A DNA stretch of 42,540 bases from a virus, in IMG/VR virus record IMGVR_UViG_3300020056_000057, positions 1-42,540 of that record; one strand, 5' to 3'. The notes below the pieces were generated by a model. It worked only from the letters and a program-made list of their open reading frames with translations. It did no database searches and had not been told where the DNA came from. The stretch's first letter is position 1. Each line of letters opens with the position of its first letter. The position numbers and the translations under genes are program-made. Shown here one piece after another: positions 1 through 42,540 of this stretch.

Positions 1-346
1 CGTTGGCATCAGTATAAGATGGATATAGCATTTGTAAAAAACTTTGAACTTTATCAAGGTTTTCAAACGCTTCGCTTTCAGATGCAGCAGGAATCTTCCA
101 AGCAAGAGTTATTGTTCTTGTTGTATTTTTGTATTGATATATTGGATCAGTTCTACCAAATACTTCGGTAGGTGTGTAGTTAGGGCTAAAAGTATCGTTA
201 AATGCTGTGATAAAAGCTTTGAAATAGACAGCGCTACCGTTTCTTGCATTTCTAACTGATATTACTTGACCGTTGTTTGCTAATGCATCAGAGCCATCAA
301 TTAAAAATTGTCCATCGTCTTTATATTTTCTAACGTCAAATGTCAT
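1..346 (-). CDS. Putative tail/baseplate-proximal structural protein, C-terminus cut by window edge
   Basis: An open frame begins at the ATG at 344-346 and runs off the left edge, so 115 residues are visible. It starts MTFDVRKYKDDGQF and contains VFGRTDPIYQYKN followed by TRTITLAWKIPA, which read like beta-strands of a structural domain. No signal peptide or membrane segment is seen. It follows the tape measure gene by 15 bases with a weak GGA ribosome site (acaaggaaaaacaATG). The place right after the tape measure usually holds baseplate, hub or tail-terminal genes, so a tail or baseplate role is inferred from position only. I do not recognise the family. Confidence 0.7.
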   Translation of the reverse strand, partial: MTFDVRKYKDDGQFLIDGSDALANNGQVISVRNARNGSAVYFKAFITAFNDTFSPNYTPTEVFGRTDPIYQYKNTTRTITLAWKIPAASESEAFENLDKVQSFLQMLYPSYTDAN

Positions 347-361
347 TGTTTTTCCTTGTCA

Positions 362-2968
362 CTAGTTTGCTGTCCCGTTTCTCACTGTTGTTTCTACACC
401 ATTAGTGTTATGAACTGTAATATTTGTCTGGTTTGCCTTAACGGCTGCTTCCAGGGACTCGATTGCTGCAACAGTATCAGCTTGTAAGTTAGCGCCATTT
501 TGAGCAGCGGCTGCCGCTGCAGCATTGGCAGCAGCAGCATTAGCCTGTGCGTTATTTCCAACTCCCATAGCTTGCATAATATTGTAACCTGCTTCTTCAC
601 CCGCAGTACGCGCTGGGGCGTGTTCAAGATCAAATTCGTTAGCAAGCGCTCCTTGCATTCCAGATGTTAGACCTCCTACAACGGGCATCATCTGGCTGGA
701 TAGCTGAATTGAATAGACAGCCGCTTCTGCATAGTTTCCTCCAGCGATAGAATTGAAAATGCTCATTATTTTTTCTAAAGTTGCAATAAAAGGAGCAAGA
801 AGATAATAACCAAGCTTTGCAAAAATAATTATTCCTTTTAGCATCAAACCAAAAGATTTTGATATTTCTAAAGCAAGTGGTGCCAGTTCAAATAAATTAT
901 TTGCAAATTCTTTAATACCCTCTTGTGTTTTTGGATCTTTTAGGGCGTTTGAGAGTTGCTCAGCAATTTCATCAAATACATGGTATGATTCTTTTAATGA
1001 AGGCAATAAACTATAAAACGTATTTTCAAGTTTTTCCATAAAGCCTTGTAACTCTTGTGCTCTTTTCTCTGCAGTGACATATTCGTCTGAAGTTTTTTTA
1101 ACACTATCTGCAGCTAAATCAAAATTGCCACTCATGACCAATGCCAATTCAGATACATCTTGTAGCCCAGAAGACGCTGCAAGCATTTCTTGTTGGTAAT
1201 ATTCCATTTCATCAAAAGACAGCCCGGTTGACAAAATTGCTTGCTGAATCATCTTGAGTCGTTCTACGGGATCTGTTGTTGTTATCATTTCCATTGCATT
1301 AAGGAAGTTACCACCCAAAGCAGCGTTTAGTTTTCCAGCAGTAGAGGCTGCGCCCTCAAAAGTATCAAATTGTCTAGCTATTGCAACGAGTCTTCCAATT
1401 TCTATTTGGCTATTCTTTGAGGCGATAGCCAAGTCTTTAAATACTTCGGTGCCTTCTCTACCAAACTTTGATATAAATCCAAGATTATCATTAAGTGATT
1501 GACCTAATTCGGAAAATGGAATCTGCAAGTCTCTTGCCAAAAGTTCAAGTTCTCTTATTTGTTCTGTAGCTTGAGGAACATTAAATCCCATGGCTTTAGT
1601 CATCATGACAAGGCTATTTGCTGTAGCCTCTGCAGACATACCAAGACGGTTCATAACTGCGGTAAACTCAACTAAAGCTTTTTGGTTTTCTGGGGTCTGT
1701 TTAGTAAAATCTTTGAAGCCAGTTACCAAAGCCTGTGTTGCTGCAACCATGTCCTCTGTTGTTACTCCTAGTGCTCTCATATCATTGGCGTTTGCCAACA
1801 AAGCTTTCGAGTTTTCTTCACTCAGATATGTTGTTCTTTGTATAAGCTTGTTTGCATCATATAGTTGCATATTGAATGTGATTATTTCTTTTGCCAAAAG
1901 AACAAAAGAACCAATTGCAACAGCAATCACAGCAGCCACAGCGATAACTATGAGTATAAGTCCACCAGTTGCAACAGTAAGTCCCGTAACGGAAGCTCCT
2001 GCTGCTGCTGCAGATGAACCCATCGCTCCCGTTGCTGCCCCTGCTTCTGCAACTGCGGGTGCTGCTGCAGCCGCTGCTTCTCCAGTAGCAACGGTTGCAG
2101 CGCCAGTTGCCTCTAATGCGGGAGCGGCAGCTTCTGCGGCAGTTCCAACTGCTTCAACTGAACTCGATGCTGCTTCGGCGGCTTTTCCGGCTTCTGAAGC
2201 TGCACCAGCAACTGATTTAGAGTCACCAGACATTTTAGCTAATCGACTTGCCTGATCTTTACTTAATTTCTCCATTTGACCCTTGGCTATGCTTCCAACT
2301 GGATCTAGAATTTTTGATAAAAATCCTCCTTCACCTTCTTTGCTTTTTGCCATTACTTTGGCTATGTCAAACATATCGCCAGCGACACCTCTGAGTCCTC
2401 CAGCGATATCTCCAGATGCAATCCTTTTAATGGAACTAAGGGCACTAGAAAAACTATTATCAATAGCATCTAGATTTTTTTTTAATTGATCAGTTTCTTC
2501 TTTTTGTTTTTGTAGTTCTTTTGTTACTTTTTCTTGCTGGTCAGTATTCTCTTTTACTTTTTTATTTAGCTTTTCTTGATTTTTGTTGATTTCTTCTAGT
2601 TTTTCTGCTTGATCAGAATACTGTCTTGCTTTTTCTTTTTCAAGTTCAAGTTGCTTTTGGATAAGTTTTCTTTTAGCTTCTTGTTTCTTTTCAATTGTTG
2701 AAGATGTTGCTGCCTCTTTTTCTAAAGCTTCAATTTCAGAGTTAAGAGTTGATAGAATTTTTTTTCTGCTTTCAAGAACTCTATCTAATTGTCTACCAAG
2801 CTCTGTGGCTTCACCAGCAGCCTGCTTATAATTCTCAATTGTTTGGGTACCAGTATCCTCAAGTTCTCTTTTTAGCTTAGAAAACTCATTAGCAAGTCCC
2901 CGAAGTCGCTCTAACGTCGGGTCAGGTGCCGGGGGGTCAAAAGGATCGCCTCCAAAAGGATCAGCCAT
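362..2968 (-). CDS. Tail tape measure protein
   Basis: An 868-residue protein with the usual tape measure architecture. The N-terminal third (about residues 15-180) is a highly charged Lys/Glu/Gln-rich coiled coil. It is followed by an Ala/Gly/Val-rich stretch (about 255-330), then a strongly hydrophobic segment (about 335-360, GGLILIVIAVAAVIAVAIGS), and further hydrophobic helices near 690-740. The C-terminus is Ala/Asn-rich. Tape measure proteins fill the tail tube, set its length and are expelled during DNA entry; hydrophobic segments are thought to help cross the host membrane. By the rule of roughly 0.15 nm per residue the tail would be about 130 nm long (inference). Its position after sheath, tube and a chaperone-like gene supports the call. 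The ATG at 2968 has GAGAGAGG upstream. Confidence 0.88.
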   Translation of the reverse strand: MADPFGGDPFDPPAPDPTLERLRGLANEFSKLKRELEDTGTQTIENYKQAAGEATELGRQLDRVLESRKKILSTLNSEIEALEKEAATSSTIEKKQEAKRKLIQKQLELEKEKARQYSDQAEKLEEINKNQEKLNKKVKENTDQQEKVTKELQKQKEETDQLKKNLDAIDNSFSSALSSIKRIASGDIAGGLRGVAGDMFDIAKVMAKSKEGEGGFLSKILDPVGSIAKGQMEKLSKDQASRLAKMSGDSKSVAGAASEAGKAAEAASSSVEAVGTAAEAAAPALEATGAATVATGEAAAAAAPAVAEAGAATGAMGSSAAAAGASVTGLTVATGGLILIVIAVAAVIAVAIGSFVLLAKEIITFNMQLYDANKLIQRTTYLSEENSKALLANANDMRALGVTTEDMVAATQALVTGFKDFTKQTPENQKALVEFTAVMNRLGMSAEATANSLVMMTKAMGFNVPQATEQIRELELLARDLQIPFSELGQSLNDNLGFISKFGREGTEVFKDLAIASKNSQIEIGRLVAIARQFDTFEGAASTAGKLNAALGGNFLNAMEMITTTDPVERLKMIQQAILSTGLSFDEMEYYQQEMLAASSGLQDVSELALVMSGNFDLAADSVKKTSDEYVTAEKRAQELQGFMEKLENTFYSLLPSLKESYHVFDEIAEQLSNALKDPKTQEGIKEFANNLFELAPLALEISKSFGLMLKGIIIFAKLGYYLLAPFIATLEKIMSIFNSIAGGNYAEAAVYSIQLSSQMMPVVGGLTSGMQGALANEFDLEHAPARTAGEEAGYNIMQAMGVGNNAQANAAAANAAAAAAAQNGANLQADTVAAIESLEAAVKANQTNITVHNTNGVETTVRNGTAN

Positions 2969-2984
2969 AGAATAGTACCTCTCT

Positions 2985-2994
2985 CTATAAATAG
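2985..2994 (-). promoter_or_regulatory. ACTATTTA-type motif before the tape measure gene
   Basis: The coding strand reads CCTATTTATAG about 18 bases before the tape measure ATG. It is one base off the ACTATTTA motif found between other late genes here. A promoter role is inferred from repetition and position only. Confidence 0.3.
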
Positions 2995-3032
2995 GCTGGT
3001 GTCAAAAAGAAAAGGCAGCCCAAGCTGCCAGT

Positions 3033-3275
3033 CTAGAAAGTCTTAATCATATTTGGCTGGTTGTTAGCTGTCAAAGTTTGAGTTTTTCCACTTCCACCCT
3101 GTGAAGCATTTCTGACTGCTTCTGCTTCCATCTCAAGTTGTTTGATAGTCCGCTGAACAAACCAGTCTCTGAGCCCTATAGGCAGGCTGTAAGCTTCAGA
3201 AAAACTCCAGCCACCACTATGCTTCAAGAAAAAAATCTGTTCGTATATTGCTTCACTATACTCTTCGGTCAGGCC
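3033..3275 (-). CDS. C-terminal extension of the tail-chaperone-like protein, probably made by +1/-2 frameshift
   Basis: This reading frame is open from 3347 down to 3033 but holds no ATG or GTG. The first usable start is a TTG at 3227 without a ribosome site. The part after the T7 run (GLTEEYSEAIYEQIFFLK, then GGWSFSEAYSLPIGLRDWF) looks like real protein: amphipathic helices, then an aromatic segment, then a Lys/Glu helix. It continues naturally from the upstream protein's ...ADFF at the run 3276-3282. Fusion would give about 350 residues instead of 276. Tail assembly chaperones made by frameshifting, such as lambda G-GT and the -2 case in Mu, sit exactly here, just before the tape measure. 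A separate 64-residue protein from the TTG, or a homopolymer sequencing error, are the alternatives. Confidence 0.6.
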   Translation of the reverse strand, partial: GLTEEYSEAIYEQIFFLKHSGGWSFSEAYSLPIGLRDWFVQRTIKQLEMEAEAVRNASQGGSGKTQTLTANNQPNMIKTF

Positions 3276-4086
3276 AAAAAAAGTCCGCCGTGAGCGGCAC
3301 CTCCATTTCTTGCGTGTGTCCGCACTCTTCGCAAGAAAACTCCTGAGTTAGATCAATGTTAGGTGTTGCCTTCTTTAATTCATTTCTAAGATATCTAGAA
3401 TCCATAGAAGGAATATTGTTGGCAACATATCTGATAGCATTATGAGACCGGTCGTCGTTAACACTAACAATAATGGCTTCTAATTGCTTAGAGATAATTT
3501 GATCAGACTTTGATACCTTTGTTATGTTTGGTTCGTGCCTGCCAGTTAGTAATCTTGCAACAACTTTTACATCTGTTTTTGGCAAGAAGCAAGTAATTGT
3601 TCCGTCACCATTATCTATGGTATCAGTATCATCACCTACCCCACCTTCTTCTATGGTAGCATCATTCAAATCAAATGCATACTTTTGCTTTGTTTCACAC
3701 GCAGGGCATTGAACTTGTGTTTTATATTCGCTACCATATCCAGAAACTCTAGCTGCAATTAGAATAGCGTTTCTATCGCCAATAAGCAGGTCCTTGGTAG
3801 ATATATTTTTATCCACTACGATACTATCGATTAATCTATCGACAGCTACGCCTTTCTTTAGTAGAGATCTGGAAGTGAGAATGTCTTCTTCCTTCGCAGT
3901 CATCTGCTTGATTTCAATTGATTCTCTCCCATGTAGTGGGTGTCTTTGTGGATAAAAGCGACCTTGGGATGGTAAATCCACAAACTCTGTGGGAATTACA
4001 AACGAGAAACCCCCACCACCCTGCTGGGGTGGGGGGCTCGTGTCAGGCTGTTGAACGCCGCCTAGGCGATCCTGATTTCTTGACAA
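3256..4086 (-). CDS. Zinc-ribbon tail assembly chaperone / baseplate-hub assembly protein (gp26-like)
   Basis: A 276-residue protein with a Pro/Gly-rich head, then FVDLPSQGRFYPQRHPLHG and MTAKEEDILTSRSLLKKGV, a pattern I associate with T4-type baseplate/hub assembly proteins near the tube and tape measure genes. It has two Cys pairs, CPAC near residue 125 and CEEC near 255, which probably form one zinc ribbon split by an insertion. The start is the TTG at 4084-4086: GAGGT lies about 6 bases upstream and no in-frame ATG precedes the conserved part. It sits between tail tube and tape measure, the slot of the tail assembly chaperone, and its 3' end carries the T7 run that may shift ribosomes into the next frame. 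Chaperone versus hub-assembly role is not resolved. Confidence 0.65.
   Translation of the reverse strand: MSRNQDRLGGVQQPDTSPPPQQGGGGFSFVIPTEFVDLPSQGRFYPQRHPLHGRESIEIKQMTAKEEDILTSRSLLKKGVAVDRLIDSIVVDKNISTKDLLIGDRNAILIAARVSGYGSEYKTQVQCPACETKQKYAFDLNDATIEEGGVGDDTDTIDNGDGTITCFLPKTDVKVVARLLTGRHEPNITKVSKSDQIISKQLEAIIVSVNDDRSHNAIRYVANNIPSMDSRYLRNELKKATPNIDLTQEFSCEECGHTQEMEVPLTADFFWPDRRV
3276..3282 (-). promoter_or_regulatory. Candidate ribosomal frameshift site (T7 run)
   Basis: The coding strand reads GCG GAC TTT TTT TGG in the frame of the chaperone-like gene, eight codons before its TAG. A +1 skip or a -2 slip by tRNA-Phe on the seven T bases enters the frame GGC CTG ACC GAA GAG, open for 80 codons. 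A -1 slip gives TTG GCC TGA and stops at once, so it is ruled out. One base fewer in the run would fuse the frames directly, so sequencing error must be excluded. Confidence 0.5.
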
Positions 4087-4115
4087 TTTACACCTCGCGT
4101 TTTATATTGTCTAAA

Positions 4116-4706
4116 TTATACCTTGAAGAATTCTCTCTGACCAGTTGAACCAGCCTTCTTGGAATCGCTAGCGGTTTCGACTCTTGCCCAATCATAACGA
4201 AGGGTGATAGAGACCTCAGTTAGATCGGAGTTACCGTAATCTAGTGAGTCGCCATACTTGATGTCCTGAATGAAGGGGTTCCAAAGAGTCCAAGTTTCTA
4301 GTGCGTTACCATCGGAGTCAATCTGGGTAACGGTAACCTGACCAAGTGAAGTAGCTGCCTTGGCCTTTGACATTGTACCAAGAGTCGTAACATCAGTTGG
4401 GGGAGCATAGCCGCCGTTAACAATAATGTCAGAGAAAGTAGCAGTCATGTCTGGATCAACTGGATCAACCATGGTAATTGTAACAGGATTCCAAGTTACA
4501 CCACCGGGATAGTAGAAAGTATGGTTTAGATACTTATGCTCATTTTCTGCAATGGTGAATGAAGGCTTTGCAGCAGTCTTGGCGTACCAAGCTACAGCAC
4601 CACCGGGGGTAGCAGCAACGCCACCAAATTCAACGATGAATCTATGGTTGCGCTTTGGATCTTTTAGAGTAGAGTTTTGTCCGAAATTAGTTGACCAGAA
4701 TGGCAT
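4116..4706 (-). CDS. Tail tube protein (gp19-like)
   Basis: A 196-residue protein that matches the T4 gp19-type inner tube subunit in size and layout. It has the early RNHRFIVEFGG strand, then KPSFTIAENEHKYLNHTFYYPGG, then VTWNPVTITMVDP, and ends with TEVSITLRYDWARVE. These alternating strands are typical of the beta-barrel that stacks as hexameric rings inside the sheath. It follows the sheath gene directly, as in most myoviruses. The ATG at 4706 has AGGAG upstream (acaggagaacctaaaacATG). The family call is from recognised pattern and position. Confidence 0.85.
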   Translation of the reverse strand: MPFWSTNFGQNSTLKDPKRNHRFIVEFGGVAATPGGAVAWYAKTAAKPSFTIAENEHKYLNHTFYYPGGVTWNPVTITMVDPVDPDMTATFSDIIVNGGYAPPTDVTTLGTMSKAKAATSLGQVTVTQIDSDGNALETWTLWNPFIQDIKYGDSLDYGNSDLTEVSITLRYDWARVETASDSKKAGSTGQREFFKV

Positions 4707-4729
4707 GTTTTAGGTTCTCCTGTGTATTC

Positions 4730-4741
4730 ATAAATAAGTAG
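4730..4741 (-). promoter_or_regulatory. Degenerate ACTATTTA-like motif before the tail tube gene
   Basis: The coding strand reads CTACTTATTTAT about 25 bases before the tube ATG, just after a strong hairpin. It resembles the intergenic motif ACTATTTA with an extra T. This is a weaker match than the other sites. Confidence 0.2.
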
Positions 4742-4745
4742 TAGG

Positions 4746-4763
4746 TGGGGGCAAAAGCCCCCA
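4746..4763 (-). terminator. GC-rich hairpin between sheath and tube genes, no U-tract
   Basis: A perfect 7-bp stem (TGGGGGC/GCCCCCA) with an AAAA/TTTT loop lies right after the sheath stop codon. On the coding strand it is not followed by a run of U, so it may be an attenuator or an mRNA-stabilising hairpin rather than a full terminator. It could adjust the sheath:tube ratio, which is an inference. Confidence 0.4.
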
Positions 4764-4767
4764 TTTA

Positions 4768-7700
4768 TCAATCGTCAAATGATGCACCAGTTGAAGCAAC
4801 GATGAAGTCGATAGCGATGTACTCGATTGCTCTGGCTGGCTTAATCATAATCTTAGCGTACACAACATTCTGGTCTACAAGGTCAGGTGTTGTGGTGCTC
4901 TCGTCTAGAATGAGACGGTAATCAGTGATACCGAACTGAGTCTTGACGTTTGCAAGGAATGGCTCGATGAGACCCTTGAAGCGGTTCCAAGTTGCCTGTA
5001 CGTTCTGCTCAAAGAGAATCTGAGTAGAAAGGATGGAGATCTGCTTCTTGAGGTAGATGACTAGACGACGCACGTTGATGCGGTCTAGAGCAGATGGGCG
5101 CTCCTGTAGGGTCTTCTGACCGAACACTACGATACCGGTGCTTGGGAAGCTGGCGATTGGGTTAATGCGTGCTTCGTAAAGAACGTCGCGCTCCTTGGAG
5201 GTTAGTCTGCGTGAGACGCTAGTGACAGGGATACCTGCTGCGCCGTCGGAGAGGCCACCTCTGTTGAAGCCTGCTGGAGCAAACCAGATTTGTGATGATC
5301 TCTCGGAGCTTGCAAGAACACCCATCATGGCAACAGTAGGTGGTACCCAAAGTGCCTGACCTGTACCCTCGTCTACAGTCTGTACCCATGGGTAGAATGT
5401 AGCACCGTAGGATGAATCAATCTGGCGAGTACGAAGTTCGTTTGCTGCCTGTGATGGACTCTTGGTCTGTCGATCCTTGATATCTGCTTCGTACTGCTCG
5501 TGGGCTGGGAGGTATACACCGGGGAGGTCGATTAGGGCAAGAGCGTCAGCGCGTGCCTCACAGACATCAACCATGTGTGTAGTTAGACCTTCCTTAGTTA
5601 GACCGGGAATTGCTAGCAAGTTCATATCTACAAACTCTGGGTCAGCAACTGTATCAATAGCGCGCTTGTAAGTATTGTAGATGTAGCTTGTAGTATCTGT
5701 GGCAGTTGCAGTCATACCAGCGTTGTATAGTGGGTCTGGCTTGGTGATGTCAAATCCATCGAAGCCGCCCCAAAGAGGCATTGTGAACTGGTCGTAACCA
5801 AGGTCAATAAGATCCTTATAGGTCTTACCTGCTTGAGCAGTGTAGCTTGTCTCGGTAGCGCGTGAACCGGATGAGTAGAAGGCACCGACGCTTCCGGTTA
5901 TAATGTCATCCATAGTGAAGATGTAATCTTGCTGGACAGCACCTGCAACGCTACCCCAGTTTCCAAGCTCACTAATCCATCTTCTGTGGTAATCAAGAAC
6001 TGATCTGTCACCACGGCTGCTGCCACGAGTTCTTGTGGTCTGCATACCGAAGTAAGCGTCTGTCTGGTCGGAAAGACCACCATCTGAAGCTGAGTGGCGT
6101 AGTCTTACTGCTGGCCAAAGTAGGGAGCCAGTGAAGTTACCTGTTGAGCCTGATAGTAGACCGTCAAAACCTGCTCCAAAGTCGTTGGCTGCATCGATGT
6201 ATCTGTTAGTTAGGGCATCGTCGCTTGCAGAACCACTCCAATCAGTAATTGATGTGAAGTTGGGAGGACCGTAGTAGCCGAATGGAACAAGTGAGTTGGC
6301 ATTCTGAATGTTGCCCTCATTGATGTCACTGACATATACAAATTTGGACTGATTTGGATACTCACCGTATAGTCTTAGTCTTCTTTCTGACTCGTTCCAT
6401 TCGTAGTACTGGTCACCAATAACTCTTGAAATGTAGTTTGGTGAACGTGGGTCAAGAGTTACATTGTCGAATCTCTCTAGAACAACTGGGTTAGCGTCAG
6501 TGTCAGTTAGTGAGCGAAGAACAATAGAGAAAGTACCAAAGTCGCTGGTCTGTGTACCAGAGTAACGAATTTTCTCGATTGAAATCTTGACGTTCTTATG
6601 TAGCCACTCGCCGTGACCGCGACCCTTGAGCTTGAATAGCTTGTATGCCTGCTCTGGTACCCAAGAACCAGCATCACCGATATCCTGACCAATAACCCAG
6701 CCAGTCTGAGCTTCTTGGGTTGGGATGTTCATGCTGTTGGGTCCACTGGAACCATTTCTGATTGGAAGAATAACACCAAACATTTTCTTGGACTGAATCT
6801 CGTCTCCGGTGCTACCAGTGATAGATCCAACTTCATCCTGACCTTCGCGAAGTTCTTGACCGAATGTCTCACCAAGCCAGTAGTTTCGCTCTAGTGAGCC
6901 TTCATAGAAATTTCCTTCAACAAGCTGGGGATTTGTATTGAATACCTTGCGAATAAATCTCTGGTCGGTATCGTCAAAGTTGAAGGAGAACTTTTCATCA
7001 GCATCGCCTGTAACCTTAGAACCCTTGATAGTAGCGGTAAACAGCCCACTAGTATCAGACTCAATTACCATACCGATACCTTCTGCCTTGACTCCACTGT
7101 TAGCAAGAGAGCCAGAAAGTCTAATCTGGCTATCCTGATCCATGTACCAAACTGCACCTAGCATCGCTGAACCAAGATTGTCGGTGTTATCGCCACCGGT
7201 TCCACAAGTATCGTTGGAGCTTGATGGGAATACCCAGAGACCGTAAGCACCGCCGTTGTCGGTTAGTAAGCCTGCGCCATCAACATCAGTTACAACCAAG
7301 TTTGAAACACTGGTGTAGGAAGCTGTAGTGACATTGAAGTTGGCATGGTCGAGACCAACCTTTGATCTAATTCTTGTACCCTGTTCATCAGAGCCAGTGA
7401 TTACATCATAGTTATCTGAGAGTGCGCTGTTGTATAGAGTGTACAAAGCATCACCAACAGCAACAGTAGTAACATCTACAGAATCAACATCGACTGATGC
7501 TGTTCTATTAGCGTCGAAAGTGGTACTAGTAGAGCCACTATCGTTGAAAACGACTAAGTAATCAACACCGGCAGCGTCTATTTGCAAATGTTGGTGTACA
7601 GATGGCATACCACTAAAGTATAAGTTTAGCTGCGCAAATGTCTGTGCATCTGGGTTCTCAGTAGTTTTCCAACCAGCCTTACCAGCGTCGGTAGCGCTGT

Positions 7701-8025
7701 TATGCTCTGAGCCAAGAAGGCGAACAAAAGTTACAGGAGCAACTGAAGCGTTTAGAAATGCCTTGGCTGCATAGGTGCTGTACATTGGTGATTGGTAGTT
7801 GCCATCACGATAAACATCACCACCAGCGTTACCGGGAACAGTATCTCCGTACATGGTCAGGAAGTCAGAAAATGATTCTAGCTTGACTGGCTGCATTGCG
7901 AGACCTCGAACAGAGCGTCCAATGACTACTGGACCAATAGCGTCAGGTCTGCGGGGGCGGAATGAGTTATCAATTTCGTTGATAAACACACCGGGAGATA
8001 CAAATTTGAAGTTTTTTACGGGCAT
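4768..8025 (-). CDS. Contractile tail sheath protein (gp18-like)
   Basis: A 1085-residue protein, longer than T4 gp18 (659 aa). The N-terminus MPVKNFKFVSPGVFINEID is the classic sheath opening (SPGV...EID). The C-terminal third has the conserved sheath core: GIVVFGQKTLQERPSALDRI, then NVRRLVIYLKKQISILSTQI and a final IMIKPARAIEYIAIDFIV. The extra length lies in the middle (about residues 120-700), rich in Gly/Ser/Asp, probably surface-exposed domains that decorate the sheath. Sheath subunits surround the tube and contract to drive it through the envelope. The ATG at 8025 has GAGGAA 6 bases upstream. The neck genes precede it and the tube gene follows. Confidence 0.93.
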   Translation of the reverse strand: MPVKNFKFVSPGVFINEIDNSFRPRRPDAIGPVVIGRSVRGLAMQPVKLESFSDFLTMYGDTVPGNAGGDVYRDGNYQSPMYSTYAAKAFLNASVAPVTFVRLLGSEHNSATDAGKAGWKTTENPDAQTFAQLNLYFSGMPSVHQHLQIDAAGVDYLVVFNDSGSTSTTFDANRTASVDVDSVDVTTVAVGDALYTLYNSALSDNYDVITGSDEQGTRIRSKVGLDHANFNVTTASYTSVSNLVVTDVDGAGLLTDNGGAYGLWVFPSSSNDTCGTGGDNTDNLGSAMLGAVWYMDQDSQIRLSGSLANSGVKAEGIGMVIESDTSGLFTATIKGSKVTGDADEKFSFNFDDTDQRFIRKVFNTNPQLVEGNFYEGSLERNYWLGETFGQELREGQDEVGSITGSTGDEIQSKKMFGVILPIRNGSSGPNSMNIPTQEAQTGWVIGQDIGDAGSWVPEQAYKLFKLKGRGHGEWLHKNVKISIEKIRYSGTQTSDFGTFSIVLRSLTDTDANPVVLERFDNVTLDPRSPNYISRVIGDQYYEWNESERRLRLYGEYPNQSKFVYVSDINEGNIQNANSLVPFGYYGPPNFTSITDWSGSASDDALTNRYIDAANDFGAGFDGLLSGSTGNFTGSLLWPAVRLRHSASDGGLSDQTDAYFGMQTTRTRGSSRGDRSVLDYHRRWISELGNWGSVAGAVQQDYIFTMDDIITGSVGAFYSSGSRATETSYTAQAGKTYKDLIDLGYDQFTMPLWGGFDGFDITKPDPLYNAGMTATATDTTSYIYNTYKRAIDTVADPEFVDMNLLAIPGLTKEGLTTHMVDVCEARADALALIDLPGVYLPAHEQYEADIKDRQTKSPSQAANELRTRQIDSSYGATFYPWVQTVDEGTGQALWVPPTVAMMGVLASSERSSQIWFAPAGFNRGGLSDGAAGIPVTSVSRRLTSKERDVLYEARINPIASFPSTGIVVFGQKTLQERPSALDRINVRRLVIYLKKQISILSTQILFEQNVQATWNRFKGLIEPFLANVKTQFGITDYRLILDESTTTPDLVDQNVVYAKIMIKPARAIEYIAIDFIVASTGASFDD

Positions 8026-8052
8026 TAGGTATTCCTCACTTTTTAAATAAAC

Positions 8053-8066
8053 ATGCTATAAAGCAT
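8053..8066 (-). other. Small hairpin in the sheath 5' leader
   Basis: ATGCT-TTAT-AGCAT forms a 5-bp stem between the upstream ACTATTTA motif and the sheath ribosome site. Similar leader hairpins follow this motif elsewhere in the window. It may protect the 5' end of the transcript (inference). Confidence 0.3.
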
Positions 8067-8078
8067 CATCAATCATGT

Positions 8079-8090
8079 TTAAATAGTATT
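8079..8090 (-). promoter_or_regulatory. ACTATTTA motif upstream of the sheath gene
   Basis: The coding strand reads AATACTATTTAA about 55-60 bases before the sheath ATG, within the 94-base gap after the gp15-like gene. It is an exact copy of the recurrent motif. Candidate late promoter, inferred. Confidence 0.4.
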
Positions 8091-8119
8091 GTTGTTTCTC
8101 AAAACACTTCAGGATGTGA

Positions 8120-9007
8120 TTAGTCCATAAAAAAGTTGTCGTTACCTGCTGGAACTACTGTTTCTCTTGGGAAAGCAACCTCTACTATGCTCTCTTCTTT
8201 AGTTACGATAGGTCTGTCGTCACTATTTCCTTCACCAATTAGGTATCCTAGTACCTTGATGTTTACTTCGCTGGTGAATTGTCTTTCGTCTTCACCTAGA
8301 TTGGCGACATTGTTAGACTGGTTGAAACCTTGGTCGATAAATGCTTCGTATAGATGTCCGTTTCTACGCATTACAAATGAATTTATTTGTCCTGTTCTCG
8401 TCATGAAGGGTTGGGTAAGATCGTTCATTTGCTGTTGATATTCTGTCTTGACTATGATCTTGTAGTCGAGATTCACATAGATAGGGATAGGAATTGAAAG
8501 GGTTTCAATAACGACCTTCTTGTTCTCTCTCGGGAAGAATTTTTGCCTAGTTCCTGACGTGTTTGTGCGAGTATTGTTTACAACAGCAAAGTTTCGTGTC
8601 TTATCTTGCTTAATACGCTTAGCAATGGTCATACGTCCAGTCCTGCCATTACGCTTATTAGAGAATATGTGAGCTTGAAAACCACCCTTGTTAGTTGGAT
8701 CCTTGGTTATGGTAGTTCTTTCAACTGTGATTACAGGCAAGACAATAGCACCAGAATTATTGTTATTTGGATCTCGCAGATCTTTGTTATTCTTGATTTG
8801 AAATGTACGCTCGGGTGTTTGCCAAAGAACAGGGACATTCTTGTAGCCTTCATTGGTTAATGTTGTTAAGCCAAGGTCTTCTTTAATCCAAGACATCATC
8901 GCATAATCGATGTCTTCAATTCGAGAAGCAAGCATCCCTATCTCTTGTAGGGTAAACTCTTTCTGGTCTTCTGGGAGTTGTGCGAAATCAAAGTTATCAG
9001 GTAGCAT
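8120..9007 (-). CDS. Tail sheath stabiliser / tail completion protein (gp15-like)
   Basis: A 295-residue protein placed just before the sheath gene and after a gp14-like neck gene. It contains IPIPIYVNLDYKIIVKTEYQ and QMNDLTQPFMTRTG, similar to the pattern in T4-type gp15 proteins, where a strand reading as 'dyki...teY...mn.l' precedes a conserved F. gp15 caps the finished tail and joins it to the neck. I chose the ATG at 9007 (MLPDNFDFAQL) because AGGGA lies 8 bases upstream and the upstream gene's TGA overlaps it by 11 bases; an in-frame start at 9052 would lie deep in the neighbour. The family assignment rests on position and a weak pattern. Confidence 0.6.
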   Translation of the reverse strand: MLPDNFDFAQLPEDQKEFTLQEIGMLASRIEDIDYAMMSWIKEDLGLTTLTNEGYKNVPVLWQTPERTFQIKNNKDLRDPNNNNSGAIVLPVITVERTTITKDPTNKGGFQAHIFSNKRNGRTGRMTIAKRIKQDKTRNFAVVNNTRTNTSGTRQKFFPRENKKVVIETLSIPIPIYVNLDYKIIVKTEYQQQMNDLTQPFMTRTGQINSFVMRRNGHLYEAFIDQGFNQSNNVANLGEDERQFTSEVNIKVLGYLIGEGNSDDRPIVTKEESIVEVAFPRETVVPAGNDNFFMD

Positions 9008-9488
9008 CGAATAGTCCCTTGCGTGCTCTCTTACATAGAGCAGACACTTCAAATGTTTGGTTTACTTGACCGAATAGTTTTCTTTGTGTTGAGAGTTTCA
9101 TAATCTCGTAGTAGAGATCTCCATAGAGAACGAAGTCTCCCTCTCTTACAAAAACGTCTTGGTCTTCTGTTAGTCTGCGTTTATGGAAATGGACGGTAAT
9201 TTGTGAAACGCTATCTATCCCCACTGAATCTAGGTAGGTTGTGTCTTCATTATCAAACTTAACGAGTGCGTAAATTCTTACGGGTGGTAGGAATGTTTTT
9301 TCTATTGCCTCGCCATAAAGCTCGTGGAAGTTTGTTGTTTCGAGATCAATAGGATAGTAAAGGATCTGTTGTCCGATTACCTTTTCTACAAGTTCGTCAT
9401 TGACTTGCTTGACAAGATCGCGCTCCTTCTTACCAAGAAAGAGTGGAGGAGGTGGTGATGCTGGTCTAGACCATTCGTTATCTGACAT
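8997..9488 (-). CDS. Neck / head-tail connector protein (gp14-like)
   Basis: A 163-residue soluble protein. It has IGQQILYYPIDLETTNFHEL then YGEAIEKTFLPPVRIYALV, a 'yYpi...t..h.lyGEa..k.F.p...iya.v' pattern seen in neck/head-closure proteins of T4-type phages. The second half (VFVREGDFVLYGDLYYEIMK) reads as a beta-sandwich. It sits between a gp13-like gene (4-base gap) and a gp15-like gene (11-base overlap), the same order as T4 13-14-15. The role would be to complete the portal neck after DNA packaging. The Pro-rich N-terminus (RPASPPPPLFLG) is unusual. Confidence 0.6.
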   Translation of the reverse strand: MSDNEWSRPASPPPPLFLGKKERDLVKQVNDELVEKVIGQQILYYPIDLETTNFHELYGEAIEKTFLPPVRIYALVKFDNEDTTYLDSVGIDSVSQITVHFHKRRLTEDQDVFVREGDFVLYGDLYYEIMKLSTQRKLFGQVNQTFEVSALCKRARKGLFDAT

Positions 9489-9492
9489 TTAG

Positions 9493-10770
9493 TTATCCTA
9501 CAAAGATAGGTAGTGGTGAGCGACGAAGAGTTTCTTCTGCTGCAACAACCTTCTCTTGTTCTTTCTTTGCGAGTTCTGGGTATTCGATTTCCTTCAGCAT
9601 GTCTGTTAACTTCTGTCGTAGGTCATCTTTTTCTTTTTGTGCCTCGGATAGAAGGGAAGAATAGTTGAGCGTAACAGACTCGCCGGGAATTGGAACAGAC
9701 TGGAACTTACCACGAATTTGTCCTAGCATTTCCTTGCATAAAGCGAGAGCATAGTTGCGAATCCACTGCTTACCCATAGAGTTTATGTTCTGATAAGGAA
9801 TGTTATCGAATGGAAGTGTGTTTATGTTGTTGACGCCGTTTACGCCTGTGTTAGTGTCTCCGTTCTCACCCCAAGAGTTGTCTGTAATCCTAAAGCGAAC
9901 CCAAACACGATCAAGATAACCAGCGAAGTTATCCTCTCCGCGTGGAGTTGGATAGAGTCTTAGCTTGTTATTTATAATCTCATAAGAGTAGTGGGAGGTT
10001 CTTGTGAAAAGGGAATCTTCGTACATGATGGCTTGTAGTTTGTTCTGCCATGTTGGAACAATTTCAAATGTAGAGTCGTCGGCATATTGGCCATAGGTTG
10101 AGTAGTTGCCCACAACGCCCATACCACCATAGTAGCCATAGAAGCGCCACATCGCGATTGGAGAGCGATAAAAAACCTTATCAATGATTACTCTGGAGTC
10201 TCCAACTTTTCCAGCGTATGGCACTGCATTACCCGCGTCGTCTAATCCTGTGTCAGAAGCAGAAGAAATAATTGACTGAAGGTCGTAGTCCTGCTGATTT
10301 TTAACAGTTGTGAAAGAAGCGGAGTAGATTGGAGTAGTTCCACCAAACCCAGCCATGGTTGCCATTGCGTCACCAACCTTGTTGGCATAAGATAGGGTAA
10401 TCTTGGTATACTGTAAGTTTACGCCATCTGGTCCTGAGAGGCTGTCGCCATTGTGGTCAAATGTGCCTGTAGCCTTTCCAAGCGCATCAGAAAGAACATT
10501 CTTGCCTTGGTGCATATTGAGGATGTATGAGTATTCTAGAACTGCTTCTTCGTATGCAGCATAAACATTTGCATTTGTAAGCTCGATATCAACAACATCG
10601 CCACCAAGTCGCTTGTAAACAAAATCTACTTGCTTTGCAGCACCAGTAAGAAAGTATTGTGAATCACTGTAGATTCCAAACGGGACTGCTGCGGCTACTG
10701 CTGACGGATCACCAGTAGATGAAAGAATTACTGCGCTAGTCTCGGAAAGTGGTTGTAAGTTTGTGGGCAT
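9493..10770 (-). CDS. Neck / head completion adaptor (gp13-like)
   Basis: A 425-residue protein. An N-terminal helix pattern (NVYAAYEEAVLEYSYILN) and a C-terminal segment WIRNYALALCKEMLGQIRGK followed by FQSVPIPGESVTLNY and SEAQKEKDDLRQKL are typical of the adaptor proteins that bind below the portal in T4-type phages. The middle has Gly/Tyr-rich strands (RFYGYYGGMGVVGNY). It is the first of three neck genes in the order 13-14-15, downstream of the capsid genes. T4 gp13 is shorter (309 aa); the additional residues appear to be in the middle. AGGAGG lies 8 bases before the ATG, and a copy of the recurrent promoter-like motif lies further up. Confidence 0.65.
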   Translation of the reverse strand: MPTNLQPLSETSAVILSSTGDPSAVAAAVPFGIYSDSQYFLTGAAKQVDFVYKRLGGDVVDIELTNANVYAAYEEAVLEYSYILNMHQGKNVLSDALGKATGTFDHNGDSLSGPDGVNLQYTKITLSYANKVGDAMATMAGFGGTTPIYSASFTTVKNQQDYDLQSIISSASDTGLDDAGNAVPYAGKVGDSRVIIDKVFYRSPIAMWRFYGYYGGMGVVGNYSTYGQYADDSTFEIVPTWQNKLQAIMYEDSLFTRTSHYSYEIINNKLRLYPTPRGEDNFAGYLDRVWVRFRITDNSWGENGDTNTGVNGVNNINTLPFDNIPYQNINSMGKQWIRNYALALCKEMLGQIRGKFQSVPIPGESVTLNYSSLLSEAQKEKDDLRQKLTDMLKEIEYPELAKKEQEKVVAAEETLRRSPLPIFVG

Positions 10771-10791
10771 TCATAGAGCCTCCTAGTCGTA

Positions 10792-10803
10792 GTAAATAGT
10801 GAC
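10792..10803 (-). promoter_or_regulatory. ACTATTTA motif before the gp13-like gene
   Basis: The coding strand reads GTCACTATTTAC, followed by TACGACTAGGAGG and the ATG at 10770. It lies between a terminator (10819-10841) and the ribosome site, as expected of a promoter. The downstream TACTACGA is shared with the site at 11709. Confidence 0.4.
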
Positions 10804-10818
10804 AGCATAAACAAAAAC

Positions 10819-10841
10819 CCCCCCTACAATGAGTAGGGGGG
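10819..10841 (-). terminator. Intrinsic terminator after the basic 102-aa gene
   Basis: A 9-bp stem CCCCCCTAC/GTAGGGGGG with a 5-base loop is followed on the coding strand by TTTTTGTTT. It separates the 102-residue gene from the neck operon. Confidence 0.85.
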
Positions 10842-10863
10842 AATATTGAAAAAGGAGGCAATA

Positions 10864-11172
10864 TTATTTTTTATCTGTAGTTTTCTTTGCGGTGGTCTTT
10901 CTACGTGTTGTGGTTGTCTTTCTTGCTCTGGTTGTTTTCTTGGCAACAGGCTTTGCAACCTTTGGCACCTCTTCGACAACTGGCTCTTCGACAACTGGCT
11001 CTTCAACAACTGGTTTTTCAACAACTGGAGCGGCAACTACTGCTGCCTCCTCAACAACAGGTGCAGCCTCGGCTACAACTGGTGCTTGCTCAACAACAGG
11101 AGCGACCTCCGGGGAACCCAGAAGTCTTTCTTTGCGTGCGAGGAGTCTCGCTCTTTTCTTTCTACGACCCAT
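10864..11172 (-). CDS. Small basic, repeat-rich protein of unknown function
   Basis: A 102-residue protein in three parts. The head is very basic (MGRRKKRARLLARKERLLG). The middle (about 20-70) is a low-complexity Ala/Val/Pro/Glu repeat with three PVVEE units and related PVV repeats. The tail (about 75-102) is almost only Lys, Thr, Arg and Ala, like the tail of histone H1 or an HU-type extension. No fold, signal peptide or membrane segment is seen. The basic tail could bind packaged DNA or the capsid interior, which is inference. It lies between a small structural gene and a terminator in the head/neck region. I do not recognise a family. Confidence 0.7.
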   Translation of the reverse strand: MGRRKKRARLLARKERLLGSPEVAPVVEQAPVVAEAAPVVEEAAVVAAPVVEKPVVEEPVVEEPVVEEVPKVAKPVAKKTTRARKTTTTRRKTTAKKTTDKK

Positions 11173-11185
11173 TAGTTACCTCTTA

Positions 11186-11650
11186 TCAAATGCTATCTGC
11201 TTTAGCCATGGTACTGGTGTTGAATGTCATGCCAGTAACATACCAATCAGTACCATCACAATGAAATTCAACGTAATCTCCGACAGTTGCGGCACCAGCG
11301 GAAGTGTCAAAAGTCAATTTAGAAGTGTTTTCAGTAACTTCAAAGGGTGTGCCTCCAGCGTCAATAGAACCACCCATATCAACATCATCATCTCCAGTTG
11401 TGATAATTAGATCTTTGGTAGCCTCGTTATTGGAAGCTGTTGCCAAAACAATTCTGAAGTAATAGCCAGCAACCGGAGTAGGCAACTTAATACTAGCTGT
11501 GTATGTGCTAATGTCTACAAAGTAAACCTCACCAGTTTCAGCAGTTCCAATTTCTTTAGTGTAAGCTGATGTAGTACCATCAGCAGTTGGAGTGATAGTC
11601 TCAACTCTCATTTTAGAAGCGTTGTAAGCCGCTCTTCCTACTTTAGCCAT
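11186..11650 (-). CDS. Putative capsid decoration or small head-associated structural protein
   Basis: A 154-residue beta-rich protein directly after the major capsid gene, separated by a terminator and a promoter-like motif, so likely expressed as its own high-level unit. Segments TGEVYFVDISTYTASIKLPT and GDYVEFHCDGTDWYVTGM suggest a small beta-barrel; the last part resembles the C-terminal 'G.....L.S.G..W.i' pattern of the fibre proteins upstream. A decoration (Hoc/Soc-like) or head-fibre role is inferred from its place beside the capsid gene. AAAGGAG precedes the ATG by about 9 bases. Confidence 0.6.
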   Translation of the reverse strand: MAKVGRAAYNASKMRVETITPTADGTTSAYTKEIGTAETGEVYFVDISTYTASIKLPTPVAGYYFRIVLATASNNEATKDLIITTGDDDVDMGGSIDAGGTPFEVTENTSKLTFDTSAGAATVGDYVEFHCDGTDWYVTGMTFNTSTMAKADSI

Positions 11651-11683
11651 ATTATAATCTCCTTTTAAATATGCTTTAATACT

Positions 11684-11698
11684 CGATGTATAACATCG
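11684..11698 (-). other. Leader hairpin before the small head protein gene
   Basis: CGATGT-TAT-ACATCG forms a perfect 6-bp stem between the promoter-like motif at 11709-11719 and the ribosome site. It is one of several leader hairpins following this motif. Confidence 0.35.
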
Positions 11699-11708
11699 CG
11701 AATTCGTA

Positions 11709-11719
11709 GTAAATAGTAT
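11709..11719 (-). promoter_or_regulatory. ACTATTTA motif after the capsid terminator
   Basis: The coding strand reads ATACTATTTAC, followed by TACGAATTCGCG. It lies 35 bases beyond the capsid-gene terminator and about 60 bases before the next ATG, a strong positional argument for a promoter. Confidence 0.45.
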
Positions 11720-11753
11720 GGTATTTTATTAAAAGCCTCGCACAATAAAAAAA

Positions 11754-11775
11754 CCCCCCGCCTTATGGCGGGGGG
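11754..11775 (-). terminator. Intrinsic terminator of the major capsid gene
   Basis: A perfect 9-bp stem CCCCCCGCC/GGCGGGGGG with a 4-base loop is followed on the coding strand by seven T bases. It lies 22 bases after the capsid stop codon and points only leftward, since the other side is not T-rich. Confidence 0.92.
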
Positions 11776-11797
11776 CTTAGTTTGGGTTAGTTAGCTA

Positions 11798-13681
11798 TCA
11801 AGCGCCAGACTCACCTAGGAGACCACGTACAACGACTAGACCGTACATATCTGGACGAACCATTTGCTTCGCGTAACGGGTCATAACGCCCTTACGTGGT
11901 ACGAAGTCTTCTGGTCCGAAGATTGTTGGGGTAGTCTGTAGTGGGACGTATGGAGCATAGACGTAGCCGCTTTCGAGGAAGCTAGCACCACGACGACCAA
12001 CTAGTAAAACGTTGCGTAGGAAGTAGGGGTCAACGATGACATCAAACTTCTTGCTGAGTGAGCCGACCTTGAGAGCGCCGATGGAGCCCTTCTCATCGGT
12101 GTGAGTGACGCTTGCACGGAAGCCAGCGGTGAACTCAAGGATGTTGGCAACCTCGGGTCCGCAGACGACGAAGTTAGCACCACCACGTAGAGTCTTACGG
12201 TGGATCTGTGCGGAGACATCGTTGATGGTCTCAACGAGGGTCTCGTACCACTCAGAGACGGTACCGGTGAAGTCAGGAGCAGCAGAAGTTGCACCTAGCT
12301 CGTTTCCGTTGGAATCAACGAAGAGACCGGGAGCGCGGCTCCAGTAACGGGTAGCAGCGGTGGCACCGTTAACGAGGTCAGCAAGGATCTCACGGTCAAT
12401 CTCTAGAGCAATCTGCTCGGAGAGGATTGAGGTAAGCTCAACCTCAGCATCCAAGTTGTGGTATGCGTTAAGGTCCTGACCTAGCTCTGGGGTCCACTTA
12501 GCCTTGAGCTTCTTGCTCTGAGCGGTGACCGCGATGGAATCGACCTTGATGTCGATTTCTGGAATGTCAGCGTTCTTCTCAAGTGGGAAGAGGTCGCCAA
12601 CGACTGCGCCTACGGTGCTAGCAGCATCAATCTGATCCTGTAGTGGGTAAACAAAGTCAGCAGCAGCAAGGGTGGTACCAACGACTGCAGCAGCCGATTC
12701 GGCGGTAACAACAGAGCTTCCACCGATAATGACGTAACGAATTGCTTCGCCGCCATCAGAAGCCAACATGCTGTCTGCATTAGAAACGCGGGTGGTCAAA
12801 CGACGGATCTGGTCAACATTGTTGGTGTCAAGTGAGCCTGAAGTAATACCACCGTGGTTCGCAAGTGCAGTGATAAAGGTATCACTTAGGGTTCTCGCGC
12901 GGTCTGAACCTCTAGCGAGTGGTGCAAGCACGAACGCTGAAAGGTTGTTGAAGTCAGGGTCACCGAGTGCTGAATCGTGATCTGCAGTTGAAACATCAAG
13001 AACAGCAACACCAAAGGTGCTGTCAGTAATGGAGAGAAGATCGGGGTCGTACTGAATCTTCTTCTTGTCAGCATCGCTAACTGCACCATCAAGTATAAAG
13101 GTTCTAAGAACAGCGTTGGTGGTATCACTTGCAACAGTGGTGCTGTTTGAACCAGTTGCGCTGGCGTAAGCGTAGCCGGTAGCGCCATCACGAAGAGGTC
13201 CACCGAAGCCGCGCTTGTTGGTAGCGTCAACTAGATCAACACCATCGACAACCTCGGAACCAACTTGGTTGGTACCGTAGATTGACTTGGCAACACGGTT
13301 ACCGAGACGATCGGTCTGGGAGCCACTCTCACCAAGATCACCGGAGAAGGTGAAGTCAAGGAAGAAGATGAGTCCGCTGGGGAGGCTCATTGGCTGAACG
13401 CTGACGAGATCGTTGGCGATAAGACCAGCGAAAACGCGGCGAACGATTGGGAATGCGACGGCGGCGAAGCCCTCGACTGAACCAGCGCCGAGAGTGGTGC
13501 TCTCGCGGAGTAGCTCCTTGGCTTGGTTCTCAAGTAGGCGAGCCATTGAGTTCTGCTGACGCTCGGACTCAATGCCCTCTAGGAGACCGGTCTTCTTCCA
13601 CTTGGTAAGAAGAGCGTGGGACTCAGCACGCATATCACGATTGACAACGCCTTCGGTCAATCTTTCAACAATACTAGACAT
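11798..13681 (-). CDS. Major capsid protein (gp23-like)
   Basis: A 627-residue protein of the T4 gp23 family (HK97 fold). The hallmark is FPIVRRVFAGLIANDLVSVQ followed by PMSLPSGLIFFLDF near residues 77-110. An N-terminal delta region with MARLLENQAKELLRE precedes it; L58-R59-E60 fits the (I/L)xE consensus of the T4 prohead protease, so the first 60 residues are probably removed on maturation, close to the T4 cut after residue 65. The C-terminus holds YVYAPYVPLQTTPTI and MVRPDMYGLVVVRGL, also typical. It follows the scaffold gene by 28 bases with AAGGAGG before the ATG, and a strong terminator follows, so it can be expressed very highly. Confidence 0.95.
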   Translation of the reverse strand: MSSIVERLTEGVVNRDMRAESHALLTKWKKTGLLEGIESERQQNSMARLLENQAKELLRESTTLGAGSVEGFAAVAFPIVRRVFAGLIANDLVSVQPMSLPSGLIFFLDFTFSGDLGESGSQTDRLGNRVAKSIYGTNQVGSEVVDGVDLVDATNKRGFGGPLRDGATGYAYASATGSNSTTVASDTTNAVLRTFILDGAVSDADKKKIQYDPDLLSITDSTFGVAVLDVSTADHDSALGDPDFNNLSAFVLAPLARGSDRARTLSDTFITALANHGGITSGSLDTNNVDQIRRLTTRVSNADSMLASDGGEAIRYVIIGGSSVVTAESAAAVVGTTLAAADFVYPLQDQIDAASTVGAVVGDLFPLEKNADIPEIDIKVDSIAVTAQSKKLKAKWTPELGQDLNAYHNLDAEVELTSILSEQIALEIDREILADLVNGATAATRYWSRAPGLFVDSNGNELGATSAAPDFTGTVSEWYETLVETINDVSAQIHRKTLRGGANFVVCGPEVANILEFTAGFRASVTHTDEKGSIGALKVGSLSKKFDVIVDPYFLRNVLLVGRRGASFLESGYVYAPYVPLQTTPTIFGPEDFVPRKGVMTRYAKQMVRPDMYGLVVVRGLLGESGA

Positions 13682-13709
13682 AATTATAAATCCTCCTTAA
13701 ATTTTTGAT

Positions 13710-14948
13710 TTATTCTAAACCTGCTAGTTTACGCATTCTTGCTTGGAAAGGATCCACTTTGGGCTCTTCCTTGCGAGATGCACGGATAATGGAAGTTGGA
13801 CGGGTGATAGCTTCGCTTAGTGATTGTGGTCCTCTCTGGGGAGTGGACGCCACTGTGCTTTGAAGGGTCTCGTGGATTGTCTTCGCTTCCTCAACCGAAC
13901 CAGCCTTAGAAATCGCTTCGACAATTCTTTCTTTTTGTCGCTCATTCAGGGAGGTATTTCTCAGCGTGCGGTTGGTGTAAAGGAGACGCGCATTACTAAG
14001 ATTTACATCCTGCACGTTTTCCTTAAGTGATTCAACTACTCCTTGGTAGTTGGAAAGATTTTCTTTTAGTTTCTTGTTCTCGAACACTAGCTCTTCTTGA
14101 GCCTTCTTAAGTGCTTCGAGTTCTTCTGCGACCTCGGTGCTGCGGCGGTGTGCCATCTCTAGCTCCATCTGGTGCTTCATGTCGTCGTCAGAACGACCAG
14201 CCCAACCAGAGAGCGTAGCACCCATGTCTACGGTAAGTTTTTCCATAATTGCATCAAGCATGTCATCGGAGAGTTCCTCGTAAAGATCTTCGTCTTCTTC
14301 AAGACCCTTACGTCGGGGGTCACCGCCCTTGCCATAGTGAGATCTTTCTAGTTCTTTCTGTCTCCGGGCGGCTTTCGCTTTCTTCGTGCGTTCCACGCTC
14401 GCAGCCTCGCTTCCGGGCACATCCTTGAGATCACCTGTGGGACCTTTCATAACACCCTCTTCGACTTCTTCCTCTTCTTCGGAAAGCATAGCAGCGACCA
14501 TCTCCATGATGGACTCTTCGTCAAGTTCGAGTTCTTCATCCATTGGCTCTTCGTCTGCTTCTTCTTCATCTTCTTCGTTTAGTGTTTCTTCTTCGACACC
14601 CTCACGAAGTTGCTTTAGAGCCTCGGCAAGTTCGGCAAAGTCAACAGTAACCTCTGTCTCGTCGCCTTCGTTTACGCCGTCGAGTTCAGCAACGTCTTCT
14701 GTGAAAGCGTCGGGGACACCTTCTGCAATCTCGTCAGCATTGACTTCCTCTTCCATAGCGCCTTCGGCGTCGGCAGAGGGTTCGTCACCACCTAAAAGGG
14801 CACCAAGCTCATCCTGCTCAAGAAGTTGGTTGAGGGTTGACTTGACCTCTTCTGAATACTTGTCGATAATGGTGGCTTCCGCATTTTTCATTGCGGCTTC
14901 CTTCAACGCCTTGGCGTCTACAATTGCTTGCTCTAATAGTGAAGACAT
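13710..14948 (-). CDS. Prohead core scaffolding protein (gp22-like)
   Basis: A 412-residue, very acidic protein. Residues about 45-170 are dominated by Glu and Asp (EEDEEEADEEPMDEELELDE, then a further Glu run). A basic patch follows (ERTKKAKAARRQKELERSHY), then a long coiled coil (about 255-330, EELEALKKAQEELVFENKKL). The basic end QARMRKLAGLE closes it. Scaffold proteins of the gp22 type form the prohead core and are then degraded by the protease. It lies immediately before the capsid gene, as 22-23 in T4. T4 gp22 is about 270 aa; the acidic block explains much of the excess. I prefer the ATG at 14948 (MSSLLEQ), 9 bases after AGGAG, over the TTG two codons upstream. Confidence 0.8.
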   Translation of the reverse strand: MSSLLEQAIVDAKALKEAAMKNAEATIIDKYSEEVKSTLNQLLEQDELGALLGGDEPSADAEGAMEEEVNADEIAEGVPDAFTEDVAELDGVNEGDETEVTVDFAELAEALKQLREGVEEETLNEEDEEEADEEPMDEELELDEESIMEMVAAMLSEEEEEVEEGVMKGPTGDLKDVPGSEAASVERTKKAKAARRQKELERSHYGKGGDPRRKGLEEDEDLYEELSDDMLDAIMEKLTVDMGATLSGWAGRSDDDMKHQMELEMAHRRSTEVAEELEALKKAQEELVFENKKLKENLSNYQGVVESLKENVQDVNLSNARLLYTNRTLRNTSLNERQKERIVEAISKAGSVEEAKTIHETLQSTVASTPQRGPQSLSEAITRPTSIIRASRKEEPKVDPFQARMRKLAGLE

Positions 14949-14993
14949 TAACAAAAACTCCTATAATAATAGTTTTTCAATCTAACTAGTAAC

Positions 14994-15007
14994 AATAAAT
15001 AGTAAAC
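14994..15007 (-). promoter_or_regulatory. ACTATTTA motif before the scaffold-capsid operon
   Basis: The coding strand reads GTTTACTATTTATT about 50 bases before the scaffold ATG, immediately after the end of the 574-residue fibre gene. A weak CTAT-TATT-ATAG hairpin lies between it and the ribosome site. Confidence 0.42.
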
Positions 15008-15010
15008 GCA

Positions 15011-16735
15011 CTAGAAAGAGCCGCTTTTAGCGATAATAGCCCAACCATAATTTGATCCACCAAAGTCTGCGGCAACGATTTCCATAAACGCGCCCTGTGG
15101 TGTTAGATCTTTTGTTGCAACACTATCGATTGTGTCACTACCAGAGACATGAACTTCGCCTGTTCCTGTTCTCTTGATTGTCAATGTAAGCCCAATATCA
15201 CTTGCGCCAATAGTTGGCAAACTAGCGGTTGCAACAGAAGAATTGTTCATTATAACTATTTCGTCTCCTATCACTATGGAATAGCTTGCAGTGTGGACCG
15301 AAGTAGAAACAAATACAGAACCTTGGGTTTTTAAATTTCCATTAACGTCTAGGTCTTGTTCTGGGGTTGTTGTATTTATCCCTACTCTGTTCTGAGATGA
15401 AGAGACAAAGATTGTGTTGTCTTGAACAGATTGGTCCGAATCGTTACCGATGAATAGATAACCCTTATCTAAGTTTGGCGTTGCGTTTGTTCTGCCTGCA
15501 CCACCAACTCTGATAAGACCAGACGCATCGACCTTTGCAACTTTGCCGATGTTTTGTAGTAGATTGCCAGAGCCAGTCGGGGCAACATTTGTAAAACTAC
15601 CAGATACGCCACCAGAACCAGTCTGAACGTAAAGTGTATCTCCGAGAGAGAAAGCAGATGTATCTACTCCGTTTAGCCTACCAAATGTTGCGATTCTAAC
15701 TGGTTGTCCGTTTGGGATAGAACCATCGGCAACAAAACCAAACGCTGGCATCTTGGCTGGATCATCACAAGCAGCGAGAGCAACTGTGGGCGTGTTTCCT
15801 GAAACGCCCTTGAGATAAACAACATTACCTTTTACCAGATCAGCACCTTCGTCGTTAACGCCGGTAAATGCAACCGCTCCGTCCATAAAATTGAAGAAAG
15901 CATTTTCATAACGAGTATCCGTATCACCGATGTCATACTGCTCGTCGGCTAATGGCATTATGTTGGCTGTTGATGCTGTACCATTTAGGATAGTTGAGCC
16001 GGTTACGAAAAGAGTGTTAGAACTAAACGTTAGATTAGATGAAGCACCAAAGTTACCACCATCGTTGAACTGTATCTGTGTATTGAGTCCAGCAGGCGAA
16101 GTATCTGGGATTGCATCACCAAAGTAAGTTGTCAAGTTTGCCATTGTTATTGACTTATTTACACCGGAATCTGAAACTAACATTGTGTCTGTTATCTCTA
16201 AATCTCCAGATGTCATTGTACCTAAACCTGAAAGATCAACTTTGACGCCTGAATTTGCGCGTGCAAGAGCAGGCGCAGTGTCCAACTTGATTCTTACATT
16301 ATTGCTTCCATCATCTTCTAGACCTTGACCAAGATTTATGTTTGTTGCCCCAACGTTTGTCAAGCCAGTAGCGTCTCCATAGAACTCTGAACCGGAAATA
16401 GTAGAAGACGCAGAGATTGCGCCTGTTACGGTTAGCAGAGAACCATCAAATAGCAAATTGGCTTCGCCCTGAACTGTCGTAGAATCAACTGAAGTAAGAA
16501 CTCTGTTATCTCCTGATGAGTTGTAGGTGTCAATAGGCGAGGATGTGAGACCAGATAATTGTGAGCCATCACCATAAAAGATTGAGGCAGAGAGCCCAGA
16601 AGATGCTGTAACCATTTGGGAGAAAGTCTTTGTGCCCCCAATAGTCTGATCAGAGTGGTCATCAACCATGTCCTCAATTGTGCCTTGTGTTGGTCCGCTG
16701 AACTCAACATTTCCTTTGATAACGTTATAAGCCAT
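15011..16735 (-). CDS. Fibre-like virion protein
   Basis: A 574-residue protein rich in Gly, Ser, Thr, Asp and Asn. It starts MAYNVIKGNVEFSGPTQGTI, related to the MAKNHLTGNV opening of the 1302-residue fibre upstream, so both may share an attachment domain. Repeated motifs of the type FYGDGSQLSGLTS and EFYGDATGLTNVG, and VGINTTTPEQDLDVNGNLKT near residue 460, are typical of trimeric phage fibre shafts. The C-terminal domain contains GTGEVHVSGSDTIDSVATKD and ends YGWAIIAKSGSF, in the pattern shared by the neighbouring fibres. Head-fibre or tail-fibre use is unknown; the place inside the head gene cluster suggests head decoration. The ribosome site sits in the loop of a hairpin. Confidence 0.7.
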   Translation of the reverse strand: MAYNVIKGNVEFSGPTQGTIEDMVDDHSDQTIGGTKTFSQMVTASSGLSASIFYGDGSQLSGLTSSPIDTYNSSGDNRVLTSVDSTTVQGEANLLFDGSLLTVTGAISASSTISGSEFYGDATGLTNVGATNINLGQGLEDDGSNNVRIKLDTAPALARANSGVKVDLSGLGTMTSGDLEITDTMLVSDSGVNKSITMANLTTYFGDAIPDTSPAGLNTQIQFNDGGNFGASSNLTFSSNTLFVTGSTILNGTASTANIMPLADEQYDIGDTDTRYENAFFNFMDGAVAFTGVNDEGADLVKGNVVYLKGVSGNTPTVALAACDDPAKMPAFGFVADGSIPNGQPVRIATFGRLNGVDTSAFSLGDTLYVQTGSGGVSGSFTNVAPTGSGNLLQNIGKVAKVDASGLIRVGGAGRTNATPNLDKGYLFIGNDSDQSVQDNTIFVSSSQNRVGINTTTPEQDLDVNGNLKTQGSVFVSTSVHTASYSIVIGDEIVIMNNSSVATASLPTIGASDIGLTLTIKRTGTGEVHVSGSDTIDSVATKDLTPQGAFMEIVAADFGGSNYGWAIIAKSGSF

Positions 16736-16751
16736 ACAAAATTCCTTTTGT
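16736..16751 (-). promoter_or_regulatory. Hairpin presenting the ribosome site of the 574-aa fibre gene
   Basis: The coding strand reads ACAAAA-GGAA-TTTTGT directly followed by ATG. The 6-bp A/U-rich stem displays GGAA in its loop and abuts the start codon, so folding would place the ribosome in or out of reach. Functional control is an inference. Confidence 0.35.
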
Positions 16752-16762
16752 TTTATGTTCTC

Positions 16763-16775
16763 AATAAATAGTCAA
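16763..16775 (-). promoter_or_regulatory. ACTATTTA motif after the 354-aa fibre terminator
   Basis: The coding strand reads TTGACTATTTATT, 9 bases beyond a terminator and about 30 bases before the next ATG. Terminator-motif-ribosome site order supports a promoter. Confidence 0.42.
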
Positions 16776-16784
16776 TACAAAAAA

Positions 16785-16811
16785 GGATGCCCCCCATAAA
16801 GGAGGGCATCC
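16785..16811 (-). terminator. Intrinsic terminator after the 354-aa fibre gene
   Basis: An 11-bp stem (GGATGCCCTCC with GGGGGGCATCC, including a G-U pair) and a 5-base loop are followed on the coding strand by six T bases. It ends the transcript of the repeat-rich fibre gene. Confidence 0.9.
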
Positions 16812-16832
16812 AAATAATAGCAATCGAAAATA

Positions 16833-17897
16833 CTATAGGATGATGAAACTACCAAGACCAATGTAGACTAGATCGACTGCTGCACCGGGAGACTCTAGGG
16901 TAATAGAAGTTTCTGTAGCATCGATAACATCTGTACCTGTACGAGTAATGGTAAAGGTCTCGCCCTCTGCCATTCTTGTTTTCACTCTAAAGGTATCTCC
17001 GTTAGATAGTCCACTGCCGGTTGGTAGAGTTACAGCTACACCATCAGCAGAAGCGGTCATGAAGTTAATACCAGCGGTGAGGGCGCTGCCATCTGTAATA
17101 GCTGTAACAGCATTAGCAGAAACGGTTAGGCTATTTCCGGATACAGTCAAACCAGAACCAGCAAGGTTAGTGATGATAGTTCCACCACCAATTTCAAGTC
17201 CACCACCGGAAATGTTGCCTGAACCAGAGATAGTGCTAGTAGACTCAATGGAGCCACCCTGAACAAGACCATCTGTTGAAAGAAGTGAGCCATAAACTGG
17301 TCCAGAACCAGAAATAATAGATCCTGTAATCTGCTGAGCGGAAAGATGCCCGCTTCCATCGACCGTAAAGCCAGTCATAGTGATGGTACCCATAGTTAGA
17401 TCACCAGAGCCATCAATTGAGGTAGCACCTGCGATAGCGCCAGCGTTGGAAATACCGCCGCTGTTAGCATCAAGGGAGCCAACAGATGCAGCGCCATCGG
17501 TTGAGACAGAACCACCGGAGATAGCACCAGAACCAGAGATTGTGGTGGCACCACCAAGAGCACCAGCAAGTGTTAGACCGCCTGCGGTTAATGTTGCAGA
17601 GCCATCGGTCAAAGAACCACCAGTGACAGCGCCATCGGTCGAGACAGAACCACCAGAGATAGCACCAGAACCAGAGATTGTGGTGGCACCACCAAGAGCA
17701 CCAGCAAGTGTTAAGCCTCCTGAAGATAGTGTTGCAGTACCGTCAGTCAAAGAACCACCAGTGACAGCGCCGTCAACAGCAACAGAAGCACCTTGTAGCT
17801 GTCCTGAACCAGAAATAGTGCTCTCACCAATGAGAGCTTCTTCAAATGTGGTTGAACCACTTAGTCGGGCTACGCCCAACTGAAATTTGTAAGCCAT
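16833..17897 (-). CDS. Repeat-rich fibre-like virion protein
   Basis: A 354-residue protein made largely of Gly, Ser, Thr and Ala. Residues about 40-150 contain a 46-residue repeat (DGAVTGGSLTDGSATL, then TAGGLTLAGALGGATTISGS, then GAISGGSVST), once almost perfect and continued by degenerate copies based on SGSG.ISGG. The pattern predicts a beta-helical or triple-spiral shaft. The C-terminal domain GDTFRVKTRMAEGETFTITR followed by TDVIDATETSITLESPGAAV and a hydrophobic end is shared in outline with the neighbouring fibres. It starts MAYKFQLGVARLSGSTTF. A promoter-like motif precedes it and a terminator follows, so it is a one-gene unit. Its receptor or host target is unknown. Confidence 0.7.
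   Translation of the reverse strand: MAYKFQLGVARLSGSTTFEEALIGESTISGSGQLQGASVAVDGAVTGGSLTDGTATLSSGGLTLAGALGGATTISGSGAISGGSVSTDGAVTGGSLTDGSATLTAGGLTLAGALGGATTISGSGAISGGSVSTDGAASVGSLDANSGGISNAGAIAGATSIDGSGDLTMGTITMTGFTVDGSGHLSAQQITGSIISGSGPVYGSLLSTDGLVQGGSIESTSTISGSGNISGGGLEIGGGTIITNLAGSGLTVSGNSLTVSANAVTAITDGSALTAGINFMTASADGVAVTLPTGSGLSNGDTFRVKTRMAEGETFTITRTGTDVIDATETSITLESPGAAVDLVYIGLGSFIIL
17491..17766 (-). repeat. 138-bp tandem repeat inside the 354-aa fibre gene
   Basis: Two units start at 17491 and 17629, and the next partial unit begins at 17767. They are nearly identical in DNA, including stretches such as gagattgtggtggcaccacc. The unit encodes 46 residues, keeping the frame. Near-identity at DNA level points to recent duplication or ongoing homogenisation. 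Confidence 0.85.
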
Positions 17898-17960
17898 TTA
17901 TAAAATCCTCCTAAGTAAATGGAAAGTGTATAGGTATAGATACACCAATACCTCTACATC

Positions 17961-17973
17961 TATAAATAGTATG
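17961..17973 (-). promoter_or_regulatory. ACTATTTA motif before the 354-aa fibre gene
   Basis: The coding strand reads CATACTATTTATA about 65 bases before the ATG at 17897. A leader hairpin (GTGTAT...ATACAC) lies between it and AGGAGG. Confidence 0.42.
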
Positions 17974-17980
17974 TAAGCTA

Positions 17981-19105
17981 CTAGACGATAAAGAACTTAG
18001 AAGATCCGTCTGTGTAAAGCCGCAAAGCTGCATGAGGAGATTCTAAAACTAATGAATTCCTTCCGTCAATTGTGTCCGCGCCCGTGGGTAGAATTGTGAT
18101 TGTGTGAAGATCCGCATTACCACCTTCATCTTTAATAATAAAACTTTGTCCATCAGTAAACCCAGAAGCTGCTGGCAAGCGCACTTCTAAGTCAGCAGAT
18201 GCCGAGATACCAAGAATAGTGTTACTAACTGAAGAGGTTGTTGTGGATGTAATTGCGTTTCTTGATAGGGTGTTGCCGGTGATGGTTACTGTTACATCAT
18301 CGCCAGAGTTTGTTGCTGTTACGCCTGCTCCAACAAAGTTTAGAGATGACAGGCTTGTAGTTAAATCTGAGCCCTCGTCCTTTACTGTGATTGACCCGCC
18401 AGATCCAGAAGCTTCTGTGATGAGAGTGTCTGTGTATTTACCGATGTAGATGAAGCCGCGAGCGTAAGTTGGAACAGCAGTCGATATATAATCCTGAACA
18501 AAGATGACGCCATTGTAGTAGTCGGGCGACCACTCAATTGGGCTTGTTGTTGGAATCTGCAACCCTCCGTCATCAGGGTGTGCTGTATAGATCTGGAGAC
18601 CGTAGTTGTTTCCTGTCTGCGGACCAAACGAGGGGTTTACAAGTTGTAGTCCGCCGTTACTTTGATGAATAACTTGATTATCAACAAAGAAACCAGTGCC
18701 AGCAGCAGGGTTAGAGGAGCTTGCTTCGTAACTGCTTGTTAGGACAAGCTGATAGCCGTGTGGACCAGATGTTTGTGCCTCATCACCACCACCAAAACCA
18801 ACATCACCAAACGATCCTGTATTAGCATCGTAAGTTGTGCCAGCGATAGACTGAACGTAGAATTCAACATACTCTACTACTGTTGGTCCACCATCGGAAG
18901 CACTAAACCTTTGATAAAGAGTGTCGGTTGTAACAGTCTGAGGAATTGCTTCGCCAAGAATTGTAGAAACATTTATCTGAACGTTAGACGGAATAGTCTC
19001 GTTGTAGATCTCTCTCAGGTTAGAGGTATGCGCTTTGCCCGCAAGCTTCTTTGCTGCGGCAAACGTTAGAGTCTGGTTGGTCGAGCCTGTTCCGGGTACT
19101 GCCAT
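17981..19105 (-). CDS. Fibre-like virion protein
   Basis: A 374-residue protein. The N-terminal part (FAAAKKLAGKAHTSNLREIY, then NETIPSNVQINVSTILGEAI) differs from the MAYN/MAKN fibres and may be a different attachment domain. The centre has aromatic/Gly strands, and the C-terminus FIIKDEGGNADLHTITILPT then GADTIDGRNSLVLESPHAAL and GSSKFFIV is the clearest example of the C-terminal domain common to this cluster. Such domains are probably trimeric tips. The ATG overlaps the stop of the large fibre gene (TAATG), so the two are translationally coupled and may form one fibre complex. No enzymatic motif seen. Confidence 0.68.
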   Translation of the reverse strand: MAVPGTGSTNQTLTFAAAKKLAGKAHTSNLREIYNETIPSNVQINVSTILGEAIPQTVTTDTLYQRFSASDGGPTVVEYVEFYVQSIAGTTYDANTGSFGDVGFGGGDEAQTSGPHGYQLVLTSSYEASSSNPAAGTGFFVDNQVIHQSNGGLQLVNPSFGPQTGNNYGLQIYTAHPDDGGLQIPTTSPIEWSPDYYNGVIFVQDYISTAVPTYARGFIYIGKYTDTLITEASGSGGSITVKDEGSDLTTSLSSLNFVGAGVTATNSGDDVTVTITGNTLSRNAITSTTTSSVSNTILGISASADLEVRLPAASGFTDGQSFIIKDEGGNADLHTITILPTGADTIDGRNSLVLESPHAALRLYTDGSSKFFIV

Positions 19106-22100
19106 TAGCTGTATGCCACCTGTAGTCTAGATAAATACCCAATCCAATCTTTATGGGCTGAAATTTTTAGTACAACCAATTCAGTTCCGCCACCTGTTCC
19201 AAGCAACGACTCGCCATTAAAGTTACAAACAACTGATGTACCACCGGCTGAGATGTTAACTGCTGGGTTTCCGGGTGCAGCGCCATCGAGAGCACCAGCA
19301 CCATCTACTAGAGGATTGTTGCTTGAGTAAGCTGTACCAACATCAAGCCAAGCGGTCTTTCCAGAGATCTTGGCCTCTAGATAGATGTTTCCGTTTGCAC
19401 CGAGGGAGGTTGCTTTCTTGACAAGTGAGCCAGAGCCGTACATGGTGATCGTGACACTGCTTCTATCATTTGCCGTGTTGTTCTCGAAGTAACGGTAGAT
19501 TGTTCTTACACTTGATGATAGAGTGGAGTAGTTGGGGTTTGATGGTGGTGCTTGTAGAGAACCGCCATCAGCAGCGTTTCTTGTGTCGCCTGCATTACCG
19601 ATCTGGAATGGGGAGATAAGGTAACCATTTACGGAAACCAAGCCGTCGTTGTAGGCAGGATAGGTTGCACCATCGTTGACAGAGTTTTGTGAATCCCAGA
19701 CATTAGAAGATGAGGTAATGTCGGCTTGTGTTGCGTAGTTGCCAGAAATAATTCTGTAAGTTTCTGTGTTGTAGTATTCGTCGGTGTTTAGGTTGGTGCT
19801 GCCAACAGAGCCAGAGTAGACCATGAAAGAGGTCTTTGACTGAGAGTCAGTGTTGAGAGTAGACTTGAATGGGTGTATTACTCTCGATGTGACGGCAACG
19901 TCGTAATCAGTGAACAACCCAAGACCACCAGAGATCGAGGTGAGGGAATCAAATAGGACTGTTCCTGTTACTTGAATGTCTTGCTGCTCACAATTTGTTG
20001 TGTCGTTAAGGGCAGGAAGAGAAACAGAAGATGCTGCTGTGTCTTGCGTAGCAACACCACTACCGCTGATTCTTATGTTCGTAATAGAGCAGTTTGTTGT
20101 AGTTGGGAATGAAACGGCTGTTCCATTCTGGTAGACATTTCTGTAGACGTTCTGTGCTGTGTATAGATAAGAGCCAGTTGGACGAGAAGCAAAGTAACCA
20201 ATGCCAGACTGGTAGTAAACATCTGTGTGTCCAAAGTTTGTAATTTCTAGACTGCCGGTCGATAGTGTGGTAGAATCTGTGTCAACGGTCCACTCAACAT
20301 AGTTTGTTGTTGTGTCGCTTCCGCCAATTCTATGAATTACTCTCGCGTAGTTCCAGCCAACGTTCTGATCGTTTGCTCCGATCTCGTAGTCACCTGTTCT
20401 ATAGGGCTTTGTGTAGTCTGGAATGTCGTCGGTCGTTGTGCTGAAACCAACTGAAGAGACGCTGAAACCTGAACCATTGCCGTTGAAATCATTAGAAATA
20501 GCATTGAGAGTAGTAGATAAATCTACGGAATGCACTTCTGTGCCGTTGACTTCTAGAACAAGTGAGCCCGTGTATGCATCTTTAAAAGCATTTGCAGGGT
20601 AATTGTTACCATTACTACCGACATCTTCGTTTAGCTCTCCAGCCAAGGTTGGCTTGCTTGAGAACACGCCACGACGATCACCACTTAGAGAATACAGATC
20701 GTTGGAATCATAATCAGTAAGCCCAATCGAAGAACCTGTAGCGTTGCTGTAGCCTGAGATGGTGTTGGAAGCACCAAATGACAACTTGGCATCAGATACA
20801 CCAGAGTTGTTTGCATCTACATCATCGAGGGCTGGCGCTTCAGTGGCTGTGTTTATAGTCGCCCCAAGTTGGAAATCTAGCTGTGAAATGTAACCAGCCC
20901 AACTTTCATCGGCTTCAATTTTTAGAACGATGTATTCGCCGTTTGCGACACTTGCTGTGCCGAATGTAATGTGGTGTACGTTGTTGCCTGAGTCAGTATC
21001 ATTTGCTGCACCAGCGATAAGAGCACCATCGCCATCGGTAACACTGCCGTAAACGAAGTCCTGTGAAATGTCCATCCAGCCTGTTGATGCTGGGATCTTG
21101 GCGTAGAAGTGAATGTTGGATGTATCGAGAGCAGCATTGGAATAAGAAGTTGCGTTCTTTGTAGAAGTTACCTTTATGTCTCTCTTGGTAACACCGCTTG
21201 AGTTAGTGAGAACACGGAAGAAAGTTCTAGTTCCGGTTACGCCAGAGTAATCTGGCTGTCCTGTTTCTGTGTTGGCAATCGAGCTAAAGTCGCCACTTGC
21301 AGGAATGTCACCATCAACAGGGCTATAAAGTCTCTGGTTGAAGTAGAGTAGACCATCGGTGTGACCAGCAGCACCGCCACCTGTCATGTGGTTCTGAGAG
21401 TTCCAGATTGATGCGGCAGCATCGACTGCACCTTGGGTGTCGTAAGAGCCTGAAGTCTTACGGAAAGATTCGTCGTGGAACTTCTCGCTAGTGTTTGTAC
21501 TAGCTAGTGTTCTATTATCAACTAGGAAGCCGTTACCTGTTGTAGCAGATCCTGTACTTGAGATAGTTGCTTTTAGTGGGTGGGTTACTGTAACGTTTGT
21601 TGTAACTGCTCCGTTGAAGAGATTATCAACGTCTGCGTTGACATCTAGTGAGCCGGTAATTCCTAGAGTTTTTGTGTTGTCCTCGGATACACCGATGTCG
21701 GGAACTGACTGTGCTGATGGTGTTGAGGAGTTAGAAACGCTGAATGAAATAGGCGTGCCTGACGCAGCGTAGACATTTCTGTAGAGATTGAGAATGTCTG
21801 CTTTGTAGTTGGCTGTAGCGTTTGTGTTGTATTGCACACCTGAGAGATACTTTGAGCCAACAAGCGTGATGTCTTCTATTCTTGGGTTTGAGATCGCAAG
21901 ATCATCAACAGCACCGGAAGGATCGTTTATCCATTCGATGTAATTTGTTTCATTATCTGTTGAGCCTACAGTGTGGATAACTCGGAGATAGTTCCAGCCG
22001 GTTTTCATGCTACCAGAAGAAATCTGGTATTTTGCTGTTCTGTGTTTGAAGATGTACCACTCGGATCCGTTACCATCAAAACTTGATGCTGTGACAGAAA

Positions 22101-23013
22101 CGTTGACAAATCCTGAACCGCTTGTTAGGCTTTCTGCTGAGCCGGTTGCTGGATTTCCTGTTCCGGCAAATCCAGAAAGATCGACTGAGTGGATTACTGT
22201 TCCGTTCAGTTCTAGTTTTAGAGTTCCTGTTTCTCCGTTTCCAAACGCACCGGATGCATAAGCAACATTTCCATTTGTTACACTCTCAGCTACATTGTAG
22301 TTAATTGTGCCGGTGATGTCTTGCTCATTGCTGTAAACACCAAGTCTAAAGTTTGAGCCACTTGTGGCAACACTGTAACTACCGCTTCTATCTACGGCGT
22401 CAAACCCTGCTTGTGTGCCAGAAGATGTGTAATCTGTAACTGGGTAGGAGGAACCAAAAGAAAGTTTGGCAGTCACGCCATCAGTTGATTGTTCGTTGAT
22501 TGCTCTTACAACTGGGGCAGGAGTTGGGGCTAGGATCTTGAGAACTTCATTAAAGCGATCGATTGGTGTACCAATTGGTGTACTGGTTGTAAAATCTGTG
22601 TAAAGTCCATCAGTATAATCACCATCTTCGGCGGGACCGATAGTGCCACCGGAGCCGCCCGCTGATGAAGTGAGAACAATATCATTGTTTGAATCTATTG
22701 CTAGATAAGAAGCACTTGTCGCTGTTCCTGCTGAGAGCCCAGTTATGTGTAAAGATGAAGCAGTAACAGGGGCGTTAACATATAAGCGAGTTCCATTGAA
22801 TCTTAGGTTTGGTTCTCCAACTAAACTTTGTGCTGTCGAGCCAATTGTTACTACATAATCTGTTGTGCCATTCGCGGTAACCCTAGCAACATTAGAAATG
22901 TTTGTTCCGTCTCCATGTAAAGAGCCAGAGATAATGTTATCTGCTGGCTCTCCGCCTAAAGGACCAAAGTAAGATGGAGCCCTGACATTTCCTGTTAAGT
23001 GATTTTTCGCCAT
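19105..23013 (-). CDS. Large fibre-like virion protein with an internal duplication
   Basis: A 1302-residue Gly/Ser/Thr/Asn-rich protein, the largest in the window. The start MAKNHLTGNVRAPSYFGPLG and the following SGSLHGDGTNISNV and LRFNGTRLYVNAP resemble the N-terminus of the 574-residue fibre. Two related halves follow: each has KLSFG near its start, then LELNGTVIHSVDLS or LEVNGTEVHSVDLS, then GWNYLRVIH or GWNYARVIH, TNYIEW or TNYVEW, and NLYRNVY or NVYRNVY. The domain of roughly 400-450 residues was thus duplicated. It likely forms a receptor-binding or surface-binding fibre. The end (SAHKDWIGYLSRLQVAYS) also echoes the mid-protein KIEADESWAGYISQLDFQLG. Host receptor unknown. Confidence 0.72.
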   Translation of the reverse strand: MAKNHLTGNVRAPSYFGPLGGEPADNIISGSLHGDGTNISNVARVTANGTTDYVVTIGSTAQSLVGEPNLRFNGTRLYVNAPVTASSLHITGLSAGTATSASYLAIDSNNDIVLTSSAGGSGGTIGPAEDGDYTDGLYTDFTTSTPIGTPIDRFNEVLKILAPTPAPVVRAINEQSTDGVTAKLSFGSSYPVTDYTSSGTQAGFDAVDRSGSYSVATSGSNFRLGVYSNEQDITGTINYNVAESVTNGNVAYASGAFGNGETGTLKLELNGTVIHSVDLSGFAGTGNPATGSAESLTSGSGFVNVSVTASSFDGNGSEWYIFKHRTAKYQISSGSMKTGWNYLRVIHTVGSTDNETNYIEWINDPSGAVDDLAISNPRIEDITLVGSKYLSGVQYNTNATANYKADILNLYRNVYAASGTPISFSVSNSSTPSAQSVPDIGVSEDNTKTLGITGSLDVNADVDNLFNGAVTTNVTVTHPLKATISSTGSATTGNGFLVDNRTLASTNTSEKFHDESFRKTSGSYDTQGAVDAAASIWNSQNHMTGGGAAGHTDGLLYFNQRLYSPVDGDIPASGDFSSIANTETGQPDYSGVTGTRTFFRVLTNSSGVTKRDIKVTSTKNATSYSNAALDTSNIHFYAKIPASTGWMDISQDFVYGSVTDGDGALIAGAANDTDSGNNVHHITFGTASVANGEYIVLKIEADESWAGYISQLDFQLGATINTATEAPALDDVDANNSGVSDAKLSFGASNTISGYSNATGSSIGLTDYDSNDLYSLSGDRRGVFSSKPTLAGELNEDVGSNGNNYPANAFKDAYTGSLVLEVNGTEVHSVDLSTTLNAISNDFNGNGSGFSVSSVGFSTTTDDIPDYTKPYRTGDYEIGANDQNVGWNYARVIHRIGGSDTTTNYVEWTVDTDSTTLSTGSLEITNFGHTDVYYQSGIGYFASRPTGSYLYTAQNVYRNVYQNGTAVSFPTTTNCSITNIRISGSGVATQDTAASSVSLPALNDTTNCEQQDIQVTGTVLFDSLTSISGGLGLFTDYDVAVTSRVIHPFKSTLNTDSQSKTSFMVYSGSVGSTNLNTDEYYNTETYRIISGNYATQADITSSSNVWDSQNSVNDGATYPAYNDGLVSVNGYLISPFQIGNAGDTRNAADGGSLQAPPSNPNYSTLSSSVRTIYRYFENNTANDRSSVTITMYGSGSLVKKATSLGANGNIYLEAKISGKTAWLDVGTAYSSNNPLVDGAGALDGAAPGNPAVNISAGGTSVVCNFNGESLLGTGGGTELVVLKISAHKDWIGYLSRLQVAYS

Positions 23014-23031
23014 ACGAAGCTCTCTCCATTA

Positions 23032-23697
23032 CTAGAATACAAACCAATTTGTGCCATTTGAATAAAGGCTAATGGCAGGCGAAGAACCAGTTATTTCATA
23101 GAAACCATTTCCATCAATAGTATCTCCGCTTGAAGCCGAAAGTGTTATAGCACCTCCTCTAGAAGAAAGCTCGTCTTTTACTAACAACAATGCACCAACA
23201 CCAGCATCAGACGCTGAGTGGATTCTATACTCCAAAGCACCTGCTCCTCCAAATCCAAGAATATAATCGCTTGTAGAAGAAGTTCCAGCAGAAGTAACGC
23301 TTCTGTAATTTACTCTTAGACCTTGGGTGATTATTTGACTAGTAGAAGGCGTAACTTGAAAAGTTGAAGGACTTGATGCGTCACCAACGTAAAGACTACC
23401 AGTTATTTGATGGGTGTCATCATTGCTATTTCCAAAAATAGTAGATCCAGAAATAGTATCTGTTTGATTTACAACAAAGGTGCTTGCCGTAAGAACCCCT
23501 TGCACAACAAGAGTTCCACTTAGGAGTAGCGTGTTGGGAGAATAAACACCATATGAAGAAGTATAAAATACTAATTTTGCTGAACCACTGGTTGCATTTG
23601 TTCCAGTAAGAAATTGTAAAGAGCCGGTTGGTCCAGCCGCTTGACCACCAGTGCTTGTGTCTTCACAATTGACATATGCCCATCCAAATTGAGCCAT
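23032..23697 (-). CDS. Fibre-like virion protein
   Basis: A 221-residue protein, Ser/Thr/Gly-rich. The central part (TASTFVVNQTDTISGSTIFG, then HQITGSLYVGDASSPSTFQV) is a fibre shaft motif and the C-terminus GDTIDGNGFYEITGSSPAIS then LYSNGTNWFVF is the conserved tip domain of this cluster. A short N-terminal segment MAQFGWAYVNCEDTSTG is not shared with the others. It lies 12 bases after the 138-residue structural gene and 18 bases before the large fibre, so they are probably co-transcribed. Head or tail fibre use cannot be decided. Confidence 0.65.
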   Translation of the reverse strand: MAQFGWAYVNCEDTSTGGQAAGPTGSLQFLTGTNATSGSAKLVFYTSSYGVYSPNTLLLSGTLVVQGVLTASTFVVNQTDTISGSTIFGNSNDDTHQITGSLYVGDASSPSTFQVTPSTSQIITQGLRVNYRSVTSAGTSSTSDYILGFGGAGALEYRIHSASDAGVGALLLVKDELSSRGGAITLSASSGDTIDGNGFYEITGSSPAISLYSNGTNWFVF

Positions 23698-23709
23698 TAT
23701 AAAACTCCT

Positions 23710-24126
23710 TTAGAATGTGCTACAAGCAGCATAACATCTGACATCTGCGGTGGTCCCAACAAAAGCAACTCTATCAACACCTACAATTTCAAAAGTCCTC
23801 AATTCACGATCATCGGCTGACTGAGAGCCTTCAGCAGTGCCAGAATCAGCAACTGTTATAGTCAGCGCTGTGTCGGTACCGATAGCGTGAAGTGGAGCCC
23901 ACTTTTCAAATGCGTGATTGTAGCCATAGAGAGTAACTGTTAGGTTGGTGCTAACATTCTTGTCAACCAACATAACGTGTAAGTATCTTTGATTTTCTGT
24001 AGCGTATCCGTCTGTGACAGCATCTAGAGAAGCCTCTGTGACAACATCAACTTCTCCACCTTGAACACCTACTAAAGTTTTGGGTCCTCTCGTGCGACCC
24101 CAGCTTGTTGCTTTCAATACTGACAT
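23710..24126 (-). CDS. Putative virion structural protein (fibre cluster)
   Basis: A 138-residue beta-rich protein without signal peptide or membrane segment. It contains RYLHVMLVDKNVSTNLTVTL and YGYNHAFEKWAPLHAIG, then RTFEIVGVDRVAFVGTTADV, a pattern of alternating strands that could form a small beta-sandwich such as a decoration or adaptor domain. It is the first gene of the fibre cluster, preceded by a promoter-like motif with a 7-bp leader hairpin and GGAGG before the ATG, so strong expression is likely. I do not recognise the family; structural role is inferred from context. Confidence 0.55.
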   Translation of the reverse strand: MSVLKATSWGRTRGPKTLVGVQGGEVDVVTEASLDAVTDGYATENQRYLHVMLVDKNVSTNLTVTLYGYNHAFEKWAPLHAIGTDTALTITVADSGTAEGSQSADDRELRTFEIVGVDRVAFVGTTADVRCYAACSTF

Positions 24127-24138
24127 AAGAATCCTCCG

Positions 24139-24158
24139 TATTTACATAGTCGTAAATA
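24139..24158 (-). other. Leader hairpin before the fibre cluster
   Basis: TATTTAC-GACTAT-GTAAATA forms a perfect 7-bp stem whose 5' arm overlaps the downstream edge of the ACTATTTA motif. If the motif is a promoter, the transcript may begin with this hairpin. Confidence 0.35.
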
Positions 24159-24167
24159 AATAGTCTC
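24154..24167 (-). promoter_or_regulatory. ACTATTTA motif before the fibre cluster
   Basis: The coding strand reads GAGACTATTTATTT about 32 bases before the ATG at 24126. It overlaps the last codons and stop of the bS21-like gene. Confidence 0.4.
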
Positions 24168-24414
24168 AACTATTTCTTTCGCGAGCGGTATCTTTAGCCT
24201 TTTGCTTTAAAACATTACGCTTTTGGCGGCGTATAGCTGCCTGCTTTGCATGTCTTTTGACATCGGATGGTTTCTTGAAATATCTTCTATCTCTAACTTG
24301 TTCAAGAATTTTTGCCTTCTTGCACTTTTTTATAAATTTACGAATCATCTTTTCGTGGTTGCCACGACACTCACGCGCATTTACAACTACATTAGCGCCC
24401 TTTCTTTTGCTCAT
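24166..24414 (-). CDS. Ribosomal protein bS21 homologue (phage-encoded)
   Basis: An 82-residue, very basic protein that matches bS21 over its length: NVVVNARECRGNHEKMIRKF (strand plus first helix), KKCKKAKILEQVRDRRYFKK (the conserved 'K..gil.evr.rr.yekP' region), then PSDVKRHAKQAAIRRQKRN and a basic tail. bS21 sits on the 30S platform next to the anti-Shine-Dalgarno sequence and aids initiation. Phages of aquatic bacteria are known to carry bS21 genes. It could replace host bS21 to favour phage mRNAs (inference). It lies 8 bases after a prohead core gene and before the fibre cluster, in line with late expression. An RNA-binding structural protein is unlikely given the match. Confidence 0.85.
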   Translation of the reverse strand: MSKRKGANVVVNARECRGNHEKMIRKFIKKCKKAKILEQVRDRRYFKKPSDVKRHAKQAAIRRQKRNVLKQKAKDTARERNS

Positions 24415-24422
24415 TTGTATTC

Positions 24423-24848
24423 CTATTTAAGTGCTTGCCAAATTTTACCAGCATTACCCATAATTGAACTGATGTCTACACCTGCATCATTAGGATCATC
24501 ACCTAAAACATTTGGTCTATGTGTTTCACCCACAGCGCCACCTTGTCTTAATGGCTCTGTACCTTCAAAAAGATCAACTCCATTGAAAGCTTCGTTGCCA
24601 ATTGAATCAAGTAACTTCTTACGATGCTCTTGTAGCTTCTGATTCACCTCTTGGGTCTTGCGCTTCATTTGCAAGTCTTCATTAAGTAGGTTGTCTTTTG
24701 ATTTCTTGTTCTCGACAATTGGTTGGCGTGTCATGCCTGAGGCAACCTGCGCCACAACCTCTGTGAGAAGTCCCTCTTCTATGAGCACCTCTTGGATACA
24801 TTCTTTGACGACTGGCTTGATTAATTTTTTGAGTTGTTCTTTGTTCAT
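24423..24848 (-). CDS. Putative prohead core / internal head protein
   Basis: A 141-residue protein whose first residues (MNKEQLKKLIKPVVKECIQE) form an amphipathic Lys/Glu helix with (I/L)xE sites IQE at 18-20 and LIE at 22-24, the T4 prohead-protease type. A charged coiled coil (MKRKTQEVNQKLQEHRKKLL) and an acidic C-terminus follow. Its ATG overlaps the protease stop (ATGA), the position comparable to the T4 small core genes 67 and 68 beside 21. I infer an internal core protein cleaved on head maturation. No enzymatic motif. Direct homology to gp67 or gp68 is not claimed. Confidence 0.6.
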   Translation of the reverse strand: MNKEQLKKLIKPVVKECIQEVLIEEGLLTEVVAQVASGMTRQPIVENKKSKDNLLNEDLQMKRKTQEVNQKLQEHRKKLLDSIGNEAFNGVDLFEGTEPLRQGGAVGETHRPNVLGDDPNDAGVDISSIMGNAGKIWQALK

Positions 24849-25444
24849 GATTCCTTCAAAACTTCGTTTAGTAATCTGTTGATGCGATCTGCTTTTGTAA
24901 AGACCTGATTAGTGTATTCTTTACCCTCTTTCATCATAAAAGCGTTAGGGGTTGAAGGCTCTGACACAAAGTCGAAGCAAATTAGTTGGAAGTCTTCTTG
25001 GACAACGACCTTACCTGTTGATTCTGAAACAGATCCCATACCGCGAGAAGAAATGCCAAGCTTGACGCCTGATTCTACGAGAGACTTAAGAACCTGACCC
25101 GACGGCGTGTTAAGAACCTTGATCTTACCCATTACGTTGTTGCCTTCCATCCAGATCTCTGTGACCAAGTGGCAAGCATTCTGTAGGTTGATTACCTGAC
25201 TATCGGGGTGATCTAATTCGCCTAGCGCTCTGTTTTCTTTCACTAGTTTCTGATAGTTCTGAACCTCTCGGGCTAAAACCTTGTAGGGGTAGACACGACC
25301 ATTGCCGTTCTGAACGTCGGCTTCTTGCAACTTACCCACAAGGTAAGTCATTCCGTTAGCGACATCCCTTCTTTCCTCTTCGGTAAGAAGGTCTTGGCAA
25401 ACACCGCCTTCACATAGTTCGTAGTATTCTCGTAGTAGTTTCAT
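24845..25444 (-). CDS. Prohead core protease (gp21-like)
   Basis: A 199-residue serine protease of the T4 gp21 type. Conserved features are NGNGRVYPYKVLAREVQNY, then RALGELDHPD with the catalytic His, and later VKLGISSRGMGSV with the nucleophilic Ser; these blocks are diagnostic. The enzyme is assembled inside the prohead, cuts scaffold, core and capsid proteins after (I/L)xE, then cuts itself. Its own N-terminus MKLLREYYELCEGG ends in LCE, a plausible self-cleavage site and core-targeting peptide. The start ATG at 25444 lies after a 108-base gap with a hairpin. It is followed by the core gene with a 4-base overlap. Confidence 0.93.
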   Translation of the reverse strand: MKLLREYYELCEGGVCQDLLTEEERRDVANGMTYLVGKLQEADVQNGNGRVYPYKVLAREVQNYQKLVKENRALGELDHPDSQVINLQNACHLVTEIWMEGNNVMGKIKVLNTPSGQVLKSLVESGVKLGISSRGMGSVSESTGKVVVQEDFQLICFDFVSEPSTPNAFMMKEGKEYTNQVFTKADRINRLLNEVLKES

Positions 25445-25467
25445 TTTTATTCTCTCAAAAGTAAAGT

Positions 25468-25482
25468 GCGGGCGTTACCCGC
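25468..25482 (-). terminator. GC hairpin in the 108-bp gap before the protease gene
   Basis: GCGGG-TAACG-CCCGC forms a 5-bp GC stem, followed on the coding strand by ACTTTACTTTTGAG. The U content is weak, so it is either a leaky terminator after the membrane protein gene or a leader element of the protease mRNA. The rest of the gap (25445-25552) shows no other clear feature apart from a loose CTACTATCTAAAT resembling the promoter-like motif. Confidence 0.3.
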
Positions 25483-25552
25483 GCGAGTTAGGAGCCTTTA
25501 CAGCAACGACGGACTGGTTGTAGTCCCCATTTAGATAGTAGAAAGTTGTTCA

Positions 25553-25894
25553 TTATTCTTCTCCGAAAAAGTTATCTTGTTTGTAGTTGTGCTTTATCAT
25601 GATTCCTTCATCGGAGAACACCATATTGAGAACATAGGATGTTGCGGACGAGAGACAACCAAGCAAGAAAGCATTGACTAGTGTAACGTCAAACGTAAAT
25701 AGTTCGGTCCAAGGAGAAAGCAGGACTAAAAACCATCCGACGTGAAATCCCATGCACATAGGGCAGTGAAAAACCTTGCCGTAGCCCCTGTAGGATTGCT
25801 TCTGAGGGCGTAGTTTTTTTAGTATGGGCATGTCACTATAGACTAAAATTTGTGTTAGTCCGTAGGCGATTAGGACGAATAATAAGAGTTCCAT
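25553..25894 (-). CDS. Small membrane protein with a CxxC motif
   Basis: A 113-residue membrane protein. Segment 1 (about residues 1-18, MELLLFVLIAYGLTQILV) is followed by a basic cytoplasmic stretch, then KVFHCPMCMGFHVGWFLVLL with a CPMC pair at the mouth of a second membrane helix, and a third helix (VNAFLLGCLSSATSYVLNMV). The pattern of a C..C.GF.VG next to a membrane helix is like small bacterial and phage proteins of the DUF1360 type, which I note with low certainty. Its ATG overlaps the previous stop (TAATG). A membrane protein within the head operon is unusual; it may act during lysis, superinfection exclusion or ejection (inference). Confidence 0.6.
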   Translation of the reverse strand: MELLLFVLIAYGLTQILVYSDMPILKKLRPQKQSYRGYGKVFHCPMCMGFHVGWFLVLLSPWTELFTFDVTLVNAFLLGCLSSATSYVLNMVFSDEGIMIKHNYKQDNFFGEE

Positions 25895-26586
25895 TATGGG
25901 TTACCTTGTAAATAATTTTTTAACCACGCGAGGGATTTCTTAATATAACTAATTGTATCAAAACTGCCCTCTCCTACATCTAATGTACTTTCAAAAAGTT
26001 GGTACAATGATTGAATAGCTGATGAATCAGTAATCCCTGCTTTCTGAGCTAATTCTTTAAAGAAATTTGAAAGTCCTCCTGCTGCTTCAGCACCTTTATA
26101 GATTTCATTAGCCGCTGCGCCTACGCAGATTATAAAAACTATAAATCCAGAGATAAAATCAACTTTTTCTTTATATTCGTTTGCTTGGTTTGGATCGGCA
26201 ACTTTAGCATCTATTAAGTGTTTTACAATCCTATTCATTCCTAAAGTGCCTAGTGTCTTAGTAGCCTCTTCAAGTCCTTTTTCCCATTTTGTAAAAACCT
26301 GACTTTGCGTTCCAGTAAATACTTCTTTCATCCAATTAGCAAATTTAAACAAAAGGGAACCTAAACCCAAACCACCAATCAATTTTATAAAAATACTTAC
26401 GGCAATTCCTGTTGCAATTACCTCATTTAAATCTTGCTCATCATTTATTTCGTCTTTAACATTTTTTTCGATTTCATCAAAATCAAACATAGATGCGATT
26501 ACTTTAGAAGGAACTGATGTATCCACATTTTCTTCTAAAATAAATTTGTCCCAGTTTTCCATTATGACTTTCATATCATTTGACAT
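25894..26586 (-). CDS. Membrane protein with capsid-targeting-like N-terminus
   Basis: A 230-residue protein. The start MSNDMKVIMENWDKFILEEN resembles the start of the ParB-like-fold protein at 34362-34988 (MKLIMESWRGYLKEQ) and ends in ILE at 16-18, the prohead-protease consensus. Two hydrophobic segments follow, about 58-85 (ATGIAVSIFIKLIGGLGLGS) and about 145-165 (FISGFIVFIICVGAAANEIY), with amphipathic helices between and after. A hydrophobic protein that is targeted to the prohead core would be a candidate ejection or pore protein, but this is inference. It has GGAG 6 bases before the ATG and sits between portal-proximal genes and the protease. No family recognised. Confidence 0.65.
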   Translation of the reverse strand: MSNDMKVIMENWDKFILEENVDTSVPSKVIASMFDFDEIEKNVKDEINDEQDLNEVIATGIAVSIFIKLIGGLGLGSLLFKFANWMKEVFTGTQSQVFTKWEKGLEEATKTLGTLGMNRIVKHLIDAKVADPNQANEYKEKVDFISGFIVFIICVGAAANEIYKGAEAAGGLSNFFKELAQKAGITDSSAIQSLYQLFESTLDVGEGSFDTISYIKKSLAWLKNYLQGNP

Positions 26587-26595
26587 AACGGTCTC

Positions 26596-27168
26596 CTAGA
26601 TTGTGTACATGTAAGAGAAGGTGTAGGGGTCTCGGATGTAGCCCTTGCGGATAGAGCCTTGCTCGTCGTGGTGTGGGACTTCGCCAAGTTCGGTAGAGTC
26701 TGTCTTATCGGGATCAGCGTATTCGTCTTCAACACCAGCCACAACTGCCTCTACATTATCGTAGTAGGGCTTCTCTTCTTTGATAAACTTCTCAATGCTT
26801 ACAAGCGCAAACTTGGCGGCATTTAGTTTGCCGTCTGCTGCTTCTTGTAGTTGCGCTTCCATAGCGCCGTAGAATGAACCACCTTGGATAGACTCAGGAA
26901 TGACGATGCCCTTTCTGGCAAGGTGACTGAATAGGCGGTTCTGTGCGCCGTAGGTGAAATCAGTCTGTGTCTGCTTAGGGAACGCAGTAATCTTCTTGTC
27001 CTTTCCAGATAAAACGATGTCGATGTCTCCGTGGTCGAAGATCATTAGATCTCCGCTTAGAGACTTACGAATGTTTAGTTCTAAGGTTACGGTAGGAGGA
27101 GGGGTCTTGGGCTTAATTGTAACCTTGACCGGCTCTGGGATTGGGACAATTCTAACTGTTACTGCCAT
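26596..27168 (-). CDS. Conserved portal-proximal protein of unknown function
   Basis: A 190-residue soluble protein. The N-terminus is a Pro/Val-rich strand (RIVPIPEPVKVTIKPKTPPP), then TVTLELNIRKSLSGDLMIFD and a HGDIDIVLSGKDKKITAFPK hairpin; the C-terminal half is acidic (EAVVAGVEDEYADPDKTDST) and ends YIRDPYTFSYMYTI. It overlaps the previous gene by 17 bases and lies between portal and protease genes, where prohead assembly proteins occur in T4-type phages. The DNA of the acidic part carries no repeat. Head assembly role is inferred from place; I do not recognise a family. Confidence 0.62.
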   Translation of the reverse strand: MAVTVRIVPIPEPVKVTIKPKTPPPTVTLELNIRKSLSGDLMIFDHGDIDIVLSGKDKKITAFPKQTQTDFTYGAQNRLFSHLARKGIVIPESIQGGSFYGAMEAQLQEAADGKLNAAKFALVSIEKFIKEEKPYYDNVEAVVAGVEDEYADPDKTDSTELGEVPHHDEQGSIRKGYIRDPYTFSYMYTI

Positions 27169-27982
27169 CGTCGTAGATTTCCTTTACGAGTTCCTGTGTC
27201 TTTAAGATAGTCAACAGGGTTGTTTCATTTAAGCTTGTTTCTCCAGATAGGCTCTCAAGACGTTCCTTAACAGCGTTGGTCTTCTTGACCATTTCTGGAT
27301 CATTAGCGATCTCTTCTACCTTGACTGCCTCTGATAGGGACTGCTTTAGTCTGCCGAGTTCTCTGTTGAGATAAATCTTGGTCTCAAGTTCGTCGTGAGA
27401 GAAAGAAGAGATGTAGTGGTTGAGTAGTTCTTTTTGTTCTCGGAGCAAAGAGCCGTTGTATTTCTCGTTGAACTTCTTGGTGAAAGTCACAAATGTAAGT
27501 GAGTCAAGTGGTTCAAGGTTCTGCTCTTCTAGTTTGCCTACCATTCCTTCAATGATCTTTGACTCAAGCATTACTTTTTGCTTTGGTGAGTCAGTGTTGA
27601 ACATTTTCGCGATAGTTGCGAGAGACTTGTAGTTGGGGACAAAGTTGTTGAAAGTAGCAGGAGTTAGTTCCTTGTTGATGTCGTTAATGACTTCGGTCTG
27701 CTGCTTGAAAAGACCATCGGGATCGATAAGGCGTTTTGCTGCCATTACTGCTTCAAGAATCTTTTGACTTGTGTTCTCGTCAAGATCTTGGTTTTCATAA
27801 AGTGAGCGATAGCACTCAAGGTCTTTCTTTAGAAGAGAGTCGCCTGTAAAGTGTCTGCGAACGATAGAGACAACTTTTGCTTTCCGTTCTTGATCGCCCT
27901 TGATGATTGCGGTTGTTGCTTCGCGGGCGAGGGCTTCAAAAACGAAGGCTGTGTTCCTCTTCTTATTGTGTTTATTCTTCAT
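27152..27982 (-). CDS. Portal-linked head assembly protein of unknown function
   Basis: A 276-residue, mainly helical and charged protein. Starting from MKNKHNKKRNTAFVFEALA, it has a helix-rich composition with KKDLECYRSLYENQDLDENT and ETKIYLNRELGRLKQSLSEA, suggesting long coiled-coil or helical bundles. I chose the ATG at 27982 rather than an upstream start at 28018 because it overlaps the portal stop by 11 bases (ATGAAGAATAA) and the extra residues would only mirror the portal's C-terminal DNA. Genes in this slot next to the portal in T4-type marine phages are conserved and often listed as prohead structural proteins. A scaffolding or core function is possible. Confidence 0.65.
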   Translation of the reverse strand: MKNKHNKKRNTAFVFEALAREATTAIIKGDQERKAKVVSIVRRHFTGDSLLKKDLECYRSLYENQDLDENTSQKILEAVMAAKRLIDPDGLFKQQTEVINDINKELTPATFNNFVPNYKSLATIAKMFNTDSPKQKVMLESKIIEGMVGKLEEQNLEPLDSLTFVTFTKKFNEKYNGSLLREQKELLNHYISSFSHDELETKIYLNRELGRLKQSLSEAVKVEEIANDPEMVKKTNAVKERLESLSGETSLNETTLLTILKTQELVKEIYDDGSNS

Positions 27983-29978
27983 TGTTGGTCTCCGTAACCT
28001 TGTTCTCCAAAGATTCAATTAGCATCTTGACTGAGTTGTTTACTTCAAGAAGAGAGGTTTCCTCTTCCTGTTCTCTGAGGTAAATAGGGTCTTGCTCCTC
28101 ATAAATGCCTCTGGCTAGTGATCTTAGTTCTGGGGCACCAAGATTGTTAGTTCTGTAGGTGTTCATTTCGGGTGTTGGAACACTGCTGTAGTTTCTTGTT
28201 CTAGCACCTGCGGGTCGTTTATCGGTCGCTACCTTTTGATAGACTTTGCCTTTTGCGCCTTGGGTAACGTATTTTTTACCTGTTCTCGCGCGCTTGCCGA
28301 GTGAGGGCGCTAGACGCGGTGAAGGACGAGAGCCGGGAGGTGCTGCTAGAAGCGCGGATTCTTCGCCGCCGCCTGCTTCTTCGCCACCACCTTCGTCGCC
28401 GCCTAGATCAAGACCACCGCCTTCGTCGCCTCCACCGAGGTCTAAGCCGCCACCTTCATCTCCACCGCCGAGGTCAAGACCACCTCCGCCTTCTCCGCCA
28501 CCGCCGCCGCCTGCGGCTGCTTCGGCAACGCCCTCAAGGGCTGTGTCGTGTTTGCGGTCGTAGAACATCTCGCGCTGGTTGCGTAGGAACTCTTCGTGAG
28601 ACATTCCGAAAATGTTGTCGGCAACCCAGCGACGTGAGAAGTAGCCTTCTGTTGCTGCGGCAGCAATGTCGAACTTGGTCTTCCAGTGCTCTAGTTCCTG
28701 TAGTTCCGCAATCTTGCTTGGGTTATTGAGAGCGAGTTTGAAGTTCATAAGATCTTCACCTCTGTAACCAAGTGTGTAAAGGTGGATAATTCCAACCTTT
28801 TCTAGTTCGTGGATAACAGAACGCTGTAGACGCTGAATGGTGCGAGCAAAACGAATGTCTTTGGTCGCTAGTGTGGTTTTATCTTCCTGTGCTCCCTCAC
28901 CCATTGTGAGATAAGCCTGCGGGATCTTAATAGCGGAGAACATTTTGTCGCGGAGATACTTGATGTCGTCAATTTGTGTTGTGTTCTGTCCGCCAGCAAG
29001 TGACTGAATGTCGGTCACAGAACCAGCACGAATCGGAATGTAGTAGTCCTCTTCGATTGATAGTGGGTTGTAGCGAAGATCGATGCGACCTGTGTCTTTA
29101 TCAACAATTGTGTGTCTCTTCAACTGGGACACGATCTTCTGCATGTATTGCTCGACTTCTTGTGGAGGAATAGCGCCAACGTCAATCTTGAACACCTTGC
29201 GCTCTGAAGAACGAACAATGCGATAAGCCATCATTGCATCTTCCATTAGAGTCAACTGACGCCAGATGCGTCGTGCTGGCTCTAGGACAGATGTGCCGTA
29301 GGGTGAATACTTGTCGTTTCCAAGAATGCGGAAGTGGGCAACCTGCCAGTTCTCAAAGGTCATTCCTGCTGAGTTCCACTGATACTGGATATAGTTGGGG
29401 TTTGTGGCGTCCATTCCCTCTAGTCTCTCAACTTCTTGTAGGGGAAGAGCGATTGTAGATTTAATCCCAATCTCGTCATCAATATCAAGATAGAGGATGA
29501 AGTCGCCATACTTACACATTGTGCGGCACCAACCAAAGAGGTTGTGCTCTACGTTCATGATGTTGTGATAAAGAATGTTGAGAACGGCTTTGATTTCGTC
29601 ATTGCGGCACTTGATGTTTAGCATCGGAGAGAGAGTAGAGAATGTTGTCATCTCGTCTGCATAGATGTCGAGTGCAGAAGCCAATTCTGGCATGTACTCC
29701 ATTTGGTCAAAGTCAATGTAGCGCTCGGAACGACGCTGGTTTGCAATAGCGTTTGCAGCGATTGTGTCTAACGGGTTGTAGGACTGCTTCTTGAACTGCT
29801 GTCCTGACGCAGACTTGAATCTTGTAGAGTACTTATCAAGGTGCTGCCTGCGAATCTTGCGACCAGACTCTGAGCGGTAGTTAATGATAGGACCAGAGAA
29901 CAACCGAGTAAGAGACCTGAATAACTGGGAATCTCTATTCGCTGGGTTGTTGCCTTGTTTTGGGTTTCGGGGTGCCAT
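27972..29978 (-). CDS. Portal vertex protein (gp20-like)
   Basis: A 668-residue portal of the T4 gp20 family. Recognised parts are YIDFDQMEYMPELASALDIY near residue 85, then NNLFGWC-like AHFRILGNDKYSPYGTSVLE (DNA-side wing region) near 215, VRSSERKVFKIDVGAIPPQE near 255, and DDIKYLRDKMFSAIKIPQAY followed by FARTIQRLQRSVIHELEKVG (stem/crown) near 345-390. Dodecameric portals anchor the terminase motor and become the head-tail gate. The C-terminal quarter holds a Gly/Asp/Leu repeat (GGGLDLGGGDE, about residues 485-540), beyond the usual end of gp20, and then a basic stretch. The extension may be disordered. It lies 8 bases after the terminase stop. Confidence 0.92.
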   Translation of the reverse strand: MAPRNPKQGNNPANRDSQLFRSLTRLFSGPIINYRSESGRKIRRQHLDKYSTRFKSASGQQFKKQSYNPLDTIAANAIANQRRSERYIDFDQMEYMPELASALDIYADEMTTFSTLSPMLNIKCRNDEIKAVLNILYHNIMNVEHNLFGWCRTMCKYGDFILYLDIDDEIGIKSTIALPLQEVERLEGMDATNPNYIQYQWNSAGMTFENWQVAHFRILGNDKYSPYGTSVLEPARRIWRQLTLMEDAMMAYRIVRSSERKVFKIDVGAIPPQEVEQYMQKIVSQLKRHTIVDKDTGRIDLRYNPLSIEEDYYIPIRAGSVTDIQSLAGGQNTTQIDDIKYLRDKMFSAIKIPQAYLTMGEGAQEDKTTLATKDIRFARTIQRLQRSVIHELEKVGIIHLYTLGYRGEDLMNFKLALNNPSKIAELQELEHWKTKFDIAAAATEGYFSRRWVADNIFGMSHEEFLRNQREMFYDRKHDTALEGVAEAAAGGGGGGEGGGGLDLGGGDEGGGLDLGGGDEGGGLDLGGDEGGGEEAGGGEESALLAAPPGSRPSPRLAPSLGKRARTGKKYVTQGAKGKVYQKVATDKRPAGARTRNYSSVPTPEMNTYRTNNLGAPELRSLARGIYEEQDPIYLREQEEETSLLEVNNSVKMLIESLENKVTETNNEE
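28371..28512 (-). repeat. Short tandem repeat coding the portal Gly-rich segment
   Basis: About 30-33-base units repeat in the DNA that encodes successive GGGLDLGGGDE units. The units are similar but not identical. It explains the long antisense Pro/Ser-rich open frame on the other strand, which is not a gene. Confidence 0.75.
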
Positions 29979-29986
29979 TTATTTTC

Positions 29987-31567
29987 TCACTTAATTATCC
30001 ACATATATTGGGAATATAGATTTTTTGCTTCGTTCATTTTACTAGTTGTGTCTTCGCCTGTGTAGCCAATTTGTCCTTTTATCTGCGTGTTTAGGGTTGT
30101 TCTCGAAGTCATGATGGCGTCTACGAATGCCTTCTGGTAGTTGAGGTCTCGGGCGTTTGATTGGAGGGCTGTGTCTCTAACCCAACAACAAATCGCAAGA
30201 GCCATTACCAAGTCGTCATTGTAGCCCCTCATGGCTTGTGGCTTCCCGTTGTACCAAATGAAAGTTCGGAACTCGTTTGCTAAACGCGAAGAATACGTCT
30301 TAACTAGTTTGTTTCTCATAAACTCTTCTAACTTGGCTACGATGAGAGGTCTGGTCTTACTTGTGGTTGAAAAGCCAGCGATTGCTCCCGACTTGTGTTC
30401 GCCAAGATGTTGATCGATGTATTCGTGTGTGGACTTGATAGAGTAATAGAGATTTGGGTAGCCGTACTCTACTAATTTATCTATGACGGTGTAACCAATG
30501 GAGTTATTTTCTACGACGAGCATGGCGTTACCAAACTCTCTACCGACCTGATTTAGCATGTTGGCGTAGAGGTCAGGTGTTGGTTTGCCCATGTACTCTC
30601 CGATGATTTCCATCGTTTCAAGTTTCAGAATGTGGAACGTAGAACTATCTGCGCCGTCGCCTCGGGCAACGTCTGCGGACATGAGATAGTTACAACTTGG
30701 GTCGTACTCTTCCCATAGCCAGAAGTTTCTATCAAAGCCTGTCTTGTGTTTTGGCTCTTTGATGTTGGACATGATCCATTCCATGTTCTCTGGATCGATA
30801 ACAGTTTCACCAGAAGTATTGAAGTTACACTCCAACTCCTGAGCGATCTGTCTTCTGGACATGTTCTTGGTTTCTTTCTTGAACCATTCTTCATCTCTGT
30901 CTGGGTGAACCCACCACATAAGCGTCGTGAGATTGAAATTATTATCATTGGTCTCGGCACCTACGCAGGTTTTATGGAACCAGTTACCAACACCGTTTGG
31001 CGTGGAGATAGCGATACAGCGACCACCAGTTGATAGTGTTGGGTATAGACCAGTCCATAGTTCTTCTAGACCCTCGATGTGTGCAGCCTCGTCAAGAACG
31101 AGGAGGGATAGTGCTTCAGAACGACCAGCGTCGCCAGAGGTGGAGGCAGCCTTGATAGAAGAACCATTGGACAACTCGAAGGACGTGCGGTTGTCGGTTG
31201 TAATGTTTGCAATCCTGATCCAGTCAGGAAGGTTCTTCATAATGTTCTTGACTTTTCGGACCAAGTTGCCTGCTGTTTCAAACTTGGTCGCCATAACAAG
31301 AATGGTCTTGTCGCGGTGGAACAACATCATCCAAACAATGTAGCCAGCCGTGATCGTTGAGATACCTAGCTGGCGACCCTTGTTGATGATGTTGAAGCGG
31401 TAGTCGTTGAAATCTTCTAGCAGTTGATCCTGATAATCAAATGTCTTAAACAACATAAGCCCGTGCATCGGGTGAGAGATGCGGGCATAGTTTTTTAGGA
31501 AGTAAGAAGGATCTTTACCACACTTAACGACTTCTTTCAGTATTTGTTGTTTCGTTAACTTTGGCAT
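29987..31567 (-). CDS. Large terminase subunit, ATPase-nuclease (gp17-like)
   Basis: A 526-residue packaging motor. The ATPase half shows NIINKGRQLGISTITAGYIV (Walker A-like GRQLGIST near residue 62), then SLLVLDEAAHIEGLEELW (Walker B plus catalytic Glu near 160) and CIAISTPNGVGNWFH (coupling motif). The nuclease half has MSADVARGDGADSSTFHILK (first Asp near 300), then AMLVVENNSIGYTVIDKL and GYNDDLVMALAICCWV (last Asp pair), as in RNase H-type terminase nucleases. It cuts concatemers and pumps DNA through the portal. No adjacent small terminase is recognisable; the 182-residue gene just before it is one candidate. The ATG is at 31567, 11 bases after the previous stop. Confidence 0.95.
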   Translation of the reverse strand: MPKLTKQQILKEVVKCGKDPSYFLKNYARISHPMHGLMLFKTFDYQDQLLEDFNDYRFNIINKGRQLGISTITAGYIVWMMLFHRDKTILVMATKFETAGNLVRKVKNIMKNLPDWIRIANITTDNRTSFELSNGSSIKAASTSGDAGRSEALSLLVLDEAAHIEGLEELWTGLYPTLSTGGRCIAISTPNGVGNWFHKTCVGAETNDNNFNLTTLMWWVHPDRDEEWFKKETKNMSRRQIAQELECNFNTSGETVIDPENMEWIMSNIKEPKHKTGFDRNFWLWEEYDPSCNYLMSADVARGDGADSSTFHILKLETMEIIGEYMGKPTPDLYANMLNQVGREFGNAMLVVENNSIGYTVIDKLVEYGYPNLYYSIKSTHEYIDQHLGEHKSGAIAGFSTTSKTRPLIVAKLEEFMRNKLVKTYSSRLANEFRTFIWYNGKPQAMRGYNDDLVMALAICCWVRDTALQSNARDLNYQKAFVDAIMTSRTTLNTQIKGQIGYTGEDTTSKMNEAKNLYSQYMWIIK

Positions 31568-31578
31568 TCATCTTTCTT

Positions 31579-32127
31579 TTATTCTTTTTTGCCAGAGTTT
31601 GCGGGTCTCTTGTCGTTAGGGGCACGCTTACCATAACCACCTTGCTTCATAAAGGCTTCCCAGCCAGCAGCGAGTTTGTCTTCTGTGGCTTCGCCAACAA
31701 CAGCAACCTCTTCCATCCCACCAATCTTGTAGGTCATGCAAGCAGTAACCCAAGAACGGACGCGGGATGAGTTCTCAACGCGAATGTCAATCTCGCCTTC
31801 TTTGGTGAGAGACACAGAGCCAGCGCCTAGTTTGCGTGCTTCTTTCTTTAAGAACTTGATGATCTCGTTCATCTGCGATTCAACATCTGACTCAAAGCCG
31901 TTAGCGTAGACTTCCTTGAGTTGGACCTCAGACTGGTAAGAAAGGGTCATCATGTTGCCGTGGAACTTGACACCGAAGCCGTCCATAACACGCTTGTCAA
32001 TAAGAGGGCTGCCCTCTTCTCTTTTTAGTCCTGCCTTGATTGCTTCGCCGTCTGCGTCGTGTGCTCCGTCGTAAGCGTTTGCTGCGGCTTGTGATAGAGC
32101 CTGAACGATTTCGTAAACTGTTGCCAT
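31579..32127 (-). CDS. Conserved protein before the terminase, unknown (possible small terminase)
   Basis: A 182-residue protein that opens MATVYEIVQALSQAAANAYD and contains HGNMMTLSYQSEVQLKEVYA, then MNEIIKFLKKEARKLGAGSV and EGEIDIRVENSSRVRSWVTA, a mix of helices and strands. The C-terminus is basic and Pro/Lys-rich (YGKRAPNDKRPANSGKKE). It lies immediately before the large terminase, the usual site for a small terminase, but lacks an obvious DNA-binding helix-turn-helix. ATG overlaps the previous stop (TAATG). Its true role is not known; small-subunit function is a guess from position. Confidence 0.6.
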   Translation of the reverse strand: MATVYEIVQALSQAAANAYDGAHDADGEAIKAGLKREEGSPLIDKRVMDGFGVKFHGNMMTLSYQSEVQLKEVYANGFESDVESQMNEIIKFLKKEARKLGAGSVSLTKEGEIDIRVENSSRVRSWVTACMTYKIGGMEEVAVVGEATEDKLAAGWEAFMKQGGYGKRAPNDKRPANSGKKE

Positions 32128-32669
32128 TATTCCATTCCTTTGTTGTGCTTGCCATCTAAATAGTGGTAAACTTTACCTAAATAGTCGGCAGCAAGAGTAA
32201 TTTTTGCTTGAACCCAGCCGGGTAGGTCAGAGTATTCTGAAGCGAGTTGAGAGACCTTGGGGGCGTATTCTTCTAGTTTGTGAAGATCTGATAGAGCCAT
32301 GTGGACTTCGTGGTCATCATCTTCTATACCACCGGGCATCATTTGCTGTTCGTAGCCCTCTTTGACCATTCTTTTTTGTATTTGTTTCATAGCCTTTTCA
32401 AGAAAAGTTCTATGTTGTAGCAAATCGACACCTTCTGTTGCAGCAAGATCGGAGATAAACTTTTCTAACTGATCTACAATCTTCTGCTCTTGTGGTGTGA
32501 ACTCTCCACTTGTATCTTTAATTCTTTCTCTAGAAGTCTTGATTCTCTGCGTAGAAGACATAGAGCCTGTCTTTAGCTTTGTAGCGTTCTTGTCGCCAAT
32601 GTCTACTCGTTCTTCTTCTGCTTCTTTGAGAACTTCTCTGATTAGCTCTCTTAATTCACTAGCTTTCAT
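32127..32669 (-). CDS. Putative internal head protein with capsid-targeting-like N-terminus
   Basis: A 180-residue acidic/basic protein. The first residues MKASELRELIREVLKEAEEE form an amphipathic helix with IRE at 10-12 and LKE at 14-16, fitting the prohead-protease consensus. The centre has a helical part (QEQKIVDQLEKFISDLAATE). The C-terminus LPGWVQAKITLAADYLGKVY then HYLDG matches a short domain that I have seen at the end of several marine T4-type phage proteins, role unknown. I chose the ATG at 32669: GGAG precedes it by 5 bases and it overlaps the upstream stop by 11 bases, whereas an upstream in-frame start lies inside the neighbour. Capsid location is inferred. Confidence 0.65.
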   Translation of the reverse strand: MKASELRELIREVLKEAEEERVDIGDKNATKLKTGSMSSTQRIKTSRERIKDTSGEFTPQEQKIVDQLEKFISDLAATEGVDLLQHRTFLEKAMKQIQKRMVKEGYEQQMMPGGIEDDDHEVHMALSDLHKLEEYAPKVSQLASEYSDLPGWVQAKITLAADYLGKVYHYLDGKHNKGME

Positions 32670-33039
32670 CTGGTCTCCATCCTTTTTTCCATCGTTCTTC
32701 TCTTCCCTCAACCCATTTGATGTAGCACTTGTAGCAGCATTCAAACTTTACAAGTGAGACATCATCTCTGGTTGAGTATGAGAACGAACCACAAACAGGA
32801 CATCCCGTTTTGGATTCTCTATTAAGTAGTTTTCTTGAGACCTTTATTCCATTTAGTTCTACTTTATCGTTGGCTTCATCATTTTTCTTTTGTTTCTTGT
32901 AGAGTTCTCGCATCTGTTCCAGATAGACTTTCTCTTTGTTCTCGTCCCAATCTGCTTTGGGGTTCTGGATTGCTTCTTCGCCATACTTTTGTGCGATAGC
33001 CTGCTCTACCTTTACGATGTAATCTGGGTCTTTACTCAT
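32659..33039 (-). CDS. Zinc-ribbon protein, unknown function
   Basis: A 126-residue protein starting MSKDPDYIVKVEQAIAQKYG, a helical domain with EAIQNPKADWDENKEKVYLE and a Lys-rich linker. The C-terminal third carries GCPVC and FECCYKCYIKW, two Cys pairs that make a zinc ribbon of the rubredoxin-like or transcription-factor type. The ATG at 33039 overlaps the preceding stop by 4 bases (ATGA). Small zinc-ribbon proteins of similar layout occur near head genes in marine T4-type phages. A nucleic-acid-binding or assembly role is possible; none is shown. Confidence 0.62.
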   Translation of the reverse strand: MSKDPDYIVKVEQAIAQKYGEEAIQNPKADWDENKEKVYLEQMRELYKKQKKNDEANDKVELNGIKVSRKLLNRESKTGCPVCGSFSYSTRDDVSLVKFECCYKCYIKWVEGREERWKKGWRPDES

Positions 33040-33584
33040 TGTCCCCACCAAACCTCTTCGCCTCTGCGATAAAATTTTGTTTGTTCAAACTTGGTTTCGT
33101 CTATAAAATGGTCGTCTCTAAATCTACAATAGTTGTTTGGCTGTAGGGCAAACTGCCCATCTTCAAGGGAAACAAGGTTCAGTGGTTTATGCTCTTGTGG
33201 ATAGCGGTCAAAGCCATCGGTCCAGTCAATTATTATGCCTGTGTGTCGTCCTTTCCACCCATAGCGGAATAGTTCAACCTCAAGACCTTCTAGATACTTT
33301 GCGTGCCACGCTTCTATGTTTGGACCCATAGCAGTCCACGGAATCAAGTCGTTATGTGGTTTTTCTTTCCAAGTATCTGGTCCGTGAAAGTTTGACATCG
33401 CGTGGAGCGGCAAACCAGACCAGTGAGCACCGCTTTCCAATAGAACATGTGCCATAGGAATCTGTCCCTCTCTAGAATGTATACCATGCCACAGGGCATA
33501 AGTGTAGCCTTCGGGCATCTTGGGTCCAAGATATTTGTTGTTTACCCAAACATAAATGTGAAAAGGAAGATTGGTGTGCTTCAT
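33036..33584 (-). CDS. Conserved phage protein of unknown function
   Basis: A 182-residue soluble protein rich in aromatic and His residues. It has LPFHIYVWVNNKYLGPKMPE then GYTYALWHGIHSREGQIPMA and LLESGAHWSGLPLHAMS, a distinctive His/Trp-rich core, and KGRHTGIIIDWTDGFDRYPQ in the second half. The several His residues could bind metal. I do not recognise the family. The ATG at 33584 overlaps the upstream stop by 4 bases, which favours it over an in-frame start at 33653. It sits after two spanin-like genes, so a lysis or cell-envelope role is conceivable but unproven. Confidence 0.58.
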   Translation of the reverse strand: MKHTNLPFHIYVWVNNKYLGPKMPEGYTYALWHGIHSREGQIPMAHVLLESGAHWSGLPLHAMSNFHGPDTWKEKPHNDLIPWTAMGPNIEAWHAKYLEGLEVELFRYGWKGRHTGIIIDWTDGFDRYPQEHKPLNLVSLEDGQFALQPNNYCRFRDDHFIDETKFEQTKFYRRGEEVWWGQ

Positions 33585-33988
33585 TGCGTCGCCTGACCTA
33601 TTCCGTAGTAGGTAGCACCACCGGCTGCTATTCCAATCGCAAACCACATCCACTTGTAGGCTGGTGATTGCTTCTTGATAATCTTTTGTAGTTCGTCAAT
33701 CTCGGTGTCTTTCTCAATCACCATTGTCGTATGTTTCTGGTTGAGAGCGTTGTAACGAATCTTTTCTTTTTCTAGCTCTAGGATAAACTCGCTTTCTTTT
33801 TTCTCGATTGTTCTCGTCCATTCGATCTCGCACTCTTGCTTGATTTTGTCTGGTGTTACGAGAACCTCTGATAAAGCCTCGGGATTGAGGACGATTCCCT
33901 CTATTGGAGAACGCTCGCCCTGATCTACAAAAGTGAATTCAGAACCAGCGAAGGCTAGTGTAGTAAATAATAAAATGCTAGGGAACAT
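33581..33988 (-). CDS. Secreted/membrane coiled-coil protein, spanin-like
   Basis: A 135-residue protein with an N-terminal signal peptide (MFPSILLFTTLAFA, cleavage likely before GSEF), a periplasmic-type coiled coil (EKKESEFILELEKEKIRYN) and a C-terminal membrane helix (about 111-131, YKWMWFAIGIAAGGATYYGI). No lipobox Cys is present, so it is not a classic outer-membrane spanin. Its ATG lies in the stop region of the adjacent coiled-coil gene (11-base overlap), like the overlapping Rz-Rz1 pairs. Together the two could bridge or destabilise the envelope during lysis. Role inferred from architecture only. Confidence 0.5.
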   Translation of the reverse strand: MFPSILLFTTLAFAGSEFTFVDQGERSPIEGIVLNPEALSEVLVTPDKIKQECEIEWTRTIEKKESEFILELEKEKIRYNALNQKHTTMVIEKDTEIDELQKIIKKQSPAYKWMWFAIGIAAGGATYYGIGQATQ

Positions 33989-34358
33989 AAGTGAATCCGT
34001 AAGTTTGTTCTATTTGAAGGCGTAGTTTGTCTTTATCTTTTCTGTAATCTCTCACTATGCCTTTCTTGCGTTTATCAATCTCTTTTGATAAATCCATTAA
34101 AGCGTCTTGATAGCGCAGTTCAAGTTGTTCGTTTCTGATTCTGAAATCTTCAAGTGCCTTATCTCGTTGTTTTAGTTCTTCTTCGTGAATCTCTTGTAGT
34201 TCGGTTATTTGTGTTTTTAGAGACTCTTGGGAGATTTGCTGCGCTTTGATAATGTTGTGAACGTCGTAGCGTCCTTTCGCAAACACAACAAGAAGGAGCA
34301 GGACAAGCCCGATCTCCTTCCAGTGTTTTAGACAGAAAGCTAAAATCTTTTCTTTCAT
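33978..34358 (-). CDS. Inner-membrane coiled-coil protein, i-spanin-like (Rz-type)
   Basis: A 126-residue protein with a single N-terminal membrane helix (about residues 15-29, KEIGLVLLLLVVFAKGRY) and then a long coiled coil (about 38-110, QESLKTQITELQEIHEEELK, DKALEDFRIRNEQLELRYQD). This is the layout of Rz-type i-spanins, which span the periplasm and disrupt the outer membrane. The neighbouring downstream gene overlaps by 11 bases and encodes another coiled-coil membrane protein, and a holin-like gene lies close upstream, which together suggest a lysis cassette. Other membrane coiled-coil proteins of phages share the architecture, so confidence is moderate. A Gram-negative host would be implied. 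Confidence 0.5.
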   Translation of the reverse strand: MKEKILAFCLKHWKEIGLVLLLLVVFAKGRYDVHNIIKAQQISQESLKTQITELQEIHEEELKQRDKALEDFRIRNEQLELRYQDALMDLSKEIDKRKKGIVRDYRKDKDKLRLQIEQTYGFTYVP

Positions 34359-34361
34359 TAT

Positions 34362-34988
34362 TTATTTCTTCATTGTTGTGCCACCACCAGAATGGCGCTT
34401 ACCCCCAATCGCATCGGTGTAAGCATTTGCAACCTTCAAGAGTTCTTTGATAGGCATGTTAACTTTTTCAATTGTCATTTTTTTCGCATCTTCTGGGTTT
34501 TGCGAATTATAAATTATTGTTGCTGCCCATCTATGGTGACCATCAAGCAGATAGTTATCAGCAGATACTAAGATAGAAGCATTCCAAGGAGCCCAGTCTA
34601 TCTTGGGATCTGCACCTGCTTTAGCTTTCTTCAATGCATTGTCCATATAAATGTCTGTTTGTGTTGGCTTGAGGTCGGATGGATCAACATTAGGTATTTC
34701 CCTAACTTCTACCTGATCACCTTCAGGGTATGCACCTGCATCATCTGATGAATCTAGATATGCTCTTGTGGCAGCACCAAGATCTGGGATCTTTTGTGGT
34801 TCATTTGTCTCTAGTCCCTTGGGAGGTGGCGCTTCCAATTCCTTTTCAAATGCGTCCGCATCTGGAATCTGCGGCATATTAGCCCTCTTTGTTCCATAGG
34901 CACCTTTACAGGCTGCGGGGAAGTTTGTACAAAAATCATTGCTTTGTTCTTTGAGGTAGCCTCTCCAGCTTTCCATTATAAGTTTCAT
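34362..34988 (-). CDS. ParB-like-fold protein with capsid-targeting-like N-terminus
   Basis: A 208-residue protein. The start MKLIMESWRGYLKEQSND matches the opening of the membrane protein at 25894-26586 and ends in LKE at 12-14, a prohead-protease site. After a Pro/Asp-rich linker comes NVDPSDLKPTQTDIYMDNAL and ILVSADNYLLDGHHRWAATI (about residues 140-165), where DGHHRW resembles the conserved D-G-x-HR motif of ParB/Srx-type folds that bind nucleotides or cut DNA. The C-terminal IEKVNMPIKELLKVANAYTD completes the fold. If packaged, it could enter the cell with the DNA and act on host DNA or nucleotides; this is inference. The stop of the holin-like gene lies 1 base upstream. Confidence 0.68.
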   Translation of the reverse strand: MKLIMESWRGYLKEQSNDFCTNFPAACKGAYGTKRANMPQIPDADAFEKELEAPPPKGLETNEPQKIPDLGAATRAYLDSSDDAGAYPEGDQVEVREIPNVDPSDLKPTQTDIYMDNALKKAKAGADPKIDWAPWNASILVSADNYLLDGHHRWAATIIYNSQNPEDAKKMTIEKVNMPIKELLKVANAYTDAIGGKRHSGGGTTMKK

Positions 34989-34989
34989 T

Positions 34990-35193
34990 TTATTCTAGTC
35001 CTTTTAATTTCACAATAGCGTCAATCACAGACTGACCACCGAGGTAGAGACCTGAGATAATAACCCAGTCGCCTGATTCTAGACCGCCCCATAGCATTAG
35101 ACCTGTGGCGGCAATCCACACAAGTAACTTGCGGGAAGTAATCTTTTCTACGCCTTTATCAAGTAGGGCTTGTTTGGTTTCTTCGCTCATCAT
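34990..35193 (-). CDS. Small two-helix membrane protein, holin-like
   Basis: A 67-residue protein. A charged N-terminal part (MMSEETKQALLDKGVEKITS) precedes a hydrophobic helix (about 23-40, LLVWIAATGLMLWGGL) and, after a short ESGD turn, a second hydrophobic segment (about 44-60, WVIISGLYLGGQSVIDAIV), then a basic end. The ITSRKLLVWIA...GQ..ID pattern is like small holins and holin-like membrane proteins of phages. Holins form lesions in the inner membrane to trigger lysis. The gene starts 4 bases into the previous stop (ATGA) and is near two spanin-like genes. Endolysin is not visible in the window. Other small membrane proteins cannot be excluded. Confidence 0.45.
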   Translation of the reverse strand: MMSEETKQALLDKGVEKITSRKLLVWIAATGLMLWGGLESGDWVIISGLYLGGQSVIDAIVKLKGLE

Positions 35194-35711
35194 TTGGCAC
35201 CCATCTTAACTAGTTGCTCGTAGATCATTCCGATGAGAACCGGAAGGGACATAGTGGCAATAAGGGGAGCCATCTTGGCCATGGCATCCTTGAAGATCAT
35301 TATGTTTTCTGCGTTGATGTTAGCAAGTTCTGGAGACTCCATCACTGGCTCGGTGGTGCCTTCTTGGAATACTCCATCGTCTGCTCCTATCATTCTTTCA
35401 AGTGCAGCCATGTCGGGCGGACTAAAGCCAGCCTGTTTTAACATTCCCATTCCCATTGAAGCCATCTTCAATGGATCGCTGCTGGCTCCTGCTGTTACAA
35501 GATAGTTAGAGAGTATGGAAATAGCATCATCTACTTTAGTTGTAACCATGCGCTCCATTTCTTGAGCGACCTGATCCATAGCGCCGCCTTTTTCCATTCC
35601 TGCTGGAACAGCATCGTCGTCGTATGGGTCGTCCATCATAGTAAGACCATCCATCTCGGACATAATTTCTTCCTTGATTAGATCAAGTAATGCTGACTTT
35701 TTGATTTTCAT
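35190..35711 (-). CDS. Putative internal head protein with hydrophobic C-terminus
   Basis: A 173-residue Met-rich protein. The first residues MKIKKSALLDLIKEEIMSEM are nearly the same as those of the next upstream gene (MKIKKSELKEIILEEIQSD), with IKE at 12-14 as a possible prohead-protease site. The body is acidic and Ala/Met-rich with a potential helix pair, and the C-terminus (about 150-170, PLIATMSLPVLIGMIYEQLV) is hydrophobic. ATG overlaps the previous stop by 4 bases. It is one of several proteins here that share this kind of N-terminus. No known domain; packaging into the head is inferred. Confidence 0.62.
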   Translation of the reverse strand: MKIKKSALLDLIKEEIMSEMDGLTMMDDPYDDDAVPAGMEKGGAMDQVAQEMERMVTTKVDDAISILSNYLVTAGASSDPLKMASMGMGMLKQAGFSPPDMAALERMIGADDGVFQEGTTEPVMESPELANINAENIMIFKDAMAKMAPLIATMSLPVLIGMIYEQLVKMGAK

Positions 35712-36283
35712 TTTTTATCCTTTGCGATCTTAGTCGCCGTTGCGTACATTACACTTTCGGCGTCATCGCCATAGCGTTTCTTGAAATCCTTCTTGGATTT
35801 CTTCATACCCTTAACTATTTTCTCTTTTTCGTTTTTTTCGCCCTTGGACAATTTTCTTTCGTTTAAAGAACCAGCGTATTCATCTGGTGACTGCCCGTTC
35901 ATCCAAGCGTCGTAGGGGTTTGGAGAATTATCATCAATCTGAGCGCCCTTCTGGAAAACAACAGCAATCCACTTTTCAAAAGACATTTCCTGTCCTGCTA
36001 CATCTTGCGCGGCATCCATCTTCTGTTGGTCTCTGAACTGCTCTGATTCCCTAACAGGCTCGGGCATAGGGCGTGTCTTTGGTTTGTAAGCGCGACCAAG
36101 CTGGCGCTGTGCTGTACCGATAGAAACACCGGATTCGCCTGTAAAAGCAGCAGCCAAGAAGTCAATACTAACATCAAGGTTGTCAATAGAGTCTGTCAAC
36201 TTGCTAATAGCCTTTAGCATTTCTGGGTCGGACTGAATCTCTTCTAGAATAATTTCTTTTAGTTCTGACTTCTTAATCTTCAT
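35708..36283 (-). CDS. Putative internal head protein with a conserved C-terminal motif
   Basis: A 191-residue protein. N-terminus MKIKKSELKEIILEEIQSDP has ILE at 12-14. A Pro-rich linker (YKPKTRPMPEPVRESEQFRD) precedes the central MSFEKWIAVVFQKG, and the C-terminus GMKKSKKDFKKRYGDDAESV then MYATATKIAKDKK is a basic helical motif that I have seen at the ends of assorted marine phage proteins. It begins 4 bases after the tubulin-like gene. Together with the next gene it may be a paralogous pair at the N-terminus. Its activity is unknown; internal head location is inferred. Confidence 0.65.
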   Translation of the reverse strand: MKIKKSELKEIILEEIQSDPEMLKAISKLTDSIDNLDVSIDFLAAAFTGESGVSIGTAQRQLGRAYKPKTRPMPEPVRESEQFRDQQKMDAAQDVAGQEMSFEKWIAVVFQKGAQIDDNSPNPYDAWMNGQSPDEYAGSLNERKLSKGEKNEKEKIVKGMKKSKKDFKKRYGDDAESVMYATATKIAKDKK

Positions 36284-36287
36284 TTAT

Positions 36288-37424
36288 TTATTTTCCTTTC
36301 TCGATACCATTCATAGATAGTATCGCAATCAGTCCGGGGACATTCTTTCGCACATAAACGCCAGAGAAAAGTGTTTCGCACCGCCCGCCAACATAAGCAA
36401 TCGCAGATTCAAGGTGCTTTGACACACGAGGATCGGCAACCATTTCTTCACTTGCTACAAGAATAAGCGAGCCTGCTGCGGCTTTACCCTTGGGTGGTGG
36501 ACAAGCAGAACGATTCATGCAGTTATGCATGATAGTTGTACCGAGTTTGCCCGTGTTTGGATCTTTGATCATTGTAGAGCCAATGAAGGCACGTCCATCT
36601 TTAGCAAAGCAAGTCTCCAAGTCCTTAGAGTCAAATGACTGGATTGGAGAATCCTCAGTAGATAGTTTGAGAATCTGTGCTAGAATCTTTGAGAACTGGG
36701 TGTTGGCTACTGGATACATTCCAAGCATTCCAATGCGACCGCGTAGGAGGCGTGTGGAGCGCTCGTTATCTAGAACGATGTGTGGATAAGGAGTTACATC
36801 GTTGAGTAGTGATAGGGCGTTCTTGGCGATAGTTGGGTTTAGGTTCTCTTGTGCTGTTGGCCAAGAGACAATGTAAACAACCTTGCCGCTTGCCTGAACA
36901 GATTGTAGGTAGCGCTCAAAGACGGGTTGTAGAGCGACGACAGAAGATCCTGTGCCTCCACCGCCACCAGCCATAACGAATAGCCAATCAACCTTGCCGA
37001 GTTTGATGCGGAGAGCATCTTCTACGATTGCGCCGTTCTGTGATAGAACTTCTTTGCCGTAGGAGATGTTCTTACCGATTCCGTCAGAGTCAGGAATAAG
37101 AACGACGTGCTCCTCTTCTACATTCTTCGGAATGTCTTTGCCAGTGCTGTTGACCAATAGGGTCTTGTTGAAACCCAACTCAATCATAGCGTTCGCCATC
37201 TTGTTGCCGCCGCCGCCAACACCAACAAAGCCCACATTCAAAGATGATGGGGCTGTGTTCTCGGGTAGTAGGTCTTCGTCAGAGTATTCCATCTGTAATC
37301 CGAAGTCCTCAACCATACCAAAGTCTTCCGCTTCTACTTCTTCGTGGAAGTGGTCCTTTTCTTGGTTGAATGATGGGGGTGCTTCTGCCGGGGGCAAGAA
37401 GCCAAACTCGTCGTCTTTACTCAT
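36288..37424 (-). CDS. FtsZ/tubulin-like GTPase
   Basis: A 378-residue protein of the tubulin/FtsZ superfamily. After an acidic 60-residue N-terminal tail come LNVGFVGVGGGGNKMANAMI (nucleotide loop, GVGGGG at 68-73) and WLFVMAGGGGGTGSSVVALQ (the tubulin signature GGGGGTGS at 153-160, phosphate-binding loop). IQSFDSKDLETCFAKDGRAF (261-280) aligns with the FtsZ T7 loop (xDxxDV...), keeping D265 and D268 needed for GTP hydrolysis between subunits. It should form GTP-dependent filaments. Phage relatives (PhuZ, TubZ) position DNA or capsids; whether this one does is unknown. The start codon overlaps the stop of the Mre11-Rad50 fusion (ATGA), so they are co-translated. The C-terminal 60 residues are not recognised. 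Confidence 0.85.
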   Translation of the reverse strand: MSKDDEFGFLPPAEAPPSFNQEKDHFHEEVEAEDFGMVEDFGLQMEYSDEDLLPENTAPSSLNVGFVGVGGGGNKMANAMIELGFNKTLLVNSTGKDIPKNVEEEHVVLIPDSDGIGKNISYGKEVLSQNGAIVEDALRIKLGKVDWLFVMAGGGGGTGSSVVALQPVFERYLQSVQASGKVVYIVSWPTAQENLNPTIAKNALSLLNDVTPYPHIVLDNERSTRLLRGRIGMLGMYPVANTQFSKILAQILKLSTEDSPIQSFDSKDLETCFAKDGRAFIGSTMIKDPNTGKLGTTIMHNCMNRSACPPPKGKAAAGSLILVASEEMVADPRVSKHLESAIAYVGGRCETLFSGVYVRKNVPGLIAILSMNGIEKGK

Positions 37425-40400
37425 TGATTTACCTTTGCAAAACCTGCTTCTTTCTCAATTACAATCTGCATGTCTACACAATCCTTGAGAGAATCAAGGT
37501 GAGAAATCAGCAAGACGTTCTTGAAATACACCTTAATTAGTTCCAAGATCCGAATAAATCCAGCCATATTCTCTTCGTCCAAAGCAGTGCCGGGCTCATC
37601 AAGCACAAACACGTCACCCTTGGGTAGAGAAGACACGGAGAGCAGAGCAAGACGAATAGCCATAGCAGCCATAGACTTCTCTGCACCAGACGCCATCTCA
37701 ATAGGGCGGGCATCGTGCTTGGGGTGCTTGATAAAAATGTCAAACTTGTTGCCAGATGTCTCAAAGAAAATCTCAAAGTCTACGACGTTTGATAGAATCT
37801 TTGCAATCTCTTCGTTGATTACTGGTAGCTTCTGCTTGATGATGTCGTAGGCAATCCCATTCGGATGCATACAGCGCAGGAATAGGTCATACGCTGCATA
37901 CTCCGATTGGATTGTCTCGAACTCTAGTCTTCTTTCTTTGAGGCTTTCGACTCGTTGTTCTTCTGAACCAAGTGATTTGTAAAGATCAATCTTCTTCTGG
38001 TTATTTGATCGATTCTCTCTCTCAAGAGATTTGATTTGATTGTCATGCTTATCCTTCTCCTTTATTAGTTTTTCTAGATTCTCAATCGCTTCCTTGTTGG
38101 AGTTGTATTCTGACTGCTCTGCGGCGAGTTCTTGTAGCCTTGTGTTGGTACGCTGAACTGCGCTGTTCATTCTTTCAATTGAGAGTTCCAGTTCCTTGAT
38201 AAAGGTCTGGGTGTTTACGCGCCGTGTTTCAAGCGCGTTGTACTTGTTTAGGTGATCTCGGACAATCTCGGGGTTGAGATCTTTGAGTGTCTCCCGAAGT
38301 TCAGCCACTTTTGATTCCACTTCTGGAATCGTTGCGGAAGCAACATGGGCATCGTGAATGAACTTGCAAGCAGGGAAAGATGAGCCGCAGGGGATGTCTT
38401 CTAGTAACTTCTTCTTCTCGGTTGCGATCTCCAATCTGCTTGTGAAGCCTTTGAGCTTCTCTTCAGTTTCCTGAATCGTCAAAAGAGAACCATTCAAAGA
38501 GTCGTAATCCAATGTTTTCATTAGATTATCGATCTTGACGATGCGCTCTTTCTCAGTAATTAGTTGCTCGGACTCTTCAATTACCGACTGAGACAGGGAA
38601 ATCACCTGATTTTTTAGTTTTCTTATCTCGGACTGAACGGCGTGAATGTCGATCGCTTCTGTTGGAATGTCGGTGATCTTACGAGACACCTCAAGCAAGA
38701 GGGTCTGCTCGGTCGCCAACTTGGTTTCTAGCAGTTTCTCTTCTGCCTCCACCACAGAAATAGCCTTTTTGTGAGCCGCAAAGGCTTCCTCTGCTTCCAG
38801 AATTTCTTTTTCGTAATCTCGCCCTTCTAGTTTTTTGACGAGCGCCTTGGACGAAATAGAGTCCTCTTTGGCTAGTTTGAACTTCTTATCAAAGAACTGA
38901 AGATCGAGGAACTTCGCAATGATTTCCTTGCGCTTGGTTGAGCCCTCGTTGATAAACGCAAGAGCGCCGTGCTGTGAGGACATAGACGAGATAAGGAAAT
39001 CGTCAATAGTTCCAAAGTGGCGTCGGATTGCTGCGTCGGTTTCGTTACGAGTTGTGCCGTTTAGCGAAGTAGTCTCGTCAAGAACAGCGTCATAGACCGA
39101 GAAGTCTAGTTCGGTCTTTGCTTCTGTGCTTTCGCCTGCTTTGCCTTTCTTGATGTACTTCGTTACCTTGCGGCGGATTGTGTAGGTCTTGTCGTCAATA
39201 GTGATAGACAAGTTGCCTTCACCCCAATCGCGGTTCTGGTTTACAACATTGACGTTCTTGCGCTCGTTCTTGGAGGTTGTGTTGAACATTGTAAAGAGAA
39301 TAGCGTCAATAATGGAAGACTTGCCTGAGAAGTTCTTACCAAAAATGCCGACGATTCCGTTTACATTATTGAAATCAACAGAGTTGTTCTCTCCATAGTT
39401 GAATAGGTTAGACCATTCAAACTTGACGAGATCCCAATTGACGTTTCTGGAAATGTCTTCTTTTGCCTCAACCTGAACGTTGTACTTTGAGTTCAGTTCG
39501 TAGACCTTTGATAGAGTGTCAGATTTGACTTGATAGTCTTTGAGATACTCTGAGATCAACTCCTGCTGGACTTCTGGATCTCGGAGGTTCTGTGCTCCAA
39601 GTCCGTCGGTCAAGTCCTCAACGTCTCCACGCTTACCTGCGGCACGATTGAGGAAAGAGATTGACTCTGGTCCGAACTTATGCTTCGCAACGTCTACTGC
39701 CTTACGCATAACATCAAGAGGCAGATTGTTGTCGCTCACAAGCCGTAGTCTTGCGTTTGCGGGCACGCTTGTTTTGCGAGGGATCTTGCCTGTTGCTGTT
39801 AGTTCAATCGTCATGAACGGACGCGGGTTCTGTAACGTAAAGTGCTCAATCTCCCAATCATCCTTGGAGTTGATAGTCCAAATAGAGAAACCCTTGTCGT
39901 CTTCCTCTCCGTGGTTCTGCTGGATTGTAGAGCCTGCGTAGTAGACACGACGCTCCTTGTCCAAGAACTGGCGTTTATGAATGTCGCCAAGCATAGCAAA
40001 GTCAAACTCTTCAAAGATTGAGAGGTTGTCCTCGCCGTGCTCCATAGTCCAGCCTGCGTCTGTTTGGCAGTTAGAGATTGCGCCGTGATAGAGGGCAATG
40101 TTGATCTTGTCTGGATTGGTTGGCTGGACCCAATTATCTCGGTCAAAAACTGATAGGACGTTTAGGACAAGATTGCCGTAGGCTAGGTGTGTCTCGCCTG
40201 AGTTCTTCAATAGACGCAGAGTCCCAAGATCAAGCGCCTGAATGATAGGCGTGATAGCGTCCTGACGGCTGCTATTCTTTAGGTTTCCATCGTGGTTACC
40301 AAGAATAACAAATGTCGTCGCAATCTTACTGAGATTGGTGAAAAAGTCAGACGCCATTTCCACAAACTCTGGGGAAATCTGGGTCTTTGTGTGTGCAATG

Positions 40401-40531
40401 TCGCCGCAGTGAACAATGTAATCTACTTCCTGCTGGCGCAGGATTTCGTACATCTGCCCAAAGCAGTTGCGATAGTCTTCGTGATACTTCAGGTTCTTGA
40501 TGTGAGTATCAGCAATGTGTGCGATTTTCAA
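37421..40531 (-). CDS. Single-chain Mre11-Rad50 recombination nuclease (gp47-gp46 / SbcD-SbcC fusion)
   Basis: A 1036-residue protein that joins both subunits normally encoded separately. N-terminal phosphoesterase: IAHIADTHIKN, VHCGDIAHTKTQ, LGNHDGN, then HGAISN and MLGDIHKRQ, the metal ligands of Mre11/gp47. From about residue 390 the Rad50 part: GIFGKNFSGKSSIIDAILFT (Walker A), a long coiled coil with CGSSFPACKF at about 713-720 as a putative zinc hook, and then ASGAEKSMAAMAIRLALLSV (signature) and GDVFVLDEPGTALDEENMAG (Walker B). The start is the TTG at 40531, 5 bases after AGGAGG and overlapping the upstream TGA; the in-frame ATG at 40558 lies inside the neighbour. It processes DNA ends for phage recombination-dependent replication. 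Confidence 0.93.
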   Translation of the reverse strand: MKIAHIADTHIKNLKYHEDYRNCFGQMYEILRQQEVDYIVHCGDIAHTKTQISPEFVEMASDFFTNLSKIATTFVILGNHDGNLKNSSRQDAITPIIQALDLGTLRLLKNSGETHLAYGNLVLNVLSVFDRDNWVQPTNPDKINIALYHGAISNCQTDAGWTMEHGEDNLSIFEEFDFAMLGDIHKRQFLDKERRVYYAGSTIQQNHGEEDDKGFSIWTINSKDDWEIEHFTLQNPRPFMTIELTATGKIPRKTSVPANARLRLVSDNNLPLDVMRKAVDVAKHKFGPESISFLNRAAGKRGDVEDLTDGLGAQNLRDPEVQQELISEYLKDYQVKSDTLSKVYELNSKYNVQVEAKEDISRNVNWDLVKFEWSNLFNYGENNSVDFNNVNGIVGIFGKNFSGKSSIIDAILFTMFNTTSKNERKNVNVVNQNRDWGEGNLSITIDDKTYTIRRKVTKYIKKGKAGESTEAKTELDFSVYDAVLDETTSLNGTTRNETDAAIRRHFGTIDDFLISSMSSQHGALAFINEGSTKRKEIIAKFLDLQFFDKKFKLAKEDSISSKALVKKLEGRDYEKEILEAEEAFAAHKKAISVVEAEEKLLETKLATEQTLLLEVSRKITDIPTEAIDIHAVQSEIRKLKNQVISLSQSVIEESEQLITEKERIVKIDNLMKTLDYDSLNGSLLTIQETEEKLKGFTSRLEIATEKKKLLEDIPCGSSFPACKFIHDAHVASATIPEVESKVAELRETLKDLNPEIVRDHLNKYNALETRRVNTQTFIKELELSIERMNSAVQRTNTRLQELAAEQSEYNSNKEAIENLEKLIKEKDKHDNQIKSLERENRSNNQKKIDLYKSLGSEEQRVESLKERRLEFETIQSEYAAYDLFLRCMHPNGIAYDIIKQKLPVINEEIAKILSNVVDFEIFFETSGNKFDIFIKHPKHDARPIEMASGAEKSMAAMAIRLALLSVSSLPKGDVFVLDEPGTALDEENMAGFIRILELIKVYFKNVLLISHLDSLKDCVDMQIVIEKEAGFAKVNQ

Positions 40532-40740
40532 TTGACCTCCTGCTCGCAAGTCTCCCATGGTGTGGCGTTAGGATGTCTCTGGGAGTAAAGTTCCGCAAGC
40601 GTCTCAAGGCTTGCTACTTCCTCTGCTGGCTCGGCTGGTGTGGATAGAGAACCATGAATTAATGCTGTGCCAGCATAGCCGAAAAAATAAAAAGTGATGA
40701 AAATTGCGAGCCCAAAACACGCTTTGAATAGTCTGCTCAT
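40528..40740 (-). CDS. Small single-span membrane or secreted protein
   Basis: A 70-residue protein: a basic start, MSRLFKACFGLAIFITFYFF as a membrane helix or signal anchor, then an acidic tail (STPAEPAEEVASLETLAELY). The ATG at 40740 is 5 bases after GGAGG; a second ATG three bases upstream is too close to it. Its TGA overlaps the TTG of the nuclease fusion, and probably couples their translation. Its role is not apparent. Confidence 0.6.
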   Translation of the reverse strand: MSRLFKACFGLAIFITFYFFGYAGTALIHGSLSTPAEPAEEVASLETLAELYSQRHPNATPWETCEQEVN

Positions 40741-40770
40741 CATTACCTCCAATAGTAATATAACCCAAGG

Positions 40771-41739
40771 CTAGTCTACTGTCAAGGAAATAATGTTGTC
40801 TCCAGCGCGCTGAAGTCCCGCTCTGGTCAACTTATCGTTAAGTTCTTTCTCTAATTGTCCAGAAGTTTCTGCGTTGCTTTTCTTTAATAGTTCTGCTTTG
40901 CCTAGTTCGTCAGATTGATCCCATGACTGGACTAAATCCAATACTACTTTTTTGGTTAGTTCTTGATATAAATCATAGGCGGTTGACCACTCGGGAGGAA
41001 GCACTTGCGCGCCCGAAACCATTCGTGCCTTATCTTCACCGCTTCCAGATGGCCATTTTCCTGTATTTCCAAAAACAAAATTTTCTAATTCTGGCAGATT
41101 GGCTATATCGCCCTCTAGAACACGCTCTACAACCCATTTTCTATATTGGTCTTTGCTTTTTAGAGAATTTGGCAGCGGTATGTTAGGAGGAATATCATTG
41201 TAATCTAGAGCAGCCATACCACCGGGTAGTGTGCTTGCGACGCGAGCGTATTCATAATTTAACTTTCCATCCTCTACCATATCATCAATTATTTTCCAAG
41301 CGGCTTCGACTCTTTGGGTATTGTCCATGTCAGAAAGATCAACAAGACCTAATTCTGCTGTTGGGTAGCCTTTGGAAAAATGCTTTTCTGCTGCTGCTGA
41401 CGGATCTTTGAGAGCACCAACATCAACTCCAAAACTTTTTAAAGTTTCATCATCAAGTTGTTGGACTTTTTCAACATCAGGCTGGATGCGTTGTTTTTGA
41501 GATGTAGATAGTCCTGCCACCCCTCCAAAAAGAAGTGCTACTGCGGCAAGCATAGAGATGCCAGCACGCTCTCGAAATTTTCTGGCTTTTACCCTCTTCT
41601 TTATAAATTCATCTTCGGCGTCTTCTTTAAGTCCAACAATCTGTCGAAGAAGTTCTTCAGCCTCTTCTTCGTCACGAGAGCGCTCTAATTCTTCTATAAT
41701 AATTCTTTTTATTTGTTTTCTAGTAAAAGTGTGTTTCAT
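40771..41739 (-). CDS. Membrane-anchored putative internal head protein
   Basis: A 322-residue protein starting MKHTFTRKQIKRIIIEELER, an amphipathic helix with IIE at 14-16 as a possible prohead-protease site, then a very charged stretch, one membrane helix (about residues 59-80, AGISMLAAVALLFGGVAGLS) and a soluble region with PPEWSTAYDLYQELTKKVVL and an acidic/basic C-terminus. It lies between the primase and nuclease genes, away from the head cluster, so the head link rests only on the N-terminus. I do not recognise the soluble part. It could be a cell-envelope or ejection protein. Confidence 0.6.
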   Translation of the reverse strand: MKHTFTRKQIKRIIIEELERSRDEEEAEELLRQIVGLKEDAEDEFIKKRVKARKFRERAGISMLAAVALLFGGVAGLSTSQKQRIQPDVEKVQQLDDETLKSFGVDVGALKDPSAAAEKHFSKGYPTAELGLVDLSDMDNTQRVEAAWKIIDDMVEDGKLNYEYARVASTLPGGMAALDYNDIPPNIPLPNSLKSKDQYRKWVVERVLEGDIANLPELENFVFGNTGKWPSGSGEDKARMVSGAQVLPPEWSTAYDLYQELTKKVVLDLVQSWDQSDELGKAELLKKSNAETSGQLEKELNDKLTRAGLQRAGDNIISLTVD

Positions 41740-41742
41740 AAA

Positions 41743-42540
41743 TTATACCGCCGATAGCAAATCTAGCAATAAGTAGTTGTCTCTATCGATAAATCTTGCG
41801 TTCGCCTTTCGTTCCCTGAAGATGTCCTGTGGCATTTCACCTACATCATCATAGCCTGTCACATCGATCTTGTAGAGTTCCACATCGTAACGCAGAAGCG
41901 TCTGAATGATACGACGCTCTTTGTCAGCCGCGTCAGGATCGAGGGCGATGTAGCACGGGGTGTCATTTCGTACAATCTTTCGTAGTAGGTCGGAGTCTGT
42001 CCGTAGTGTAGACCCCAAGATAGGCACAGCGTTTCCTGCCCGAATAGCATCAAATACTCCTTCAACGATCACAAGGTCGTCATTCCAGTTAGTAAATAGA
42101 TCATTGAACACCACATTCTTGGATGCTTGTGGGTTCTTGTACTTCATTCCGTGCCCGACATAAGACCGAGCAATAAAGTAGTTGGGATAGCCTGTCGTGC
42201 TGAATGAGGGCACTATGATTCTGCCGCCGTAGTCTCCGTCATAGCAGAAGCCAATCTTCCACCGCTGGATGTCTTCTCTTGTAATCCCTCTCTCGCTAAG
42301 ATAGCGTAGAGCACGATTGGCTGATAGTGGAAGGTTCTTGTTGGCGAGACTTACGAACTCGGGTGGGAGTTCGATCTTATCCTCGACATCAGCGTTGCCT
42401 TCATCAGAGAATAGTTCAGAAAAGCGACTAAGATCCGTTCTGTCCGTAATCTGGTCCCATTTCTGGAGTTGTGTAAACGAACCAAAACGTCTAATAACGC
42501 GCCTAAGATTGCGACCATAATAATCACAAACCCAACATTT
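41743..42540 (-). CDS. DnaG-type DNA primase, N-terminus cut by window edge
   Basis: The frame is open from the right edge to the TAA at 41743, with 265 residues visible. It begins KCWVCDYYGRN, the second half of a zinc-finger (CxxC) as in DnaG-type and T4-type primases; then ALRYLSERGITREDIQRW and YGGRIIVPSF (catalytic core), then LVIVEGVFDAIRA (TOPRIM Glu) and CYIALDPDAADKE (TOPRIM Asp pair). It makes RNA primers at the fork, with the T4-type helicase expected elsewhere. A start at the GTG at 42213 would lose the zinc finger and half of the core, so I reject it. About 40 more N-terminal residues lie outside the window. Confidence 0.9.
   Translation of the reverse strand, partial: KCWVCDYYGRNLRRVIRRFGSFTQLQKWDQITDRTDLSRFSELFSDEGNADVEDKIELPPEFVSLANKNLPLSANRALRYLSERGITREDIQRWKIGFCYDGDYGGRIIVPSFSTTGYPNYFIARSYVGHGMKYKNPQASKNVVFNDLFTNWNDDLVIVEGVFDAIRAGNAVPILGSTLRTDSDLLRKIVRNDTPCYIALDPDAADKERRIIQTLLRYDVELYKIDVTGYDDVGEMPQDIFRERKANARFIDRDNYLLLDLLSAV

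Follow-up and report, generated by a model that had tools for sequence, protein, structure and literature searches.

Two N-terminal leaders shared by unrelated proteins point to a capsid-targeting system for injected cargo in uncultured T4-like marine phages

Do unrelated proteins of an uncultured T4-like phage share a signal that loads them into the phage head? In T4, the internal proteins IPI, IPII and IPIII and the protein Alt carry the capsid-targeting sequence (CTS) MKTYQEFIAE, which is cut by gp21. We analysed a 42,540-nucleotide stretch of viral DNA (hereafter the window), in which a sequence-only reading had listed eight genes whose products would share one such N-terminus, a short amphipathic helix ending in (I/L)xE. 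The coordinates and N-termini given for these genes proved correct. Our comparative sequence analysis partly supports that reading: its core idea holds, and its gene list and motif need correction.

Two leader classes recur on unrelated proteins

Taken literally, the (I/L)xE pattern was too weak a signal. It occurs within about 20 residues of the start in all eight proteins, but also in seven others of the window; with 15 of 41 window proteins against 9.3 ± 2.2 expected from shuffled N-termini (p = 0.014), it was weakly above chance and was dropped as a criterion. Unlike this pattern, the specific likeness among N-termini was far beyond chance, and it comprised two classes in place of the single one proposed: T1, with the leader MKITKxQLKQIIKEEL, and T2, with the leader MKLLxENWRKFLNE. 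Profiles trained on other genomes and applied to 717 held-out test proteins at a threshold of at least 10 bits recovered 30 N-termini for T1 and 26 for T2, versus 0.15 and 0.1, respectively, in shuffled N-termini; 6 (T1) and 3 (T2) of about 158,000 internal windows scored as high. In a motif-free test, G003 had 48 pairs of proteins alike at the N-terminus but unrelated in body, compared with 0.08 at internal offsets, and G001, G002 and G004 had 41, 37 and 32 such pairs; the same test also picked up the known T4 IPII/IPIII pair. At the DNA level, tag patterns at gene starts outnumbered those elsewhere by 162:0 for T2 and 137:2 for T1. The T2 leader is helix-like and contains Trp; the amphipathicity proposed for the shared helix was not borne out, as muH did not differ significantly from that of shuffles for either T1 (p = 0.24) or T2 (p = 0.056).

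Relatives were found by scanning IMG/VR with the large terminase of the window (29987..31567). Tagged proteins total 974, in 459 body families, so that each leader is common to unrelated bodies. They number 13-18 per record of about 155-195 kb, and their genes are grouped in variable runs. Upstream of the tagged genes, neither of two late-promoter types (TATAAATA and CTAAATA) was enriched, and searching the literature for IIKEEL, the core of T1, turned up no phage paper. Clusters of N-termini beginning MKVGDLV were set aside as a tag, since they resemble one small domain family.

Tagged genes of the window

Five of the eight listed genes are strongly tagged, and a sixth, at 32127, is tagged by homology:

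25894..26586 (-): T2-tagged protein, 230 aa; tag MKVIMENWDKFILE, residues 5-18 (nt 26533-26574); T2 33.3 bits
34362..34988 (-): T2-tagged protein, 208 aa, with a ParB/Srx-like DGHHRW body; tag MKLIMESWRGYLKE, residues 1-14 (nt 34947-34988); T2 31.3 bits
35190..35711 (-): T1-tagged protein, 173 aa; tag MKIKKSALLDLIKEEI (nt 35664-35711); T1 28.2 bits
35708..36283 (-): T1-tagged protein, 191 aa; tag MKIKKSELKEIILEEI (nt 36236-36283); T1 40.4 bits
40771..41739 (-): T1-tagged protein, 322 aa; tag MKHTFTRKQIKRIIIEEL (nt 41686-41739); T1 14.6 bits
32127..32669 (-): shortened T1 tag MKASELRELIREVLKE, read from an internal ATG (nt 32622-32669); the called ORF begins with TTG at 32744

The tag at 32127 is two residues short and scores 26 bits when the missing residues are allowed for; its homologs bear canonical T1, for example MKLTKTQLRQIIEEEI. 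T1 is also present on 32 of 37 homologs of the 35190 protein, on 47 of 57 homologs of the 35708 protein and on homologs of the 40771 protein in G003, G005 and G007. Homologous bodies can exchange T1 for T2, and homologs of the 34362 protein carry either tag on the same body. That body matches phrog_2859 and ParB-like profiles; its structure model (pLDDT 32, from an alignment of 5 sequences) was too poor for use.

The tags resemble the prohead protease and its neighbour

The two remaining genes of the original list, 24845 and 24423, were not tagged cargo, being the S77 protease itself and the conserved protein adjoining it. They belong with the head genes:

24845..25444 (-): prohead protease, Peptidase_S77/T4 gp21 family (PF03420, E = 5.9e-32)
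24423..24848 (-): conserved protein, putative prohead core, overlapping the protease stop; 105 orthologs
11798..13681 (-): gp23-like major capsid protein (PF07068, E = 4.9e-72)
13710..14948 (-): candidate gp22-like scaffold, judged by its acidic composition and its position immediately upstream of the capsid gene
27972..29978 (-): gp20-like portal protein (PF07230, E = 3.2e-76)
29987..31567 (-): gp17-like large terminase (PF03237, E = 1.7e-10)

Homologs of gp17, gp20, gp21 and gp23 are thus all present in the window and form a T4-like head module; the scaffold candidate gave marginal family hits only. With a gp21-family protease in the same phage, 24845 is a candidate enzyme for tag removal. 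PF03420 was found in 10 of 10 tagged records of at least 145 kb and in 12 of 18 tagged records in all.

We ranked 1,178 untagged proteins blind by their likeness to T1 and T2. Orthologs of the protease, whose N-terminus MKLLREYYELCEGG is T2-like, took ranks 1-4 for T2, and those of the 24423 protein, whose N-terminus MNKEQLKKLIKPVVKECIQEVLIEE is T1-like, took ranks 1-5, 8 and 9 for T1. No homologs of the 24423 protein were found in named phages.

A cleavage-like site ends the leaders

According to published work on T4, the gp21 cleavage site follows L/I-X-E, and targeting needs no more than 10 residues of IPIII (PMC9026906). Leader conservation in our set stops near an [ILV]xE site that fits this rule, the motif with which the leaders end. 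At residue 14, [ILV]xE occurs at a rate of 0.98 in T1 and 0.74 in T2, and three alignments of unrelated bodies each keep E14 at 90% or above. Among the T2 tags without E14, 62 of 85 (73%) have [ILV]xE 1-5 residues downstream, against a background of 6.9%. These patterns support selection of the [ILV]xE element separately from the helix register. The 25894 protein is predicted to be cut after ILE18. For T1, the earlier expectation of a cut after (I/L)xE needs a shift in position: the P1' residue at E14 is almost always E (94%), a constancy easier to reconcile with a helix than with a scissile bond, and a cut at a second [ILV]xE at residues 17-24 appears more likely than one after IKE14. The capsid protein likewise has a predicted propeptide cut after LRE60 (nt 13502-13510), between LLRE and STT; LL(R/K)E is kept in 16 capsid orthologs, and the residues behind it are variable.

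Two alternatives bear on these observations. Shared N-termini could be relics of recombination, 5' ends copied between genes without function. Tagged genes do lie in runs, and same-codon use at identical tag residues (0.58 and 0.67) exceeds the random or codon-usage expectation of about 0.4, so shared descent contributes. However, nucleotide identity of the tags within a genome is just 0.77-0.78 while the amino acids are kept, and both the conservation of E14 across unrelated bodies and the compensation of displaced sites speak against functionless copies, which we regard as extremely improbable. Alternatively, the tags could send proteins elsewhere (membrane, tail or replication compartment) or affect translation, with no involvement of the head. 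Their N-terminal position and the helix-like, Trp-containing T2 would suit such a role, and the evidence comes from sequence rather than virions. Against it, the protease and the protein beside it are, of all other proteins, those whose N-termini the tags resemble most, [ILV]xE is selected apart from the helix register, and the S77 protease is present in all of the long tagged records tested; we judge this account very unlikely.

Tagged bodies are diverse and include enzyme-like proteins

Tagged bodies with enzyme likeness include a SAM lyase (T3 anti-restriction fold), kinase-like proteins, CCA/poly(A) polymerase, zeta/P-loop kinases, Nudix, RNA-repair HADs, DnaJ, M23 and YkuD. No homologs of the tagged HAD protein were found in named phages. 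PADLOC matches among tagged proteins were left out of the evidence, as kinase-like and other general folds match there. The SAM-lyase-like protein (L154:1496-2128) matches the family profile PF23780 over cut-off (E = 8.2e-11), and the top seven PDB matches in a fold search were phage SAM lyases, including 8bb1, 7ock, 6zm9 and 6znb (best E = 1.8e-3); by profile and fold it belongs with this family, and catalysis is predicted. In its family the leaders are unrelated, yet the residue before SSLSR is E in 45 of 47 members and P3 is L/I/V/F in 45 of 47. In the structure model, confidence is low through residue 14 and a folded part follows; the invariant E could be part of the fold, which would count against the cleavage reading.

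Cargo that is targeted and cut need not act in the host: most tagged proteins could be structural or core components that are kept or degraded in the head. T4 gp67, gp68 and gp22 are core proteins that get consumed (PMC9026906), most tagged bodies are without a recognisable domain, and several are small and acidic. In relatives, the slot upstream of the protease, held in the window by 25894, is filled by 10 unrelated bodies among 51 distinct T2-tagged proteins; that one body family accounts for 27 of the 51 points the same way. Against this stand tagged enzymes without an evident capsid role (SAM lyase fold, CCA/poly(A) polymerase, Nudix and others) and the variable runs of tagged genes, and we consider a mainly head-resident role unlikely.

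Comparison with known systems

As in T4 internal proteins and Alt, a short N-terminal leader with (I/L)xE at its end is common to unrelated proteins, the bodies are diverse and include anti-restriction functions, and the phage has S77 protease, gp20-, gp23- and gp17-like genes. A T4-style targeting and cleavage signal on unrelated cargo, as originally proposed, is strongly supported by comparative sequence, whereas the T4 sequence itself does not match: against the T1 and T2 profiles, T4 internal proteins score -11 to -18 bits and every T4 protein stays below 8 bits, and the idea of one T4-like CTS was dropped. The present system departs from T4 in having two classes of tag, in carrying 13-18 tagged proteins per record rather than a handful, in tags that mimic the protease and its neighbour, and in enzyme-rich cargo. 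T4 and cyanophage S-RSM4 lack T1 and T2 tags though both have the protease, which counts against the targeting reading. T3 SAM lyase, which shares profile and fold with L154:1496-2128, is made after injection; the leader on the tagged protein, in contrast, suggests packaging.

In the giant phages phiKZ and SPN3US, a prohead protease also removes propeptides from several head and ejection proteins, and the giant-phage paralogs gp53 and gp54 have identical N-termini (PMC5694885). Several of those propeptides exceed 100 residues, with sites such as AxE and SxE, whereas the leaders here span about 15-22 residues and use [ILV]xE. Flavobacterium phage immuto (NC_055915), with an S77 protease and a TerL 44% identical, repeats N-termini on different proteins, namely MKKSQLRQIIKEAL (5), MENFDLKKFLVENKLT (4) and MKKQILSEQFKRMQKLAGIITES (2); these leaders, with LVE, LKE or ITE as their possible cut sites, differ from T1 and T2, belong to another lineage and were found here by sequence only.

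Discussion

T1 and T2 probably constitute a capsid-targeting system for injected cargo in this uncultured lineage. This is the best reading of the data, and the system would be of the same kind as the T4 internal proteins, though new in sequence and scale. Its support lies in N-terminal modules common to different proteins, modularity, tag swaps, the selected [ILV]xE and the association with the protease; from these we infer core recognition, cleavage, presence in virions, ejection and effector roles. A tagged protein would be drawn into the growing prohead core through its first 15-22 or so residues, which would mimic a resident core component: the N-terminus of the 24423 protein in the case of T1, that of the gp21-type protease itself in the case of T2. 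The S77 protease would then cut T2 after [ILV]xE at residue 14, or shifted to 15-19, and T1 probably at the second [ILV]xE. The freed body would remain in the head with the DNA, enter the host at infection and act there as an early take-over or counter-defence protein, like T4 IPI and Alt. No virion proteomics for this lineage was found in the searchable literature; a paper on Baltic Flavobacterium phages is without mass spectrometry and covers phages other than the nearest isolate (PMC7077304).

The tag-bearing phages form a T4-like family that is widespread in the ocean and mostly uncultured, with the tags on dozens of otherwise unrelated proteins; a contig from a Flavobacteriaceae MAG (L452) hints at the host. 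Injected phage proteins are usually identified phage by phage through mass spectrometry, an approach that does not extend to uncultured phages. Should T1 and T2 prove to be packaging tags, the first 15 residues would suffice to assign hundreds of protein families of unknown role in marine viromes to the head cargo. Candidates for counter-defence (SAM lyase, RNA repair, kinases and cell-wall enzymes) could then be listed at once, phage capsids could be loaded by means of new tags, and the way in which cargo enters the prohead core could be tested directly. We lean slightly towards a two-tag packaging code, in which T1 and T2 would dock on different core partners by mimicry, and particles would come pre-loaded with a large, quickly exchangeable arsenal for counter-defence and repair (more than twelve proteins in each genome and, lineage-wide, hundreds of families), making the injected proteome readable from sequence.

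The record and its relatives

The complete IMG/VR record (42,540 bases) is a fragment of a T4-like myovirus, carrying gp17-, gp20-, gp21- and gp23-type genes. Named phages are only distantly related (TerL is about 43-44% identical to that of Microcystis phage Mel-JY01 and Flavobacterium phage immuto, and the protease less than 47% to its nearest named counterparts), and uncultured relatives are numerous. We examined seven long relative records (G001-G007, 90-195 kb) in full; one, G007, shares the window's genes and continues beyond them. A Flavobacteriaceae MAG includes one relative contig (L452), a weak hint at the host.

Recognizable window genes
11798-13681, minus strand: major capsid protein, 627 aa versus 521 in T4, Gp23 match in two separated stretches
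24166-24414, minus strand: ribosomal protein bS21 homolog (PF01165, E=1.4e-9)
36288-37424, minus strand: Tubulin/FtsZ-family GTPase domain (PF00091, E=1.3e-8)
37421-40558, minus strand: 1,045-aa ORF with a calcineurin-like nuclease domain and an SMC/Rad50-type ATPase

Given its length and split Gp23 match, the capsid protein probably carries an inserted domain. The 1,045-aa ORF apparently represents gp47 and gp46 homologs fused into a single protein. The bS21 gene comes immediately after that of a putative core protein (24423; genes are named by their lower coordinate), and L452 has a similar gene at the equivalent position.

Two leaders recur on unrelated proteins

The sequence-only reading had proposed eight window proteins with T4-like, amphipathic N-termini ending in (I/L)xE as a cargo set. 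The eight N-termini match that description. As a criterion, (I/L)xE is too loose: 15 of the 41 window proteins contain it within their first 22 residues, where 9.3 would be expected (p=0.014). Amphipathicity was not significant. The informative signal is the specific resemblance between N-termini, not [IL]xE alone: whole relatives reveal two conserved leaders, T1 (MKITKxQLKQIIKEEL) and T2 (MKLLxENWRKFLNE). Six of the eight genes keep their place as candidate cargo, whereas two are prohead components.

Leader status of the eight genes
25894 and 34362: strong T2
35190, 35708 and 40771: strong T1
32127: shortened T1 beginning at an internal ATG; homologs carry canonical T1
24423 and 24845: prohead components rather than cargo, assigned for 24423, which has no family match, from location and conservation

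The GTPase gene lies between a recombination gene and the T1-tagged 35708.

Position profiles were trained on G001, G002 and G006 only and tested on the window, G003, G004, G005 and G007. At 10 bits or more, 30 (T1) and 26 (T2) of 717 held-out proteins matched at their start. Shuffling the N-termini left 0.15 and 0.1 matches, and scanning about 158,000 internal windows found 6 and 3. No protein in the stretches of T4 (last 19 kb excluded) and cyanophage S-RSM4 reached 8 bits for either leader. Complementarily, residues 2-17 were compared in a motif-free test across all protein pairs with unrelated bodies. Similar pairs numbered 48 in G003, 41 in G001, 37 in G002 and 32 in G004, versus 0.08-0.38 at internal offsets; the test retrieved the known IPII/IPIII pair in T4 and no similar pairs in S-RSM4. 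De novo clusters from this test comprised T1, T2 and a few ordinary families. Small genes in G001, G002 and G003 encode families of 60-72-aa proteins that begin with MKVGDLV, each genome having many diverged copies.

Leaders and bodies are exchanged

The window and the seven relatives together encode 94 tagged proteins, whose bodies form 60 families. Adding IMG/VR loci located by DNA pattern raised this to at least 974 distinct tagged proteins and at least 459 families, a lower bound on tag prevalence in IMG/VR. Among the matches listed, the DNA patterns fell at gene starts by 162:0 (T2) and 137:2 (T1), and in naive alignments of unrelated bodies M1 and E14 were the sole near-invariant columns. 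The tag on homologous bodies can differ between phages, T1 in one and T2 in the other (L403:6018/L227:145, 98% coverage; L044:7870/L089:9774, 76% identity); window gene 34362 belongs to a family that shows the same exchange. The gene position upstream of the protease is occupied by 51 distinct T2-tagged proteins, whose bodies are of ten unrelated kinds. Tagged genes are grouped in runs along the genome; the L378 locus has about 12 adjacent ones with differing bodies within 7 kb. Tags of the same genome share about 78% of their nucleotides, and their synonymous codons are partly randomized; tag similarity reflects shared descent plus selection on amino acids.

A predicted cleavage-site element ends the leaders

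In T4, gp21 cleaves on the C-terminal side of L/I-X-E, and ten N-terminal residues of IPIII suffice for packaging (PMC9026906). Residue 14 ends an [ILV]xE in 98% of T1 and 74% of T2 tags. Of the 85 T2 tags lacking this site, 62 (73%) have one at residues 15-19, against backgrounds of 6.9% downstream in the same proteins and 4.4% in T2 tags with the E14 site; [ILV]xE is therefore maintained independently of helix register. In T1, a second [ILV]xE lies at residues 17-24 in 62% (background 10%), with L20 and E22 linked (odds ratio 8.3, p=3e-27). Since E15 is nearly invariant, this second site is the likelier predicted cut over residue 14. The family's capsid propeptide is consistent with the same rule: a conserved LL(R/K)E closes it, and the residues beyond vary.

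The leaders resemble prohead proteins

Among 1,178 untagged proteins, the conserved protein adjoining the protease (window 24423) took ranks 1-5, 8 and 9 for T1-likeness, and the S77 protease itself (PF03420; window 24845) ranks 1-4 for T2-likeness, with capsid and scaffold proteins in the T2 top 25. In T4 itself, the T2 profile scored head-core proteins above the phage's other proteins (p=0.006). Together, these rankings suggest that T1 and T2 imitate resident core proteins. PF03420 was found in 12 of 18 long tagged records, including all ten of at least 145 kb; the other six are fragments of 75-124 kb. Residues 20-36 of the capsid propeptide (13574-13624, minus strand) hold a conserved ALLxKWxxTGLLEG helix, like T2 and T4 gp23 (ELLNKWKPLLEG), which may be the original core-binding element.

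Tagged bodies include a SAM-lyase-like family

Most tagged bodies have no recognizable domain. Those recognized include SAM lyase, protein-kinase-like, Nudix, PGDYG, HAD_SAK (seven), zeta toxin/P-loop kinases, TseH-like, GNAT, pentapeptide repeats, poly(A)/CCA polymerase, 2H phosphoesterase, YkuD, M23, DnaJ and guanylate kinase; replication and tail families were absent from their Pfam lists. In members checked individually, the domain starts after the tag.

The SAM-lyase-like family, scanned at 47 diverse phage loci without imposing the P1 residue, has unrelated leaders of differing lengths, yet the residue preceding body SSLSR is E in 45 of 47 and P3 is L/I/V/F in 45 of 47. Its members in L460-L536 come from phages that differ widely (Campylobacter, Prevotella Lak, Alishewanella, Microcystis), and nearly all their leaders end in [LIVF]xE. 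In the predicted structure, residues 1-14 have low confidence and the remainder is folded; the seven best PDB matches are phage SAM lyases, led by that of T3, a known anti-restriction enzyme. The T-even internal proteins form a diverse anti-restriction set with only the capsid targeting sequence (CTS) in common (PMC3012670).

A proposed route into the host

Most likely, a tagged protein would be recruited to the core by imitation, lose its tag to the S77 protease, stay in the head with the DNA and be delivered into the host at infection. T1 and T2 are the same kind of concept as the T4 CTS, one already anticipated for T4-like phages (PMC9026906). The novelty lies in the sequences of the two tags, in how many and what kinds of proteins bear them, in the tag swapping and in the likeness to the protease and its neighbour. 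The isolated Flavobacterium phage immuto (L453-L455) has three further repeated N-terminal leaders (MKKSQLRQIIKEAL, MENFDLKKFLVENKLT and MKKQILSEQFKRMQKLAGIITES); these are unlike T1 and T2 in sequence and suggest that each lineage has its own tags.
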